The translations under genes were made by a program, and so were the position numbers. A stretch of DNA of 41,982 nt. Origin: an uncultured Verrucomicrobiota bacterium (GTDB lineage: Bacteria > Verrucomicrobiota > Kiritimatiellia > RFP12 > UBA1067). Shown here piece by piece: positions 1 to 41,982 of this stretch. The stretch spans positions 1-41,982 of the forward strand of contig CAMOCC010000019.1 in the NCBI GenBank assembly GCA_946610035.1, read 5' to 3'. A model generated the notes under the pieces. The model had not been told where the DNA came from. It worked only from the letters and a program-made list of their open reading frames with translations, and searched no databases. Position 1 is the stretch's first letter; each line of letters begins with the position of its first letter.

Positions 1-512
1 TCCTTGCCGACCTTGTCCATCGCCTCGGAGATCATCTTGCCGATCTCCTCGTCGCCGTTGGCGGAGAGCGTCGCGACCTGGGCGATCTCGTCCGCGCTCT
101 TCACCTTCTTCGCCTGCTTGGCGATGGACTCGACGACGGCGGCCGTCGCCTTGTCGATGCCGGCCTTGAGCGCCATCGCGTTCGCGCCGGCGGTGAGGTT
201 CTTGAGGCCCTCGCGGTAGATGGACTCCGCGAGCAGCGTCGCCGTGGTCGTGCCGTCGCCCGCGACGTCGTTCGTCTTCGAGGCGACTTCCTTCACCATC
301 TGGGCGCCCATGTTCTCGAACGGATCGGGAAGCTCGATCTCCTTGGCGACCGTGACGCCGTCCTTGGTGATCTGCGGCGAGCCGAACTTCTTGTCGAGAA
401 TGACGTTGCGGCCGGACGGGCCGAGGGTCGAGGTGACGGCGTTCGAGAGCTTCTCGACGCCTGCGAGTATCTTCTGACGCGCTTCGGCGTCGAACTTGAT
501 TTGCTTAGCCAT
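1..512 (-). CDS. groEL: Chaperonin GroEL (Hsp60), N-terminal part
   Basis: This is the 60-kDa chaperonin subunit that forms the ATP-driven folding chamber closed by GroES in the cytoplasm. Only the first 170 or so residues are visible; the gene runs off the left edge. The protein starts [13 protein letters not shown] and carries the equatorial ATP-binding features of the family: the TLGPSGRNV loop near residue 30, [10 protein letters not shown] near 50, and AGDGTTTAT near 85 with the catalytic-type Asp at about 86. The ATG at 512 is preceded by GGAG at 8-nt spacing. groES lies 74 bp upstream on the same strand, so the two should be co-transcribed. The gap between them holds a GC-rich hairpin that could set the GroES:GroEL ratio (inference). 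Confidence 0.97.
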
Positions 513-533
513 AATGATTTCTCCAATTCCTTT

Positions 534-585
534 TGTGGGGGTGCGGGGGAGACGGGTCTCCCCCGTCCGTTCCCCGTCCGTTCCT
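534..585 (+). repeat. GC-rich palindromic element in the groES-groEL gap
   Basis: A perfect 8-bp stem, GGGGGAGA (545-552) and TCTCCCCC (557-564), with a CGGG loop, is followed by two copies of CCGTCCGTTCC (562-592 region). A closely related element, GGGGTTCGGGGAGA then TCCCCGTCCGTTCCC, lies in the opposite orientation inside valS at 24861-24900. Two related copies in unrelated places suggest a dispersed REP-like palindrome, not a groE-specific terminator. There is no U-run on the groE strand, so termination is unlikely; mRNA processing or stabilisation is possible. Confidence 0.6.
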
Positions 586-586
586 T

Positions 587-874
587 TTACTTCTCAATCA
601 CTCCCAGGAGGTCCTCCTCCCTGACGAGCTGCAGCTTCTTGCCGTCGACCTTGACTTCAGTGCCGCCGTACTTGGGCAGAAGGACCGTGTCGCCAGCCTT
701 GACGTCGAAGGCGACTTCCTTGCCGTCCTTGTCGGTCTTCTTGCCGACGGAGAGCACCTTGCCCTGCATGGGCTTTTCCTTGGCCGAATCGGGGATTATG
801 ATGCCGCCGACGGTCTGTTCCTTCTCTTCGATCGGTTCAACGAGAACGCGATCGCCCAGGGGTCTGATTTTCAT
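587..874 (-). CDS. groES: Co-chaperonin GroES (Hsp10)
   Basis: This is the seven-membered lid of the GroEL chamber. At 95 residues it has the usual length. It begins [14 protein letters not shown] and contains the mobile-loop region with the [18 protein letters not shown]-type signature (about residues 23-40) that docks on GroEL, then the [11 protein letters not shown] beta-barrel motif. A strong Shine-Dalgarno, AAAGGAG, sits 8-9 nt before the ATG, in the gap downstream of dnaK. The order of transcription is dnaK, groES, groEL. No CIRCE element was found in front of it. Confidence 0.97.
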
Positions 875-890
875 TTATGTATTCTCCTTT

Positions 891-940
891 GTTTATTCGA
901 TTGCCGTCGATTGCAGTCGTTCGCTTTCGACCGCTTTCGA
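891..940 (-). repeat. Five phased decamers between dnaK and groES
   Basis: On the plus strand the gap reads as consecutive 10-base units: GTTTATTCGA, TTGCCGTCGA, TTGCAGTCGT, TCGCTTTCGA and CCGCTTTCGA. Four end in TCGA and one in TCGT. A 10-bp period places each TCGA on the same face of the helix. The array fills nearly all of the space between the dnaK stop (945) and the groES Shine-Dalgarno. It could be a regulator site or simply a tandem duplication; the sequence does not decide. Confidence 0.6.
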
Positions 941-944
941 CAAA

Positions 945-2870
<1,926 letters not shown>

Positions 2871-3092
2871 AGTCTTTTTCTTCCTTCTCTGCCGCCTTAC
2901 TGGGGCGACGCAAAGATACTAGCAGATAGCGTGCCAAGGATGTTTTGGGACACTCAACCCTGTGCAACTGGGACATTGGCGTGTCACACTGGGTCAAAAT
3001 GTCACATGTCGGGCAGTCCGCCCTACAGGCATGTCCCACACCGCCCTGCCCGACGCATGGCGCCTTACTCGCGCCATTCGGAGTTTGATCCG
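2871..3092 (-). promoter_or_regulatory. dnaK leader region with inverted and direct repeats
   Basis: This 222-bp region between the lipase stop and dnaK should hold the dnaK promoter. Visible structure includes a perfect 9-bp inverted repeat, GTCGGGCAG (3008-3016) and CTGCCCGAC (3046-3054), 29 bp apart; two TGTGACA direct repeats about 18 bp apart (minus strand, roughly 2983-3006); and several GGGACA/TGTCCC words. A possible extended -10, TGCTAGTAT, lies near 2918-2926 on the minus strand. No CIRCE (TTAGCACTC-N9-GAGTGCTAA) and no convincing sigma-32 promoter were found. Which repeat is the operator cannot be decided from sequence alone. Confidence 0.4.
3057..3077 (-). terminator. Hairpin just after the lipase gene
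   Basis: A perfect 7-bp stem ATGGCGC/GCGCCAT (3057-3063 with 3071-3077) and a 7-nt loop begins 16 bp after the lipase stop. There is no T-run after it on the minus strand, so it is at best a weak intrinsic terminator or an mRNA-end hairpin. Confidence 0.35.
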
Positions 3093-4037
3093 TCAATCGT
3101 CCATCAAGTCCCTGAGCCATCCCGCGCGCCGTCCCGCCGCCCTTCTGCGCATGTCTACGAGCAGTCCGTCGATCGAGTGGTTGGCGAAGCGCAGGTTGTC
3201 CACCTCGTAGATCGCGCCGACAAGCTGCGTCCCCGGTATCGCCGACACGGGGTCGCCCTTGCTGCGCACGTTGGCGATTACGGACTTCGCGCCCTCTACG
3301 CGCTCGCGCGCGAACGACTGCAGGCTTATGACGGATATGCCCGCCGCATTGTACGTGCGGCACATGACGCGCTCCACGGACGGAAGCTCCAGTACGGAGT
3401 ATGCCGCTATGCCGCCGCCGAGGGAATGTCCCGCAACCGACACACGCGTCTCAGGGTAGGCGCGCCTCACGGCCGCCAGCACCTCCGCGCCGCGGACGTA
3501 CTGCACAGGCAGGCCCCCGCCGCCCTGCTGGACGTCGACAAGCCAGTCCTGCGCCCAGTCCGCATCCTCGCCGGGCGCGTTCGACCCCCTGTAGGACACG
3601 ACAACCTCAGAGCCGCCGGACGACTCCAGGAGCCTTGCACCGAAGCCCGTGCCATCCACGTCCTCCAGATATCCGGTCGCCTCCTCGTAGCTGTAGCGCC
3701 CCTGCGGGAGGCCGAGCCGCGCCACCGCGTCGGCGGAAAGCGGACGGAAGCCCTCCGGCAAGTCGGGTTTGTTGCGGTAGGCGGACGCCGCCAGCTCGCC
3801 GCAGCGGATGCAGTACGCCTGCTCGTCCGGACCCATGTCGTCGGCGAAGGAGAGTATCGACGCACCCGCCCACGCAACTGTTGACTTTACGGCGCCGGTG
3901 GCAGACGAAACGGCATCCGTCGAAGTGCGGACGACGACGTTGTCGTCCCCGTACCCGGTTTCGAGAATGCGGCACCCCGCGCACGCAACCTCTATTGCGC
4001 ACGCGCCGATGCGGATTGCAAATGACTTCACTTTCAT
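3093..4037 (-). CDS. Class-3-lipase-type alpha/beta hydrolase
   Basis: This 314-residue protein is probably a lipase or esterase of the lipase_3/Mbeg1-like (DUF2974) group. The nucleophile elbow is AGHSLGGGIA with Ser205. Asp262 in RSKGDPVSAIPG and His287 in FANHSIDGL complete a plausible Ser-Asp-His triad in family order. The VVVSYRGSN segment (about 146-153) matches the oxyanion-loop strand of class 3 lipases. The N-terminus (MKVKSFAIRIGACAIEVACAGC) is mildly hydrophobic and could be an export signal, but no clean cleavage site or lipobox is seen. It has its own promoter 8-36 bp upstream and appears monocistronic. The physiological substrate is unknown; its position beside the lipid cassette may be incidental. 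Confidence 0.8.
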   Translation of the reverse strand: MKVKSFAIRIGACAIEVACAGCRILETGYGDDNVVVRTSTDAVSSATGAVKSTVAWAGASILSFADDMGPDEQAYCIRCGELAASAYRNKPDLPEGFRPLSADAVARLGLPQGRYSYEEATGYLEDVDGTGFGARLLESSGGSEVVVSYRGSNAPGEDADWAQDWLVDVQQGGGGLPVQYVRGAEVLAAVRRAYPETRVSVAGHSLGGGIAAYSVLELPSVERVMCRTYNAAGISVISLQSFARERVEGAKSVIANVRSKGDPVSAIPGTQLVGAIYEVDNLRFANHSIDGLLVDMRRRAAGRRAGWLRDLMDD

Positions 4038-4044
4038 GCCTTTC

Positions 4045-4073
4045 AGTATATCAAAGCGTCATGGCCGCGTCAA
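4045..4073 (-). promoter_or_regulatory. Promoter of the lipase gene (sigma-70 type, extended -10)
   Basis: On the minus strand, a -35 box TTGACG (4068-4073), a 17-bp spacer and TATACT (4045-4050) preceded by TGA make a near-consensus extended -10 promoter. Only 7 bases separate the -10 box from the ATG at 4037, so transcription should start at or next to the start codon and give a leaderless mRNA. Confidence 0.75.
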
Positions 4074-4088
4074 TGCGGCATAGACCGC

Positions 4089-5213
4089 CTAGTCCCGCCG
4101 GGAGGAGAGAACCAGCGTCGCGTTGCTTCCGCCGAAGGCGAAGGAGTTGGAAAGCGCCGTCCGGACGTATGTCGAATTGCCCACACCGGGGACCGGGAAA
4201 GGCGCAAGCGAGCGGTCGACTTCCAGGACGGCGTGCGGCGGCGCGAATGCGCCGTCGCGCATTGCAATCCAGCAGAGCGCCGCCTCTATCGCGCCGGCCG
4301 CGCCGAGGGTGTGCCCCGTCAGCGGCTTCGTCGAGGAGGCCGGTACGCCGTCCCCGAAGACGCGCCGTACCGCCGCGCACTCCATCGAGTCGTTGTACAC
4401 CGTCCCCGTGCCGTGCAGGTTGATGTAGTCCACATCGGACGGCGCGAGCCCCGCATCGGCGAGCGCCGCGCGCATCGAAGCCTCCGCGCCCCGCCCCTCC
4501 GGATCGGGCGCCGTGAGATGGTACGCGTCCGACGTCTCGCCGACGCCTAGGAGCGCGATCCCCTCCTCGCCCCCACCGGCCCTGCGCATGATGAAGAGCG
4601 CCGCGCCTTCTCCCAGGTTTATGCCGTCGCGGTCCGCGGCGAGCGGACGCGTCAATCGCGGCGACATCGCCTCCAGGGAGTGGAATCCGTTCACGACAAT
4701 ACGCGTGAATGCGTCCGCGCCACCGACCACCACGGCGTCGCACAGCCCCTCCGCGAGGAGCCGCCTTGCCGACGCGAACACCTTCGCGCTCGACGAGCAC
4801 GCAGTCGACACGACCCACGCCGGGCCCTTCACGCCCCACTTCTCCGCCAGCCGCCCGGCGGGATAGGACATGTCGATCCTGTCGGGATTGGAGGTGAACT
4901 CCTCCATCGTCGAATTGCTGCTGCCGACGACCGCGCCGATCCGCTCAGGCGCAAGCTCAAGCCGCGCAAGCGCTGGCGCGATCTGCGACATCGCAGCGTC
5001 CAGGAGCGCGCCCACGCGAGTCGGCGCACCGGCGAAGGCGGACTCCTCCATCGCGGCGAAGCCGAAGAAGGTCGATTCGCCGTCCGCGAGCACACAGTCG
5101 GTCCGCTTCATGACGGACGTGTCGCCGGCCTTCAATCGCAAAGCCGTCTCCTCGACTCCGCATCCGAGCGCGGAGACGATTCCCAAATCGGTCAGAAGGT
5201 ATCTCCCTTTCAT
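4089..5213 (-). CDS. Beta-ketoacyl-ACP synthase (FabF/aryl-polyene ketosynthase type)
   Basis: Condensing enzyme that extends an ACP-bound acyl chain by two carbons with malonyl-ACP. At 374 residues it is a little shorter than FabB/FabF (about 410). The full Cys-His-His triad is present: Cys139 in VSTACSSSAK, His267 in NLHGTGT, and His301 in LTGHTLGAAG, plus the C-terminal NSFAFGGSNA loop. The chosen ATG follows GGGGGAG, which overlaps the end of the exporter gene (stop 5216-5218). The longer open frame upstream encodes low-complexity Arg-rich sequence and is rejected. It is the last gene of the cassette and has no visible chain-length-factor partner here. It is ketosynthase-active by residue content; the product is unknown. 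Confidence 0.9.
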   Translation of the reverse strand: MKGRYLLTDLGIVSALGCGVEETALRLKAGDTSVMKRTDCVLADGESTFFGFAAMEESAFAGAPTRVGALLDAAMSQIAPALARLELAPERIGAVVGSSNSTMEEFTSNPDRIDMSYPAGRLAEKWGVKGPAWVVSTACSSSAKVFASARRLLAEGLCDAVVVGGADAFTRIVVNGFHSLEAMSPRLTRPLAADRDGINLGEGAALFIMRRAGGGEEGIALLGVGETSDAYHLTAPDPEGRGAEASMRAALADAGLAPSDVDYINLHGTGTVYNDSMECAAVRRVFGDGVPASSTKPLTGHTLGAAGAIEAALCWIAMRDGAFAPPHAVLEVDRSLAPFPVPGVGNSTYVRTALSNSFAFGGSNATLVLSSRRD

Positions 5214-5215
5214 CT

Positions 5216-8209
5216 TCAACTCCCCCACTTGAACCACTGGTCGGGATATTCGCCTGAAACTTCGGCGAGTGCGTCGGCATACCCCGCAGCCATGCCGTTC
5301 ACGTCGTCCTTGAGCCGCCTCACGATTGCGCGGTAGCGCCCGGGGCGCTCCTCGACGCATGCGACGAAGTAGACCGGATGCTCCAGCGCACGGGCGAGGC
5401 GGAACGCCCCCTCCGCGAGCTCGAATTCGCGTCCGCGCGCCGTCACGCGCCGCACGCGCCCGAAGGTGCGGTCCGCCGCCATGACGAGCGAATCGCCCCT
5501 GTCGAGCGCGTCTCCCGCCGCGAAGACAGTCCCCGCGCCGAACTCCGATATCGGATGGATGACGACCTTCCGGCGCTTAGCGTGGCGGAGGTAGAAGCGG
5601 TTGAAGACGCCTGTGCGATCGAACTCCATCCAGGCATGGAAGACGACGTCGCATTCCCCGAGCGCGGCGAGGACCTCTATCGTGCCGACATGGGACGAGA
5701 GGACGAACACTCCGCGCCGCGCCTCGACGTCCGCGACGAACGCCTCCGCATCGCGCGAGCCGTCCAAAACGACCTCCGGCAGCCGTCCGCCCTCGGCCAT
5801 GACGACAAGCTTGTCAGAAAGCGAGCGAGTGAAGGCGACGGTCTTCGCCATGCGCGGCGAGGCCCGCCTCACACCGCCGGAGAAGAGCCACACCGTCGCC
5901 CCGACAAGCGAGGCGAGGAGGTGGAGCGCGCCGAGTCCGAACACGCGGTATACGAGCCACAGCGTCTCCATGCCGAGAGGCGAGGCGCCGTGCTCCGTCT
6001 TCTCCCCATGCTCGGGCCGCCTTTCGACCGCCGTCGCAAACGCAGCGAGGAAGGCCACGGGGAGTCCGACGCCGAGCGTCAAGCCGAAGGCACCGACCAC
6101 GGGGAAGGACGCGAATGCCAGGAGTCCGAAGCCGACCAGGCTCGTGAGAAGAGAGCAGACGGCGGGCTTGAGCGCGGCGAAGCCTCCGTCCCTGAGGAAT
6201 ACGGCGTAGTCTATTCCCATTCCGACGAGGAGGAAGGACGCGAGAAGGTGGAAGAGGTTGACGCTCCGTCCCATCCAGCCCAGCGCCGATCCGACGACGG
6301 CGAGCGCGAGGAGCGAGGGCGCGAGGACGGAGAGGGCGTGGCGGCGGTATATTGCAAGGAGTATGGCGAGCATGAGGCAAAGCGAAAACCCGAGCCTCCT
6401 CAAAGTCTCGTGCGTCCATCCCGTCAGCACCTCGGCAAGGCGCCTTCTCGGCTGGAAGAACTCAACCCCGCACTGCCCTTCTCCAGCCCTATCCGACCCT
6501 TCTCCGACCCCATCCGACCCTACTCCGACCCTAATCGACCCTAGCTCCACCGAGGGCACCACAAGCGAATCCCCGCAGACGAAGGCATGTGCGACGACCG
6601 CCGGAAGCTCCCCGAACCCGATCGCCTCCGGCGGCCGCGGCGCGGCGGGCGCGGCGATTCCAAGCGCCGCCGCGTGCGCCTCGCCCTGTTCCGCGTAGAG
6701 TCTTGCGACGTCTTGCGCAACGGCGCGCCGCACGGCGAGCGACGGAATCAGCGCGGAAAGGTGCGGCGTCCCTTCGGGAATCGCAAGCGACTCCTCCTTG
6801 GCGATGAGTTCTTCGAGGCTTCCGCCGCCGATCACCAAAGTGCCGCGCTCGCCGTCGGCGGCGCCGCTGCGCTCCGCGAGGAAGCGCTCGGCGGCGGCGA
6901 TGTCTGCGGGCGAACGATACAGCGACTCCGGCGTGGTTGCGAAGCGGACGAAGCATAGTCCGGCGCCGGCAGCCGCCGCGACGAGCGCCGCTACAGTCTT
7001 GACCAAACGATTGCGGCTTGCGAGCCAGATTGCGGACGGCCCGTCGTCGTCCGTTTCGTCCCTCGCCTCCCTCGGGTAGCCGAAGAGCACCATCGCCAGC
7101 GCGGCGGCGAGCCCCGTCCCCAGGAACACCGCGCTCTGGCGCAGCACTGGAAGCGACGACATGAGAAGCGGCAGCAGACTCACCTCCGTGGTTGCCCACG
7201 ATACGACAAGAGACTTAACGACTTGGCGATTGCATCCGCGCCTGCGCAACAGCCAGTGGAATGAGTAGTCCACGACGAGTCCGAGAAGCGTGGTCCCGAG
7301 GACTATCGTCATCAAGTGGATCGAGTCGAAGGATACGGCGAGCGCGGCGAAACCCGCCAGCGCGGCCGTCGCAATGGAGAGGGCGAGAAGCGGCAGCCAG
7401 CGCCACGAGCCGAAGGCGAAAAGCGAGAGGAGGATTATGAAGAGGACGGACGCAACGGACAGCGCCCCGATCTCGCGCTTGCATTTCGCCGCAGTGACGG
7501 CGGTGTGGAGCGGAACCCCGCATGCGGCGAAGGATACGCCCTCGCGGGCGGACGCGGCGAACGCCTCGTCGAGGCGCGCCTTGAAGTCCATCAGCCTGTC
7601 CGCGTCGGACGCGACTTCGCGCTTCAGTTCCATGACGAGCATTACGGCTGTGACGCCGTTAGTCTCCGCCGTGAGGAGTCCGCGCCTCGGCGTCCAGCCC
7701 GCCTGGGCGGACGACGCAAGCGACTTCACGTAGTCCTCGGAGAGTCCGAACGGATCGACCGCGACCGGAAACAGCGGCGGCGATGGATCTGTGAAGAGGC
7801 GCTTCACATGGCGCCTTGCGATCATCGCGCGTCCCTCCGGCGTCGCAAGGTCGGCGCGCGCGGACGGAGATACGAGGCCCGCCCCGTGGGCGGCGACGAA
7901 GTCGAGGACGTCCCCGAGGCCGTCCGCATCGACGCGGCAGCGGACCGCTTCGCAGTCGTTCGTCGGGAGCCTCGTGGCGAGGGCCAGGGCGGACTCCGCC
8001 GCAGCGGCCGCATCGGGCGACGACACGAGGACCGGGACCATGGCGGACGACTTCGCGCGGACCGCCTCGGGTACGGCCTTCACTGCGTCGCCGACAAGGT
8101 CTTCCAGTGAAGTGCGGACGGCGACGGATTTCGAGACGAAGGCTACGGCCGCAAGCGCTGCGAGGGCGATCGGCGCGAGGACGGCGAAGATAATGCGCTT
8201 CGAAGGCAC
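5216..8209 (-). CDS. RND/MMPL lipid exporter fused to a LpxL-like acyltransferase
   Basis: This 997-residue two-part protein has an N-terminal exporter of the COG4258/MMPL type. An N-terminal membrane anchor, a periplasmic loop, a five- to six-helix bundle with GLVVDYSFHWLL, a second periplasmic loop, and a second bundle with GMGIDYAVFLRDG (the Asp typical of proton-driven RND pumps) follow in order. After about residue 760 comes a LpxL/HtrB-type acyltransferase domain: SSHVGTIEVL (an HX4E variant of HX4D/E), then VMAADRTFG, and a C-terminal DQWFKWGS resembling the family's QWxW tail. Start is GTG with AAGGAG overlapping the previous stop. In-frame GACCCTA repeats lie in the second periplasmic loop (about residues 555-574). 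In aryl polyene clusters these two functions are usually separate genes; the fusion suggests export and acyl transfer are coupled. Confidence 0.88.
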   Translation of the reverse strand: MPSKRIIFAVLAPIALAALAAVAFVSKSVAVRTSLEDLVGDAVKAVPEAVRAKSSAMVPVLVSSPDAAAAAESALALATRLPTNDCEAVRCRVDADGLGDVLDFVAAHGAGLVSPSARADLATPEGRAMIARRHVKRLFTDPSPPLFPVAVDPFGLSEDYVKSLASSAQAGWTPRRGLLTAETNGVTAVMLVMELKREVASDADRLMDFKARLDEAFAASAREGVSFAACGVPLHTAVTAAKCKREIGALSVASVLFIILLSLFAFGSWRWLPLLALSIATAALAGFAALAVSFDSIHLMTIVLGTTLLGLVVDYSFHWLLRRRGCNRQVVKSLVVSWATTEVSLLPLLMSSLPVLRQSAVFLGTGLAAALAMVLFGYPREARDETDDDGPSAIWLASRNRLVKTVAALVAAAAGAGLCFVRFATTPESLYRSPADIAAAERFLAERSGAADGERGTLVIGGGSLEELIAKEESLAIPEGTPHLSALIPSLAVRRAVAQDVARLYAEQGEAHAAALGIAAPAAPRPPEAIGFGELPAVVAHAFVCGDSLVVPSVELGSIRVGVGSDGVGEGSDRAGEGQCGVEFFQPRRRLAEVLTGWTHETLRRLGFSLCLMLAILLAIYRRHALSVLAPSLLALAVVGSALGWMGRSVNLFHLLASFLLVGMGIDYAVFLRDGGFAALKPAVCSLLTSLVGFGLLAFASFPVVGAFGLTLGVGLPVAFLAAFATAVERRPEHGEKTEHGASPLGMETLWLVYRVFGLGALHLLASLVGATVWLFSGGVRRASPRMAKTVAFTRSLSDKLVVMAEGGRLPEVVLDGSRDAEAFVADVEARRGVFVLSSHVGTIEVLAALGECDVVFHAWMEFDRTGVFNRFYLRHAKRRKVVIHPISEFGAGTVFAAGDALDRGDSLVMAADRTFGRVRRVTARGREFELAEGAFRLARALEHPVYFVACVEERPGRYRAIVRRLKDDVNGMAAGYADALAEVSGEYPDQWFKWGS
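6489..6544 (-). repeat. In-frame 10/11-bp GACCCTA-type repeat inside the exporter gene
   Basis: Five CCGACCC/TCGACCC words lie at alternating 10- and 11-bp spacing, so two units make 21 bp, or seven codons. The minus strand reads GSIRVGVGSDGVGEGSDRAG-like sequence. Of the three minus-strand frames of this unit, only this one lacks stop codons (the others contain TAG). The same peptide pattern appears in the UDG-like protein and in DnaG. Confidence 0.9.
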
Positions 8210-8215
8210 CTTCGG

Positions 8216-8803
8216 TCACTCCTTCCAGAGAAGGTGTCCGCGCCGTGCGAGCTCTGTGAAGACGAGCGTCGTCACGCCTCCGTCGGCCGACTTGAGAACG
8301 GCCTTGTCGACAGTCGCGCCGCCTGTTATCTCGACGGACTCGGCGAGCCGCTTCATATCCCCGACCTTCGGCTCGAAGCGGAGCGTCCACCTCCCGTCGT
8401 CGAGGAACCTCGTCTCCACGGTGAACGCACCGTCGAAGGCCTTCGGGTCGCCGGCGAGGAAGGCGTCCGTCTCGCGGCGGACGTCGTCGTAGTGCGGGAG
8501 GTCCTTCAGCGGCTTCACGCGGCGTCCGTCCTCGTCCGCAAACGCCATTTCGTTCGTGGTCATCGTGACGGTCGAGGGGAACGGATGCCTGACGTCCCAG
8601 ACGATCCCCCTTCCGGCGGCGCAGGAGACGACGCCAGTCGAGACGAGCGTTGCGGTCGAACCCGCAAGCTTCCGCTCCATCCTCCATGCGGCGTCGGAGT
8701 CAAGCGCGCGCCTGAGCGCCGATTCGCAAGTGGACGGTATCGTCATGGCGGCGGCGGCGTGGACGAAGGCGAATGCGGCGATGGCTGCGAGACGTGAAAT
8801 CAT
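8216..8803 (-). CDS. LolA-like periplasmic lipid/lipoprotein carrier
   Basis: This 195-residue protein has a clear Sec signal peptide (MISRLAAIAAFAFVHAAAAM, cleavage after an AAA run). The mature part fits COG2834/LolA-type carriers: amphipathic strands such as LVSTGVVSC, RGIVWDVRHPFPSTVTM, and FRFEPKVGDMKRLAESVEI that would build a half-barrel for a lipid tail. It is the LolA-like member normally found in aryl polyene and related lipid cassettes. The ATG overlaps the stop of the adenylation-dehydratase gene by ATGA (8800-8803), and the exporter starts 6 bp after its stop. It would accept the lipid in the periplasm and pass it toward the outer membrane (inference from family and context). Confidence 0.85.
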   Translation of the reverse strand: MISRLAAIAAFAFVHAAAAMTIPSTCESALRRALDSDAAWRMERKLAGSTATLVSTGVVSCAAGRGIVWDVRHPFPSTVTMTTNEMAFADEDGRRVKPLKDLPHYDDVRRETDAFLAGDPKAFDGAFTVETRFLDDGRWTLRFEPKVGDMKRLAESVEITGGATVDKAVLKSADGGVTTLVFTELARRGHLLWKE

Positions 8804-10119
8804 TGCGGCGCCCCCTCCACGACGCCGGACGTACAGCGTCCGTTCGGCCCCGCGATCTCGAATTCGAACGAGCCCTCCCCGCGGCGCTTGACCGAGAGCG
8901 AGACCTCCTCGCCGGGGACGATTATCTTCTGGAACTTGAGTCGCTTGAAGACGCACGATTCGGGATAGTCGCGGAAGACCTGCCTTGCAAAGTGGCGGAT
9001 GAAGTAAAGCTGGGCGACGCCGGGGAGGATGGGGAACACGGGGAAGTGCCCCTTGAAGCAGGATAGGTCCGGAGGGAAGGAAAGCCGCGCCGCCAATGCG
9101 TCCGCCGACTCCTCCCATGAGAGGACCGCGGGTTCCGCGCACCAGGCGGCGAGCGCGTTCCGCACCGCCGCGGCGGTTGTCTTCCCCTGCTCGTTGTGCG
9201 GGAGTTCGCGGACGAAGCGGATGCGACGCGGGAAGGCCGACTCTCCGACGGCTTCGAGGAGGTCGCGGCGCAGGCGCGAGGCGAGGTCCGAGCAGCGCCC
9301 CTTCGCCAGCTCCGCCGCGCCTGCGGGGGAAAGGACCACCAATGCGCCGAGCCGGGCGACTCCGCTGCCGTAGGATTCGGCGCGGACGCGCGAGACGAGC
9401 GGATGGGACTCCATCGTCGCTTCGACGGCGGGAAGGGAAACGAACTTCTCGAGAATCTTCACACGGCGGTCGAGCCGTCCGAGGAGGAGGAAGCGGTCCG
9501 GCGACGTGAACTCCACCGCGTCCGCCATGACGAAAGGCCTCTCCATCGCGAACGGGGAATCGACGGCAAGCCCCTTCTCCCGGCTGCCTGTGGCCGACAC
9601 GCCCGGGACGAGCGTCCATTCAGGTCCGGCGGACTGCCTGCGCCACGCGACGGACCCCGCCTCGGTGCTACCGTACATCTCGAAGGGCGAGATTCCGAGG
9701 ATCTCGCGAACGGCCTGCGACGTCTCGGCGCGGAGGAGGCTCCCGGACGTCACGACGTCCTTCACGCGGCCCCTGAGCGAGGCGAAGTCGGGATGGGCGA
9801 GGGCCTTCTCAAGGAAGGAGGGCGTCGTCACGAGGAGGATCGCCCCCTCTCCGCTGCAGGCGAGGGAGGCGAGCTCCTCGACGGACGTCACGACCGCGTC
9901 CTCGACGCGGCTCCCGGCCGCCTCGGGTGCGCGGACGCGCCACAGTGCGCCGTACATGTGCTCGGGCCTCACTGTCGCGACGACGCGCGGAGCGTCCGCC
10001 CATATCTCGGGGAACGCCGCGACGAGCGCCGCGGCGTCCGCCCGCAGCGACTCCTCGGTCCGCACGATCCTCTTGGACGCCCCGGTCGAGCCGGAGGTTC
10101 CGAATACGACCTCACGCAC
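8800..10119 (-). CDS. AMP-dependent acyl ligase fused to a FabZ-like dehydratase
   Basis: This 439-residue fusion has an N-terminal adenylation (ANL) domain. Phosphate loop FGTSGSTGASKRI is at residues 6-18, the EMYGSTEAG motif near 165, LGRLDRRVKI near 230, and the C-terminal lysine motif NEQGKTTAAAV near 310. Residues about 335-439 form a hot-dog domain with KGHFPVFPILPGVAQ, the HFPxxPxxPG signature of 3-hydroxyacyl-ACP dehydratases. The usual acidic residue after PGV is Gln here. The ANL part begins at the phosphate loop and lacks the usual N-terminal subdomain. The start is GTG, overlapping the COG4648 gene by 8 bp. It probably loads an acid onto the neighbouring ACPs and dehydrates the extended chain. 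Confidence 0.85.
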   Translation of the reverse strand: MREVVFGTSGSTGASKRIVRTEESLRADAAALVAAFPEIWADAPRVVATVRPEHMYGALWRVRAPEAAGSRVEDAVVTSVEELASLACSGEGAILLVTTPSFLEKALAHPDFASLRGRVKDVVTSGSLLRAETSQAVREILGISPFEMYGSTEAGSVAWRRQSAGPEWTLVPGVSATGSREKGLAVDSPFAMERPFVMADAVEFTSPDRFLLLGRLDRRVKILEKFVSLPAVEATMESHPLVSRVRAESYGSGVARLGALVVLSPAGAAELAKGRCSDLASRLRRDLLEAVGESAFPRRIRFVRELPHNEQGKTTAAAVRNALAAWCAEPAVLSWEESADALAARLSFPPDLSCFKGHFPVFPILPGVAQLYFIRHFARQVFRDYPESCVFKRLKFQKIIVPGEEVSLSVKRRGEGSFEFEIAGPNGRCTSGVVEGAPQ

Positions 10120-10498
10120 GGCGCACCCTCCTTCTGACGATCCATTCGCCGGCGAACATCAGCCCCATGAGAACGTAGGCGATGCAGCCGTTGTAGAGCG
10201 CCCACGCCTCGTAGGACATGAAGACCGTTGCGACGGTGACCGCGAGGTGTGCCGTCAGGAACGCCACCCATGCCCGCGTCACATTGCGGCAGTAGGCGAC
10301 GCCCCTTCCGTCAAGGCGCTCGCCCATCCTGCGGGCGAAGACCTCGACGAGCGGCGTCCTGCAAAGGGATGCGGCGAACGCGCACAGGACGCATGCGACG
10401 ACCATCACCGGGTACAGGCGGAACCAGACGTTCGCCCGGAGGCTGTATATCGCCCAGACGACGGCTATCGACACGACCGCCTGTACGACCCGCTTCAT
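10112..10498 (-). CDS. COG4648-type small membrane protein of aryl polyene cassettes
   Basis: This 128-residue integral membrane protein has about four hydrophobic segments (residues 4-22, 28-45, 76-97, 100-118). It carries the family landmarks YCRNVTRAWVAF and WALYNGCIAYVLMGLMFAGEW. Homologues (COG4648) sit between the ACPs and the AMP-ligase in aryl polyene clusters, as here. The biochemical role is not established. The start overlaps the upstream ACP stop by ATGA and the stop overlaps the ligase gene, so it is tightly coupled. It is shorter than many COG4648 proteins, which run to about 200 residues. Confidence 0.75.
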   Translation of the reverse strand: MKRVVQAVVSIAVVWAIYSLRANVWFRLYPVMVVACVLCAFAASLCRTPLVEVFARRMGERLDGRGVAYCRNVTRAWVAFLTAHLAVTVATVFMSYEAWALYNGCIAYVLMGLMFAGEWIVRRRVRRA

Positions 10499-10752
10499 TT
10501 AGACTGTTCGCCCTGGAGGCGGACTATCACGTCCGCGACGTCGCCAAGCGTGCGAATCGACTTGAAGTCCTCAGCCTTGACCTTGAGGCCCGTCTGGTTC
10601 TGGAGGCGGACCACGAGGTCCACCGCGTCGATGCTGTCCAGGTCGAGGTCCTCGAAAAGGCGTGCGTCGGCGGTAAGGGACTCCCTACTGCACTCGAACT
10701 CGGCCTCAAGGGTGTCCGCTATCGCGGCGAGAATCTCCTCTTTCGTCTTCAT
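10495..10752 (-). CDS. Acyl carrier protein (second of a pair)
   Basis: An 85-residue acyl carrier protein. The phosphopantetheine attachment serine lies in DLDLDSIDAVDLV (Ser at about residue 40), with the acidic helix II expected for partner docking. It starts 4 bp after the stop of the first ACP, with GGAGG inside the end of that gene as Shine-Dalgarno, and its stop overlaps the COG4648 start. Aryl polyene cassettes typically carry two ACPs. Which one takes the starter and which the growing chain cannot be told from sequence. Confidence 0.93.
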   Translation of the reverse strand: MKTKEEILAAIADTLEAEFECSRESLTADARLFEDLDLDSIDAVDLVVRLQNQTGLKVKAEDFKSIRTLGDVADVIVRLQGEQSK

Positions 10753-10756
10753 GTCT

Positions 10757-11035
10757 TCAGTCCTCCAGTGGTATGCCGGCGTTTGCGGCGATGAACGACG
10801 CCAGGGTGGACACAGTCCTGAAATGCTCCCTGTTCTCGTCCGAATTGGCCTTGAACTTGACCTGGTACTTCTTCCTGAGGGCGGCCCCGATCTCGAGCGC
10901 GTCGATGCTGTCGAGCCCGACGCCCTCGCCGAAGAGCGGGACGTCGGAGCCGATGTCGGCGGCCGTGAGACCGTCCACCTCGACGGACGAGAGTATCACC
11001 TGCCTGATTTCGTCTTCCAGCTGAGTCTTTTTCAT
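10757..11035 (-). CDS. Acyl carrier protein (first of a pair)
   Basis: A 92-residue acyl carrier protein starting MKKTQLEDEIRQVIL. The phosphopantetheine serine is in GVGLDSIDALEIG. Compared with its neighbour it has a longer loop after helix II (KYQVKFKANSDENREHF). The ATG at 11035 is 8 bp after the GH3 stop with AAGGA overlapping that stop, so translation is probably coupled to the glycosidase gene. A longer frame beginning at 11116 overlaps GH3 and is rejected. Confidence 0.92.
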   Translation of the reverse strand: MKKTQLEDEIRQVILSSVEVDGLTAADIGSDVPLFGEGVGLDSIDALEIGAALRKKYQVKFKANSDENREHFRTVSTLASFIAANAGIPLED

Positions 11036-11043
11036 ATCGTCCT

Positions 11044-13647
11044 TCAGTCGCGGAACGCGACGGTCTCCGGCACGTTGACGACCGCGCGCGAGCGCGTCTC
11101 GCCTGCGGAAGCGCATGCCAGGATCTCATAGACGCCGGCCGGCGTCACAAAGCAGCTCTCCATCTCGTCCCAGTAGGCGAGGTCGCGCAGCGTGAACTCG
11201 ACCTTGACGGTCTCCCTCGCGCCGGGGGCGAGGAGGCCTGTCTTGGCGAAGCCCTTGAGCTCCTTGACGCAGCGTTCGACCTTCGAGCCCGGATAGGCGA
11301 CGAATATCTCGACGACTTCCTTGCCCGCGACGGAACCGGTGTTGGCGACGGACACGTCCACGGTGATCCTGCCGTCCGCCATGGAGGCGGACGCCTTGCC
11401 CCACTCGAACGTCGTGTAGCCGATTCCGTATCCGAACGGGAACATGGGCTCGATGAGGTTCTTGTCGTACCAGCGGTAGCCGACGTAGAAGCGCTCGCTG
11501 TAGATGGAGTGGAGGGGCGTCATTTCGCCCGCCATCGCAACAGGCGTCTGCGAGAGGAGGCGGGGCCAGGTGCAGGGGAGACGACCGGACGGGTTGACGT
11601 CGCCGAAGAGGACGCGCACGAGGGCGCGGCCGGCCTCCTGACCGAGATAGGGCTGCTGGACGAGCGTCGGGCAGTCGTCGACCCACGGCATCTCCATCGG
11701 CGAGCCGGAGTGGTTGATGACGACGACGTTGGGGAGCTTCCACGAAAGGATCTCCGCGATCGCCTCGTCGTGTCCGTCGGGAAGCTTCATGTCGGGACGG
11801 TCCCCGCCCTCGCACTCGAGCGCACGGCCGTGTCCGACCTCGGTGCCGGTGAAGACGAGGACGGCAGAGGCGTCGGCGGCCTTGGCCTTGAGGTCCGCGA
11901 GCGTCCCGCGCTCGGACGGGAGCTGCCATCCGAAGGCGATCTTGTGCTCGCCGGTGTCGCCCTCGTAGCTCACGGAGAAGTCGTAGACCCTGCCCGCCTC
12001 GAGGGCGATCTGTCCCGAGACGCCGCGCGTCTCGCGTCCACTGGCGATCACCTTGCCGTCGACGGTGATCGTGGACCCTCCGCGCTTGTCGAGGGCGCTT
12101 GCGAAGGCGTAGTCGCCCGTCTCGGGCGCGAGGAGCTTGGTGCGCCAGACGACGCAGAACTTGTTGGAGTCCATGCCCTCAAGCGGCGCGGCCGTGCCGA
12201 GGTCGAAGCCGGGCTGGCGCGCGAAGCCGGTCTTGAAAGGAGTCCCCTCGGGGACAGGAGTCCCGCTGTACCACGTGGTCTCCCACGCGCGGACGCTCAT
12301 GCCGGAGTCGACGGCCGTCGTGTCGAACGTCCCGATGGAGCTTTCGATGACGGGGTGTACGCGGTCCGCGCCGTCGGACGCGACGAGCGGGAAGCGCTCG
12401 AGAGCGACGTCCTTACCGGCGAAGTACTCCTTCAGGCCCTTCCAGGGGGTGATTTCGTAGAGGGGCTTGCCCTCGGCGCTCCAGCCCTTCTTCGTCATCT
12501 CGGTGTCCGCGAGCTTGCCGACGACGAGTATCTTCTTCGCCTTCCTGGGGTCGAGCGGAAGCGTCCCCCCGTCGTTCTTGAGAAGAGTCACCGCCTCCTC
12601 GGCGATTGCGAGGGCCTCGCTCTGGTGCTTCTTGGTGAGGCGCTCGCCGCCCGCGCGCCCGGCCGGGTCGAGGAACTTCGAGCGGACCATCGTGTAGAGC
12701 GTGCGCATGGCCTTTTCGTCGACCACGGACTCGGGGACCTGGCCCTTCCTGACGGCCTCCGCAAGGGGGTAGGTCCCCGCCTTCGGGTTCGCGAGGTAGC
12801 GGATGTCGGAACCGCGGTTCATCTCGACGCCTGCGCCCGAGAGGGCGGACTTGACCGTCGAATGCTGCCCGCCCCAGTCGGTGACGATGAGTCCGTCGAA
12901 GCCCCAGCGCTCGCGGAGGATGCCCTTCAGGAGATAGTCGTGCTCGGAGCAGCGGTCGCCGTTCCAGAGGTTGTAGCTCGTCATGAGCGTCCACACGCCC
13001 GCCTCCTTGACGGCCGCGCGGAACGCGGGGAGGTAGATTTCGTTCATCGTCCTGTCGTCGACGATGGCGTCGTTGTTGTTGCGGTCGTTCTCCTGGTTGT
13101 TGACGGCGAAGTGCTTCACGCAGGCGGCGACGTCGTGGGACTGCAAGGCCTTGATCTCGGGGACGACCAGCCTGGACACGAGGACGGGGTCCTCGCTGAA
13201 GTACTCCCAGTTGCGTCCGCAGAGGGGCGTGCGCATGATGTTCACGCCGGGGCCGAGCATCATGTCCTTGCCGCGCGCGCGCGCCTGCTCGCCCATCACG
13301 TGGCCGTAGCGCGAGGCGAGGCCGGTGTTCCAAGTGGACGCAAGGGCGGAGAGGTTCGGGAGGACCGTCGCCTCGTCGTTGGTGGAGATGCAGTCCCAAG
13401 TCCAGCGCTCCATGTCGGCGCGCACGGTCTGCGAATTGTCCGACATCTGCCACTCGGCGTCGATTCCGACGCGCGGAATAGCGGGGAGCGACATCGTGCC
13501 CGATCCCGCGCATAGCGAGACCTTCTCCTCGAGTGTCATCTTCCCCAGAATCTCCCTTGCGCGGGACATTGCTGCGGGGTCGTTCACGGCTGCGAGAGCG
13601 CATCCTGCGGATGCGATTACGGCGATGGAGATGGCTTTTGCTTTCAT
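11044..13647 (-). CDS. Secreted GH3 beta-glucosidase-type glycosidase with PA14 domain
   Basis: This 867-residue glycoside hydrolase family 3 enzyme removes terminal beta-linked sugars. A Sec signal (MKAKAISIAVIASAGCALAA) leads to the TIM-barrel domain with KHFAVNNQENDRN and the nucleophile Asp257 in GLIVTDWGG. An alpha/beta sandwich follows (AVTLLKNDGGTLPL, then EVGHGRALECEGGDR). A PA14-like insertion (about 430-560; FCVVWRTKLLAPETGDYAFA) and a C-terminal fibronectin-like domain (YGIGYTTFEW to VYEILACAS) complete it. The ATG at 13647 is preferred because the -10 box lies just upstream. It is followed at 8 bp by the ACP genes, so it opens the lipid cassette operon. Substrate specificity (beta-glucoside, xyloside or other) cannot be assigned. 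Confidence 0.95.
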   Translation of the reverse strand: MKAKAISIAVIASAGCALAAVNDPAAMSRAREILGKMTLEEKVSLCAGSGTMSLPAIPRVGIDAEWQMSDNSQTVRADMERWTWDCISTNDEATVLPNLSALASTWNTGLASRYGHVMGEQARARGKDMMLGPGVNIMRTPLCGRNWEYFSEDPVLVSRLVVPEIKALQSHDVAACVKHFAVNNQENDRNNNDAIVDDRTMNEIYLPAFRAAVKEAGVWTLMTSYNLWNGDRCSEHDYLLKGILRERWGFDGLIVTDWGGQHSTVKSALSGAGVEMNRGSDIRYLANPKAGTYPLAEAVRKGQVPESVVDEKAMRTLYTMVRSKFLDPAGRAGGERLTKKHQSEALAIAEEAVTLLKNDGGTLPLDPRKAKKILVVGKLADTEMTKKGWSAEGKPLYEITPWKGLKEYFAGKDVALERFPLVASDGADRVHPVIESSIGTFDTTAVDSGMSVRAWETTWYSGTPVPEGTPFKTGFARQPGFDLGTAAPLEGMDSNKFCVVWRTKLLAPETGDYAFASALDKRGGSTITVDGKVIASGRETRGVSGQIALEAGRVYDFSVSYEGDTGEHKIAFGWQLPSERGTLADLKAKAADASAVLVFTGTEVGHGRALECEGGDRPDMKLPDGHDEAIAEILSWKLPNVVVINHSGSPMEMPWVDDCPTLVQQPYLGQEAGRALVRVLFGDVNPSGRLPCTWPRLLSQTPVAMAGEMTPLHSIYSERFYVGYRWYDKNLIEPMFPFGYGIGYTTFEWGKASASMADGRITVDVSVANTGSVAGKEVVEIFVAYPGSKVERCVKELKGFAKTGLLAPGARETVKVEFTLRDLAYWDEMESCFVTPAGVYEILACASAGETRSRAVVNVPETVAFRD

Positions 13648-13656
13648 GATTCGGAT

Positions 13657-13685
13657 ATTATACCAAAACCGGTCGCAAAGGTCAT
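13657..13685 (-). promoter_or_regulatory. Promoter of the GH3 gene and lipid cassette
   Basis: On the minus strand, ATGACC (-35, 13680-13685), a 17-bp spacer, and TGG-TATAAT (-10, 13657-13662) precede the GH3 ATG. Nine bases separate -10 and ATG, so the transcript should be leaderless or nearly so. It lies in the 61-bp gap after tonB and should drive GH3 and the downstream cassette. Confidence 0.7.
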
Positions 13686-13708
13686 TACCCAATTCACGGC
13701 GGTTGGCG

Positions 13709-14446
13709 CTACTTGAGCTTGAACTCGAGCGTTATGCGCGCGGAGGAGGCGACGGCGCGCCTCCCGGACTTCGCCGGCGTGAACCGCGCGTCGCGCACCG
13801 CCTCGACCGCAGCCGCGTCGAGCGCGGGAAAGCCGCTGGAGCGCGCGACCCGCACGCCCGCGACCGCGCCGGAGGCGTCCACCTCGAACTCGAGGAGCAC
13901 GTCCCCCTCCTCGCCCCTGATGCGCGATTCGCGCGGATACTTCGGACGTATCGTACGCCTCGGCGACGGCGGCACGTCCACCCTCGCCTGCTGCGGCGCC
14001 TCCACGGGCGGCGACGGCTCAGCCGCAGGCTCCCGCTCGGGGCGGTCCCGTTCGTCGGGCTCCTCCTTCGCGGGCGCGTCCTTCACAATCTCCGCCTTCG
14101 GCTCGGGCAAATCCATCCTGGGCGGCGCCTCCGGCTCCGGGTCCGGAAGCGCCGGCGCGTCCACGTCAGGCGGCGCGGCCTCGGGATCGGGCGGCGGCAG
14201 CGCCTCCGGCGGCGGGGGCTCCTGCGGCGGCGGGGGCGCGGACTCGGCCGGCGGGGAGGCGGGGAGGGATACGACGGGGGGCGAGTCAGCGGACTCCTTC
14301 TCCGCAAGGCTCAACTCCACGCTTGAAAGGTCCAGCTCCGGGCCGACCACCTCGGGCTCGCACCACGCCAGCAGCGCCGCAAGGCATGCGGCCAGCACCG
14401 CGTGCACCGCGACTGCGCATGCAAAGGCGGCGGCGAGACGCTTCAC
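13709..14446 (-). CDS. tonB: TonB energy-transducing protein
   Basis: This 245-residue protein couples the inner-membrane proton motive force to outer-membrane transporters. It has one N-terminal membrane anchor (about residues 3-27), a long Pro/Glu/Ala-rich periplasm-spanning region (about 55-160), and a C-terminal TonB domain (about 165-245) with RPKYPRESRIRGEEGDV, SSGFPALDAAAVEAV and FTPA. It is the last gene of the lptF/G-exbB-exbD-tonB operon, and its start overlaps the exbD stop by ATGA. No TonB-dependent receptor lies in the window. Confidence 0.92.
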   Translation of the reverse strand: MKRLAAAFACAVAVHAVLAACLAALLAWCEPEVVGPELDLSSVELSLAEKESADSPPVVSLPASPPAESAPPPPQEPPPPEALPPPDPEAAPPDVDAPALPDPEPEAPPRMDLPEPKAEIVKDAPAKEEPDERDRPEREPAAEPSPPVEAPQQARVDVPPSPRRTIRPKYPRESRIRGEEGDVLLEFEVDASGAVAGVRVARSSGFPALDAAAVEAVRDARFTPAKSGRRAVASSARITLEFKLK

Positions 14447-14856
14447 TTCGCACCCCGACCGGACTGGTCGTCGCCGCTTACCTGGAAGCTCGCCTTCTCG
14501 ACGCCCGCCCTCTTGAGCGCGGCGAGAAGCTCTATGCCCGTGCCGAGCGAGGCGCGCCTGTCGCCCGAGACGAGCACAGGCAGGTCCATGTTGACGCGGC
14601 GCAGCTCGTCTATGCGCGCGAGCACGCCGTCCCTGTCGACAGGTACGCCGTTGAACTGCAGCGAGTCGTCCGGCAGTATCGTCACCACGATCCGCTCGCC
14701 CTTCTCAGGCACGCCGGCCGCGGACGGAAGGTCGACCTTCACGCCTTTGTGGACGGCCATGTCGAAGATGCAGTAGATGAAGAAGACGAGCACGAGGAAC
14801 ATGACGTCCATAAGCGACGTCATCTCCAGCCTCGCGCCTCTACGCCTCCTTCTCAT
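14443..14856 (-). CDS. exbD: ExbD/TolR family proton-channel subunit
   Basis: A 137-residue ExbD-type protein. The single N-terminal membrane helix (about residues 16-33) carries the conserved channel aspartate in SLMDVMFLVLVFFIY. The periplasmic domain follows (VKVDLPSAAG, IVVTILPDDSLQFNGVPV, VLVSGDRRASLGTGIELL). It overlaps exbB and tonB by ATGA at both ends, so the three are translationally coupled. With TonB next to it, ExbD is a better name than TolR. Confidence 0.93.
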   Translation of the reverse strand: MRRRRRGARLEMTSLMDVMFLVLVFFIYCIFDMAVHKGVKVDLPSAAGVPEKGERIVVTILPDDSLQFNGVPVDRDGVLARIDELRRVNMDLPVLVSGDRRASLGTGIELLAALKRAGVEKASFQVSGDDQSGRGAK

Positions 14857-15239
14857 GTCGCCTTCTGGTCCTCCACCTGGTCGTCAAGCCAGTTGTACGG
14901 GAACAGGAGCAGCAGCGAGGCCACCAGCCCCGCCGCCGTCGTTATCAGCGCCTCGCCGATCCCGGCCGTCGCCGCCAGGGGATTGGCCGCACCGTCCGCG
15001 CCGTTGAGCGCGCCGAATGTCTGCATGATCCCCGTCACCGTCCCGAGGATGCCCAGCATCGGCTCCGCCGTGATTATCGTCGAGACGACGACTAGGCCCT
15101 TGGCTGTCCTCCTGCCGGACCTGAACGCGAGCCATTTCCACACGATCACGGTGAAGCCCAGGACCGAAAGGCCGAGTATCGGCCACATCACGGGGCCGCC
15201 CTTGAGGAATATCTCTACTAGTTTCTGCATACTGATCAT
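14853..15239 (-). CDS. exbB: Short ExbB/MotA/TolQ-type proton-channel subunit
   Basis: This 128-residue protein has the three membrane segments of ExbB (about residues 16-38, 57-77, 92-116). The family signatures are MLGILGTVTGIMQTF and GIGEALITTAAGLVASL. ExbB and TolQ normally exceed 200 residues, with a large cytoplasmic loop between helices 1 and 2. Here that loop is only about 18 residues (RSGRRTAKGLVVVSTIIT). I see no frameshift that would restore it. The start is uncertain: ATG at 15239 or 15230, neither with a clear Shine-Dalgarno. It forms an operon with exbD and tonB. Confidence 0.82.
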   Translation of the reverse strand: MISMQKLVEIFLKGGPVMWPILGLSVLGFTVIVWKWLAFRSGRRTAKGLVVVSTIITAEPMLGILGTVTGIMQTFGALNGADGAANPLAATAGIGEALITTAAGLVASLLLLFPYNWLDDQVEDQKAT

Positions 15240-15277
15240 TGAAACGGCGCAGGAGGCCGCGAGGTTCAGTCCGAAGC

Positions 15278-16573
15278 CTACAGCCCCCTTCCGAGCCGGA
15301 ACGACGCGACGGCGGCCCCGGCCACCGGAAGCGTCGCCGCAAGGACGTGCGCCATGGCGGCGTCCATGCCCAGCTTGCGGACAAGGAGCCACGCAATGCC
15401 CACATAGACGGCGACGAGGGCGAAGTACAGCCCCGTCAAAAACAGCGTCGGGCGCAGCGGGCGCATGCAGCGGTACACCCCGAGCACGCTGAAGGCGACC
15501 GGCGGGACGAACGCCGCGGGGACAGGCGGCATGAGCCCGGTCTTCGCGAGCACCATGCACCCGATGACGAGTCCGTAGTACGCGAAGAACATGACGAGCG
15601 CCCCGACGACGCCCGAGAAGACAGCCTGGCGTCCGGAGGATATGCCGGCCGGGATGGAGAGCAGCGTTATCACGAGGCACGCCAGCGGCGAGAGTATCTG
15701 CGCCCAGGTGTCGTACATGAGCGAATCGCGCATGTCGTCCGTCAAATCTGGATTGCGCCTCAGGAACCTGAGCTTGGCCCGCGAGGAGATGTACTGCGCG
15801 CCGTCGGACTGCATCTGTATCTGCGCCGGACGCGCCTTCAGTTCGGGAAACACGCGGAAGTCGAGCTTCTCCAGCTCCGGCGTCGGCGAGGCGACGGACA
15901 TGAACGACTTCTCGCCCTCGGCGGACTTGTCGGTCGCATAGTGGATCGTCCTCGCCCCCGTGAGCCACCACTCGCCGTCCAGGTAGTCCGCCTTCTCCGC
16001 CGTGATGACGCGCTCGCCCGTGCCGTCCGGGTTGACCACGGTGATGCGCACGTCGGTGAAGTGAGCGCACGACGCATCGTGGTCGCCCGCGACGACCCAC
16101 GACTGGTTGTGGCGCGTGTCCTTGAAGTTCGGCGCGCCGACGCGCATGGCTTCCTCGGCCTTGAAGCGCGCCGTCCTGAGCCGCTTCGCCCAGAGCGCGT
16201 GGTCCGGCATGTACCCTTCGTTCACCCATGCGACGAAGGCGGCGAGGAGGAGCGCTCCGAAGAGGATCGGACGCGCTATGGTCGCGGGGCCTATCCCGCT
16301 CGCGCGCATGGCAGTTATCTCCGAGTGCCGGCTGAAGTTCCACATCGTGTATATCGTCGCCAGCATCAGCGCGGCCGGCGCAAGGTAGTGGAAGAACGGC
16401 GACAGGTACCCCGCGAAATACTCCGCGACCTCCCCGGCAGAGAGGTTCGCCGCCGTCATGCGCGAGAACGAACCAAACAACTCGAAAAGAACGTAAATCC
16501 CCACGAAGCCGACAAGGCAGTAGCACAGCGGCACGAGGAATTCGCGGAATATGTATCTCCAGATGATCTTCAC
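15278..16573 (-). CDS. LptF/LptG family lipopolysaccharide export permease
   Basis: This 431-residue YjgP/YjgQ permease is part of the ABC machine that extracts LPS from the inner membrane. N-terminal helices (IIWRYIFREFLVPLCYCLVG, residues 3-30; then about 52-78 and 95-117) precede a periplasmic beta-jellyroll (about 130-290). C-terminal helices follow (LACLVITLLSIPAGISSGR, the family signature of helix 4). Two or more extra helices after about residue 370 extend it past the usual 360. The start is GTG. Only one of the LptF/G pair is present, so which one is not decided. Its promoter overlaps the pyrD stop codon. Confidence 0.88.
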   Translation of the reverse strand: MKIIWRYIFREFLVPLCYCLVGFVGIYVLFELFGSFSRMTAANLSAGEVAEYFAGYLSPFFHYLAPAALMLATIYTMWNFSRHSEITAMRASGIGPATIARPILFGALLLAAFVAWVNEGYMPDHALWAKRLRTARFKAEEAMRVGAPNFKDTRHNQSWVVAGDHDASCAHFTDVRITVVNPDGTGERVITAEKADYLDGEWWLTGARTIHYATDKSAEGEKSFMSVASPTPELEKLDFRVFPELKARPAQIQMQSDGAQYISSRAKLRFLRRNPDLTDDMRDSLMYDTWAQILSPLACLVITLLSIPAGISSGRQAVFSGVVGALVMFFAYYGLVIGCMVLAKTGLMPPVPAAFVPPVAFSVLGVYRCMRPLRPTLFLTGLYFALVAVYVGIAWLLVRKLGMDAAMAHVLAATLPVAGAAVASFRLGRGL

Positions 16574-16582
16574 GGCGGATAT

Positions 16583-16612
16583 ATTATATCACACTTCCAG
16601 TGCGCCTGTCAG
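16583..16612 (-). promoter_or_regulatory. Promoter of the lptF/G-exbB-exbD-tonB operon
   Basis: The minus strand has CTGACA (-35, 16607-16612), an 18-bp spacer and TATAAT (-10, 16583-16588). The extended-10 TGA just before the -10 is the stop codon of pyrD (16589-16591). Nine bases separate the -10 from the GTG start at 16573, predicting a leaderless transcript. Confidence 0.75.
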
Positions 16613-17509
16613 CGCGGAGACGGAGGCGAAGCCATGCCGCCCGCAGTACGCGACAATCCCGTCGCAGACCTTCGCTACGACGTCCGGATCGCTGAACGTC
16701 GCCGTCCCCACCGCGACAGCCGTCGCGCCCGCGAGCATGAACTCTATCGCGTCCTTCGCCTCGTAGACGCCCCCCATCGCGAGGATCGGGAGCTTGGTCG
16801 CCTTGTGCGCGTCGTAGACGAGCTTCACCGCGGCGGGGTGGATGCCGCGTCCGGAAAGCCCCCCCGTCACGTTCGCGAGGACGGGACGCCGCCTTTCGAT
16901 GTCGATGACCATCGCCGGTATCGTGTTGATGAGCGAAAGAGCGTCCGCCCCCGCGTCCTCGCACGCCTTCACGTACGGCGCAATCGACGGGACGTTCGGC
17001 GCGAGCTTCACGAGAAGCGGCAGAGTGGTCGCCTTGCGGACGGCCGACACGACCTCGGATAGGACCTTCGGATCCTGCCCGAAGGTGTGTCCGCCCGCCT
17101 TGACGTTCGGACAGCTCACGTTCATCTCAAGGGCGCCGATGGACGGATGCGCCGCCTCGGTGAGCCTGCGCGCGACGGCGGCGTACTCGTCGACGGACCC
17201 GCCCCAGATGTTGACGATCATCGGCACCTTCACGTTCTGCGCATACCAGGGGACGGTGAACTTGAGGAAGTGCTCCACGCCGGTTCCCTGGAGTCCGATG
17301 GCGTTCACGAGCCCGCCCGGAACCTCCGCGTGTCGCGGCATCGCGTTCCCCGGCCAGGGGTCCACGCGAATCCCCTTCGCCGTGACCGCCCCTAGCTTCG
17401 AGTAGTCGACAGCTCCAATGTACTCCGTTCCGTAGCCGAATGTCCCGCTCGCGGTGGCGACGGGCGTCGCCATCTCGAGTCCTCCCAAATTGACTTTTGT
17501 ATCGATCAT
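16589..17509 (-). CDS. pyrD: Dihydroorotate dehydrogenase, class 1B catalytic subunit
   Basis: FMN enzyme that oxidises dihydroorotate to orotate in pyrimidine synthesis. At 306 residues it shows TASGTFGYGTEY (residues 19-30), AKGIRVDPWPGN, the catalytic-loop NVSCPNVKAGG with Cys133 (the class 1 base), VKLAPNV, and FMN-binding GGLSGRGI and LAMGGV. Cys instead of Ser and the adjacent pyrK place it in class 1B, which passes electrons to NAD+. The 5' side is odd: a heptamer repeat runs right up to the ATG and there is no Shine-Dalgarno. GGGAGGA occurs before an internal ATG (residue 13), so a shorter start is possible. Confidence 0.95.
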   Translation of the reverse strand: MIDTKVNLGGLEMATPVATASGTFGYGTEYIGAVDYSKLGAVTAKGIRVDPWPGNAMPRHAEVPGGLVNAIGLQGTGVEHFLKFTVPWYAQNVKVPMIVNIWGGSVDEYAAVARRLTEAAHPSIGALEMNVSCPNVKAGGHTFGQDPKVLSEVVSAVRKATTLPLLVKLAPNVPSIAPYVKACEDAGADALSLINTIPAMVIDIERRRPVLANVTGGLSGRGIHPAAVKLVYDAHKATKLPILAMGGVYEAKDAIEFMLAGATAVAVGTATFSDPDVVAKVCDGIVAYCGRHGFASVSALTGALEV

Positions 17510-17604
17510 GGTGGTTGGTGATTGGTGGTTGGTGATTGGTGGTTGGTGGCTGGTGGCTAGTGATTCGTGGTTGGTGGTTGATAACATTCTCCAATCACCA
17601 ATCA
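17510..17604 (-). repeat. Heptamer repeats filling the pyrK-pyrD gap
   Basis: The whole 92-bp gap is built of 7-bp units of the type GGTTGGT/GATTGGT/GGCTGGT on the plus strand (17510-17578). Two units in the reverse sense, CCAATCACCAATCACC, lie at 17591-17606 and include the pyrK TGA stop. On the mRNA the GGTGATTGG copies near the pyrK stop can pair with the CCAATCACC copies before the pyrD ATG, forming a large hairpin. Confidence 0.88.
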
Positions 17605-18369
17605 CCAGACCAGGTCCTTTGCGGCGAAGACCGGGCCCTCGATGCAGCAACGCGAATTGCCGCGGACGGTCTTCTGTATGCAGGCGTAGCACGCGCCGAC
17701 GCCGCATATCATGTGGCGGTCCATCGAAATCCATCCCGGCGAACCGGTCCCCGTCGCGCGCATGGCGACGGCCTTGAGCATGGGATCGGGTCCGCACGCG
17801 AAAAGCTCGAACTTCCTCGCCTCGCCGCGCAGTTCGATGAGCACGTCGTCCAGCGGATCGGTGACAAGCCCCTTCACGCCCGCGCTGCCGTCGTTCGTCG
17901 CCGTGTAGACCTTGACGCCGTCGATCGCGGCGAACTTGTCGAGCGCAAGGAGGTCCGCCGCCGTGCGTCCGCCGATGAAGAGGCGCTTCTCGCCCGGAAG
18001 CCGCTTCGCGAGGAAGTGGAGCGGCGCCACGCCGTATCCGCCGCCGACGAGGAGCGGAACGCCCGCGCACTTGACGGGGAAGCCGTGTCCGAGCGGACCC
18101 AGTACGCTCACCTCGTCGCCCACCTTCGCGCCATTGAGGGCGAAAGTGCCGCGTCCCACAGCCTTGTAGAGCACCGTCACCCTGCCGTCCTCGGCGTCGA
18201 AGACGCTGAACGGACGCCTCAGTGCGCTAGGTTCGAGGGCGGGCACCTTAACGTGGACGAACTGTCCGGGCGTAAGCGCCGCCGCCATCTTAGGCGCGTC
18301 GAAGACGATGTAGCGGTATCCCGCACCGATTTCGACGTGTTCAAGGATTCTGCATTTTTCGTTTAGCAT
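17602..18369 (-). CDS. pyrK: Dihydroorotate dehydrogenase electron-transfer subunit
   Basis: This 255-residue FAD/[2Fe-2S] partner of PyrD hands electrons to NAD+. The FAD domain has LRRPFSVFDA (residues 50-59), and the NAD domain has LLVGGGYGVAPLHFLAK (about 106-122) and FACGPDPML (about 190-198). The C-terminal [2Fe-2S] cluster ligands are Cys222, Cys227, Cys230 and Cys242 in ICGVGACYAC and CCIEGPVF. The ATG is directly preceded by a CAACCA-type heptamer repeat and no Shine-Dalgarno, as in pyrD. The stop codon is part of the next repeat. It follows the UDG-like gene by 52 bp. Confidence 0.93.
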   Translation of the reverse strand: MLNEKCRILEHVEIGAGYRYIVFDAPKMAAALTPGQFVHVKVPALEPSALRRPFSVFDAEDGRVTVLYKAVGRGTFALNGAKVGDEVSVLGPLGHGFPVKCAGVPLLVGGGYGVAPLHFLAKRLPGEKRLFIGGRTAADLLALDKFAAIDGVKVYTATNDGSAGVKGLVTDPLDDVLIELRGEARKFELFACGPDPMLKAVAMRATGTGSPGWISMDRHMICGVGACYACIQKTVRGNSRCCIEGPVFAAKDLVW

Positions 18370-18403
18370 GGCTGGTTGCGAGTTGGTAGTTGGTAGATGG
18401 TTG
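18370..18403 (-). repeat. Degenerate heptamer repeat directly before pyrK
   Basis: The plus strand reads GCTGGTT, GCGAGTT, GGTAGTT, GGTAGAT, GGTTGTC in 7-bp steps up to the pyrK start codon. It is a more diverged copy of the heptamer family found after pyrK and in the UDG-like gene. It fills most of the gap from the upstream gene. Confidence 0.6.
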
Positions 18404-18421
18404 TCCAGGCCGTCGGAGCGA

Positions 18422-19039
18422 TTAGGTCGCTGCGGCCCTGGCCGCCTGCTTGATTGTCGTCCACATGGACTGTTTGATCTTAACGAGGGCCGGAGTGACT
18501 ACTTTATAGCGAAGAATGTAGTTGGGGGAGTATGTGACGAAAACCTCTGCGCCGGAATCCGTGCGGAAGTGCTGCCCTGGCGAGAGGTTCCGCCCGGGGA
18601 ACCACTTCCTCAAGGCGAACGAGCCGAGGATTATGTACACCTTCGCCTTCGGCATCGGCGTAGCGTCCACGACGGGCGCCGACGACGGTTCCAGCTTCAA
18701 TGCGGACGTAATCTTCTCCATCATGTCCACACCCGCCTGAGTAAGCGGCCTGTCGTGCAGGAAGCAAAGGGTGGGTGGCTGGTGGTTGGTGGCTGGTGAT
18801 TGGTGGTTGGTGGCTGGTGGCTGGTGATTGGTGGCTGGTGATTGGTGGTTGGTGGCTGGTGGCTGGTGGTTGGTATCACTACCTGACCCTATTCCGACCC
18901 TATCCGACCCTAAACCGACCCTATCCGACCCTAAATCAACAAGGAGCGAGCGGTCTATTTCAAAAACACGGTTGCCGAGCTCGCGCTCCAGCGCGAGCTC
19001 GGCCTCCAATCCGTCAAGGATGTACTCGATCGCCGTCAC
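18422..19039 (-). CDS. UDG-fold-like protein with in-frame repeat linker, apparently non-catalytic
   Basis: This 205-residue protein has three parts. Residues 1-35 form an acidic helix (TAIEYILDGLEAELALEREL) like the N-terminal helix of family-4 uracil-DNA glycosylases from related bacteria. Residues about 35-90 are pure repeat: GSDRVGLGSDRVGIG, then TNHQPPA/TNHQSPA heptads. The C-terminal 115 residues resemble a shrunken UDG core (KVYIILGSFALRKWFPG, then VFVTYSPNYILRY). The GE(A/P)PG water-activating motif and the four cluster cysteines are absent, and the HP of the second motif is SP. Layout also recalls the UDG-fold polymerase III psi subunit (HolD). The GTG start overlaps the galE stop (GTGA), supporting it. 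It could also be a decaying gene. Confidence 0.55.
   Translation of the reverse strand: MTAIEYILDGLEAELALERELGNRVFEIDRSLLVDLGSDRVGLGSDRVGIGSGSDTNHQPPATNHQSPATNHQPPATNHQSPATNHQPPTLCFLHDRPLTQAGVDMMEKITSALKLEPSSAPVVDATPMPKAKVYIILGSFALRKWFPGRNLSPGQHFRTDSGAEVFVTYSPNYILRYKVVTPALVKIKQSMWTTIKQAARAAAT
18774..18873 (-). repeat. In-frame heptamer array (about 14 units) in the UDG-like gene
   Basis: Continuous 7-bp units GGCTGGT, GGTTGGT and GATTGGT on the plus strand. On the coding strand (ACCAGCC, ACCAACC, ACCAATC) all three frames are free of stop codons; the opposite strand is not (TGA arises in one frame). Since 7 and 3 share no factor, 21 bp encode a 7-residue repeat, here TNHQPPA/TNHQSPA. Confidence 0.92.
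18885..18935 (-). repeat. In-frame alternating 11/10-bp GACCCTA repeat in the UDG-like gene
   Basis: Five GACCCTA words are spaced 11, 10, 11, 10 bp (GACCCTATTCC, GACCCTATCC, GACCCTAAACC, GACCCTATCC, GACCCTAAATC). The exact 21-bp super-period encodes GSDRVGL on the minus strand. It is adjacent to, but distinct from, the heptamer array. Confidence 0.92.
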
Positions 19040-20070
19040 TCGGGCTTCTTCTCGTATCCGTACGGATTCTTCTCCTGCCAGCGCCAGGCGTCCTCGCACA
19101 TCTCCTCGATGCCGCGCTCAGCCTTCCAGCCGAGCTCCTTGGCGGCGAGCGATGGATCGGCCCAGCACTCGGCGATGTCGCCGGGGCGTCGCGGACAGAT
19201 CTTGTAGGGCACCGGGCGACCAGACGCCTTCTCGAACGCCTTGACGATCTGAAGGACGGAATACCCGTGCCCTGTGCCGAGGTTGTAGATCTTGAGGCCG
19301 AGTTCGGGGTTCTTCTCGATCTTCTCGATGGCCTTGAGGTGCCCGAGCGCGAGATCGACGACGTGGATGTAGTCGCGGACGCCCGTGCCGTCCGGCGTCG
19401 GATAGTCGTTGCCGAACACGCTCAGCTCGGGGCGGCGGCCGATGGCGACCTGCGCGACGAACGGAAGGAGGTTGTTCGGGATGCCAGCGGGATCCTCGCC
19501 GATGAGGCCCGACTTGTGCGCACCGATCGGGTTGAAGTACCTGAGCAGGATGACGTTCCACTCGGGATCGGCCTTCTGGACGTCCTTGAAGACCTGCTCC
19601 ATCATGAGCTTCGTCCAGCCGTAGGCGTTCGTGCAGCCGGGCGTCGGGAAGTCCTCGCGGATCGGCACGGACTTGGGGTCGCCGTACACCGTCGCCGAGC
19701 TGGAGAACACGATGTTCTTGCAGTTGTGGTCGCCGAGGCACTTGAGGAGCGTAAACGTGCCGCCGAGATTGTTGTTGTAGTACTTGAGCGGAATCCTGGT
19801 CGACTCGCCGACGGCCTTGAGCGCGGCGAAATGGATCGTCGCCCCGAAAGGAGCCTCCTTGTCGAGCATCGCATTGAGCTTCTTTTCGTCGCGGATGTCG
19901 AGCTTGTAGAACTTCACGTCCCTGCCGGTGATCTTCTTCACGCGCTGGAGCGACTTCTTCGAGCTGTTGCAGAGGTTGTCGACGACGACGACCTCGTGCC
20001 CTGCGTTCAACAGTTCGACCACGGTATGGCTGCCGATGAAGCCGGCGCCGCCTGTAACAAGAATCTTCAT
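19036..20070 (-). CDS. galE: UDP-glucose 4-epimerase
   Basis: This 344-residue SDR enzyme interconverts UDP-glucose and UDP-galactose with bound NAD+, feeding galactose metabolism and surface polysaccharides. The NAD-binding motif is VTGGAGFIGSH (residues 5-15). The catalytic Ser lies in VFSSSATVYG and the Tyr-Lys pair in AYGWTKLMMEQ; RYFNPIGAH and GTGVRDYIHVVDLA are GalE-specific. The start has an extended -10 promoter 26 bp upstream and an AGGAAACTAGGGA leader, so unlike several neighbours it is not leaderless. The stop overlaps the start of the UDG-like gene. Confidence 0.97.
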   Translation of the reverse strand: MKILVTGGAGFIGSHTVVELLNAGHEVVVVDNLCNSSKKSLQRVKKITGRDVKFYKLDIRDEKKLNAMLDKEAPFGATIHFAALKAVGESTRIPLKYYNNNLGGTFTLLKCLGDHNCKNIVFSSSATVYGDPKSVPIREDFPTPGCTNAYGWTKLMMEQVFKDVQKADPEWNVILLRYFNPIGAHKSGLIGEDPAGIPNNLLPFVAQVAIGRRPELSVFGNDYPTPDGTGVRDYIHVVDLALGHLKAIEKIEKNPELGLKIYNLGTGHGYSVLQIVKAFEKASGRPVPYKICPRRPGDIAECWADPSLAAKELGWKAERGIEEMCEDAWRWQEKNPYGYEKKPE

Positions 20071-20096
20071 TCCCTAGTTTCCTTTCTGTGCCCACT

Positions 20097-20105
20097 ATTA
20101 TATCA
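20097..20105 (-). promoter_or_regulatory. galE promoter, extended -10
   Basis: The minus strand reads TGATATAAT, a perfect extended -10, 26 bp before the galE ATG. No good -35 box lies at 17 bp; TTGAGC lies at 20 bp. A perfect 9-bp inverted repeat, TGTGCCCAC (20087-20095) and GTGGGCACA (20139-20147), brackets the promoter and overlaps the expected start site, so it is a candidate operator. Confidence 0.7.
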
Positions 20106-20148
20106 CATTTCGCGGCGCCTTTGCTCAACAATCTGGTTGTGGGCACAG

Positions 20149-20180
20149 CCAACGCATGAAGATCGCTCTCAATGCGTTGG
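20149..20180 (-). terminator. Hairpin at the end of bioWF
   Basis: A perfect 9-bp stem CCAACGCAT (20149-20157) with ATGCGTTGG (20172-20180) and a 14-nt loop straddles the bioWF stop codon (20169-20171). No T-run follows on the minus strand, so termination would be weak or protein-dependent. Confidence 0.45.
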
Positions 20181-22109
20181 TTGCGGATGCGACAGCGCAG
20201 ACAGCTCGGCGATGGCTCGGGCGGCGGCGGAGAGCTGCTCGCGCGTGTGCGCGCTCATGACGGCCGCCCTGAGGCGGGCCGAGCCCTTCGCAACGGTCGG
20301 ATAGCGAATCGCAGGGATTAGGAAGCCCTCAGCCTCGAGTCCGGCGGACGCCTCAAGCGCCCTCTGCTCGTCGCCGACGGGAATCGGAACGATGGCGGAC
20401 GGCGTCTTAGCGCTCACGCCTCCGCGCGCGAGTTCGTCCGTGAAGAAGGCTACGTTCCCCCTCAGCCTCTCCACGCGATCCGGCTCCGCCTCGAGGACCG
20501 AGAGCGCCGCGTCCGCCGCCGCAACAGCCGCCGCCCCTGGCGACGTCGAGAAGATGAAGGACCGCGCCACGTTGCGGAGGTAGTCCACGACGAGGCGGGA
20601 GCCGCAGACGAACCCGCCCTCGGAGCCTAGCGCCTTCGACAGCGTACCGAGCGTGATGTCGGGGTGTCCGCACCCGAAATGCTCGACGATCCCCCTTCCG
20701 GTCGCGCCGAGGACGCCTGTCGAATGCGCCTCGTCGATCATCGAAAAGGCATCGTTTGCGCGGCATATTTCAAGGAAGCGCGGCAGGTCGAGGATGTCGC
20801 CGTCCATTGAGAAGACGGCGTCCGATACGACGAGCCTCCTCCTGTGCTCGCGGCAGAATGCGAGCTTGCGGGCGAGGTCGTCCATGTCCGCATGGCGGTA
20901 GACGACGACGTCCGCCCCCGAAAGGCGGCAGCCGTCTATTATCGAAGCGTGGTTCAATTCGTCGGAAAGCACCGCATCGCCCTTGCGCGCAAACGCCGAC
21001 ACGACGCCGACGTTCGCCATGTAGCCCGTCGCGAAGAGAATCGCATCCTCCGTCCCCTTGAAGGACGCGAGGTGGCGCTCCAGGGCGACGTGCGGAGGCT
21101 GAGTACCCGTCGTGAGGCGCGATCCGCCGGAGCCCGCGCCCCAGTCGCGGACGGCGCGTGCGGACGCCTCGACGACGCGCGGATCGCGCGCAAGGTCCAG
21201 GTAGTCGTTGGACGAGAGGACCACGAGCTCGCGTCCGTCCACGACGGCGGTCGGACCCGTCGGCGATGCGAGGGTCCTGCATCTGCGCCAAAGCCCCGCG
21301 GACCGCCGCGCATCCAGCTCGGCGGCGAGGCCGTCCATCCTGCGCTCTCGGGACGCCGCCCCGAGAACGGGAACGCCATCGACGACGACGGGCGTCTTCT
21401 CGAGGAATCGAATCGTCTCGCCGACCTTGTCGCGAGGTCCGCGATAGAGGAATATCCTCCCGCCCGACGGGTCGCCCCTCTCCTTTACGACGGTTATGCG
21501 CTGGTAGCCGATGTCCCTGGTGGCGACGTAGCCGGTCACGTAGTCAGGATCGTCCGAGACGCATATCTCGCCAACTATCCCGGGCGCGTTGGCGACCTTG
21601 GTCGCAAGCACCACCGCCTCGGCGTAGTGGTTCTTCCCGCCTGCGGAGCCCCGCAGGAGCGACTCCGCATCGTCCATGTACGTCGCGCGGACGCCGCGCC
21701 CGGCGTCCGGCTCCAGCCGCTCCAGGGTGTCCGCGTCCAGCAGCATCGCCCCGCGCATCGAGTACGTCTCGCAGAAGAGATCCATTATCTCGTCCATGCG
21801 CTCCACGCCCGCCGACTTAAGAAGCTCCGCCGCACGAGCACGCCCCTCTTCGGCGGTATGCGTCACGTTCGTCGTCACCGTCAGCGACTTGAGGTGCAGC
21901 AGTTCGCCCGGACGCTCAATCTTGATGTTCACGAAATCCGGCACGCCCTTTGGATGGCTGAGTGCGCGCTCGGCTAGTTGGGAGACGGTGCGCGGCACCG
22001 ACGTCGCAGGCACTATCTTCTCCGCACCCGAAACGTGCACTCCGTCTCTTGAGGCGCGCATCTTGACGGAATACGAGTCCGTCCGGCCCTCGACATCAGT
22101 TCGCTTCAT
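20169..22109 (-). CDS. Bifunctional BioW-BioF: pimeloyl-CoA ligase fused to KAPA synthase
   Basis: This 646-residue fusion covers two consecutive biotin-ring steps. Residues 1 to about 255 are 6-carboxyhexanoate-CoA ligase (BioW): YSVKMRASRDGVHVSGAE near the start and RGPRDKVGETIRFLEKTPVVV near the end. Residues about 265-646 are 8-amino-7-oxononanoate synthase (BioF): SNDYLDLARDPRV, GSGGSRLTTGTQ, DELNHASIIDGCR, DEAHSTGVLG and the PLP lysine Lys492 in GTLSKALGSEGG. The ATG overlaps the plsC stop by ATGA. A BioWF architecture is known in some bacteria. No bioA, bioD or bioB is in the window. Use of BioW implies pimelate as precursor instead of the BioC/BioH route. Confidence 0.93.
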   Translation of the reverse strand: MKRTDVEGRTDSYSVKMRASRDGVHVSGAEKIVPATSVPRTVSQLAERALSHPKGVPDFVNIKIERPGELLHLKSLTVTTNVTHTAEEGRARAAELLKSAGVERMDEIMDLFCETYSMRGAMLLDADTLERLEPDAGRGVRATYMDDAESLLRGSAGGKNHYAEAVVLATKVANAPGIVGEICVSDDPDYVTGYVATRDIGYQRITVVKERGDPSGGRIFLYRGPRDKVGETIRFLEKTPVVVDGVPVLGAASRERRMDGLAAELDARRSAGLWRRCRTLASPTGPTAVVDGRELVVLSSNDYLDLARDPRVVEASARAVRDWGAGSGGSRLTTGTQPPHVALERHLASFKGTEDAILFATGYMANVGVVSAFARKGDAVLSDELNHASIIDGCRLSGADVVVYRHADMDDLARKLAFCREHRRRLVVSDAVFSMDGDILDLPRFLEICRANDAFSMIDEAHSTGVLGATGRGIVEHFGCGHPDITLGTLSKALGSEGGFVCGSRLVVDYLRNVARSFIFSTSPGAAAVAAADAALSVLEAEPDRVERLRGNVAFFTDELARGGVSAKTPSAIVPIPVGDEQRALEASAGLEAEGFLIPAIRYPTVAKGSARLRAAVMSAHTREQLSAAARAIAELSALSHPQPTH

Positions 22110-22825
22110 CCTTCCGCAGCTCCTATCAATTCACCGATGCGCTTCGTGAGCGCGACCGCCGCGGGCCTGTCGTTCGGACCCTCCGGCGCCAGCTCTCCGC
22201 GGCGTTCCAGCCTTATGCGGATCACGCGGTCCCCCACGTCCCACCAAGGCTGTCCCTTGGCGAGGACTACGGGATCGTACGCGATATTGTAGGCGACGAT
22301 CCTCGCGCCCGTCGCAAGGGCGAGCCTCGCCGCGCCCCGGCGCAGCTTCGCGCCGCCGCGGGTCCCCTGCGGGAATATGACGACGTCGACTCCCGCACTG
22401 ATGTACTCCGCCGCCTCCGCAAGCTCGGCGGGTCCGCCGCCGTCGTTCGCTATGAAAAGCTTCCTGACCTCCGCCGCCAGGAACGGATTGCGCGCCGTAG
22501 CCGACTTCGCAATGCAGACCGCGTCGCCCAGGTTCGCAAGCAGGACGCATATGTCGATGAGAGAGACGTGGTTCATCACGACGACACGTCCCGTGCCGCC
22601 TGCCGTGCGCGCCGTCGCGCCGCCCGCGAATTCGACGGTGTAAAGCCCGGTGACGTGCGCAAGGAACACGAAGCAGCGGTAGAAGAACCTTATTATGCGC
22701 CTTCCGTTGCGCTTCGAAACAATCGGGAGAGGAAGGACCAGTGCGAAGGGAAGCGCGAAGAGTCCGTAGAGGAGGAAGAACGCGCCGGAGAGGAGTCCGC
22801 GCGAAATGCGGACGATACGTCTCAC
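22106..22825 (-). CDS. plsC: PlsC-type 1-acyl-glycerol-3-phosphate acyltransferase
   Basis: This 239-residue acyltransferase of the PlsC/LPLAT superfamily probably makes phosphatidic acid at the inner membrane. A hydrophobic N-terminal stretch (residues 8-36) is followed by motif I NHVSLID (HX4D) near residue 86 and motif III FPQGTRGGAKLRRGAARLA near 150 (Gln instead of the usual Glu in FPEGTR). The start is GTG overlapping the ruvA stop, and its stop overlaps bioWF, so it lies inside the valS operon. A role in another lipid, such as an ornithine lipid, cannot be excluded. Confidence 0.85.
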   Translation of the reverse strand: MRRIVRISRGLLSGAFFLLYGLFALPFALVLPLPIVSKRNGRRIIRFFYRCFVFLAHVTGLYTVEFAGGATARTAGGTGRVVVMNHVSLIDICVLLANLGDAVCIAKSATARNPFLAAEVRKLFIANDGGGPAELAEAAEYISAGVDVVIFPQGTRGGAKLRRGAARLALATGARIVAYNIAYDPVVLAKGQPWWDVGDRVIRIRLERRGELAPEGPNDRPAAVALTKRIGELIGAAEG

Positions 22826-23433
22826 TTCCGGCTCCCGGAAAGCGCGAGCCTCACAATCGTCTCGGTGTCCTTGGCGTCGGGATTCTCGGCAATCGCCGCG
22901 CCGACCATCTTGTTCGCGGTCTCGTCGTTGAAGCCGAGCGCTGTGAGGGCGAGGATCGCATCATGCAGGACGGGCGCCGCGGAATCGGCCCCGCCGCGTC
23001 CGCCGCGCTGCGTTGCGGCGAGCGCCTCGATTGCGTTCACCTTGTCCTTCAGCTCGATGCAGATCTTCTCCGCCGTCTTCTTGCCGACTCCCTTTATGGA
23101 CGAAAGCCGCTTGGCCCCGCCGGAGGCGATGGCGAGCGCGAGCTCGCCGACGCTCCCGCCGGACAGGATCGCAAGCGCGATCTTCGGCCCCACACCGCTG
23201 ACGGCTGTCAGCTTCGCGAAGAGCTCCCTCTCGGCCCTGGTTGCGAAGCCGAAGAGGATTTCGTCGTCCTCCCGGACGCAGTGGCAGGCGAGGAGCTTCA
23301 CCTCTTCGCCTGTCTTGGGGAGCCTGTCGTAGGTCGAAAGAGGGATGAGGAGCTCGTAGCCGACCCCCGCCGCCTCTACGACTGCGCGGGTCGGTTCCTT
23401 CTCCTCAAGCGTCCCTCTTACGTAGGCTATCAT
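22822..23433 (-). CDS. ruvA: Holliday junction helicase subunit RuvA
   Basis: This 203-residue DNA-binding subunit of the RuvAB branch-migration complex has an N-terminal OB fold (MIAYVRGTLEEKE, VEAAGVGYELLIP) and two helix-hairpin-helix motifs (LTAVSGVGPKIALAIL near 79-94 and IKGVGKKTAEKICIEL near 113-128). A flexible Gly-rich linker leads to the C-terminal RuvB-binding domain (LHDAILALTALGFNDETANKMV). It overlaps valS and plsC by TGA-sharing junctions. ruvB and ruvC are not next to it. Confidence 0.96.
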   Translation of the reverse strand: MIAYVRGTLEEKEPTRAVVEAAGVGYELLIPLSTYDRLPKTGEEVKLLACHCVREDDEILFGFATRAERELFAKLTAVSGVGPKIALAILSGGSVGELALAIASGGAKRLSSIKGVGKKTAEKICIELKDKVNAIEALAATQRGGRGGADSAAPVLHDAILALTALGFNDETANKMVGAAIAENPDAKDTETIVRLALSGSRK

Positions 23434-26189
23434 GCGAAGAGCTTTGCGAGCTTCTCGAGCTGGGCGACCTTGTCCTTGTTCTCGGCGAGCTTGCGCTTCG
23501 CCTCGTCCACGACGGCCTGCGGCGCGTGGGCGACGAAGTTCGCGTTCGCGAGCTTCGCCTCGGACGCCTTGATGAAGCCCGCGAGCTTCGCGAGCTCTCC
23601 GGCGATGCGCTTCGACTCTGCGGCCTTGTCGACGAGTCCCTCGAGCGAGAGGTAGACGGTGCCGAACTTCGTGATCTTCGAGGGCATCGGAAGGTCCCTG
23701 CCCGCCTCGACGATCTCAACCGACTCGGCGCGCATTGCACGCTTCAGGGACGGGATTTCGGAGGCGACCGACTTCTCGTGGTCGGCATCGACCGCGAGCG
23801 TCACCTTGACGAACGTCGAAGGCGCGACCTTGTACTCGGCCCTGAGGGCCCGGAGCGCCGTTATGGCCTCGCGCTTCGCCTCGACGAAGTCGTACAGCCC
23901 GTCGGTAAGGCCCCACTTCGCCTTCTCCTCGTCCGTATAGCCGGTCGGGTACTCCGCGCGCATGATCGTCTCGCCATCCTTGAGATAGCCGAGCTGGTGC
24001 GCGACCTCCTCGGTGACGAACGGCATGTAGGGGTGGAGGAGGCGGAGGGCCTTCCAGAAGACGTCGCGGAGGATCGCGAGGGACACGGACTTGTTGGGCG
24101 AGTCCTTCACGTACTCGACGTACCAGTCGCAGATCTGCGTCCAGAAGAAGTCGTACACGGCGAGAGCGCCGTCCTGGATGCGGTAGTTCTCGAGGATCTC
24201 GTTGACCTTGCGGCACGCCCTGTCGCACGCGACGAGGATGTGGCGGTCGTCTGCGGAGAGGGATTGGGCTTGGTCGAACGCAGTTCGGCCATCAAATCTG
24301 GCCGGTTCCCCGTTTCCAAGCGCCTGCTCCTGCATCTCCATGAACCTGGCCGCATTCCAGATCTTCGTCGTGAAGTTGCGGCCGATCTCGAACTTCTCCT
24401 TGTTGACCTTCGTATCGCAGTCGAGCGAGGTGATGAGGGCGATCGAGAAGCGCAGGGCGTCCGCCGAGTACTGGTTGATGAGTTCAAGCGGATCGAGCGA
24501 GTTGCCCTTGGACTTCGACATCTTAGAGCCGTCAGCCGCGCGGACGATTCCGTGGATCACGATGTTCTTGAACGGGGGCCTGCCCATGAAGTGGATGCCC
24601 GCCATCATCATCCTGGCGACCCAGAAGAAGATGATGTCCTGGGCGGTCACGAGGTCCGCCGTCGGGTAGTAGTAGTCGAGGTCCTTCGTCTTCTCGGGCC
24701 AGCCGAGCGTCTCGAACGGCCAGAGCCAGGAGCTGAACCACGTGTCCAGCACATCCGGATCCTGCTCGAGGTCGGCGAGCGTGAGAGCGTCGTTGCCCGT
24801 CTTCGCCTTCGCCTGTGCAAGCGCCTCCTCGGCGGTCTCCGCGACAAAGACCAGGTCTTCGGGAACGGACGGGGAGCGATCTCCCCGAACCCCTCCGGCG
24901 GAATCTGCATTCTTCAAGTAATACGCAGGAATCCTGTGGCCCCACCACAGCTGGCGGGAAATGCACCAGTCCTGTATGTTCTCCATCCAGTTGTAGTAGA
25001 TCTTCGACCAGCGGTCGGGGACGAACTTCACCTCGCCGGACTTCACGGCGGCGATCGCGGGCTCGGCGAGCGGCTTCATCTTCACGAACCACTGCTTGGA
25101 GAGGCGCGACTCGACGACCTCGTGGCAGCGGTAGCAGTGCCCGACCTGGTTGTCGAGGTCCTCGATGTGGTCGAGGAAGCCGCCGGCCTCGAGGTCCGCG
25201 ACGATCGCCTCGCGGCACTTGAAGCGGTCCATCCCGGCGTACTTCGCGCCGGCGAGCTCGTTCATCGTGCCGTCGCCGTTCATGATGTTGATCTCGGCGA
25301 GGTTGTGGCGCTTGCCGACGAGGAAGTCGTTCGGGTCGTGCGCGGGCGTGATCTTCACGATGCCCGTGCCGAACTCGCGGTCCACGTAGTCGTCGGCGAT
25401 GACGGGGATTTCGCGCCCCGTGAGCGGCAGGACCACCGTCTTGCCGAGGAGGTGCGCGTAGCGCTCGTCCTTCGGGTTCACGGCGACGGCGGTATCGCCG
25501 GGGAGCGTCTCGGGGCGGGTCGTGGCCACCATCACGTAGTCCTTGTAGGGCTCTCCGGACTGGCCCCTGGCGCTTCCGACGACGGGATACCTGATGTACC
25601 AGAAGTGTCCGTGGTTGGGCTCGTGCTCGACCTCGTCGTTTGCGAGGGCCGTGCCGCAGCGTGGGCACCAGTTGACGATGTAGTTGCCCTTGTAGACGAG
25701 GCCTTCGTCGAAGAGCTGCTTGAAGACCTTGAGGACGGCGCGGTTGCAGCCGTCGTCGAACGTGAAGCGCTCGCGCCGCCAGTCGGTGGAGTTGCCGAGC
25801 ATGCGCTGCTGATGGACGATCGTGCCGCCGTACTGCCTCTTCCACTCCCAGACGCGCTCGACGAAGGCCTCGCGCCCGAGGTCCTGACGGCGCTTGCCCT
25901 CCTTCTTGAGCGCCTTCTCGACGACGTTCTGCGTGGCTATGCCGGCATGGTCGGTGCCGGGCAGCCAAAGCGTGTTCCTCCCCTGCATGCGGCGCCACCT
26001 CACCAGGATGTCCTGGATCGTCTGGTTGAGGGCGTGACCCATGTGGAGTATGCCTGTCACGTTCGGCGGCGGAATAACGACCGAATATGGCGTGCGCCCG
26101 TCGGGCTCGTCGTGGAAACAGCCGTTATTCTCCCAAAACGGATACCATTTGGCCTCTGAGGCCTTAGCGTCGTAGTGTTTGTCCATCAT
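23430..26189 (-). CDS. valS: Valyl-tRNA synthetase
   Basis: This 919-residue class Ia aminoacyl-tRNA synthetase charges tRNA-Val. The HIGH motif is GILHMGHALNQT (about 45-56) and KMSKS is DGSKMSKSKGNSLD (about 555). The editing (CP1) domain has TTRPETLPGDTAV. The C-terminal anticodon and coiled-coil region ends LAENKDKVAQLEKLAKLF. An in-frame insertion of about 17 residues (ADSAGGVRGDRSPSVPED) follows WWGHRIPAYYLK and coincides with the GC-rich palindrome. The start is ATG at 26189 or the next ATG at 26186. It heads the operon valS-ruvA-plsC-bioWF. Confidence 0.97.
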   Translation of the reverse strand: MMDKHYDAKASEAKWYPFWENNGCFHDEPDGRTPYSVVIPPPNVTGILHMGHALNQTIQDILVRWRRMQGRNTLWLPGTDHAGIATQNVVEKALKKEGKRRQDLGREAFVERVWEWKRQYGGTIVHQQRMLGNSTDWRRERFTFDDGCNRAVLKVFKQLFDEGLVYKGNYIVNWCPRCGTALANDEVEHEPNHGHFWYIRYPVVGSARGQSGEPYKDYVMVATTRPETLPGDTAVAVNPKDERYAHLLGKTVVLPLTGREIPVIADDYVDREFGTGIVKITPAHDPNDFLVGKRHNLAEINIMNGDGTMNELAGAKYAGMDRFKCREAIVADLEAGGFLDHIEDLDNQVGHCYRCHEVVESRLSKQWFVKMKPLAEPAIAAVKSGEVKFVPDRWSKIYYNWMENIQDWCISRQLWWGHRIPAYYLKNADSAGGVRGDRSPSVPEDLVFVAETAEEALAQAKAKTGNDALTLADLEQDPDVLDTWFSSWLWPFETLGWPEKTKDLDYYYPTADLVTAQDIIFFWVARMMMAGIHFMGRPPFKNIVIHGIVRAADGSKMSKSKGNSLDPLELINQYSADALRFSIALITSLDCDTKVNKEKFEIGRNFTTKIWNAARFMEMQEQALGNGEPARFDGRTAFDQAQSLSADDRHILVACDRACRKVNEILENYRIQDGALAVYDFFWTQICDWYVEYVKDSPNKSVSLAILRDVFWKALRLLHPYMPFVTEEVAHQLGYLKDGETIMRAEYPTGYTDEEKAKWGLTDGLYDFVEAKREAITALRALRAEYKVAPSTFVKVTLAVDADHEKSVASEIPSLKRAMRAESVEIVEAGRDLPMPSKITKFGTVYLSLEGLVDKAAESKRIAGELAKLAGFIKASEAKLANANFVAHAPQAVVDEAKRKLAENKDKVAQLEKLAKLFA
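24861..24900 (-). repeat. GC-rich palindrome inserted in frame in valS
   Basis: The coding strand reads GGGGTTCGGGGAGA, TCGC, TCCCCGTCCGTTCCC. It matches the groES-groEL gap element (534-585, opposite strand) closely, with the same GGGGAGA...TCCCC stem and the same CCGTCCGTTCCC tail. It encodes GGVRGDRSPSVPED, placed at a spot where ValS sequences usually have a short loop. Confidence 0.7.
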
Positions 26190-26200
26190 GTCGTGTCTCT

Positions 26201-26209
26201 TCTATATCA
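26201..26209 (-). promoter_or_regulatory. valS promoter, extended -10
   Basis: The minus strand reads TGATATAGA, with 11 bases to the first ATG and 14 to the second. The -35 region is weak (GACGGA at 17 bp). It fits the extended -10 pattern seen in front of eight other genes in the window. Confidence 0.55.
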
Positions 26210-26263
26210 TGTTTCCACCGCGCTCCGTCTGGAACGCGACGGTTTGCTGCGTCGGCGGGGCGC

Positions 26264-29200
26264 TCAGCGGATCGAGGCGTGGTAGCTCTGGAGGCTCTTG
26301 ACCTCGCCGAGCCCGCTCATCGCGGCTCCAATGCCCTCGGACGCTGCGACCGCGGCGGCGATAGTCGTGAGGTACGGAACCTTGTACTTGATCGCGGCCT
26401 GGCGGATGCGGCAGTCGTCGGCGCGCGCATCGCGGCGGCCGGAAGGCGTGTTGATGATGAGCTTGACCTCGCGGTTCTTGATCGCGTCGAGGACATCGGG
26501 ACGTCCCTCGCCGATCTTTGCGATGACGGACCCTTCGACGCCCTTGGACTTCAGGAACGCAATCGTTCCCTCTGTGCCGACGACCTCGAAGCCGAGCTTC
26601 ACGAAGTTCTTCACGGCCTGCACCGCGTCGTCCGGCTTCTCGGAAAGAGAGACGAGCAGCTTGCCGGGCTCCGTCGGAAGCGGCGAGCCCGCGGCCTCCT
26701 GCGACTTGAAGTACGCAAGGCCGAACGTCTCGGCAAGGCCGAGGACCTCGCCCGTCGAGCGCATTTCAGGCCCGAGGACGGGATCGACCTCCGGGAACTT
26801 CTCGAAGGGCATGACGGCCTCCTTGACGCCGTGGTACGGGATGACCTTGTCCTTGTCGAGTCCGAGGGACTTCACCGTCTCGCCCATCATCAGGCGCGTC
26901 GCGATGCGCGCCATCTGCGTGCCAGCGACCTTCGAGACTAGCGGGACCGTGCGCGACGCGCGCGGATTCGCCTCGATGACGTAAACCTTTCCGTCCTCGA
27001 TCGCGAACTGCATGTTCATGAGTCCCACGACCTTCAGCTCGTTCGCTATCTTGCGCGTGTACTCGAGAATCGTCTTCTTGTTCTCCTCGGGAATCGACAC
27101 CGGAGGCAGGACGCAGGCGGAGTCGCCGGAGTGGATGCCCGCGAGCTCGATGTGCTGCATGATCGCCGGGATGAAGACGTCCTTGCCGTCGGAAAGCGCG
27201 TCCGCCTCGCACTCCATCGCGTGGCAGAGGAAGCGGTCGAGGTAGAGCGGACGGTCGGGCGTCACGCCGACGGCCTTGTCCACATACTCGCGGAGCATGA
27301 TCTCGTCGTATATGACCTCCATGCCGCGACCGCCGAGGACGAAGGACGGGCGGATGATGAGCGGGTAGCCTAGCTTCGAGGCGCACTTGAGCGCGCCGTC
27401 GAGGTCGCTCGCCATCATCGACTCGGGCATCGGGATGCCGAGCCTGTCCATGATCGAGTGGAAGAGGTCGCGGTCCTCCGCGTCGTCGATCGAGTCGACG
27501 GACGTTCCGAGAATCCTGCAGCCGGCCTCCTGGAGTCCGCGCGCGATGTTGAGCGGGGTCTGCCCGCCGAACTGCACGATCACGCCCTCGGGCTTCTCGG
27601 CCTCGTATATCTGGAGCACGTCCTCGACCGTCACGGGCTCGAAGTAGAGCTTGTCGGACGTGTCGTAGTCGGTCGAGACGGTCTCTGGGTTGCAGTTGAC
27701 GATGATCGTCTCGTAGCCCATCTCGCGCAGAGCCATCGCGGCGTGGCAGCAGCAGTAGTCGAACTCGATGCCCTGCCCGATGCGGTTCGGTCCGCCGCCG
27801 AGGATCATGACCTTCTTCCTGTTGTCCGACGCGACAGCCTCGTGGAACGCGGCGGCGCGCTTGGGATCGGCGTCGGGCTTGACGTCGTTGTAGGTCGAGT
27901 AGTAGTAGGCCTTGTTCTCGACGCCGGAGACGGGCACCGCGAACCAGCGCTCGCGGCAACCGGCCTTCTTGCGCTGGTCGCGGATCGACTTCTCGGAGAC
28001 GCCGAGGAGCTGGGCGAGGTACTTGTCGGAGAAACCGTCCTTCTTCGCCTGGACGAGCAGGTCGTCGGGCAACGCAGCGCCCTTGTACGAAAGAATCCTC
28101 TCCTCGAGCTGGACGAGCTCGCGCATCTGCTGTACGAACCACGCCTTGACGCCGCAGGCCTTGAATATCTGCTCGTCGGTCGCGCCCTTGCGGACAGCCT
28201 CGTACATCTGGAAGTGGCGCTCGGAGTTCGCGACGGAAAGCATCTTCAGAAGCTCGTCAAGCGACTTCTCGTGGAAGTCCTTCACGAAGCCAAGCCCGGC
28301 CCTGCCGCGCTCGAGCGCGCGGATCGCCTTCTGGAACGTCTCCTTGTACGTCTTGCCGATGGACATCACCTCGCCGACCGCCTTCATCTGCGTGCCGAGC
28401 TTGTCCTCGACTCCGCGGAACTTCTCGAAGGCCCAGCGCGCGAACTTGAGGACTACGTAGTCGCCGTCGGGCGTGTACTTCTCGAGGGAGCCGTCGCGCC
28501 AGTACGGTATCTCGTCCATCGTCATCCCCGCCGCGAGCTTCGCGGAGACGAGCGCGATCGGGAAGCCGGTCGCCTTGGATGCGAGCGCGGAGGAGCGCGA
28601 TGTGCGCGGGTTGATCTCGATGATGACGACGCGGCCCGTCTTCGGGTCGTGGGCGAACTGGACGTTGGTGCCGCCGATCACGCCGATAGACTCGACGATC
28701 TTGAAGGCGTCGCGCTGCAGGCGGTCCTGGAGCTCCTTGGAAATCGTGAGGAAAGGCGCCGCGCAGTAGCTGTCGCCCGTATGGACGCCTACCGCGTCGA
28801 TGTTCTCGATGAAGCAGACGGCGATCATCTGGTTCTTCGCATCGCGGACAACCTCGACCTCGAGCTCCTCCCAGTTGAGGATCGACTCCTCGATGAGGCA
28901 CTGGTGCGTAAGCGACGCGTCAAGGCCGCGGGCGCAGATGGTGCGCAGCTCCTCGACGTTGTAGCAGAATCCGCCGCCCGCGCCGCCCATCGTGTAGGCG
29001 GGCCTGACGACGACCGGATATCCGATATCCTTCTCGACGAGCTCGACGGCCGCGTCGACGGAGTGGACGATGCCCGAGCGGGGCGTGTCGATGCCGAGCT
29101 TCTGCATCGTCTCCTTGAAGACCTCGCGGTCCTCGCCGCGCTCGATCGCGTCGAGGTTCACGCCGATGACCTTGACGTTGTACTTGTCGAGGATGCCCTT

Positions 29201-29509
29201 CTTCGCAAGCTCCATCGAAAGATTGAGACCCGTCTGCCCGCCGAGATTCGGCAATATGGCATCGGGCCTCTCCTTCGCGATTATCTGCTCGAGGCGCTCT
29301 TCGTTAAGCGGCTCGATGTATGTCGCATCCGCCATCACGGGATCGGTCATGATCGTCGCGGGATTGGAGTTCACAAGGACAACCTTGTACCCGCACGCCT
29401 TCAGCGCCTTGCACGCCTGCGTCCCGGAATAGTCGAATTCGCAAGCCTGCCCGATGACAATCGGACCCGAACCTATGATCAAAACCTTGTCGACGTCTGC
29501 ACGCTTCAT
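26264..29509 (-). CDS. carB: Carbamoyl-phosphate synthase large subunit
   Basis: This 1081-residue enzyme makes carbamoyl phosphate for pyrimidines and arginine. It has two tandem ATP-grasp halves. The first has IGSGPIVIGQACEFDYSG (12-29), RPAYTMGGAGGG and EINPRTSRSS; the second has LGGGPNRIGQGIEFDYCC, RPSFVLGGRGMEV and EANPRASRTVP. The C-terminal MGS-like allosteric domain (about 940-1081) has NLGGQ-type first-half partners elsewhere and INTPSGRRDARADDCRIRQAAI near its end. carA is not adjacent. pyrK/pyrD and argB/argD elsewhere in the window use the pathways it feeds. ATG with GGGAAGG upstream and a leader of about 36 nt. Confidence 0.98.
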   Translation of the reverse strand: MKRADVDKVLIIGSGPIVIGQACEFDYSGTQACKALKACGYKVVLVNSNPATIMTDPVMADATYIEPLNEERLEQIIAKERPDAILPNLGGQTGLNLSMELAKKGILDKYNVKVIGVNLDAIERGEDREVFKETMQKLGIDTPRSGIVHSVDAAVELVEKDIGYPVVVRPAYTMGGAGGGFCYNVEELRTICARGLDASLTHQCLIEESILNWEELEVEVVRDAKNQMIAVCFIENIDAVGVHTGDSYCAAPFLTISKELQDRLQRDAFKIVESIGVIGGTNVQFAHDPKTGRVVIIEINPRTSRSSALASKATGFPIALVSAKLAAGMTMDEIPYWRDGSLEKYTPDGDYVVLKFARWAFEKFRGVEDKLGTQMKAVGEVMSIGKTYKETFQKAIRALERGRAGLGFVKDFHEKSLDELLKMLSVANSERHFQMYEAVRKGATDEQIFKACGVKAWFVQQMRELVQLEERILSYKGAALPDDLLVQAKKDGFSDKYLAQLLGVSEKSIRDQRKKAGCRERWFAVPVSGVENKAYYYSTYNDVKPDADPKRAAAFHEAVASDNRKKVMILGGGPNRIGQGIEFDYCCCHAAMALREMGYETIIVNCNPETVSTDYDTSDKLYFEPVTVEDVLQIYEAEKPEGVIVQFGGQTPLNIARGLQEAGCRILGTSVDSIDDAEDRDLFHSIMDRLGIPMPESMMASDLDGALKCASKLGYPLIIRPSFVLGGRGMEVIYDEIMLREYVDKAVGVTPDRPLYLDRFLCHAMECEADALSDGKDVFIPAIMQHIELAGIHSGDSACVLPPVSIPEENKKTILEYTRKIANELKVVGLMNMQFAIEDGKVYVIEANPRASRTVPLVSKVAGTQMARIATRLMMGETVKSLGLDKDKVIPYHGVKEAVMPFEKFPEVDPVLGPEMRSTGEVLGLAETFGLAYFKSQEAAGSPLPTEPGKLLVSLSEKPDDAVQAVKNFVKLGFEVVGTEGTIAFLKSKGVEGSVIAKIGEGRPDVLDAIKNREVKLIINTPSGRRDARADDCRIRQAAIKYKVPYLTTIAAAVAASEGIGAAMSGLGEVKSLQSYHASIR

Positions 29510-29552
29510 TTTCTGTAAAGGCCTTCCCTTTATGTTTCAAGTTCGGGCAGAT

Positions 29553-29561
29553 AGTATATCA
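29553..29561 (-). promoter_or_regulatory. carB promoter, extended -10
   Basis: The minus strand reads TGATATACT, 43 bases before the carB ATG. The sequence at the -35 position is not canonical (CACACT). It lies downstream of the terminator of the preceding operon, so carB is an independent unit. The leader is long enough for a Shine-Dalgarno (GGGAAGG). Confidence 0.65.
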
Positions 29562-29602
29562 AAAATCGGACCGCTAGTGTGGCGAAATTTTCATATTTCT
29601 GC

Positions 29603-29649
29603 AAAAAAGTGACGGAATAGGGCCTTTGGGGCTCTTTTCCGCCACTTTT
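29603..29649 (-). terminator. Strong intrinsic terminator after the VWA gene
   Basis: A 13-bp stem with one mismatch, AAAAGTGGCGGAA (29637-29649) with TTCCGTCACTTTT (29605-29617), encloses an inner GCCCC/GGCC pairing and ends in six T residues on the minus strand (29603-29608). It begins 15 bp after the stop of the VWA gene and closes the dnaG-to-VWA operon. Confidence 0.9.
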
Positions 29650-29664
29650 CGCCATAGGACGCAT

Positions 29665-30734
29665 CTATGCTAGTCTGCGGGACGAGGCGAGGGAGAGGAG
29701 GACCGCCGCGAGGACAAGCGCGGCGCCGCCGAGGAGGAAGCCCGCGAAGCGCTCGTTCCAGAGCGTCCGCACCTCCGCCTCGATGGGCGTGGTCTCCAGC
29801 CTGTCGATCTCCTCCAGCGCCTCCTTGAGGGCGTCCGCGTCGTTCACGGGGAAGTACCTGCCGCCCGTCTTTCGCGCTATGTCCCTGAGCTGCGCCTCGT
29901 CGAACGTACCCTCGGTCTCGCCGATGACCTTCCAGCCGAACGGATGCTGCTGGACGAACGGGGCGTAGTGGGCGGACGTCCCGACGCCGATGGAGTAGAC
30001 CTTCACCCCGCGCCGCGCCGCAATCTCGGTCATCGCCTCCGGCGTCACCGCGCCGCGGTTGTTCACGCCGTCCGAGAGGAGGATCACGACCTTCGACTCG
30101 GGCTCGGACTTCTCGAGGCGAGCGAGCGCCATGCCGAGTCCGTCGCCGACAGCCGTCATCTGCTCCTCGCTCGCGCCCGGTATCTCGACGGCCTCGAGCA
30201 TCTGGTGGAGGGCGCGGTGGTCGGCCGTGAGCGGTGCGCGCGTCTCGGCGAATCCGCCGAACGTGACGAGTCCGATCAAGTCGTCGGGCCGCCTGTCCAC
30301 GAACGCGGAGAAGACCCTCTTCACCTCCGCAAGGCGCGTGAACTTCGCGAGCTTCGCCTCGTCTGCGGACGAAAGGCGGCGTCCCGACCTCTCGAACGCG
30401 CGAATCTGCCCGAGGACGTCCTTCGGCGCCAGGTCGAGTATCGCCATTGACCCCGAGATGTCCACCGTCATGACGATTGCTATGGCGTCCACGTTGCGTC
30501 CGTTGTTGGCGAGCGGCGTCCTCGGACGCGCCGCCGCGACCACGAGGAGCGCGAGCCCCGCGATCAGCATAAAGGGCGTCGCCGCCGCAACCTTCGCGCG
30601 CCAGCCCGCGGTCCTGGCGGGGAGCCTCGCGAGAGCCGAGAAGCGTATCCCCGTTCGCCTTGCGCGTCTGAGGAGCCTCCATGCGGCAAAGGCGAGCGGA
30701 AGAGCGAAGAGGAGGAACCACGGATTCGCAAAGT

Positions 30735-30738
<4 letters not shown>
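29665..30738 (-). CDS. VWA-domain membrane protein, BatA/BatB type
   Basis: This 357-residue protein has two N-terminal membrane segments (about 6-22 and 54-70), a cytoplasm-distal VWA domain and a C-terminal helix (about 332-350), the BatA/BatB layout. MIDAS metal-site residues are TVDISGSM (DxSxS), then VTFGGFAET, and LLSDGVNN. A charged insertion (LGQIRAFERSGRRLSSADEA, about 108-135) sits just after the DxSxS motif and looks longer than usual. It is the last gene of the moxR cluster and overlaps the BatD-like gene by ATGA. Such clusters are linked with stress or envelope functions; the role here is unknown. Confidence 0.88.
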
Positions 30739-31687
<949 letters not shown>

Positions 31688-31691
<4 letters not shown>

Positions 31692-32578
31692 CTTTTCCTT
31701 GCCCTCCTCCTGAAGAGCGCACGCACTTCATCTATGTACGGACGGTCCGTCGCGAGCTCCAGGGACTCAATCCTGGAGCGGACGAAGAACCGCTTCCTCG
31801 CCTCGCCGTCGGACGCCGCCTTCTCTGCGAAGGCCCTGCGCACCTCTGCGCTGGAGGTGTCCACGAGGACGAGTTCGCCCGTTTCGGGGTCCTCCAGTTC
31901 GACGAGCCCCGCGTCGGGCAGCTCGGACTCGGCGGGGTCCGTGACGCTCATGCAGATGACGTCGTGGTGGTGGGCGGTCGCCTCGAGGAGCTTTGCGAAG
32001 TTTTCGGACGGCTCGAGGAAGTCCGAGACGAGGAACACGACCGCGCGGCGCTTCTGGACGCCGTTCAGGAACTTGAGCGCGAGCGCGATGTCGGTCCCGC
32101 CCTCGGCGTCCTCGCTCGCGGCAAGCACCTCGCGCGCGAGGCGCATGACGCTGTCCCTGCCCTTCCTGGGCGGGATGTACTTGACGATGCGGTCGGAGAA
32201 GAGGACGAGCCCCACCTTGTCCTGGTTGCGTATCGCGGTTAGCGCGAGGAGCGCGGTCACCTCGGCGGCGAGCTCGGACTTCGTCCGCCCGCGGCTTCCG
32301 TAGCTCTGCGAGCCGGAGACGTCCACGAGGAAGAGGATCGTAAGCTCCCGCTCTTCGCTGTAGCGCTTTATGTAGGGGACTCCGGTCCTGGCGGTTACGT
32401 TCCAGTCGATGGACCTTACGTCGTCGCCGACTTCGTACGGCCTCACCTCGTCGAACTCGACGCCCTGCCCCTTGAATGTCGAGTGGTAGTCGCCGGCGAG
32501 CTGGTCGTCGATAAGCCTGTTGGTGAGGATTCTTATCCTCCCCACCTTGGCCATCAGTTCTTTAACGTCGATCGCCAT
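31688..32578 (-). CDS. DUF58 protein with VWA-like fold
   Basis: This 296-residue cytoplasmic protein is the DUF58 partner of MoxR. The signature is VRPYEVGDDVRSIDWNVTAR (about 45-64), and a VWA-like metal site is FLVDVSGSQSYGS (about 86-98) with VVFLVSDF further on. It starts 7 bp after moxR and overlaps the BatD-like gene by ATGA. It probably acts with MoxR and the VWA protein as one complex or pathway. Confidence 0.92.
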
Positions 32579-32585
32579 GTTCGCC

Positions 32586-33548
32586 TCACGGAACCGGGAC
32601 TTCGTCGAGTATCCTGTCGATCACCATGTCGCTCGTTACGTTCTCGGCCTCGGCCTCGTAGGTGAGGAGGATGCGGTGGCGGAGGACGTCGTGGACGACC
32701 TCCTTCACGTCCTGCGGGGTCGCGTAGGGGCGTCCGTGCAGAAGCGCGTTGCCGCGCGCGGCGAGGTTCAGCGCGAGCGTCGCGCGCGGGGATGCGCCGT
32801 TCTGGATGTGTGGGTTCCGCTCGCGCGTCTTGAAGACTATGTCGAGGATGTAGTCGCCCACCTTCTCGTCGCAGTAGACCTCGTTCAGCGACGCGCGAAG
32901 CGACGCGATCGCGTCAGGCGTCGCGACAGTCCTCGCCTGCGGCTTCTCGGCGTTCTCGGCGAAGCGCTGCATGATGCGGCGCTCGTCCGCCTTGGACGGA
33001 GCCTCGACGAGGCACTTGAACATGAAGCGGTCGACCTGCGCCTCGGGAAGCGGATACGTCCCCTCCTGCTCTATCGGATTCTGCGTCGCAAGGACGAGGA
33101 ACGGATCGGGCAGGCGGTATGTCTCCTCGCCGATGGTGACCTGGCGCTCCTGCATCGACTCGAGGAGCGCGGACTGCACCTTCGCCGGCGCGCGGTTGAT
33201 TTCATCCGCAAGGAGGAGGTTCGTGAAGACGGGGCCCTTCTTCGGCGTGAACTCGCCCGTCTTCGGGGAGTAGACGAGCGTGCCGACGACATCGGCCGGG
33301 AGCAGGTCCGGCGTGAACGAGATTCGCTTGAACTCGAGTCCGAGCGCCTTTGCAAGCGTGTTCACGGAAAGCGTCTTCGCAAGGCCGGGGACGCCTTCGA
33401 GCAGGATGTGTCCGTTCGTCACAAGCGCGAGGACAAGCCTGTCGATGAGCTTCTCCTGTCCGACTATGACGCGCCCTACCTCGTCCTTGATGTTTGCGAC
33501 GAGCTCCTTCTGAGCCGCGATTCTCGATGATGCTTCCTTCAGGTCCAT
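32586..33548 (-). CDS. MoxR-family AAA+ ATPase
   Basis: This 320-residue AAA+ ATPase of the MoxR group is proposed to be a chaperone for metal or cofactor insertion or protein complex remodelling. Walker A is LEGVPGLAKTL (about 54-64), Walker B LLLADEINRAP (about 117-127), sensor 1 LVLATQNPIEQEGTYPLPEAQVDRF, and the C-terminal lid follows. The ATG is 1 base after the dnaG stop, with GGAG in the end of dnaG, so expression should be coupled to dnaG. Confidence 0.95.
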   Translation of the reverse strand: MDLKEASSRIAAQKELVANIKDEVGRVIVGQEKLIDRLVLALVTNGHILLEGVPGLAKTLSVNTLAKALGLEFKRISFTPDLLPADVVGTLVYSPKTGEFTPKKGPVFTNLLLADEINRAPAKVQSALLESMQERQVTIGEETYRLPDPFLVLATQNPIEQEGTYPLPEAQVDRFMFKCLVEAPSKADERRIMQRFAENAEKPQARTVATPDAIASLRASLNEVYCDEKVGDYILDIVFKTRERNPHIQNGASPRATLALNLAARGNALLHGRPYATPQDVKEVVHDVLRHRILLTYEAEAENVTSDMVIDRILDEVPVP

Positions 33549-33549
33549 T

Positions 33550-35484
33550 TCAGTTTTCTCCTTTTATGATGTCGTTCTTGATCAAATCGTCTATCATCTC
33601 CTTGACGGTCGCCCACCTCGCCTGCGAGAAGCGCTTGAGGTCAAGGGATATCTTGAGCCGCAGCTCGTCCGCCTCCGGCCCCCCTGCGGCGGGGAGGCTC
33701 CCCCTCACGCGCATCAGACGGTCGCGCCAAAGGGCGCGTATGAAATCCTGCAGGATGTCCGTCGGCTTTAGCCCGCTCTCCTGGAAGCGCCCCGCCTCCA
33801 GGAGGACGCGGTCCATCCACATGCTTTCGGTGCCCTCGAGTCCGTCCGCGAACGCACCGAAGAGGTCCTCGCCCCGTACGGACTCGTCGCGCCACGTCTC
33901 GACGAAGCGCCGCGTGAAGTCGTGTCCGAACACGAACGGCGGCAGGAACTGCCCCACCATCCCGTCAAGCGTCCGCTCGTACTCGTTCGCCATCAGGAAG
34001 GCCATGAGCGCCGTCTCGCGCTCGGGCGGCGGCACGGCCTGCTCTGGCGGCTCGGAGTCGGGGTCGGGGGAATTAGGGTCGACTAGGGTCGGATTGGGGT
34101 CTTCTAGGGTCATGTCAGGGTCGACCCTATTCGACTCTACTCCGACCCTAGATGACCCTAATCCACCTCTTGTCTCCGCCTTGACCTTCTCCAGGTCCTC
34201 CGCAAGGGCCGCGGCCGGCAATTTGAGAAGCTTCGCCGCCTCGTCCACCAGGCTCGCCTTCAGTACCGCCGAGGGACACGCCGCAATCGTCGACAAGACC
34301 GCCCTTGAAATCCTCGCGACCGCGTCGATTGAATCCGGCTTCGCCTCCTTTGCCCTCTCGACGCGGCACTGGAAGCTCACTATGGACTCCGCCCCGTCTA
34401 TGAGCCGCCGCAGGTCGGCCGCCGGATGCGTCCGCAGGAAGGAATCCGGGTCGTCCCCTCCCGGCAGCCCCACGACCCTGACCGGCATCTCCATCGCAAG
34501 CAGCATCCCGGCGACCTTTATCGTCGCCTTGTGCCCCGCGCCGTCGTCGTCGTACATGAGCACCGCCGCATCCGCCACGCGCTTCACCATCCGCGCGTGC
34601 TCCTCGGTGAAAGCCGTCCCCTGCGACGCGACCGCCGTCGGGAAGCCGGAGATGTGGAGTCGTATCGTGTCTATCTGCCCCTCGCAGCAGATGATCTCGC
34701 GGTGCGGGGCGCGCGCTATCGCGCCAGCCGCCTTGTCGAAGCCGAAGAGGACGTTGGACTTCTTGAAGATCAACGTCTCGGGGGAGTTCACGTACTTGCC
34801 GGACTTCTTGTTCTCGACAATCTGCCGCCCCGAGAACGCGACGACCCTTCCCTGCCTGTCGCGTATCGAGAACATGAGGCGCCCGCCGAAGCGGTGGTAG
34901 CCGTGGTCGCCCGGACCCTTCGGCGGCAGTATCACGCCAGCCGCCTCCAACTCCTCGGGCGTGTACTTGTACTTCTCGGCCCACTTGAGAATCGGCGCGA
35001 CTCCGAGCGGTGCGTAGCCGATGAGCCATTCCTCCTGCGTCGCGTCGTCCAGCGAGCGCTTCTCCAGGTACTCGCGCGCGATCGCCGCCTCCTTGGTCTT
35101 CACAAGGCACCTGCGGTAGAACTGGGCGAGCTCGGCCATGAGCGCGTAGAGGCGCTTGCGCCGTCCGGTCTGGGGATCGGACGTCTCCTCGATCTTCACG
35201 CCGCATGAGTCCGCGAGCTTCTTCACCGCGTCGACGAAGGACAGGCCCTCCATCTTCTCGACGAACTTTATGGCGTCGCCCGACTCCCCGCAGCCGAAGC
35301 AGTGGTAGTAGCCCTTCGACTCGTTTATGTTGAAGCTGGGGGTCTTCTCGTTGTGGAACGGACAGCACGCCTTCAGGCTCGCGCCCGCGCGCCGAACCGT
35401 CACTCCATAAGAAGAGACAAGGTCCGCAAGACTGGTGCGGACCCTTATCTCCTCCAATACGGAATCTGTTATTCCACCTGCCAT
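33550..35484 (-). CDS. dnaG: DNA primase DnaG
   Basis: This 644-residue replication primase has an N-terminal CHC2 zinc finger (CCPFHNEKTPSF ... YYHCFGCGESG, about 38-70), and the RNA polymerase domain with TOPRIM residues ICCEGQIDTIR (Glu; the usual EGYMD is EGQID) and MYDDDGAGHKA. The C-terminal helicase-binding region starts about residue 490. In the linker between them (about 442-475) lies the in-frame GACCCTA array (SSRVGVESNRVDPD, then LEDPNPTLVDPN). ATG at 35484 is preferred over 35490 because the -10 box ends 4 bases before 35490. Placement upstream of moxR, without rpoD, is unusual. Confidence 0.96.
   Translation of the reverse strand: MAGGITDSVLEEIRVRTSLADLVSSYGVTVRRAGASLKACCPFHNEKTPSFNINESKGYYHCFGCGESGDAIKFVEKMEGLSFVDAVKKLADSCGVKIEETSDPQTGRRKRLYALMAELAQFYRRCLVKTKEAAIAREYLEKRSLDDATQEEWLIGYAPLGVAPILKWAEKYKYTPEELEAAGVILPPKGPGDHGYHRFGGRLMFSIRDRQGRVVAFSGRQIVENKKSGKYVNSPETLIFKKSNVLFGFDKAAGAIARAPHREIICCEGQIDTIRLHISGFPTAVASQGTAFTEEHARMVKRVADAAVLMYDDDGAGHKATIKVAGMLLAMEMPVRVVGLPGGDDPDSFLRTHPAADLRRLIDGAESIVSFQCRVERAKEAKPDSIDAVARISRAVLSTIAACPSAVLKASLVDEAAKLLKLPAAALAEDLEKVKAETRGGLGSSRVGVESNRVDPDMTLEDPNPTLVDPNSPDPDSEPPEQAVPPPERETALMAFLMANEYERTLDGMVGQFLPPFVFGHDFTRRFVETWRDESVRGEDLFGAFADGLEGTESMWMDRVLLEAGRFQESGLKPTDILQDFIRALWRDRLMRVRGSLPAAGGPEADELRLKISLDLKRFSQARWATVKEMIDDLIKNDIIKGEN
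34060..34162 (-). repeat. Palindromic GGGTC/GACCC array in the dnaG linker
   Basis: The plus strand has about five GGGTC units at 10-11 bp spacing (TTAGGGTC, GACTAGGGTC, GGATTGGGGTC, TTCTAGGGTC, ATGTCAGGGTC) followed by four GACCC units in the reverse sense. They meet at a perfect 12-bp palindrome AGGGTCGACCCT (34117-34128). The array could extrude as a cruciform or fold as a long hairpin in the dnaG mRNA, yet it remains open in the dnaG frame. Confidence 0.9.
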
Positions 35485-35493
35485 TGGCATGAT

Positions 35494-35502
35494 ATTATAT
35501 CA
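35494..35502 (-). promoter_or_regulatory. dnaG promoter, extended -10
   Basis: The minus strand reads TGATATAAT. Nine bases separate the -10 from the ATG at 35484, and only three from the ATG at 35490. The transcript start is expected about 7 bases downstream, so the mRNA should be leaderless and the 35484 start is favoured. The -35 region is weak. Confidence 0.72.
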
Positions 35503-35540
35503 TATCAGAGGCATTGGCGGGTGGAAAAACGGGAGCTGCG

Positions 35541-36740
35541 TCATTCGCCGAAGATGCTGTCGAGCGCATCGGATATCATGTCCGTCGCCTCCTCGAGGTC
35601 CTCCTCCTTGAGTACGAGCGGGGGGAGGAAGCGGACGACGTTGCCGCCTGCGGTGAGGGCGAGGATGCCCTGCTCCTTGAGCGCGTCCACGACGGCCTTC
35701 GGGTCGCCGTCCACGACGAGCCCGATCATTAGGCCCTTGCCGCGGACTTCGAGGAGCTGGTCGTACTTGTCGACGAAGCTCTGGAGCGCCTCGCGGAAGA
35801 GCGCGCCCACCTCTACCGCGCGCCGGAGGAGGTCCTCCTCCTCGATGACGTCGATGACGGCGAGCGCGGCGGCGGCGGCGACGGGATTGCCGCCGAAGGT
35901 CGACGCGTGGGTGGACGTCGTGAAGACGTCCGCAAGCCTCTCGTTCGAGACGAGCGCACCCATCGGGATGCCGTCCGCGATCGACTTTGCAAGCGTGAAG
36001 AGGTCGGGCTTGACGTCGTAGCCCTGCCAGGCGAACCACGTGCCGGTCCTGCCCATGCCTGACTGCACCTCGTCGCAGATGAGGAGGAGGTTCCTCTCGT
36101 CGCAGAGCGCGCGCAGGCCCTTCATGAACTCGTCCGTCGCGGGCGTGACGCCGCCCTCGCCCTGGACGGCCTCGACCATGACGGCGACCGTCTTGTCCGT
36201 AAGCGCCGCCTTGACGCTCTCGAGGTCGTTGTAGTCCGCATACGCGAAGCCGACCGGCAGCGGGTCGTAGCCCTCCTGGCACCAGGACTGCGCGGTCGCG
36301 GCGACCGTAGCGAGCGTGCGGCCGTGGAAGCCGTTCCTGAAGGTGACGATTTCGTAGCGTCCGCCGTTCTGGGCGCCCCACCTGCGCGCGAGCTTGATGG
36401 CGGCCTCGTTCGCCTCGGCGCCGGAGTTCGCGAAGAACACCTTGCCGCCGAGGCCGGAAAGCCCGACGAGCCTGGCGGCGAGCTGGGTGGCGGGCTCGTT
36501 GGCGAAGAGGTTCGAGGAGTGAGTGAGCTTCGCCGCCTGGTCCTGGATGGCCTGCACGACCTTGGGGTGGCAGTGGCCGACGTTGTGTACGCCGATGCCG
36601 GAGGTGAAGTCGTAGAGGACGAGGCCGTCCACGTCGCGGACGGTCACTCCCTTGCCGCTCGCTATCACGACGGACGGCGCGTACGTCGGCATGAGCGAGT
36701 TTCTGTACTGTTCGAGGATTTCCTGTGTCTTGTTGCTCAT
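35541..36740 (-). CDS. argD: Acetylornithine aminotransferase
   Basis: This 399-residue PLP aminotransferase converts N-acetylglutamate semialdehyde to N-acetylornithine in arginine synthesis. It has YDFTSGIGVHNVGHCHPKVV (about 44-63), FFANSGAEANEAAIKLAR, CDEVQSGMGRTGTWFA, and the PLP lysine in LFTLAKSIADGIPMGAL. The related GabT and RocD enzymes are less likely, given that argB overlaps it by ATGA. It is the second gene of argB-argD; the carB product also feeds this pathway. Confidence 0.95.
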   Translation of the reverse strand: MSNKTQEILEQYRNSLMPTYAPSVVIASGKGVTVRDVDGLVLYDFTSGIGVHNVGHCHPKVVQAIQDQAAKLTHSSNLFANEPATQLAARLVGLSGLGGKVFFANSGAEANEAAIKLARRWGAQNGGRYEIVTFRNGFHGRTLATVAATAQSWCQEGYDPLPVGFAYADYNDLESVKAALTDKTVAVMVEAVQGEGGVTPATDEFMKGLRALCDERNLLLICDEVQSGMGRTGTWFAWQGYDVKPDLFTLAKSIADGIPMGALVSNERLADVFTTSTHASTFGGNPVAAAAALAVIDVIEEEDLLRRAVEVGALFREALQSFVDKYDQLLEVRGKGLMIGLVVDGDPKAVVDALKEQGILALTAGGNVVRFLPPLVLKEEDLEEATDMISDALDSIFGE

Positions 36741-37597
36741 TCGGTTATCTCCGTTCCCACGCCATCACGCGTGAATATTTCCAAAAGCAGCGAGTGCGGC
36801 ATGCGTCCGTCGACGAGATGGACCTTCTTCACGCCCGCACGTATTGCGTCTTCGCAGCTCTCTATCTTCGGGAGCATGCCCCCCGAGATCGAGCCTTCGG
36901 CCTTCAGCTGTTCGACGGACTTCAGGTGCAGCGTCGAAAGGAGCGTCGCGGGATCCGCCGGATCGCGCAAGAGCCCCGGGACGTCCGAGACGAGCGCAAA
37001 CTTGCGCACCTTGAGCTCCTTGGCGAGCGCCGCCGCCGCGAGGTCGGCGTTGATGTTGTAGAGGTGGCTGTCGTCGATCCCCGTGGCGAGCGGAGTCACC
37101 ACCGGGATTATGCCCGCGTCGAGCATCTCGCGCACCGCGCGCGCATCTACGGTCTTCACCTCGCCTACGTACCCGCGGTCGGGCTTCTCGATCTTCTTCG
37201 CGCCGAATATCCAGTTGCCGTGGATCGGACGCGCGTTCACGCCCTTCGCGAGCAGCCGCCTCACGAGGTCGGTGTTCACGACGTTGTTGAGCGTGCGCCT
37301 CACGATCTCCATCGTCGGCTCGTCGGTGACGCGCTGGCCCTCGACGAAGAGGGGTTCGTGACCGGACTCCTTGATCGCCTTCGAAATCGCCTTGCCGCCG
37401 CCGTGGACGATGACGACCTTGATGCCGACGGCGCGCATGAACGCGATGTCGTTCATGAGCGAATCGAGGTTCTCCTCGACCTCCATCACGGACCCGCCGA
37501 GCTTGACAAGCACGACCGACCCGCGGAAGTCGATGAAATAAGGCAAAGCCTCGGTGAGAACCGCAGCCTTGGCCATAGCTGTATCTAGTCTGTCCAT
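36737..37597 (-). CDS. argB: Acetylglutamate kinase
   Basis: This 286-residue amino-acid-kinase family enzyme phosphorylates N-acetylglutamate, the second step of arginine synthesis. Motifs are VLVKLGGSVME (about 27-37), VVIVHGGGKAISKA (about 62-75), GNWIFGAKKIEKP, and NINADLAAAALAKEL. The start at 37597 (MDRLDTAMAK) is chosen because the -10 box ends 11 bases upstream; the longer frame reads through the promoter. Another ATG at 37576 (MAKAAVL) is possible. It precedes argD in an operon. Confidence 0.95.
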   Translation of the reverse strand: MDRLDTAMAKAAVLTEALPYFIDFRGSVVLVKLGGSVMEVEENLDSLMNDIAFMRAVGIKVVIVHGGGKAISKAIKESGHEPLFVEGQRVTDEPTMEIVRRTLNNVVNTDLVRRLLAKGVNARPIHGNWIFGAKKIEKPDRGYVGEVKTVDARAVREMLDAGIIPVVTPLATGIDDSHLYNINADLAAAALAKELKVRKFALVSDVPGLLRDPADPATLLSTLHLKSVEQLKAEGSISGGMLPKIESCEDAIRAGVKKVHLVDGRMPHSLLLEIFTRDGVGTEITE

Positions 37598-37607
37598 AGA
37601 AGATAGT

Positions 37608-37616
37608 ATTATATCA
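37608..37616 (-). promoter_or_regulatory. argB-argD promoter, extended -10
   Basis: The minus strand reads TGATATAAT with 10 bases to the ATG at 37597. A run of seven T residues and a small GGGG/CCCC hairpin (37624-37640) lie just upstream and could be a weak terminator of the GH43 gene or part of the spacer region. No arginine-repressor box was identified. Confidence 0.72.
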
Positions 37617-37716
37617 AAAAAACGGGGGGATATGTGCCCCAAAATTGTATTTTTTACGCGGCGCGGTGATGGGCATATGTCGGTTAGACTACGCCGTGAC
37701 GGGGAGTGGATCGACG

Positions 37717-39219
37717 CTAGCGCACCGCGAACTCGAAGGATTCAAGATCGAGCCAGTTGGAATGGCGGTTCTTCGGATCCCTCATCGAGCCCATGCTCGA
37801 GAGGCCTAGTCCGGACTTACTGAAGTCCGCCTCCACCGTCATTCCTATCTTGAGCCCCTGCCATACCGAGTTCTCGATCCGGAACGGCTTCGAGGTGAAT
37901 TCGCCAAGTGAGAGGACAGCCTCTCCGACCCTCGGATTGTCCTTGGACGGTTCCACGCGCGCGACGATGGAGGCCTTCGCCTTCCACACGGTCCTCGCTC
38001 CGGCGGAAAACCGCTCCGCCGGGATGCGGCCGAGCCGCTTCGTTTCGTCGCCGTCCTTGAGGACGACGTCGAACCTGTCGTTCTCCGTATCCGGCTTAAG
38101 TCCGATGAGGACGTTCCTGTCGCCCACGAGGACCAGTCCGAGGATTCCCCTTTCGCCGTCCTTCGCCCAGACTGTCGCATTCGCCGTCGCAGTGAACGAC
38201 GGGGCGGGTATCTTCGTGAAGTACGTCGCGCCCGAGTAGAGGCGGCGCCCCGAGGGAGTCTCGAAGATGCGGCGGTCCGATTGGTCGGCGACCCAGTCTA
38301 CGGCAAGCGGCGCGGACGAACCGTCCCCGGCGGCGTCGGAGGCGGACACGGGATTGCCGCCGTCGCCCATGACCGGCCAGCCGTCCTCGGACCACGCAAG
38401 CGGCTGGAGGTGGAGGACGCGTCCGGCGTATCCCTTGTCCTGGAAGTGGAGGAACCACTCCGAGCCGTCGGCCTTCCTGACCCACGCGCCCTGGTGCGGG
38501 CCGTTCACCCGGGTGTCGCCCTTCCGGAGGACGATGCGCGGTTCGAACGGACCCTTCAGGCTGCGAGACCTCAGGGCAAGCTGCCATCCGTGTATGACGC
38601 CGCCCGCAGGCGCGAAGATCCAGTACCAGCCGTCGCGCTTGTAGAGCTTCGGGCCCTCGATCGTGTGGTTGCCGTCGGGGATGCCGTCGTACACGATGCG
38701 TCCGTCGAGGTTCAGGACAGAGTTGAACCCGGCGCGCGATGCGGCGTAGGCGTGGACGAGGTGGAAGGAGCCGTCGTCGTCCCAGAGCGGGCACGGATCG
38801 ATGAATCCGCGCCCCGGCTTTATCAGCTCCGGCTCGGACCACTCTTCCGCCGGGTCCTTCGCCGTCGTCCTGTATATGCCGCGGTCGGGGTCGCCCCAGA
38901 AGATGTACCAGAGTCCGTCGTGGAAGCGGATCGCCGGCGCCCACACGCCGTGTCCGCGGACGCCGAAGTCGGCGCCCTTCGGCGACGACTTCAAGGCGTG
39001 GTTCGCAAGCTCCCAGTGGACGAGGTCGGTCGACCGGTAGAGCGGCAGCCCGGGGATGTCGGTGAAGCTGGACGTCACGAGCCAGAAGCTCTTCCCGTCC
39101 GCCGTGTCGCAGTCGGGATCCGACATGTCGGCGTCCACAACCGGGTTTACGTACGCGCCAAACGCTGTCGCGCACACGAATGCCGCCAAGGCGGCGAAAG
39201 AGGCATTTCTTGTAATCAT
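37717..39219 (-). CDS. Secreted glycoside hydrolase family 43 protein
   Basis: This 500-residue GH43 five-bladed beta-propeller enzyme, probably a beta-xylosidase or arabinofuranosidase type, is exported by a Sec signal (MITRNASFAALAAFVCATAFGA). Catalytic residues fit the family: Asp34 in MSDPD, Asp141 in RGFIDPCPL, and Glu188 in NHTIEGPKLYKR. After the propeller (about 25-310) a C-terminal beta-sandwich (YSGATYFTKIP to end) follows, as in XynB-type GH43 proteins. It is monocistronic, between the repeat-filled gap and argB. Substrate cannot be fixed. Confidence 0.92.
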   Translation of the reverse strand: MITRNASFAALAAFVCATAFGAYVNPVVDADMSDPDCDTADGKSFWLVTSSFTDIPGLPLYRSTDLVHWELANHALKSSPKGADFGVRGHGVWAPAIRFHDGLWYIFWGDPDRGIYRTTAKDPAEEWSEPELIKPGRGFIDPCPLWDDDGSFHLVHAYAASRAGFNSVLNLDGRIVYDGIPDGNHTIEGPKLYKRDGWYWIFAPAGGVIHGWQLALRSRSLKGPFEPRIVLRKGDTRVNGPHQGAWVRKADGSEWFLHFQDKGYAGRVLHLQPLAWSEDGWPVMGDGGNPVSASDAAGDGSSAPLAVDWVADQSDRRIFETPSGRRLYSGATYFTKIPAPSFTATANATVWAKDGERGILGLVLVGDRNVLIGLKPDTENDRFDVVLKDGDETKRLGRIPAERFSAGARTVWKAKASIVARVEPSKDNPRVGEAVLSLGEFTSKPFRIENSVWQGLKIGMTVEADFSKSGLGLSSMGSMRDPKNRHSNWLDLESFEFAVR

Positions 39220-39225
39220 GAATAA

Positions 39226-39254
39226 ATTCTACCATATTCTCCCGGCCCATGCAA
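39226..39254 (-). promoter_or_regulatory. Promoter of the GH43 gene
   Basis: The minus strand has TTGCAT (-35, 39249-39254), a 17-bp spacer and TGG-TAGAAT (-10, 39226-39231). Six bases separate the -10 box from the ATG at 39219, predicting a leaderless mRNA. Confidence 0.65.
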
Positions 39255-39285
39255 ACGGGCAAAAATGAAAAACACGGGGCGGGCG

Positions 39286-39350
39286 AGTCCCTATCCGACC
39301 CTAAAAGACCCTATCCGACCCTAGCGACTAGCGACTAACGACTAGCGACT
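39286..39350. repeat. GACCCTA units followed by GCGACTA heptamers
   Basis: The 344-bp gap between GH43 and the surface protein gene (39220-39563) is mostly repeats. First come TCCGACCCTA-type units (39293-39322), then GCGACTA, GCGACTA, ACGACTA, GCGACT in exact 7-bp steps (39324-39350). The GACCCTA family is the same as in the exporter, DnaG and UDG-like genes; here it is intergenic. No open reading frame of note is present. Confidence 0.9.
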
Positions 39351-39403
39351 CCCCTGTCAGCAATCAAACCGCCAACAACTCCCCCGCCCATCCCCAACTT
39401 CAC

Positions 39404-39478
39404 CTCGCGAGCTACCCACCACCCACCTCGCGAGCTACCCACCACCCACCTCGGTAGGTACATGCCATGTAGCTCGGG
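39404..39478. repeat. 23-bp tandem repeat and imperfect palindrome
   Basis: Two exact copies of a 23-bp unit (39404-39426, 39427-39449), beginning with the palindrome CTCGCGAG and ending in ACCCACC heptamer-like words, are followed by a partial third copy. The third runs into an imperfect inverted repeat centred on ACATGCCATGT (39459-39470) with arms CTCGGTAG and CTCGGGAG-like. Confidence 0.88.
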
Positions 39479-39491
39479 AGGTAAAGGCAAA

Positions 39492-39523
39492 GACCTAGGG
39501 GGCTAAACTGAGCTCCCTAGGTC
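39492..39523 (-). terminator. Terminator-like hairpin after the surface protein gene
   Basis: A 12-bp stem with one mismatch, GACCTAGGGGGC (39492-39503) with GCTCCCTAGGTC (39512-39523), and an 8-nt loop lies 40 bp after the stop codon. On the minus strand it is followed by TTTGCCTTT, a short broken T-run. It is a plausible but not perfect intrinsic terminator. Confidence 0.6.
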
Positions 39524-39563
39524 CAACGCTTCTCTACCCCTGCGGATAGACAAACAGAATCTA

Positions 39564-41982
39564 TCAGCGCAGCTGAATACGGAACGGATCAGGCTGAAGC
39601 TCGATCTTAAGCAACCGAATTTCTTTAGCCGTCAGCGCCGCGTCGTACACGCGCCAGTCGTCGAGGTAGTAGCCGTCGGAACCAACCTTGCTGGCACCGA
39701 TAGCCCCTCCGTGGAACGAACCAAACTGCCCCATCTGTCCAATAGCGAAGGAAACCGTCTTGTCGGTCGTAGTAGAGAGCCTGTCAACGTAGAGCGTGGT
39801 TCCATTCGCATTGGCGACGACCGCGAAGAAATGCCAGCCCTTCGTGAGATCGGACGTTACTTGAAGCATGAGATTCGTCTCTACAGTTCCAGACGTACGG
39901 CGGGCGACAACGGCGGCGGTCGTGCTATTCACAGCAATCAGCCCCATCGCAGGGTTGCTGTTGTTCGTGTTGCCAAGACCCCACAGAATCACACCCGTCT
40001 CCTTCATCCTCGCGACTGTCGTAACCGTAACTTCGCCGACGGCGAACGGCGAAACGCCAAGATTGTTCGTATCCCAGTACGGTGTGTAGCCGGGAGTACG
40101 GATTCGCACAGCCTTGCCTTTGCAGCCATTCACAAACAGGGGATCGCTGTTCTCCCCGAATCCGGATATATACGTACGGGAATCCGGCGCCTTGCCTGTA
40201 TCAATCGCCGCGCCGTTTTCGAAATCGTAGTGCAGGAACGGGTTGAACAACAGCGCATCACCGACCGTCGCCGTCACGGTGTTGCCGCTGATGGTCGTCG
40301 TATAGCGTCCGCCAGCCTTGACCGCGATCGTCTCAGTCGTCAGCGTTGTCGCGGAAGGTGCGGTAAAGAGCGTCAGCACCTGCCCGACGGCGAGATTAGC
40401 CGCATCGATGTTGGACGTGTCGACAGCAGGTACAAATCCCGACGGCAGATTCCAATGCGTCGCCGACGTTCCTGAGGTAGACGGCTTGAGCCTCAGCGAG
40501 CCGAGAGCCGAGGGTGCCGTCTCGAGGTCGACGGAGGCGCAACCCTTAACAACCACATTCACGCCCGAGAAGTTACAAGCCGTAGATGTGAGCTGCAGAT
40601 TCACCCCGTCCATAACGAGCATACCAGTGGTTGCCGTTCCGCTAGCCGTGTTGGCGTTCACGATCGGGAAAGTACCCGAACCGGAAACCGTGAGCGTCCT
40701 ACCGCCGAGCGCAAGCACCGAAGCAGCGTGACTGGAGTTGACAATACCCCAACCATGCCCAGACTCGACCTTAACCATGGCGTCCGCTGTGAGCGTGAGC
40801 GATGCAGTCTGGCGGTTACCCGACCCCATCGCTTCGCCTGAGTTGAAGACAGCGCCAGAATAAACACCGTTGCTCTCCAAGCCCTTGCCGGCAATCGTAA
40901 TCGCGTAGCAGGCATCCTTCGTATTGGCGAGGTCAAGACTACCGCCGTCTTCGACGACAATCCGCGAGAGATTGGCAATGGCCTGTCCATAGTTGTTCTT
41001 GCCGAAGCCCTGCTGCGCAGTCGTACTTGCCGCACTTCCAGCCTTAACAGTCAGCCCGCCAGTGAACTGGTTGCTTCCACCGAACACGACGTTGCCATAT
41101 GTCTCGACAGCACCCGCGCCGGAAATGACGGAGCTCTCGGTCTTGTCCTTCAGGCGAAGTACGGTTCCGCTCTCCAGAACGATGCTTGTCGCGGATATCT
41201 TCGAATTCGGAGCAAGCGTCGCACCGCCGTTCAGATACAGCGTGCCGACCGTGAAGGATCCCGCACCCGAGAACTCGACAACGCCGGAACCGGAAACCGT
41301 CAAAGTCGCCGCTTCGTATGTTCCGGCAATCGTGAGCGCAGCATCTCCCGTCACCTTTATCGCCGTATCCTGCGTCGACTCGGGGATGCCGTACGACCAG
41401 TTGCCCGCCGTATCGAAATTGAGATCGGACGCAACGTTCCAGGTGTTGACGGGCGGATGCACTGTAATCGTGCCGGCCTCGGCGTCATATATGACATTCG
41501 CGCCGGAAAGGACGGTTGTGCCGTCGGTGTCGTAGAGAACGACAGAGGCAGGATTGGACGAAACCTTGAGAACCGGCAAGTCCGCCTTGCTCGCCATGAC
41601 GACCTCAAGAGAGGTAGTCGCGTCAATGGAGATTTCGCCTTCAGGGCGGTTCGTGCCGAGGTTAAGCGTGACCCCGGGACCGACCGAAATATCGCCGGAG
41701 CCGCTGACCGCGCCGGTAAGCGAAACGGTCGTCGCGGAAACATCGTTCGCCTTCGTGAACGCAAGGGTCGTATTCGCACCAAGCGTCATTGCCTGCGAAA
41801 TCGGCAGCGTCGCGGCTGAAGCGCGGATTTCGGAATTGGCGCTGACATTCACGCCAATGGTCGTCGAACCGTAGCTCGTGATGCCGACATCGCCAAGGAC
41901 GAGAAGTCCACCGTTTAGGTTCAGCCGGTTCGCGCCCGAAGCGCTGGCCGACGCCTTAATGCCCCTGGCCGTGAAGGTGCCG
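39564..41982 (-). CDS. Large surface protein: autotransporter-associated beta-strand repeats plus LamG domain, C-terminal part
   Basis: About 806 codons are visible and the frame is open to the right edge, so the start is missing. Most of the visible part is beta-helix-like repeat of the autotransporter-associated type (FGGSNQFTGGLTVKAGS; SGAGAVETYGNVVFGG; LTVSGSGVVEFSGAG). About the last 200 residues form a concanavalin A-like LamG domain (LHYDFENGAAIDTG, VTTVARMKETGVILWGLG, GWHFFAVVANANGTTLYVD, YYLDDWRVYDAALTAKEI). There is no autotransporter barrel or PEP-CTERM tail at the visible end. It is likely secreted or surface-bound, perhaps glycan-binding. By eye its GC content is lower than that of neighbouring genes. 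Confidence 0.85.
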   Translation of the reverse strand, partial: GTFTARGIKASASASGANRLNLNGGLLVLGDVGITSYGSTTIGVNVSANSEIRASAATLPISQAMTLGANTTLAFTKANDVSATTVSLTGAVSGSGDISVGPGVTLNLGTNRPEGEISIDATTSLEVVMASKADLPVLKVSSNPASVVLYDTDGTTVLSGANVIYDAEAGTITVHPPVNTWNVASDLNFDTAGNWSYGIPESTQDTAIKVTGDAALTIAGTYEAATLTVSGSGVVEFSGAGSFTVGTLYLNGGATLAPNSKISATSIVLESGTVLRLKDKTESSVISGAGAVETYGNVVFGGSNQFTGGLTVKAGSAASTTAQQGFGKNNYGQAIANLSRIVVEDGGSLDLANTKDACYAITIAGKGLESNGVYSGAVFNSGEAMGSGNRQTASLTLTADAMVKVESGHGWGIVNSSHAASVLALGGRTLTVSGSGTFPIVNANTASGTATTGMLVMDGVNLQLTSTACNFSGVNVVVKGCASVDLETAPSALGSLRLKPSTSGTSATHWNLPSGFVPAVDTSNIDAANLAVGQVLTLFTAPSATTLTTETIAVKAGGRYTTTISGNTVTATVGDALLFNPFLHYDFENGAAIDTGKAPDSRTYISGFGENSDPLFVNGCKGKAVRIRTPGYTPYWDTNNLGVSPFAVGEVTVTTVARMKETGVILWGLGNTNNSNPAMGLIAVNSTTAAVVARRTSGTVETNLMLQVTSDLTKGWHFFAVVANANGTTLYVDRLSTTTDKTVSFAIGQMGQFGSFHGGAIGASKVGSDGYYLDDWRVYDAALTAKEIRLLKIELQPDPFRIQLR

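What the first reader, a model, noticed from the sequence alone, without database searches (positions are those of the whole stretch)
6489..39322. One 21-bp (10+11) repeat family inserted in frame in three unrelated proteins
GACCCTA-type arrays occur in the exporter (6489-6544), the UDG-like gene (18885-18935), dnaG (34060-34162) and an intergenic gap (39286-39322). In coding copies the alternating 10/11 spacing gives an exact seven-codon period encoding GSxRVGx. The other two minus-strand frames contain TAG, so only one phase can be tolerated. The copies all sit in loops or linkers. This looks like a spreading repeat under selection for frame, or a shared peptide linker. Repeat spread in protein linkers is known for some organisms (for example Rickettsia palindromic elements), but I do not recognise this family.
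Basis: partly seen in the sequence, partly recalled or inferred. Interest (0 to 1): 0.85.

Follow-up and report, generated by a model that had tools for sequence, protein, structure and literature searches.

The report
Frame-tuned DNA repeats inside housekeeping genes
A gut bacterium carries dozens of arrays of one ten-letter DNA repeat, and about half sit inside protein genes, many of them housekeeping genes, where the repeat spacing differs so that the protein can still be read through.

Summary
The window's genome (a gut/rumen Kiritimatiellae MAG, judged by its relatives' titles) has 42 arrays of the heptamer GACNCTA/TAGNGTC with 3-4 nt spacers. Twenty lie in frame in proteins (DnaG, DnaX, PriA, MutS, UvrA, MnmE, HisD, IspH and others), one (HemW-like) is ambiguous, 21 are intergenic or at gene ends. 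In this genome non-coding arrays step by 10 bp (64 of 64 steps of 10 or 11); genic arrays alternate 10/11 (57 and 35), which keeps TAG out of frame; no TAGNGTC unit is in the stop phase (0 of 57). In relatives the split is softer: 41 of 102 steps are 11 in open frames, 12 of 111 elsewhere (duplicates removed). Two-armed arrays always run TAGGGTC then GACCCTA (18 of 18). The arms encode unrelated peptides and third codon positions are not freer: a DNA repeat, not a peptide linker. Sister species have empty sites, or other repeat families, in the same loops. It occurs in 12 of 57 genus-mates and 0 of 38 other genomes. It works like Rickettsia palindromic elements but differs in architecture. What spreads or maintains it is unknown.

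The parts
5216..8209 (-).
   Evidence: open frame and coding periodicity; no Pfam hit; ortholog in G061, 52% identity, aligning on both sides of the array
6485..6543 (-). Array 1, one-armed (TAGGGTC sense), three exact units at 6516, 6527, 6537 plus degraded units; encodes LGSIRVGVGSDGVGEGSDRAGEG
   Evidence: the G061 ortholog has a shorter loop
18422..19039 (-).
   Evidence: orthologs in G064, G003, G073 align on both sides of the linker in the same frame; no Pfam hit; upstream gene is epimerase/GDP-mannose dehydratase family; start codon choice is inference
18885..18933 (-). Array 2, five units, spacing 11/10/11/10, encodes LGSDRVGLGSDRVGIGS
18770..18874 (-). Separate heptamer tract (GGTTGGT-type, period 7) in the same linker, encodes TNHQPPATNHQSPA repeats
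33550..35490 (-). Host gene 3: dnaG primase
   Evidence: Pfam zinc ribbon, DNAG_N and Toprim; match in 54 of 58 genus genomes, own included
34074..34160 (-). Array 3, 87 bp, two-armed palindrome: four TAGGGTC-sense units, then GACCCTA-sense units (exact or with one mismatch), unit starts 0/10/21/31 and 38/49/59/70/80, in the variable linker after the Toprim domain
   Evidence: linker alignment with 29 relatives; RNA hairpin -59.5 kcal/mol, z -8.0 for 34065-34170
39297..39323 (+). Array 4, intergenic, three exact units, spacing 10/10
   Evidence: outside called genes

Best explanation
This is a dispersed DNA repeat family built from a decamer: a bipartite heptamer GAC-N-CTA (reverse TAG-N-GTC) plus a variable 3-nt spacer. 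Its units stack into one-armed arrays or two-armed palindromes, with the TAGGGTC arm always first and the GACCCTA arm second. It spreads and expands at the DNA level in one genus of gut Kiritimatiellae. Outside genes units mostly follow each other every 10 bp (always, in the window's genome; about nine times in ten in relatives). Inside genes arrays survive only in loops or linkers that tolerate extra residues, and only if no stop codon is in frame. For the TAGGGTC arm this forces 10/11 alternation (21 bp, seven codons). The GACCCTA arm uses the same solution, or 10-bp steps with C or T after the unit that would otherwise read TAA or TAG. Shown here: the unit, the arm order, the coding/non-coding spacing difference, stop avoidance, conservation by motif position rather than codon position, empty sites in sister species, and length changes in whole coding multiples between species (0, 1 or 2 extra 30-bp blocks in KpsF). 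Inferred: that the repeat is selfish or neutral, that purifying selection filters frame, and that a trans-acting DNA-binding or DNA-copying factor recognises the heptamer.
For: 137 unit pairs in the genome, reversed-pattern control 0; 42 arrays. Spacing in G000: coding 57x10 and 35x11, non-coding 64x10 and 0x11, Fisher p=3.9e-10; successive steps coding (10,11) 29, (11,10) 27, (10,10) 1; non-coding (10,10) 38 of 38 (40 of 42 arrays used). Relatives: arrays in open frames of 150 aa or more 61x10 and 41x11; other arrays 99x10 and 12x11 (loci fetched twice removed by hand). Phases in G000: TAGNGTC 29 in phase 1, 28 in phase 2, 0 in the stop phase; GACNCTA 38 and 38 in the two safe phases, 1 in the risky one. 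Eight sister-species arrays: 10/9/0 and 26/18/3, and all four risky-phase units of the pooled set are followed by C or T. Non-coding heptamer positions 95-100% conserved against 69/45/69% for the spacer, 42 internal units. Coding mismatches follow motif position. Host families named for 18 of 19 genic arrays, with matches on both sides of the array or across it in 13. Loops bounded by conserved blocks in relatives. Empty or differently filled sites in sister species. Found in 12 of 57 genus-mates and 0 of 38 other genomes of the order.
Against: No spreading enzyme or binding protein was found; Y1/RAYT-type matches occur in 39 of 58 genus genomes, 11 of the 13 with arrays and 28 of the 45 without, which shows no clear link. 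The strict 10-bp rule of non-coding arrays is a property of this genome: in relatives 12 of 111 such steps are 11, six of them in one array (L036). No target-site duplication was seen by eye, without a formal test. Spacers of the two arms are not complementary above chance (p=0.65, 23 pairs), so the arms are not simple fold-back copies. An exact seed heptamer at the ancestral site is present in only 2 of 8 loci. The G000 HemW-like array (L106) does not read through in one frame. Genic arrays are depleted relative to coding density. All sequences of the family are MAGs; expression was not tested.
Confidence: 0.8

Rival explanations
1. The arrays are binding sites kept by selection (for a nucleoid, segregation or regulatory protein that binds tandem heptamers), and the coding copies are functional sites that happen to lie in genes.
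For: Heptamer conserved while spacer varies; conservation follows motif position even in genes; fixed arm order, 18 of 18; period near one helical turn.
Against: Sister species lack the arrays at the same places, and 45 of the 57 genus-mates searched gave no match to the triple pattern. The 21 non-coding arrays show no promoter bias in a rough gene map: 11 tandem, 2 divergent, 1 convergent, 7 with one neighbour unknown, against 145/19/7 for all gaps of 60 bp or more. No binding protein identified.
Confidence: 0.2
2. Ordinary tandem-repeat slippage: arrays are microsatellite-like expansions of chance heptamers, with selection filtering frame in genes.
For: 21-bp and 30-bp blocks look duplicated; the KpsF-like array has 0, 1 or 2 extra 30-bp blocks in G073, RGIG2266 and G068; exact ancestral seeds at 2 of 8 loci; similar 10- or 11-bp microsatellites exist in unrelated bacteria.
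Against: Slippage copies the spacer as faithfully as the heptamer, but spacers vary while heptamers do not. It does not explain the fixed arm order, or the same motif at 42 scattered sites with 0 reversed-control hits.
Confidence: 0.15
3. A shared peptide linker (GSxRVGx) is selected at the protein level.
For: Copies sit in linkers and loops, and LGSDRVG-like peptides recur.
Against: The other arm encodes unrelated DPNPTLK-like peptides; 21 of 42 arrays are outside genes or at gene ends; third codon positions are not freer; orthologs fill the same loops with unrelated residues.
Confidence: 0.03

Closest known systems
Rickettsia palindromic elements (RPE) and the Wolbachia coding palindromes
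   Same: Palindromic DNA repeats found between genes and in frame inside unrelated, conserved protein genes, with predicted hairpins (RPE: passages read in PMC2229807 and PMC10969869; Wolbachia: only the title of a cited paper seen)
   Different: RPEs are 105-146 bp elements with 12-bp terminal inverted repeats (PMC2229807). Here the element is an open-ended array of 7+3 nt units, 17 to 220 bp long, in another phylum, with a coding/non-coding spacing difference that the passages I saw do not describe
Heptameric repeats of Xanthomonas/Nostoc and TAACTGA repeats of Beggiatoaceae
   Same: Short motif arrays scattered through a genome, mostly between genes (passages read in PMC4692102 and PMC4679880)
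   Different: Those are 7-mer repeats, under-represented in coding regions (PMC4692102) or mostly intergenic (PMC4679880); in the passages I saw there is no 7+3 unit with variable spacer or two-armed palindrome. Here about half the arrays are in frame in named protein families
REP/REPIN elements with RAYT transposases
   Same: Short dispersed palindromic repeats (search listing and start of abstract of PMC3733652 and PMC3116915 only)
   Different: REPs are 20-40 bp palindromes tagged GTAG or CGTC at one end (PMC3733652 title and abstract start); the unit here is a decamer array, and Y1 transposase presence shows no clear link
[quoted passage not shown]
   Same: Repeat with DNA dyad symmetry in coding sequence (abstract of PMC2996958)
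   Different: A 25-residue protein motif in ORFs without assigned function, not a DNA heptamer array in housekeeping genes
Coding palindromes in Nematomorpha mitochondria
   Same: Inverted repeats inside conserved protein genes (abstract of PMC6649704)
   Different: There both arms encode conserved protein regions; here the arms encode variable loops

Membership tests
Rickettsia palindromic elements | Palindromic, hairpin-forming repeat | tested here: met
   dnaG array RNA fold z -8.0; arm order TAGGGTC then GACCCTA in 18 of 18 two-armed arrays. One-armed arrays (24 of 42) are not palindromes
Rickettsia palindromic elements | In-frame presence in unrelated conserved genes as well as intergenic copies | tested here: met
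   20 of 42 genic, 21 intergenic or at gene ends, 1 ambiguous
Rickettsia palindromic elements | Element of roughly fixed length (105-146 bp) alignable end to end | tested here: not met
   arrays span 17 to 220 bp with different unit numbers and arm lengths
Rickettsia palindromic elements | Terminal inverted repeat of 12 bp | tested here: inconclusive
   outer units are the same heptamer as inner ones; no longer terminal repeat stood out, no formal test
MITE (non-autonomous transposon) | Target-site duplication at the insertion | tested here: inconclusive
   none seen by eye in the alignments; no formal test
REP/RAYT system | Cognate Y1 (RAYT) transposase linked to the repeats | tested here: inconclusive
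   Y1_Tnp matches in 39 of 58 genus genomes (2 in G000); 11 of 13 array-bearing and 28 of 45 other genomes; the two array-bearing genomes without a match (G020, G064) are incomplete
REP/RAYT system | 20-40 bp palindrome with a GTAG or CGTC tag | tested here: not met
   unit is a 10-bp GACNCTANNN array
Heptameric simple repeats | Head-to-tail tandem 7-mers without spacer | tested here: not met
   10-bp period with conserved heptamer and variable spacer
Tandem-site centromeres or iterons (recalled class) | Dedicated binding protein for the repeated sites | not tested
   no candidate protein searched

The most novel reading that the evidence does not exclude
A trans-acting activity in this genus recognises GACNCTA and writes or extends arrays of it, and the loops of many housekeeping enzymes are standing landing sites for several such repeat families. 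Species then differ in which repeat fills which loop (GACNCTA, GGGGTCA or CACCAAG tracts, or GC palindromes), so a large part of the species-specific variation of essential proteins would come from selfish DNA under frame selection.
Probability: 0.35. Interest if true: 0.87.

Novelty: new variant of a known kind. Interest (0 to 1): 0.77.

Why it matters
It gives a clean natural experiment. One DNA unit, present in the same genome inside and outside genes, has taken two different spacings, so the effect of reading-frame selection on a spreading repeat can be read off directly. It extends in-frame selfish palindromes from Rickettsiales to another phylum and to core replication and repair enzymes (DnaG, DnaX, PriA, MutS, UvrA). 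It also suggests that the variable loops of orthologous enzymes can be filled by different repeat families in sister species.

Tried and rejected
Peptide-linker reading: rejected (two arms, two peptides). Doubt about the UDG-like copy: I first classed it as non-coding because a codon score failed near the gene overlap, then reversed this when three orthologs aligned through; it is left out of the spacing statistics. Helical-phasing reading of 10/11 (10.5 bp per turn): not supported, since non-coding arrays of G000 are strictly 10 and those of relatives mostly 10. Fold-back origin of the second arm: spacers not complementary above chance (an earlier run, paired the spacers wrongly because degraded centre units were counted, and is not used). 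Seeding by a pre-existing heptamer: exact at 2 of 8 loci, suggestive only. Y1/RAYT mobilisation: no clear link. Hits in other phyla are mostly simple 10- or 11-bp microsatellites, though one Saprospiraceae array (L045) also runs TAGGGTC to GACCCTA and was not followed. One genome of another family of the order (G054) has a single strict pair and no triple. The 25 viral-contig stretches were not examined. Structure prediction was not used, because homologs fetched through the genome search are not among the sequences that tool says it accepts. Print check: nine literature searches ran. None of the papers listed describes this repeat, but the lists were capped (for example 10 of 167 papers holding both heptamers), so this is weak evidence of absence.
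Full report
Setting. The window is contig C19 of G000, a 3.03 Mb MAG in 191 contigs. Names come from relatives only. The taxon is therefore an inference.

The observation. GACCCTA occurs 17 times in the window against 2.4 expected, in the four places named. In the whole genome the pair GACCCTA-N3/4-GACCCTA occurs 137 times (63 forward, 74 reverse) and the same pattern read backwards 0 times. Two split searches listed all 137 (92, 45). They group into 42 arrays, 4 of them in the window. I fetched the other 38 with flanks and printed all 42.

Anatomy. The unit is a heptamer plus a spacer, 3 nt as a rule. In 42 internal units of non-coding arrays each heptamer position is 95-100% conserved, the three spacer positions 69, 45 and 69%. 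Arrays are one-armed or two-armed. Two-armed arrays always run TAGGGTC units first and GACCCTA units second: 14 coding and 4 others, one of them the ambiguous L106; none in reverse. The dnaG array folds as RNA at -59.5 kcal/mol against -31.1 (sd 3.5) for shuffles. The spacers of the two arms are not complementary above chance (23 equal-length pairs from G000 and sister species, p=0.65).

Inside genes. I placed 19 arrays inside one open frame with no stop in the array. In 12 of them the same frame scored best on both sides; in 7 (L090, L096, the second of L114, L113, L118, L120, L123) I chose the frame by eye from one side and the protein sequence, later supported by the families and orthologs below. 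Pfam or NCBIfam names 18 of the 19 host proteins: glycosyltransferase, U32 peptidase, galactarate/altronate dehydratase, HisD, ThrC, two SNF2 helicases, MtaB/MiaB family, PriA, MutS, DnaX, IspH, a radical-SAM protein, MnmE, a homocysteine methyltransferase/B12 protein, TatD, UvrA and DnaG. In 13 of these the matches lie across the array or on both sides of it. The exporter has no Pfam match but an ortholog in G061. A twentieth, the UDG-like gene, is accepted because orthologs in G064, G003 and G073 align on both sides of the linker in the same frame. One array (L106, in a HemW-like gene recognised by eye) does not read through in one frame and is left ambiguous. The other 21 are intergenic or at gene ends. 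A rough gene map gives 89% coding DNA in the 604 kb read, so arrays are depleted in genes, as expected if most genic insertions are removed.

The spacing rule. Leaving out the UDG-like and L106 arrays, coding arrays have 57 steps of 10 and 35 of 11; non-coding arrays have 64 of 10 and none of 11 (Fisher p=3.9e-10). Longer gaps (coding 21 six times and 20, 42, 48 once each; non-coding 20 three times, 93 twice, 19 and 25 once each) are outside this test. Successive steps in coding arrays are (10,11) 29, (11,10) 27 and (10,10) 1; in non-coding arrays (10,10) 38 of 38. In coding arrays TAGNGTC units fall 29 times in phase 1, 28 in phase 2 and never in phase 0, where TAG would be a codon. GACNCTA units fall 38 and 38 times in two phases and once in the third, where the unit ends in TAN. 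The frame was chosen to have no stop in the array, so the absence of phase 0 is in part built in; the spacing difference, the families and the orthologs are independent of that choice. Both arrays left out: the UDG-like one has 11/10/11/10 and so is of the coding type; L106 has one arm of 10-bp steps and one of alternating steps.

Relatives. In eight sister-species arrays (chosen by eye from the 23 for coding flanks and an open frame, so leaning toward this result) phases are 10/9/0 for TAGNGTC and 26/18/3 for GACNCTA; successive steps are (11,10) 17, (10,11) 13 and (10,10) 6. All four third-phase units of the pooled set are followed by C or T, so that TAN is not a stop. A wider, mechanical count sorted the arrays of the relatives' loci by whether a frame of 150 aa or more runs through. 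With loci fetched twice removed by hand, open-frame arrays have 61 steps of 10 and 41 of 11, other arrays 99 and 12 (raw 76/49 and 137/16). So 11-bp steps also arise outside genes in relatives, six of the 12 in one array (L036); the strict rule belongs to G000, and the enrichment inside frames is general. Two-armed arrays there also run TAGNGTC first.

DNA, not peptide. Among 115 internal coding units (up to three mismatches allowed, stop-free phases only), mismatches at the middle base of the heptamer are 12-29% whether it is a first, second or third codon position; other positions are 0-15%, the 15% being the fifth base in one phase. Third codon positions mismatch in 6.9% (GACNCTA) and 9.4% (TAGNGTC), first and second together in 7.9% and 5.0%; the small excess for TAGNGTC comes mostly from the middle base (7 of 10). 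The arms encode unrelated peptides, LGSDRVG-like and DPNPTLK-like. Selection on a peptide should free third positions; it has not.

Comparison with relatives. In 18 genes, orthologs from three or four relatives each show the array at a variable loop between conserved blocks (for the exporter only G061 aligns usefully). The relative's loop is mostly shorter (by 26 residues in HisD, about 43 in the radical-SAM protein) but about equal in DnaX and MnmE, and in DnaG against 29 relatives, so insertion and replacement both occur. Among the 129 ortholog stretches scanned besides the dnaG locus itself (five of them from G000), three hold two or more clustered units: ThrC of G030 (L210), the methyltransferase gene of G064 (L238), both at a loop that has an array in G000, and L287 of G002, a locus with an array in G068.

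Sister species. Eight loci were aligned as DNA; matched flanking protein is about 66-94% identical between the sister species. Mannose-1-phosphate guanylyltransferase-like, nucleoside phosphorylase-like, QueA-like, FolC-like and PpiC-like genes (names by eye) have array-free orthologs with 3 to 56 bp at the junction, against arrays of 87 to 167 bp. In the KpsF-like loop, G073, RGIG2266 and G068 carry arrays with 0, 1 and 2 extra 30-bp blocks, G002 has CACCAAG repeats and a GC-rich stretch, G030 another C-rich stretch, and G058 and G078 a short loop. In PriA, G000 and G068 have GACNCTA arrays, while G073, G058 and G078 have GGGGTCA tracts of different length. In AlaS, G030, G078 and G000 share a different palindromic sequence. 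Here the loop is shared and the repeat family differs. A pre-existing heptamer at the site is exact in 2 of 8 loci (PpiC-like in G073, PriA in G002), so seeding is possible but unproved.

Distribution. The looser triple pattern hits G000, 12 of 57 genus-mates and 0 of 38 genomes of other genera of the order, with the control at 0 in all. The strict pair hits one genome of another family once (G054). In a collection of 84,980 species the strict triple gives 53 stretches; those outside this group are mostly 10- or 11-bp microsatellites, while several contigs of the carriers named above, a Verrucomicrobia MAG (L038) and a reindeer contig binned as Lachnospiraceae (L058) hold in-frame copies with the same peptides. 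Y1 transposases occur in 39 of 58 genus genomes, 11 of 13 with arrays and 28 of 45 without.

Verdict. The finding is real and wider than stated: a DNA repeat, found in a minority of species of one genus, that sits in housekeeping genes in frame-compatible form. It works like Rickettsia palindromic elements (read as passages in PMC2229807 and PMC10969869) but is not one: fixed length and architecture fail. What spreads or maintains it is open.

Noticed in passing
window 30735-31691 (tract 30937-30970): A further gene carries a heptamer insert in frame: perfect CCATTTT repeats encode ENGKWKMENG, near a TNHQ-type stretch. One unit is 7 bp, so a change by one unit would shift the frame.
   Followed up: partly
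window 17509-17580, 18770-18874, 39321-39350: Other period-7 tracts (TGGTGGT, GGTTGGT, CTAGCGA) lie in or near genes; the U32 peptidase (L090) also has in-frame TNHQSPT repeats beside its array.
   Followed up: no
L106 9874-10093: The HemW-like gene of G000 has the longest array (220 bp) and does not read through in one frame; the same loop of the G030 gene has an array in an open frame (L086). Pseudogene, assembly collapse or a length-variable gene cannot be told apart.
   Followed up: partly
L095 9933-10182, L117 9877-10116, L122 9976-10112: Some intergenic arrays sit inside a larger shared repeat with a GTCCGTCGCTCCGCGACGGAC palindrome.
   Followed up: no
L045: A Saprospiraceae contig carries a decamer array of TAGGGTCATT that runs TAGGGTC then GACCCTA, as here, without an open frame through it.
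   Followed up: no
L058: A reindeer contig binned as Lachnospiraceae carries an in-frame two-armed array of this family, which suggests a binning error.
   Followed up: no
L036 3920-4295: A large array without an open frame in RGIG2266 has 28 steps of 10 and 6 of 11, so strict 10-bp spacing outside genes is not universal in the group.
   Followed up: partly
window 39401-39453: A perfect 23-bp tandem repeat (2.3 copies) in the same intergenic gap as array 4.
   Followed up: no
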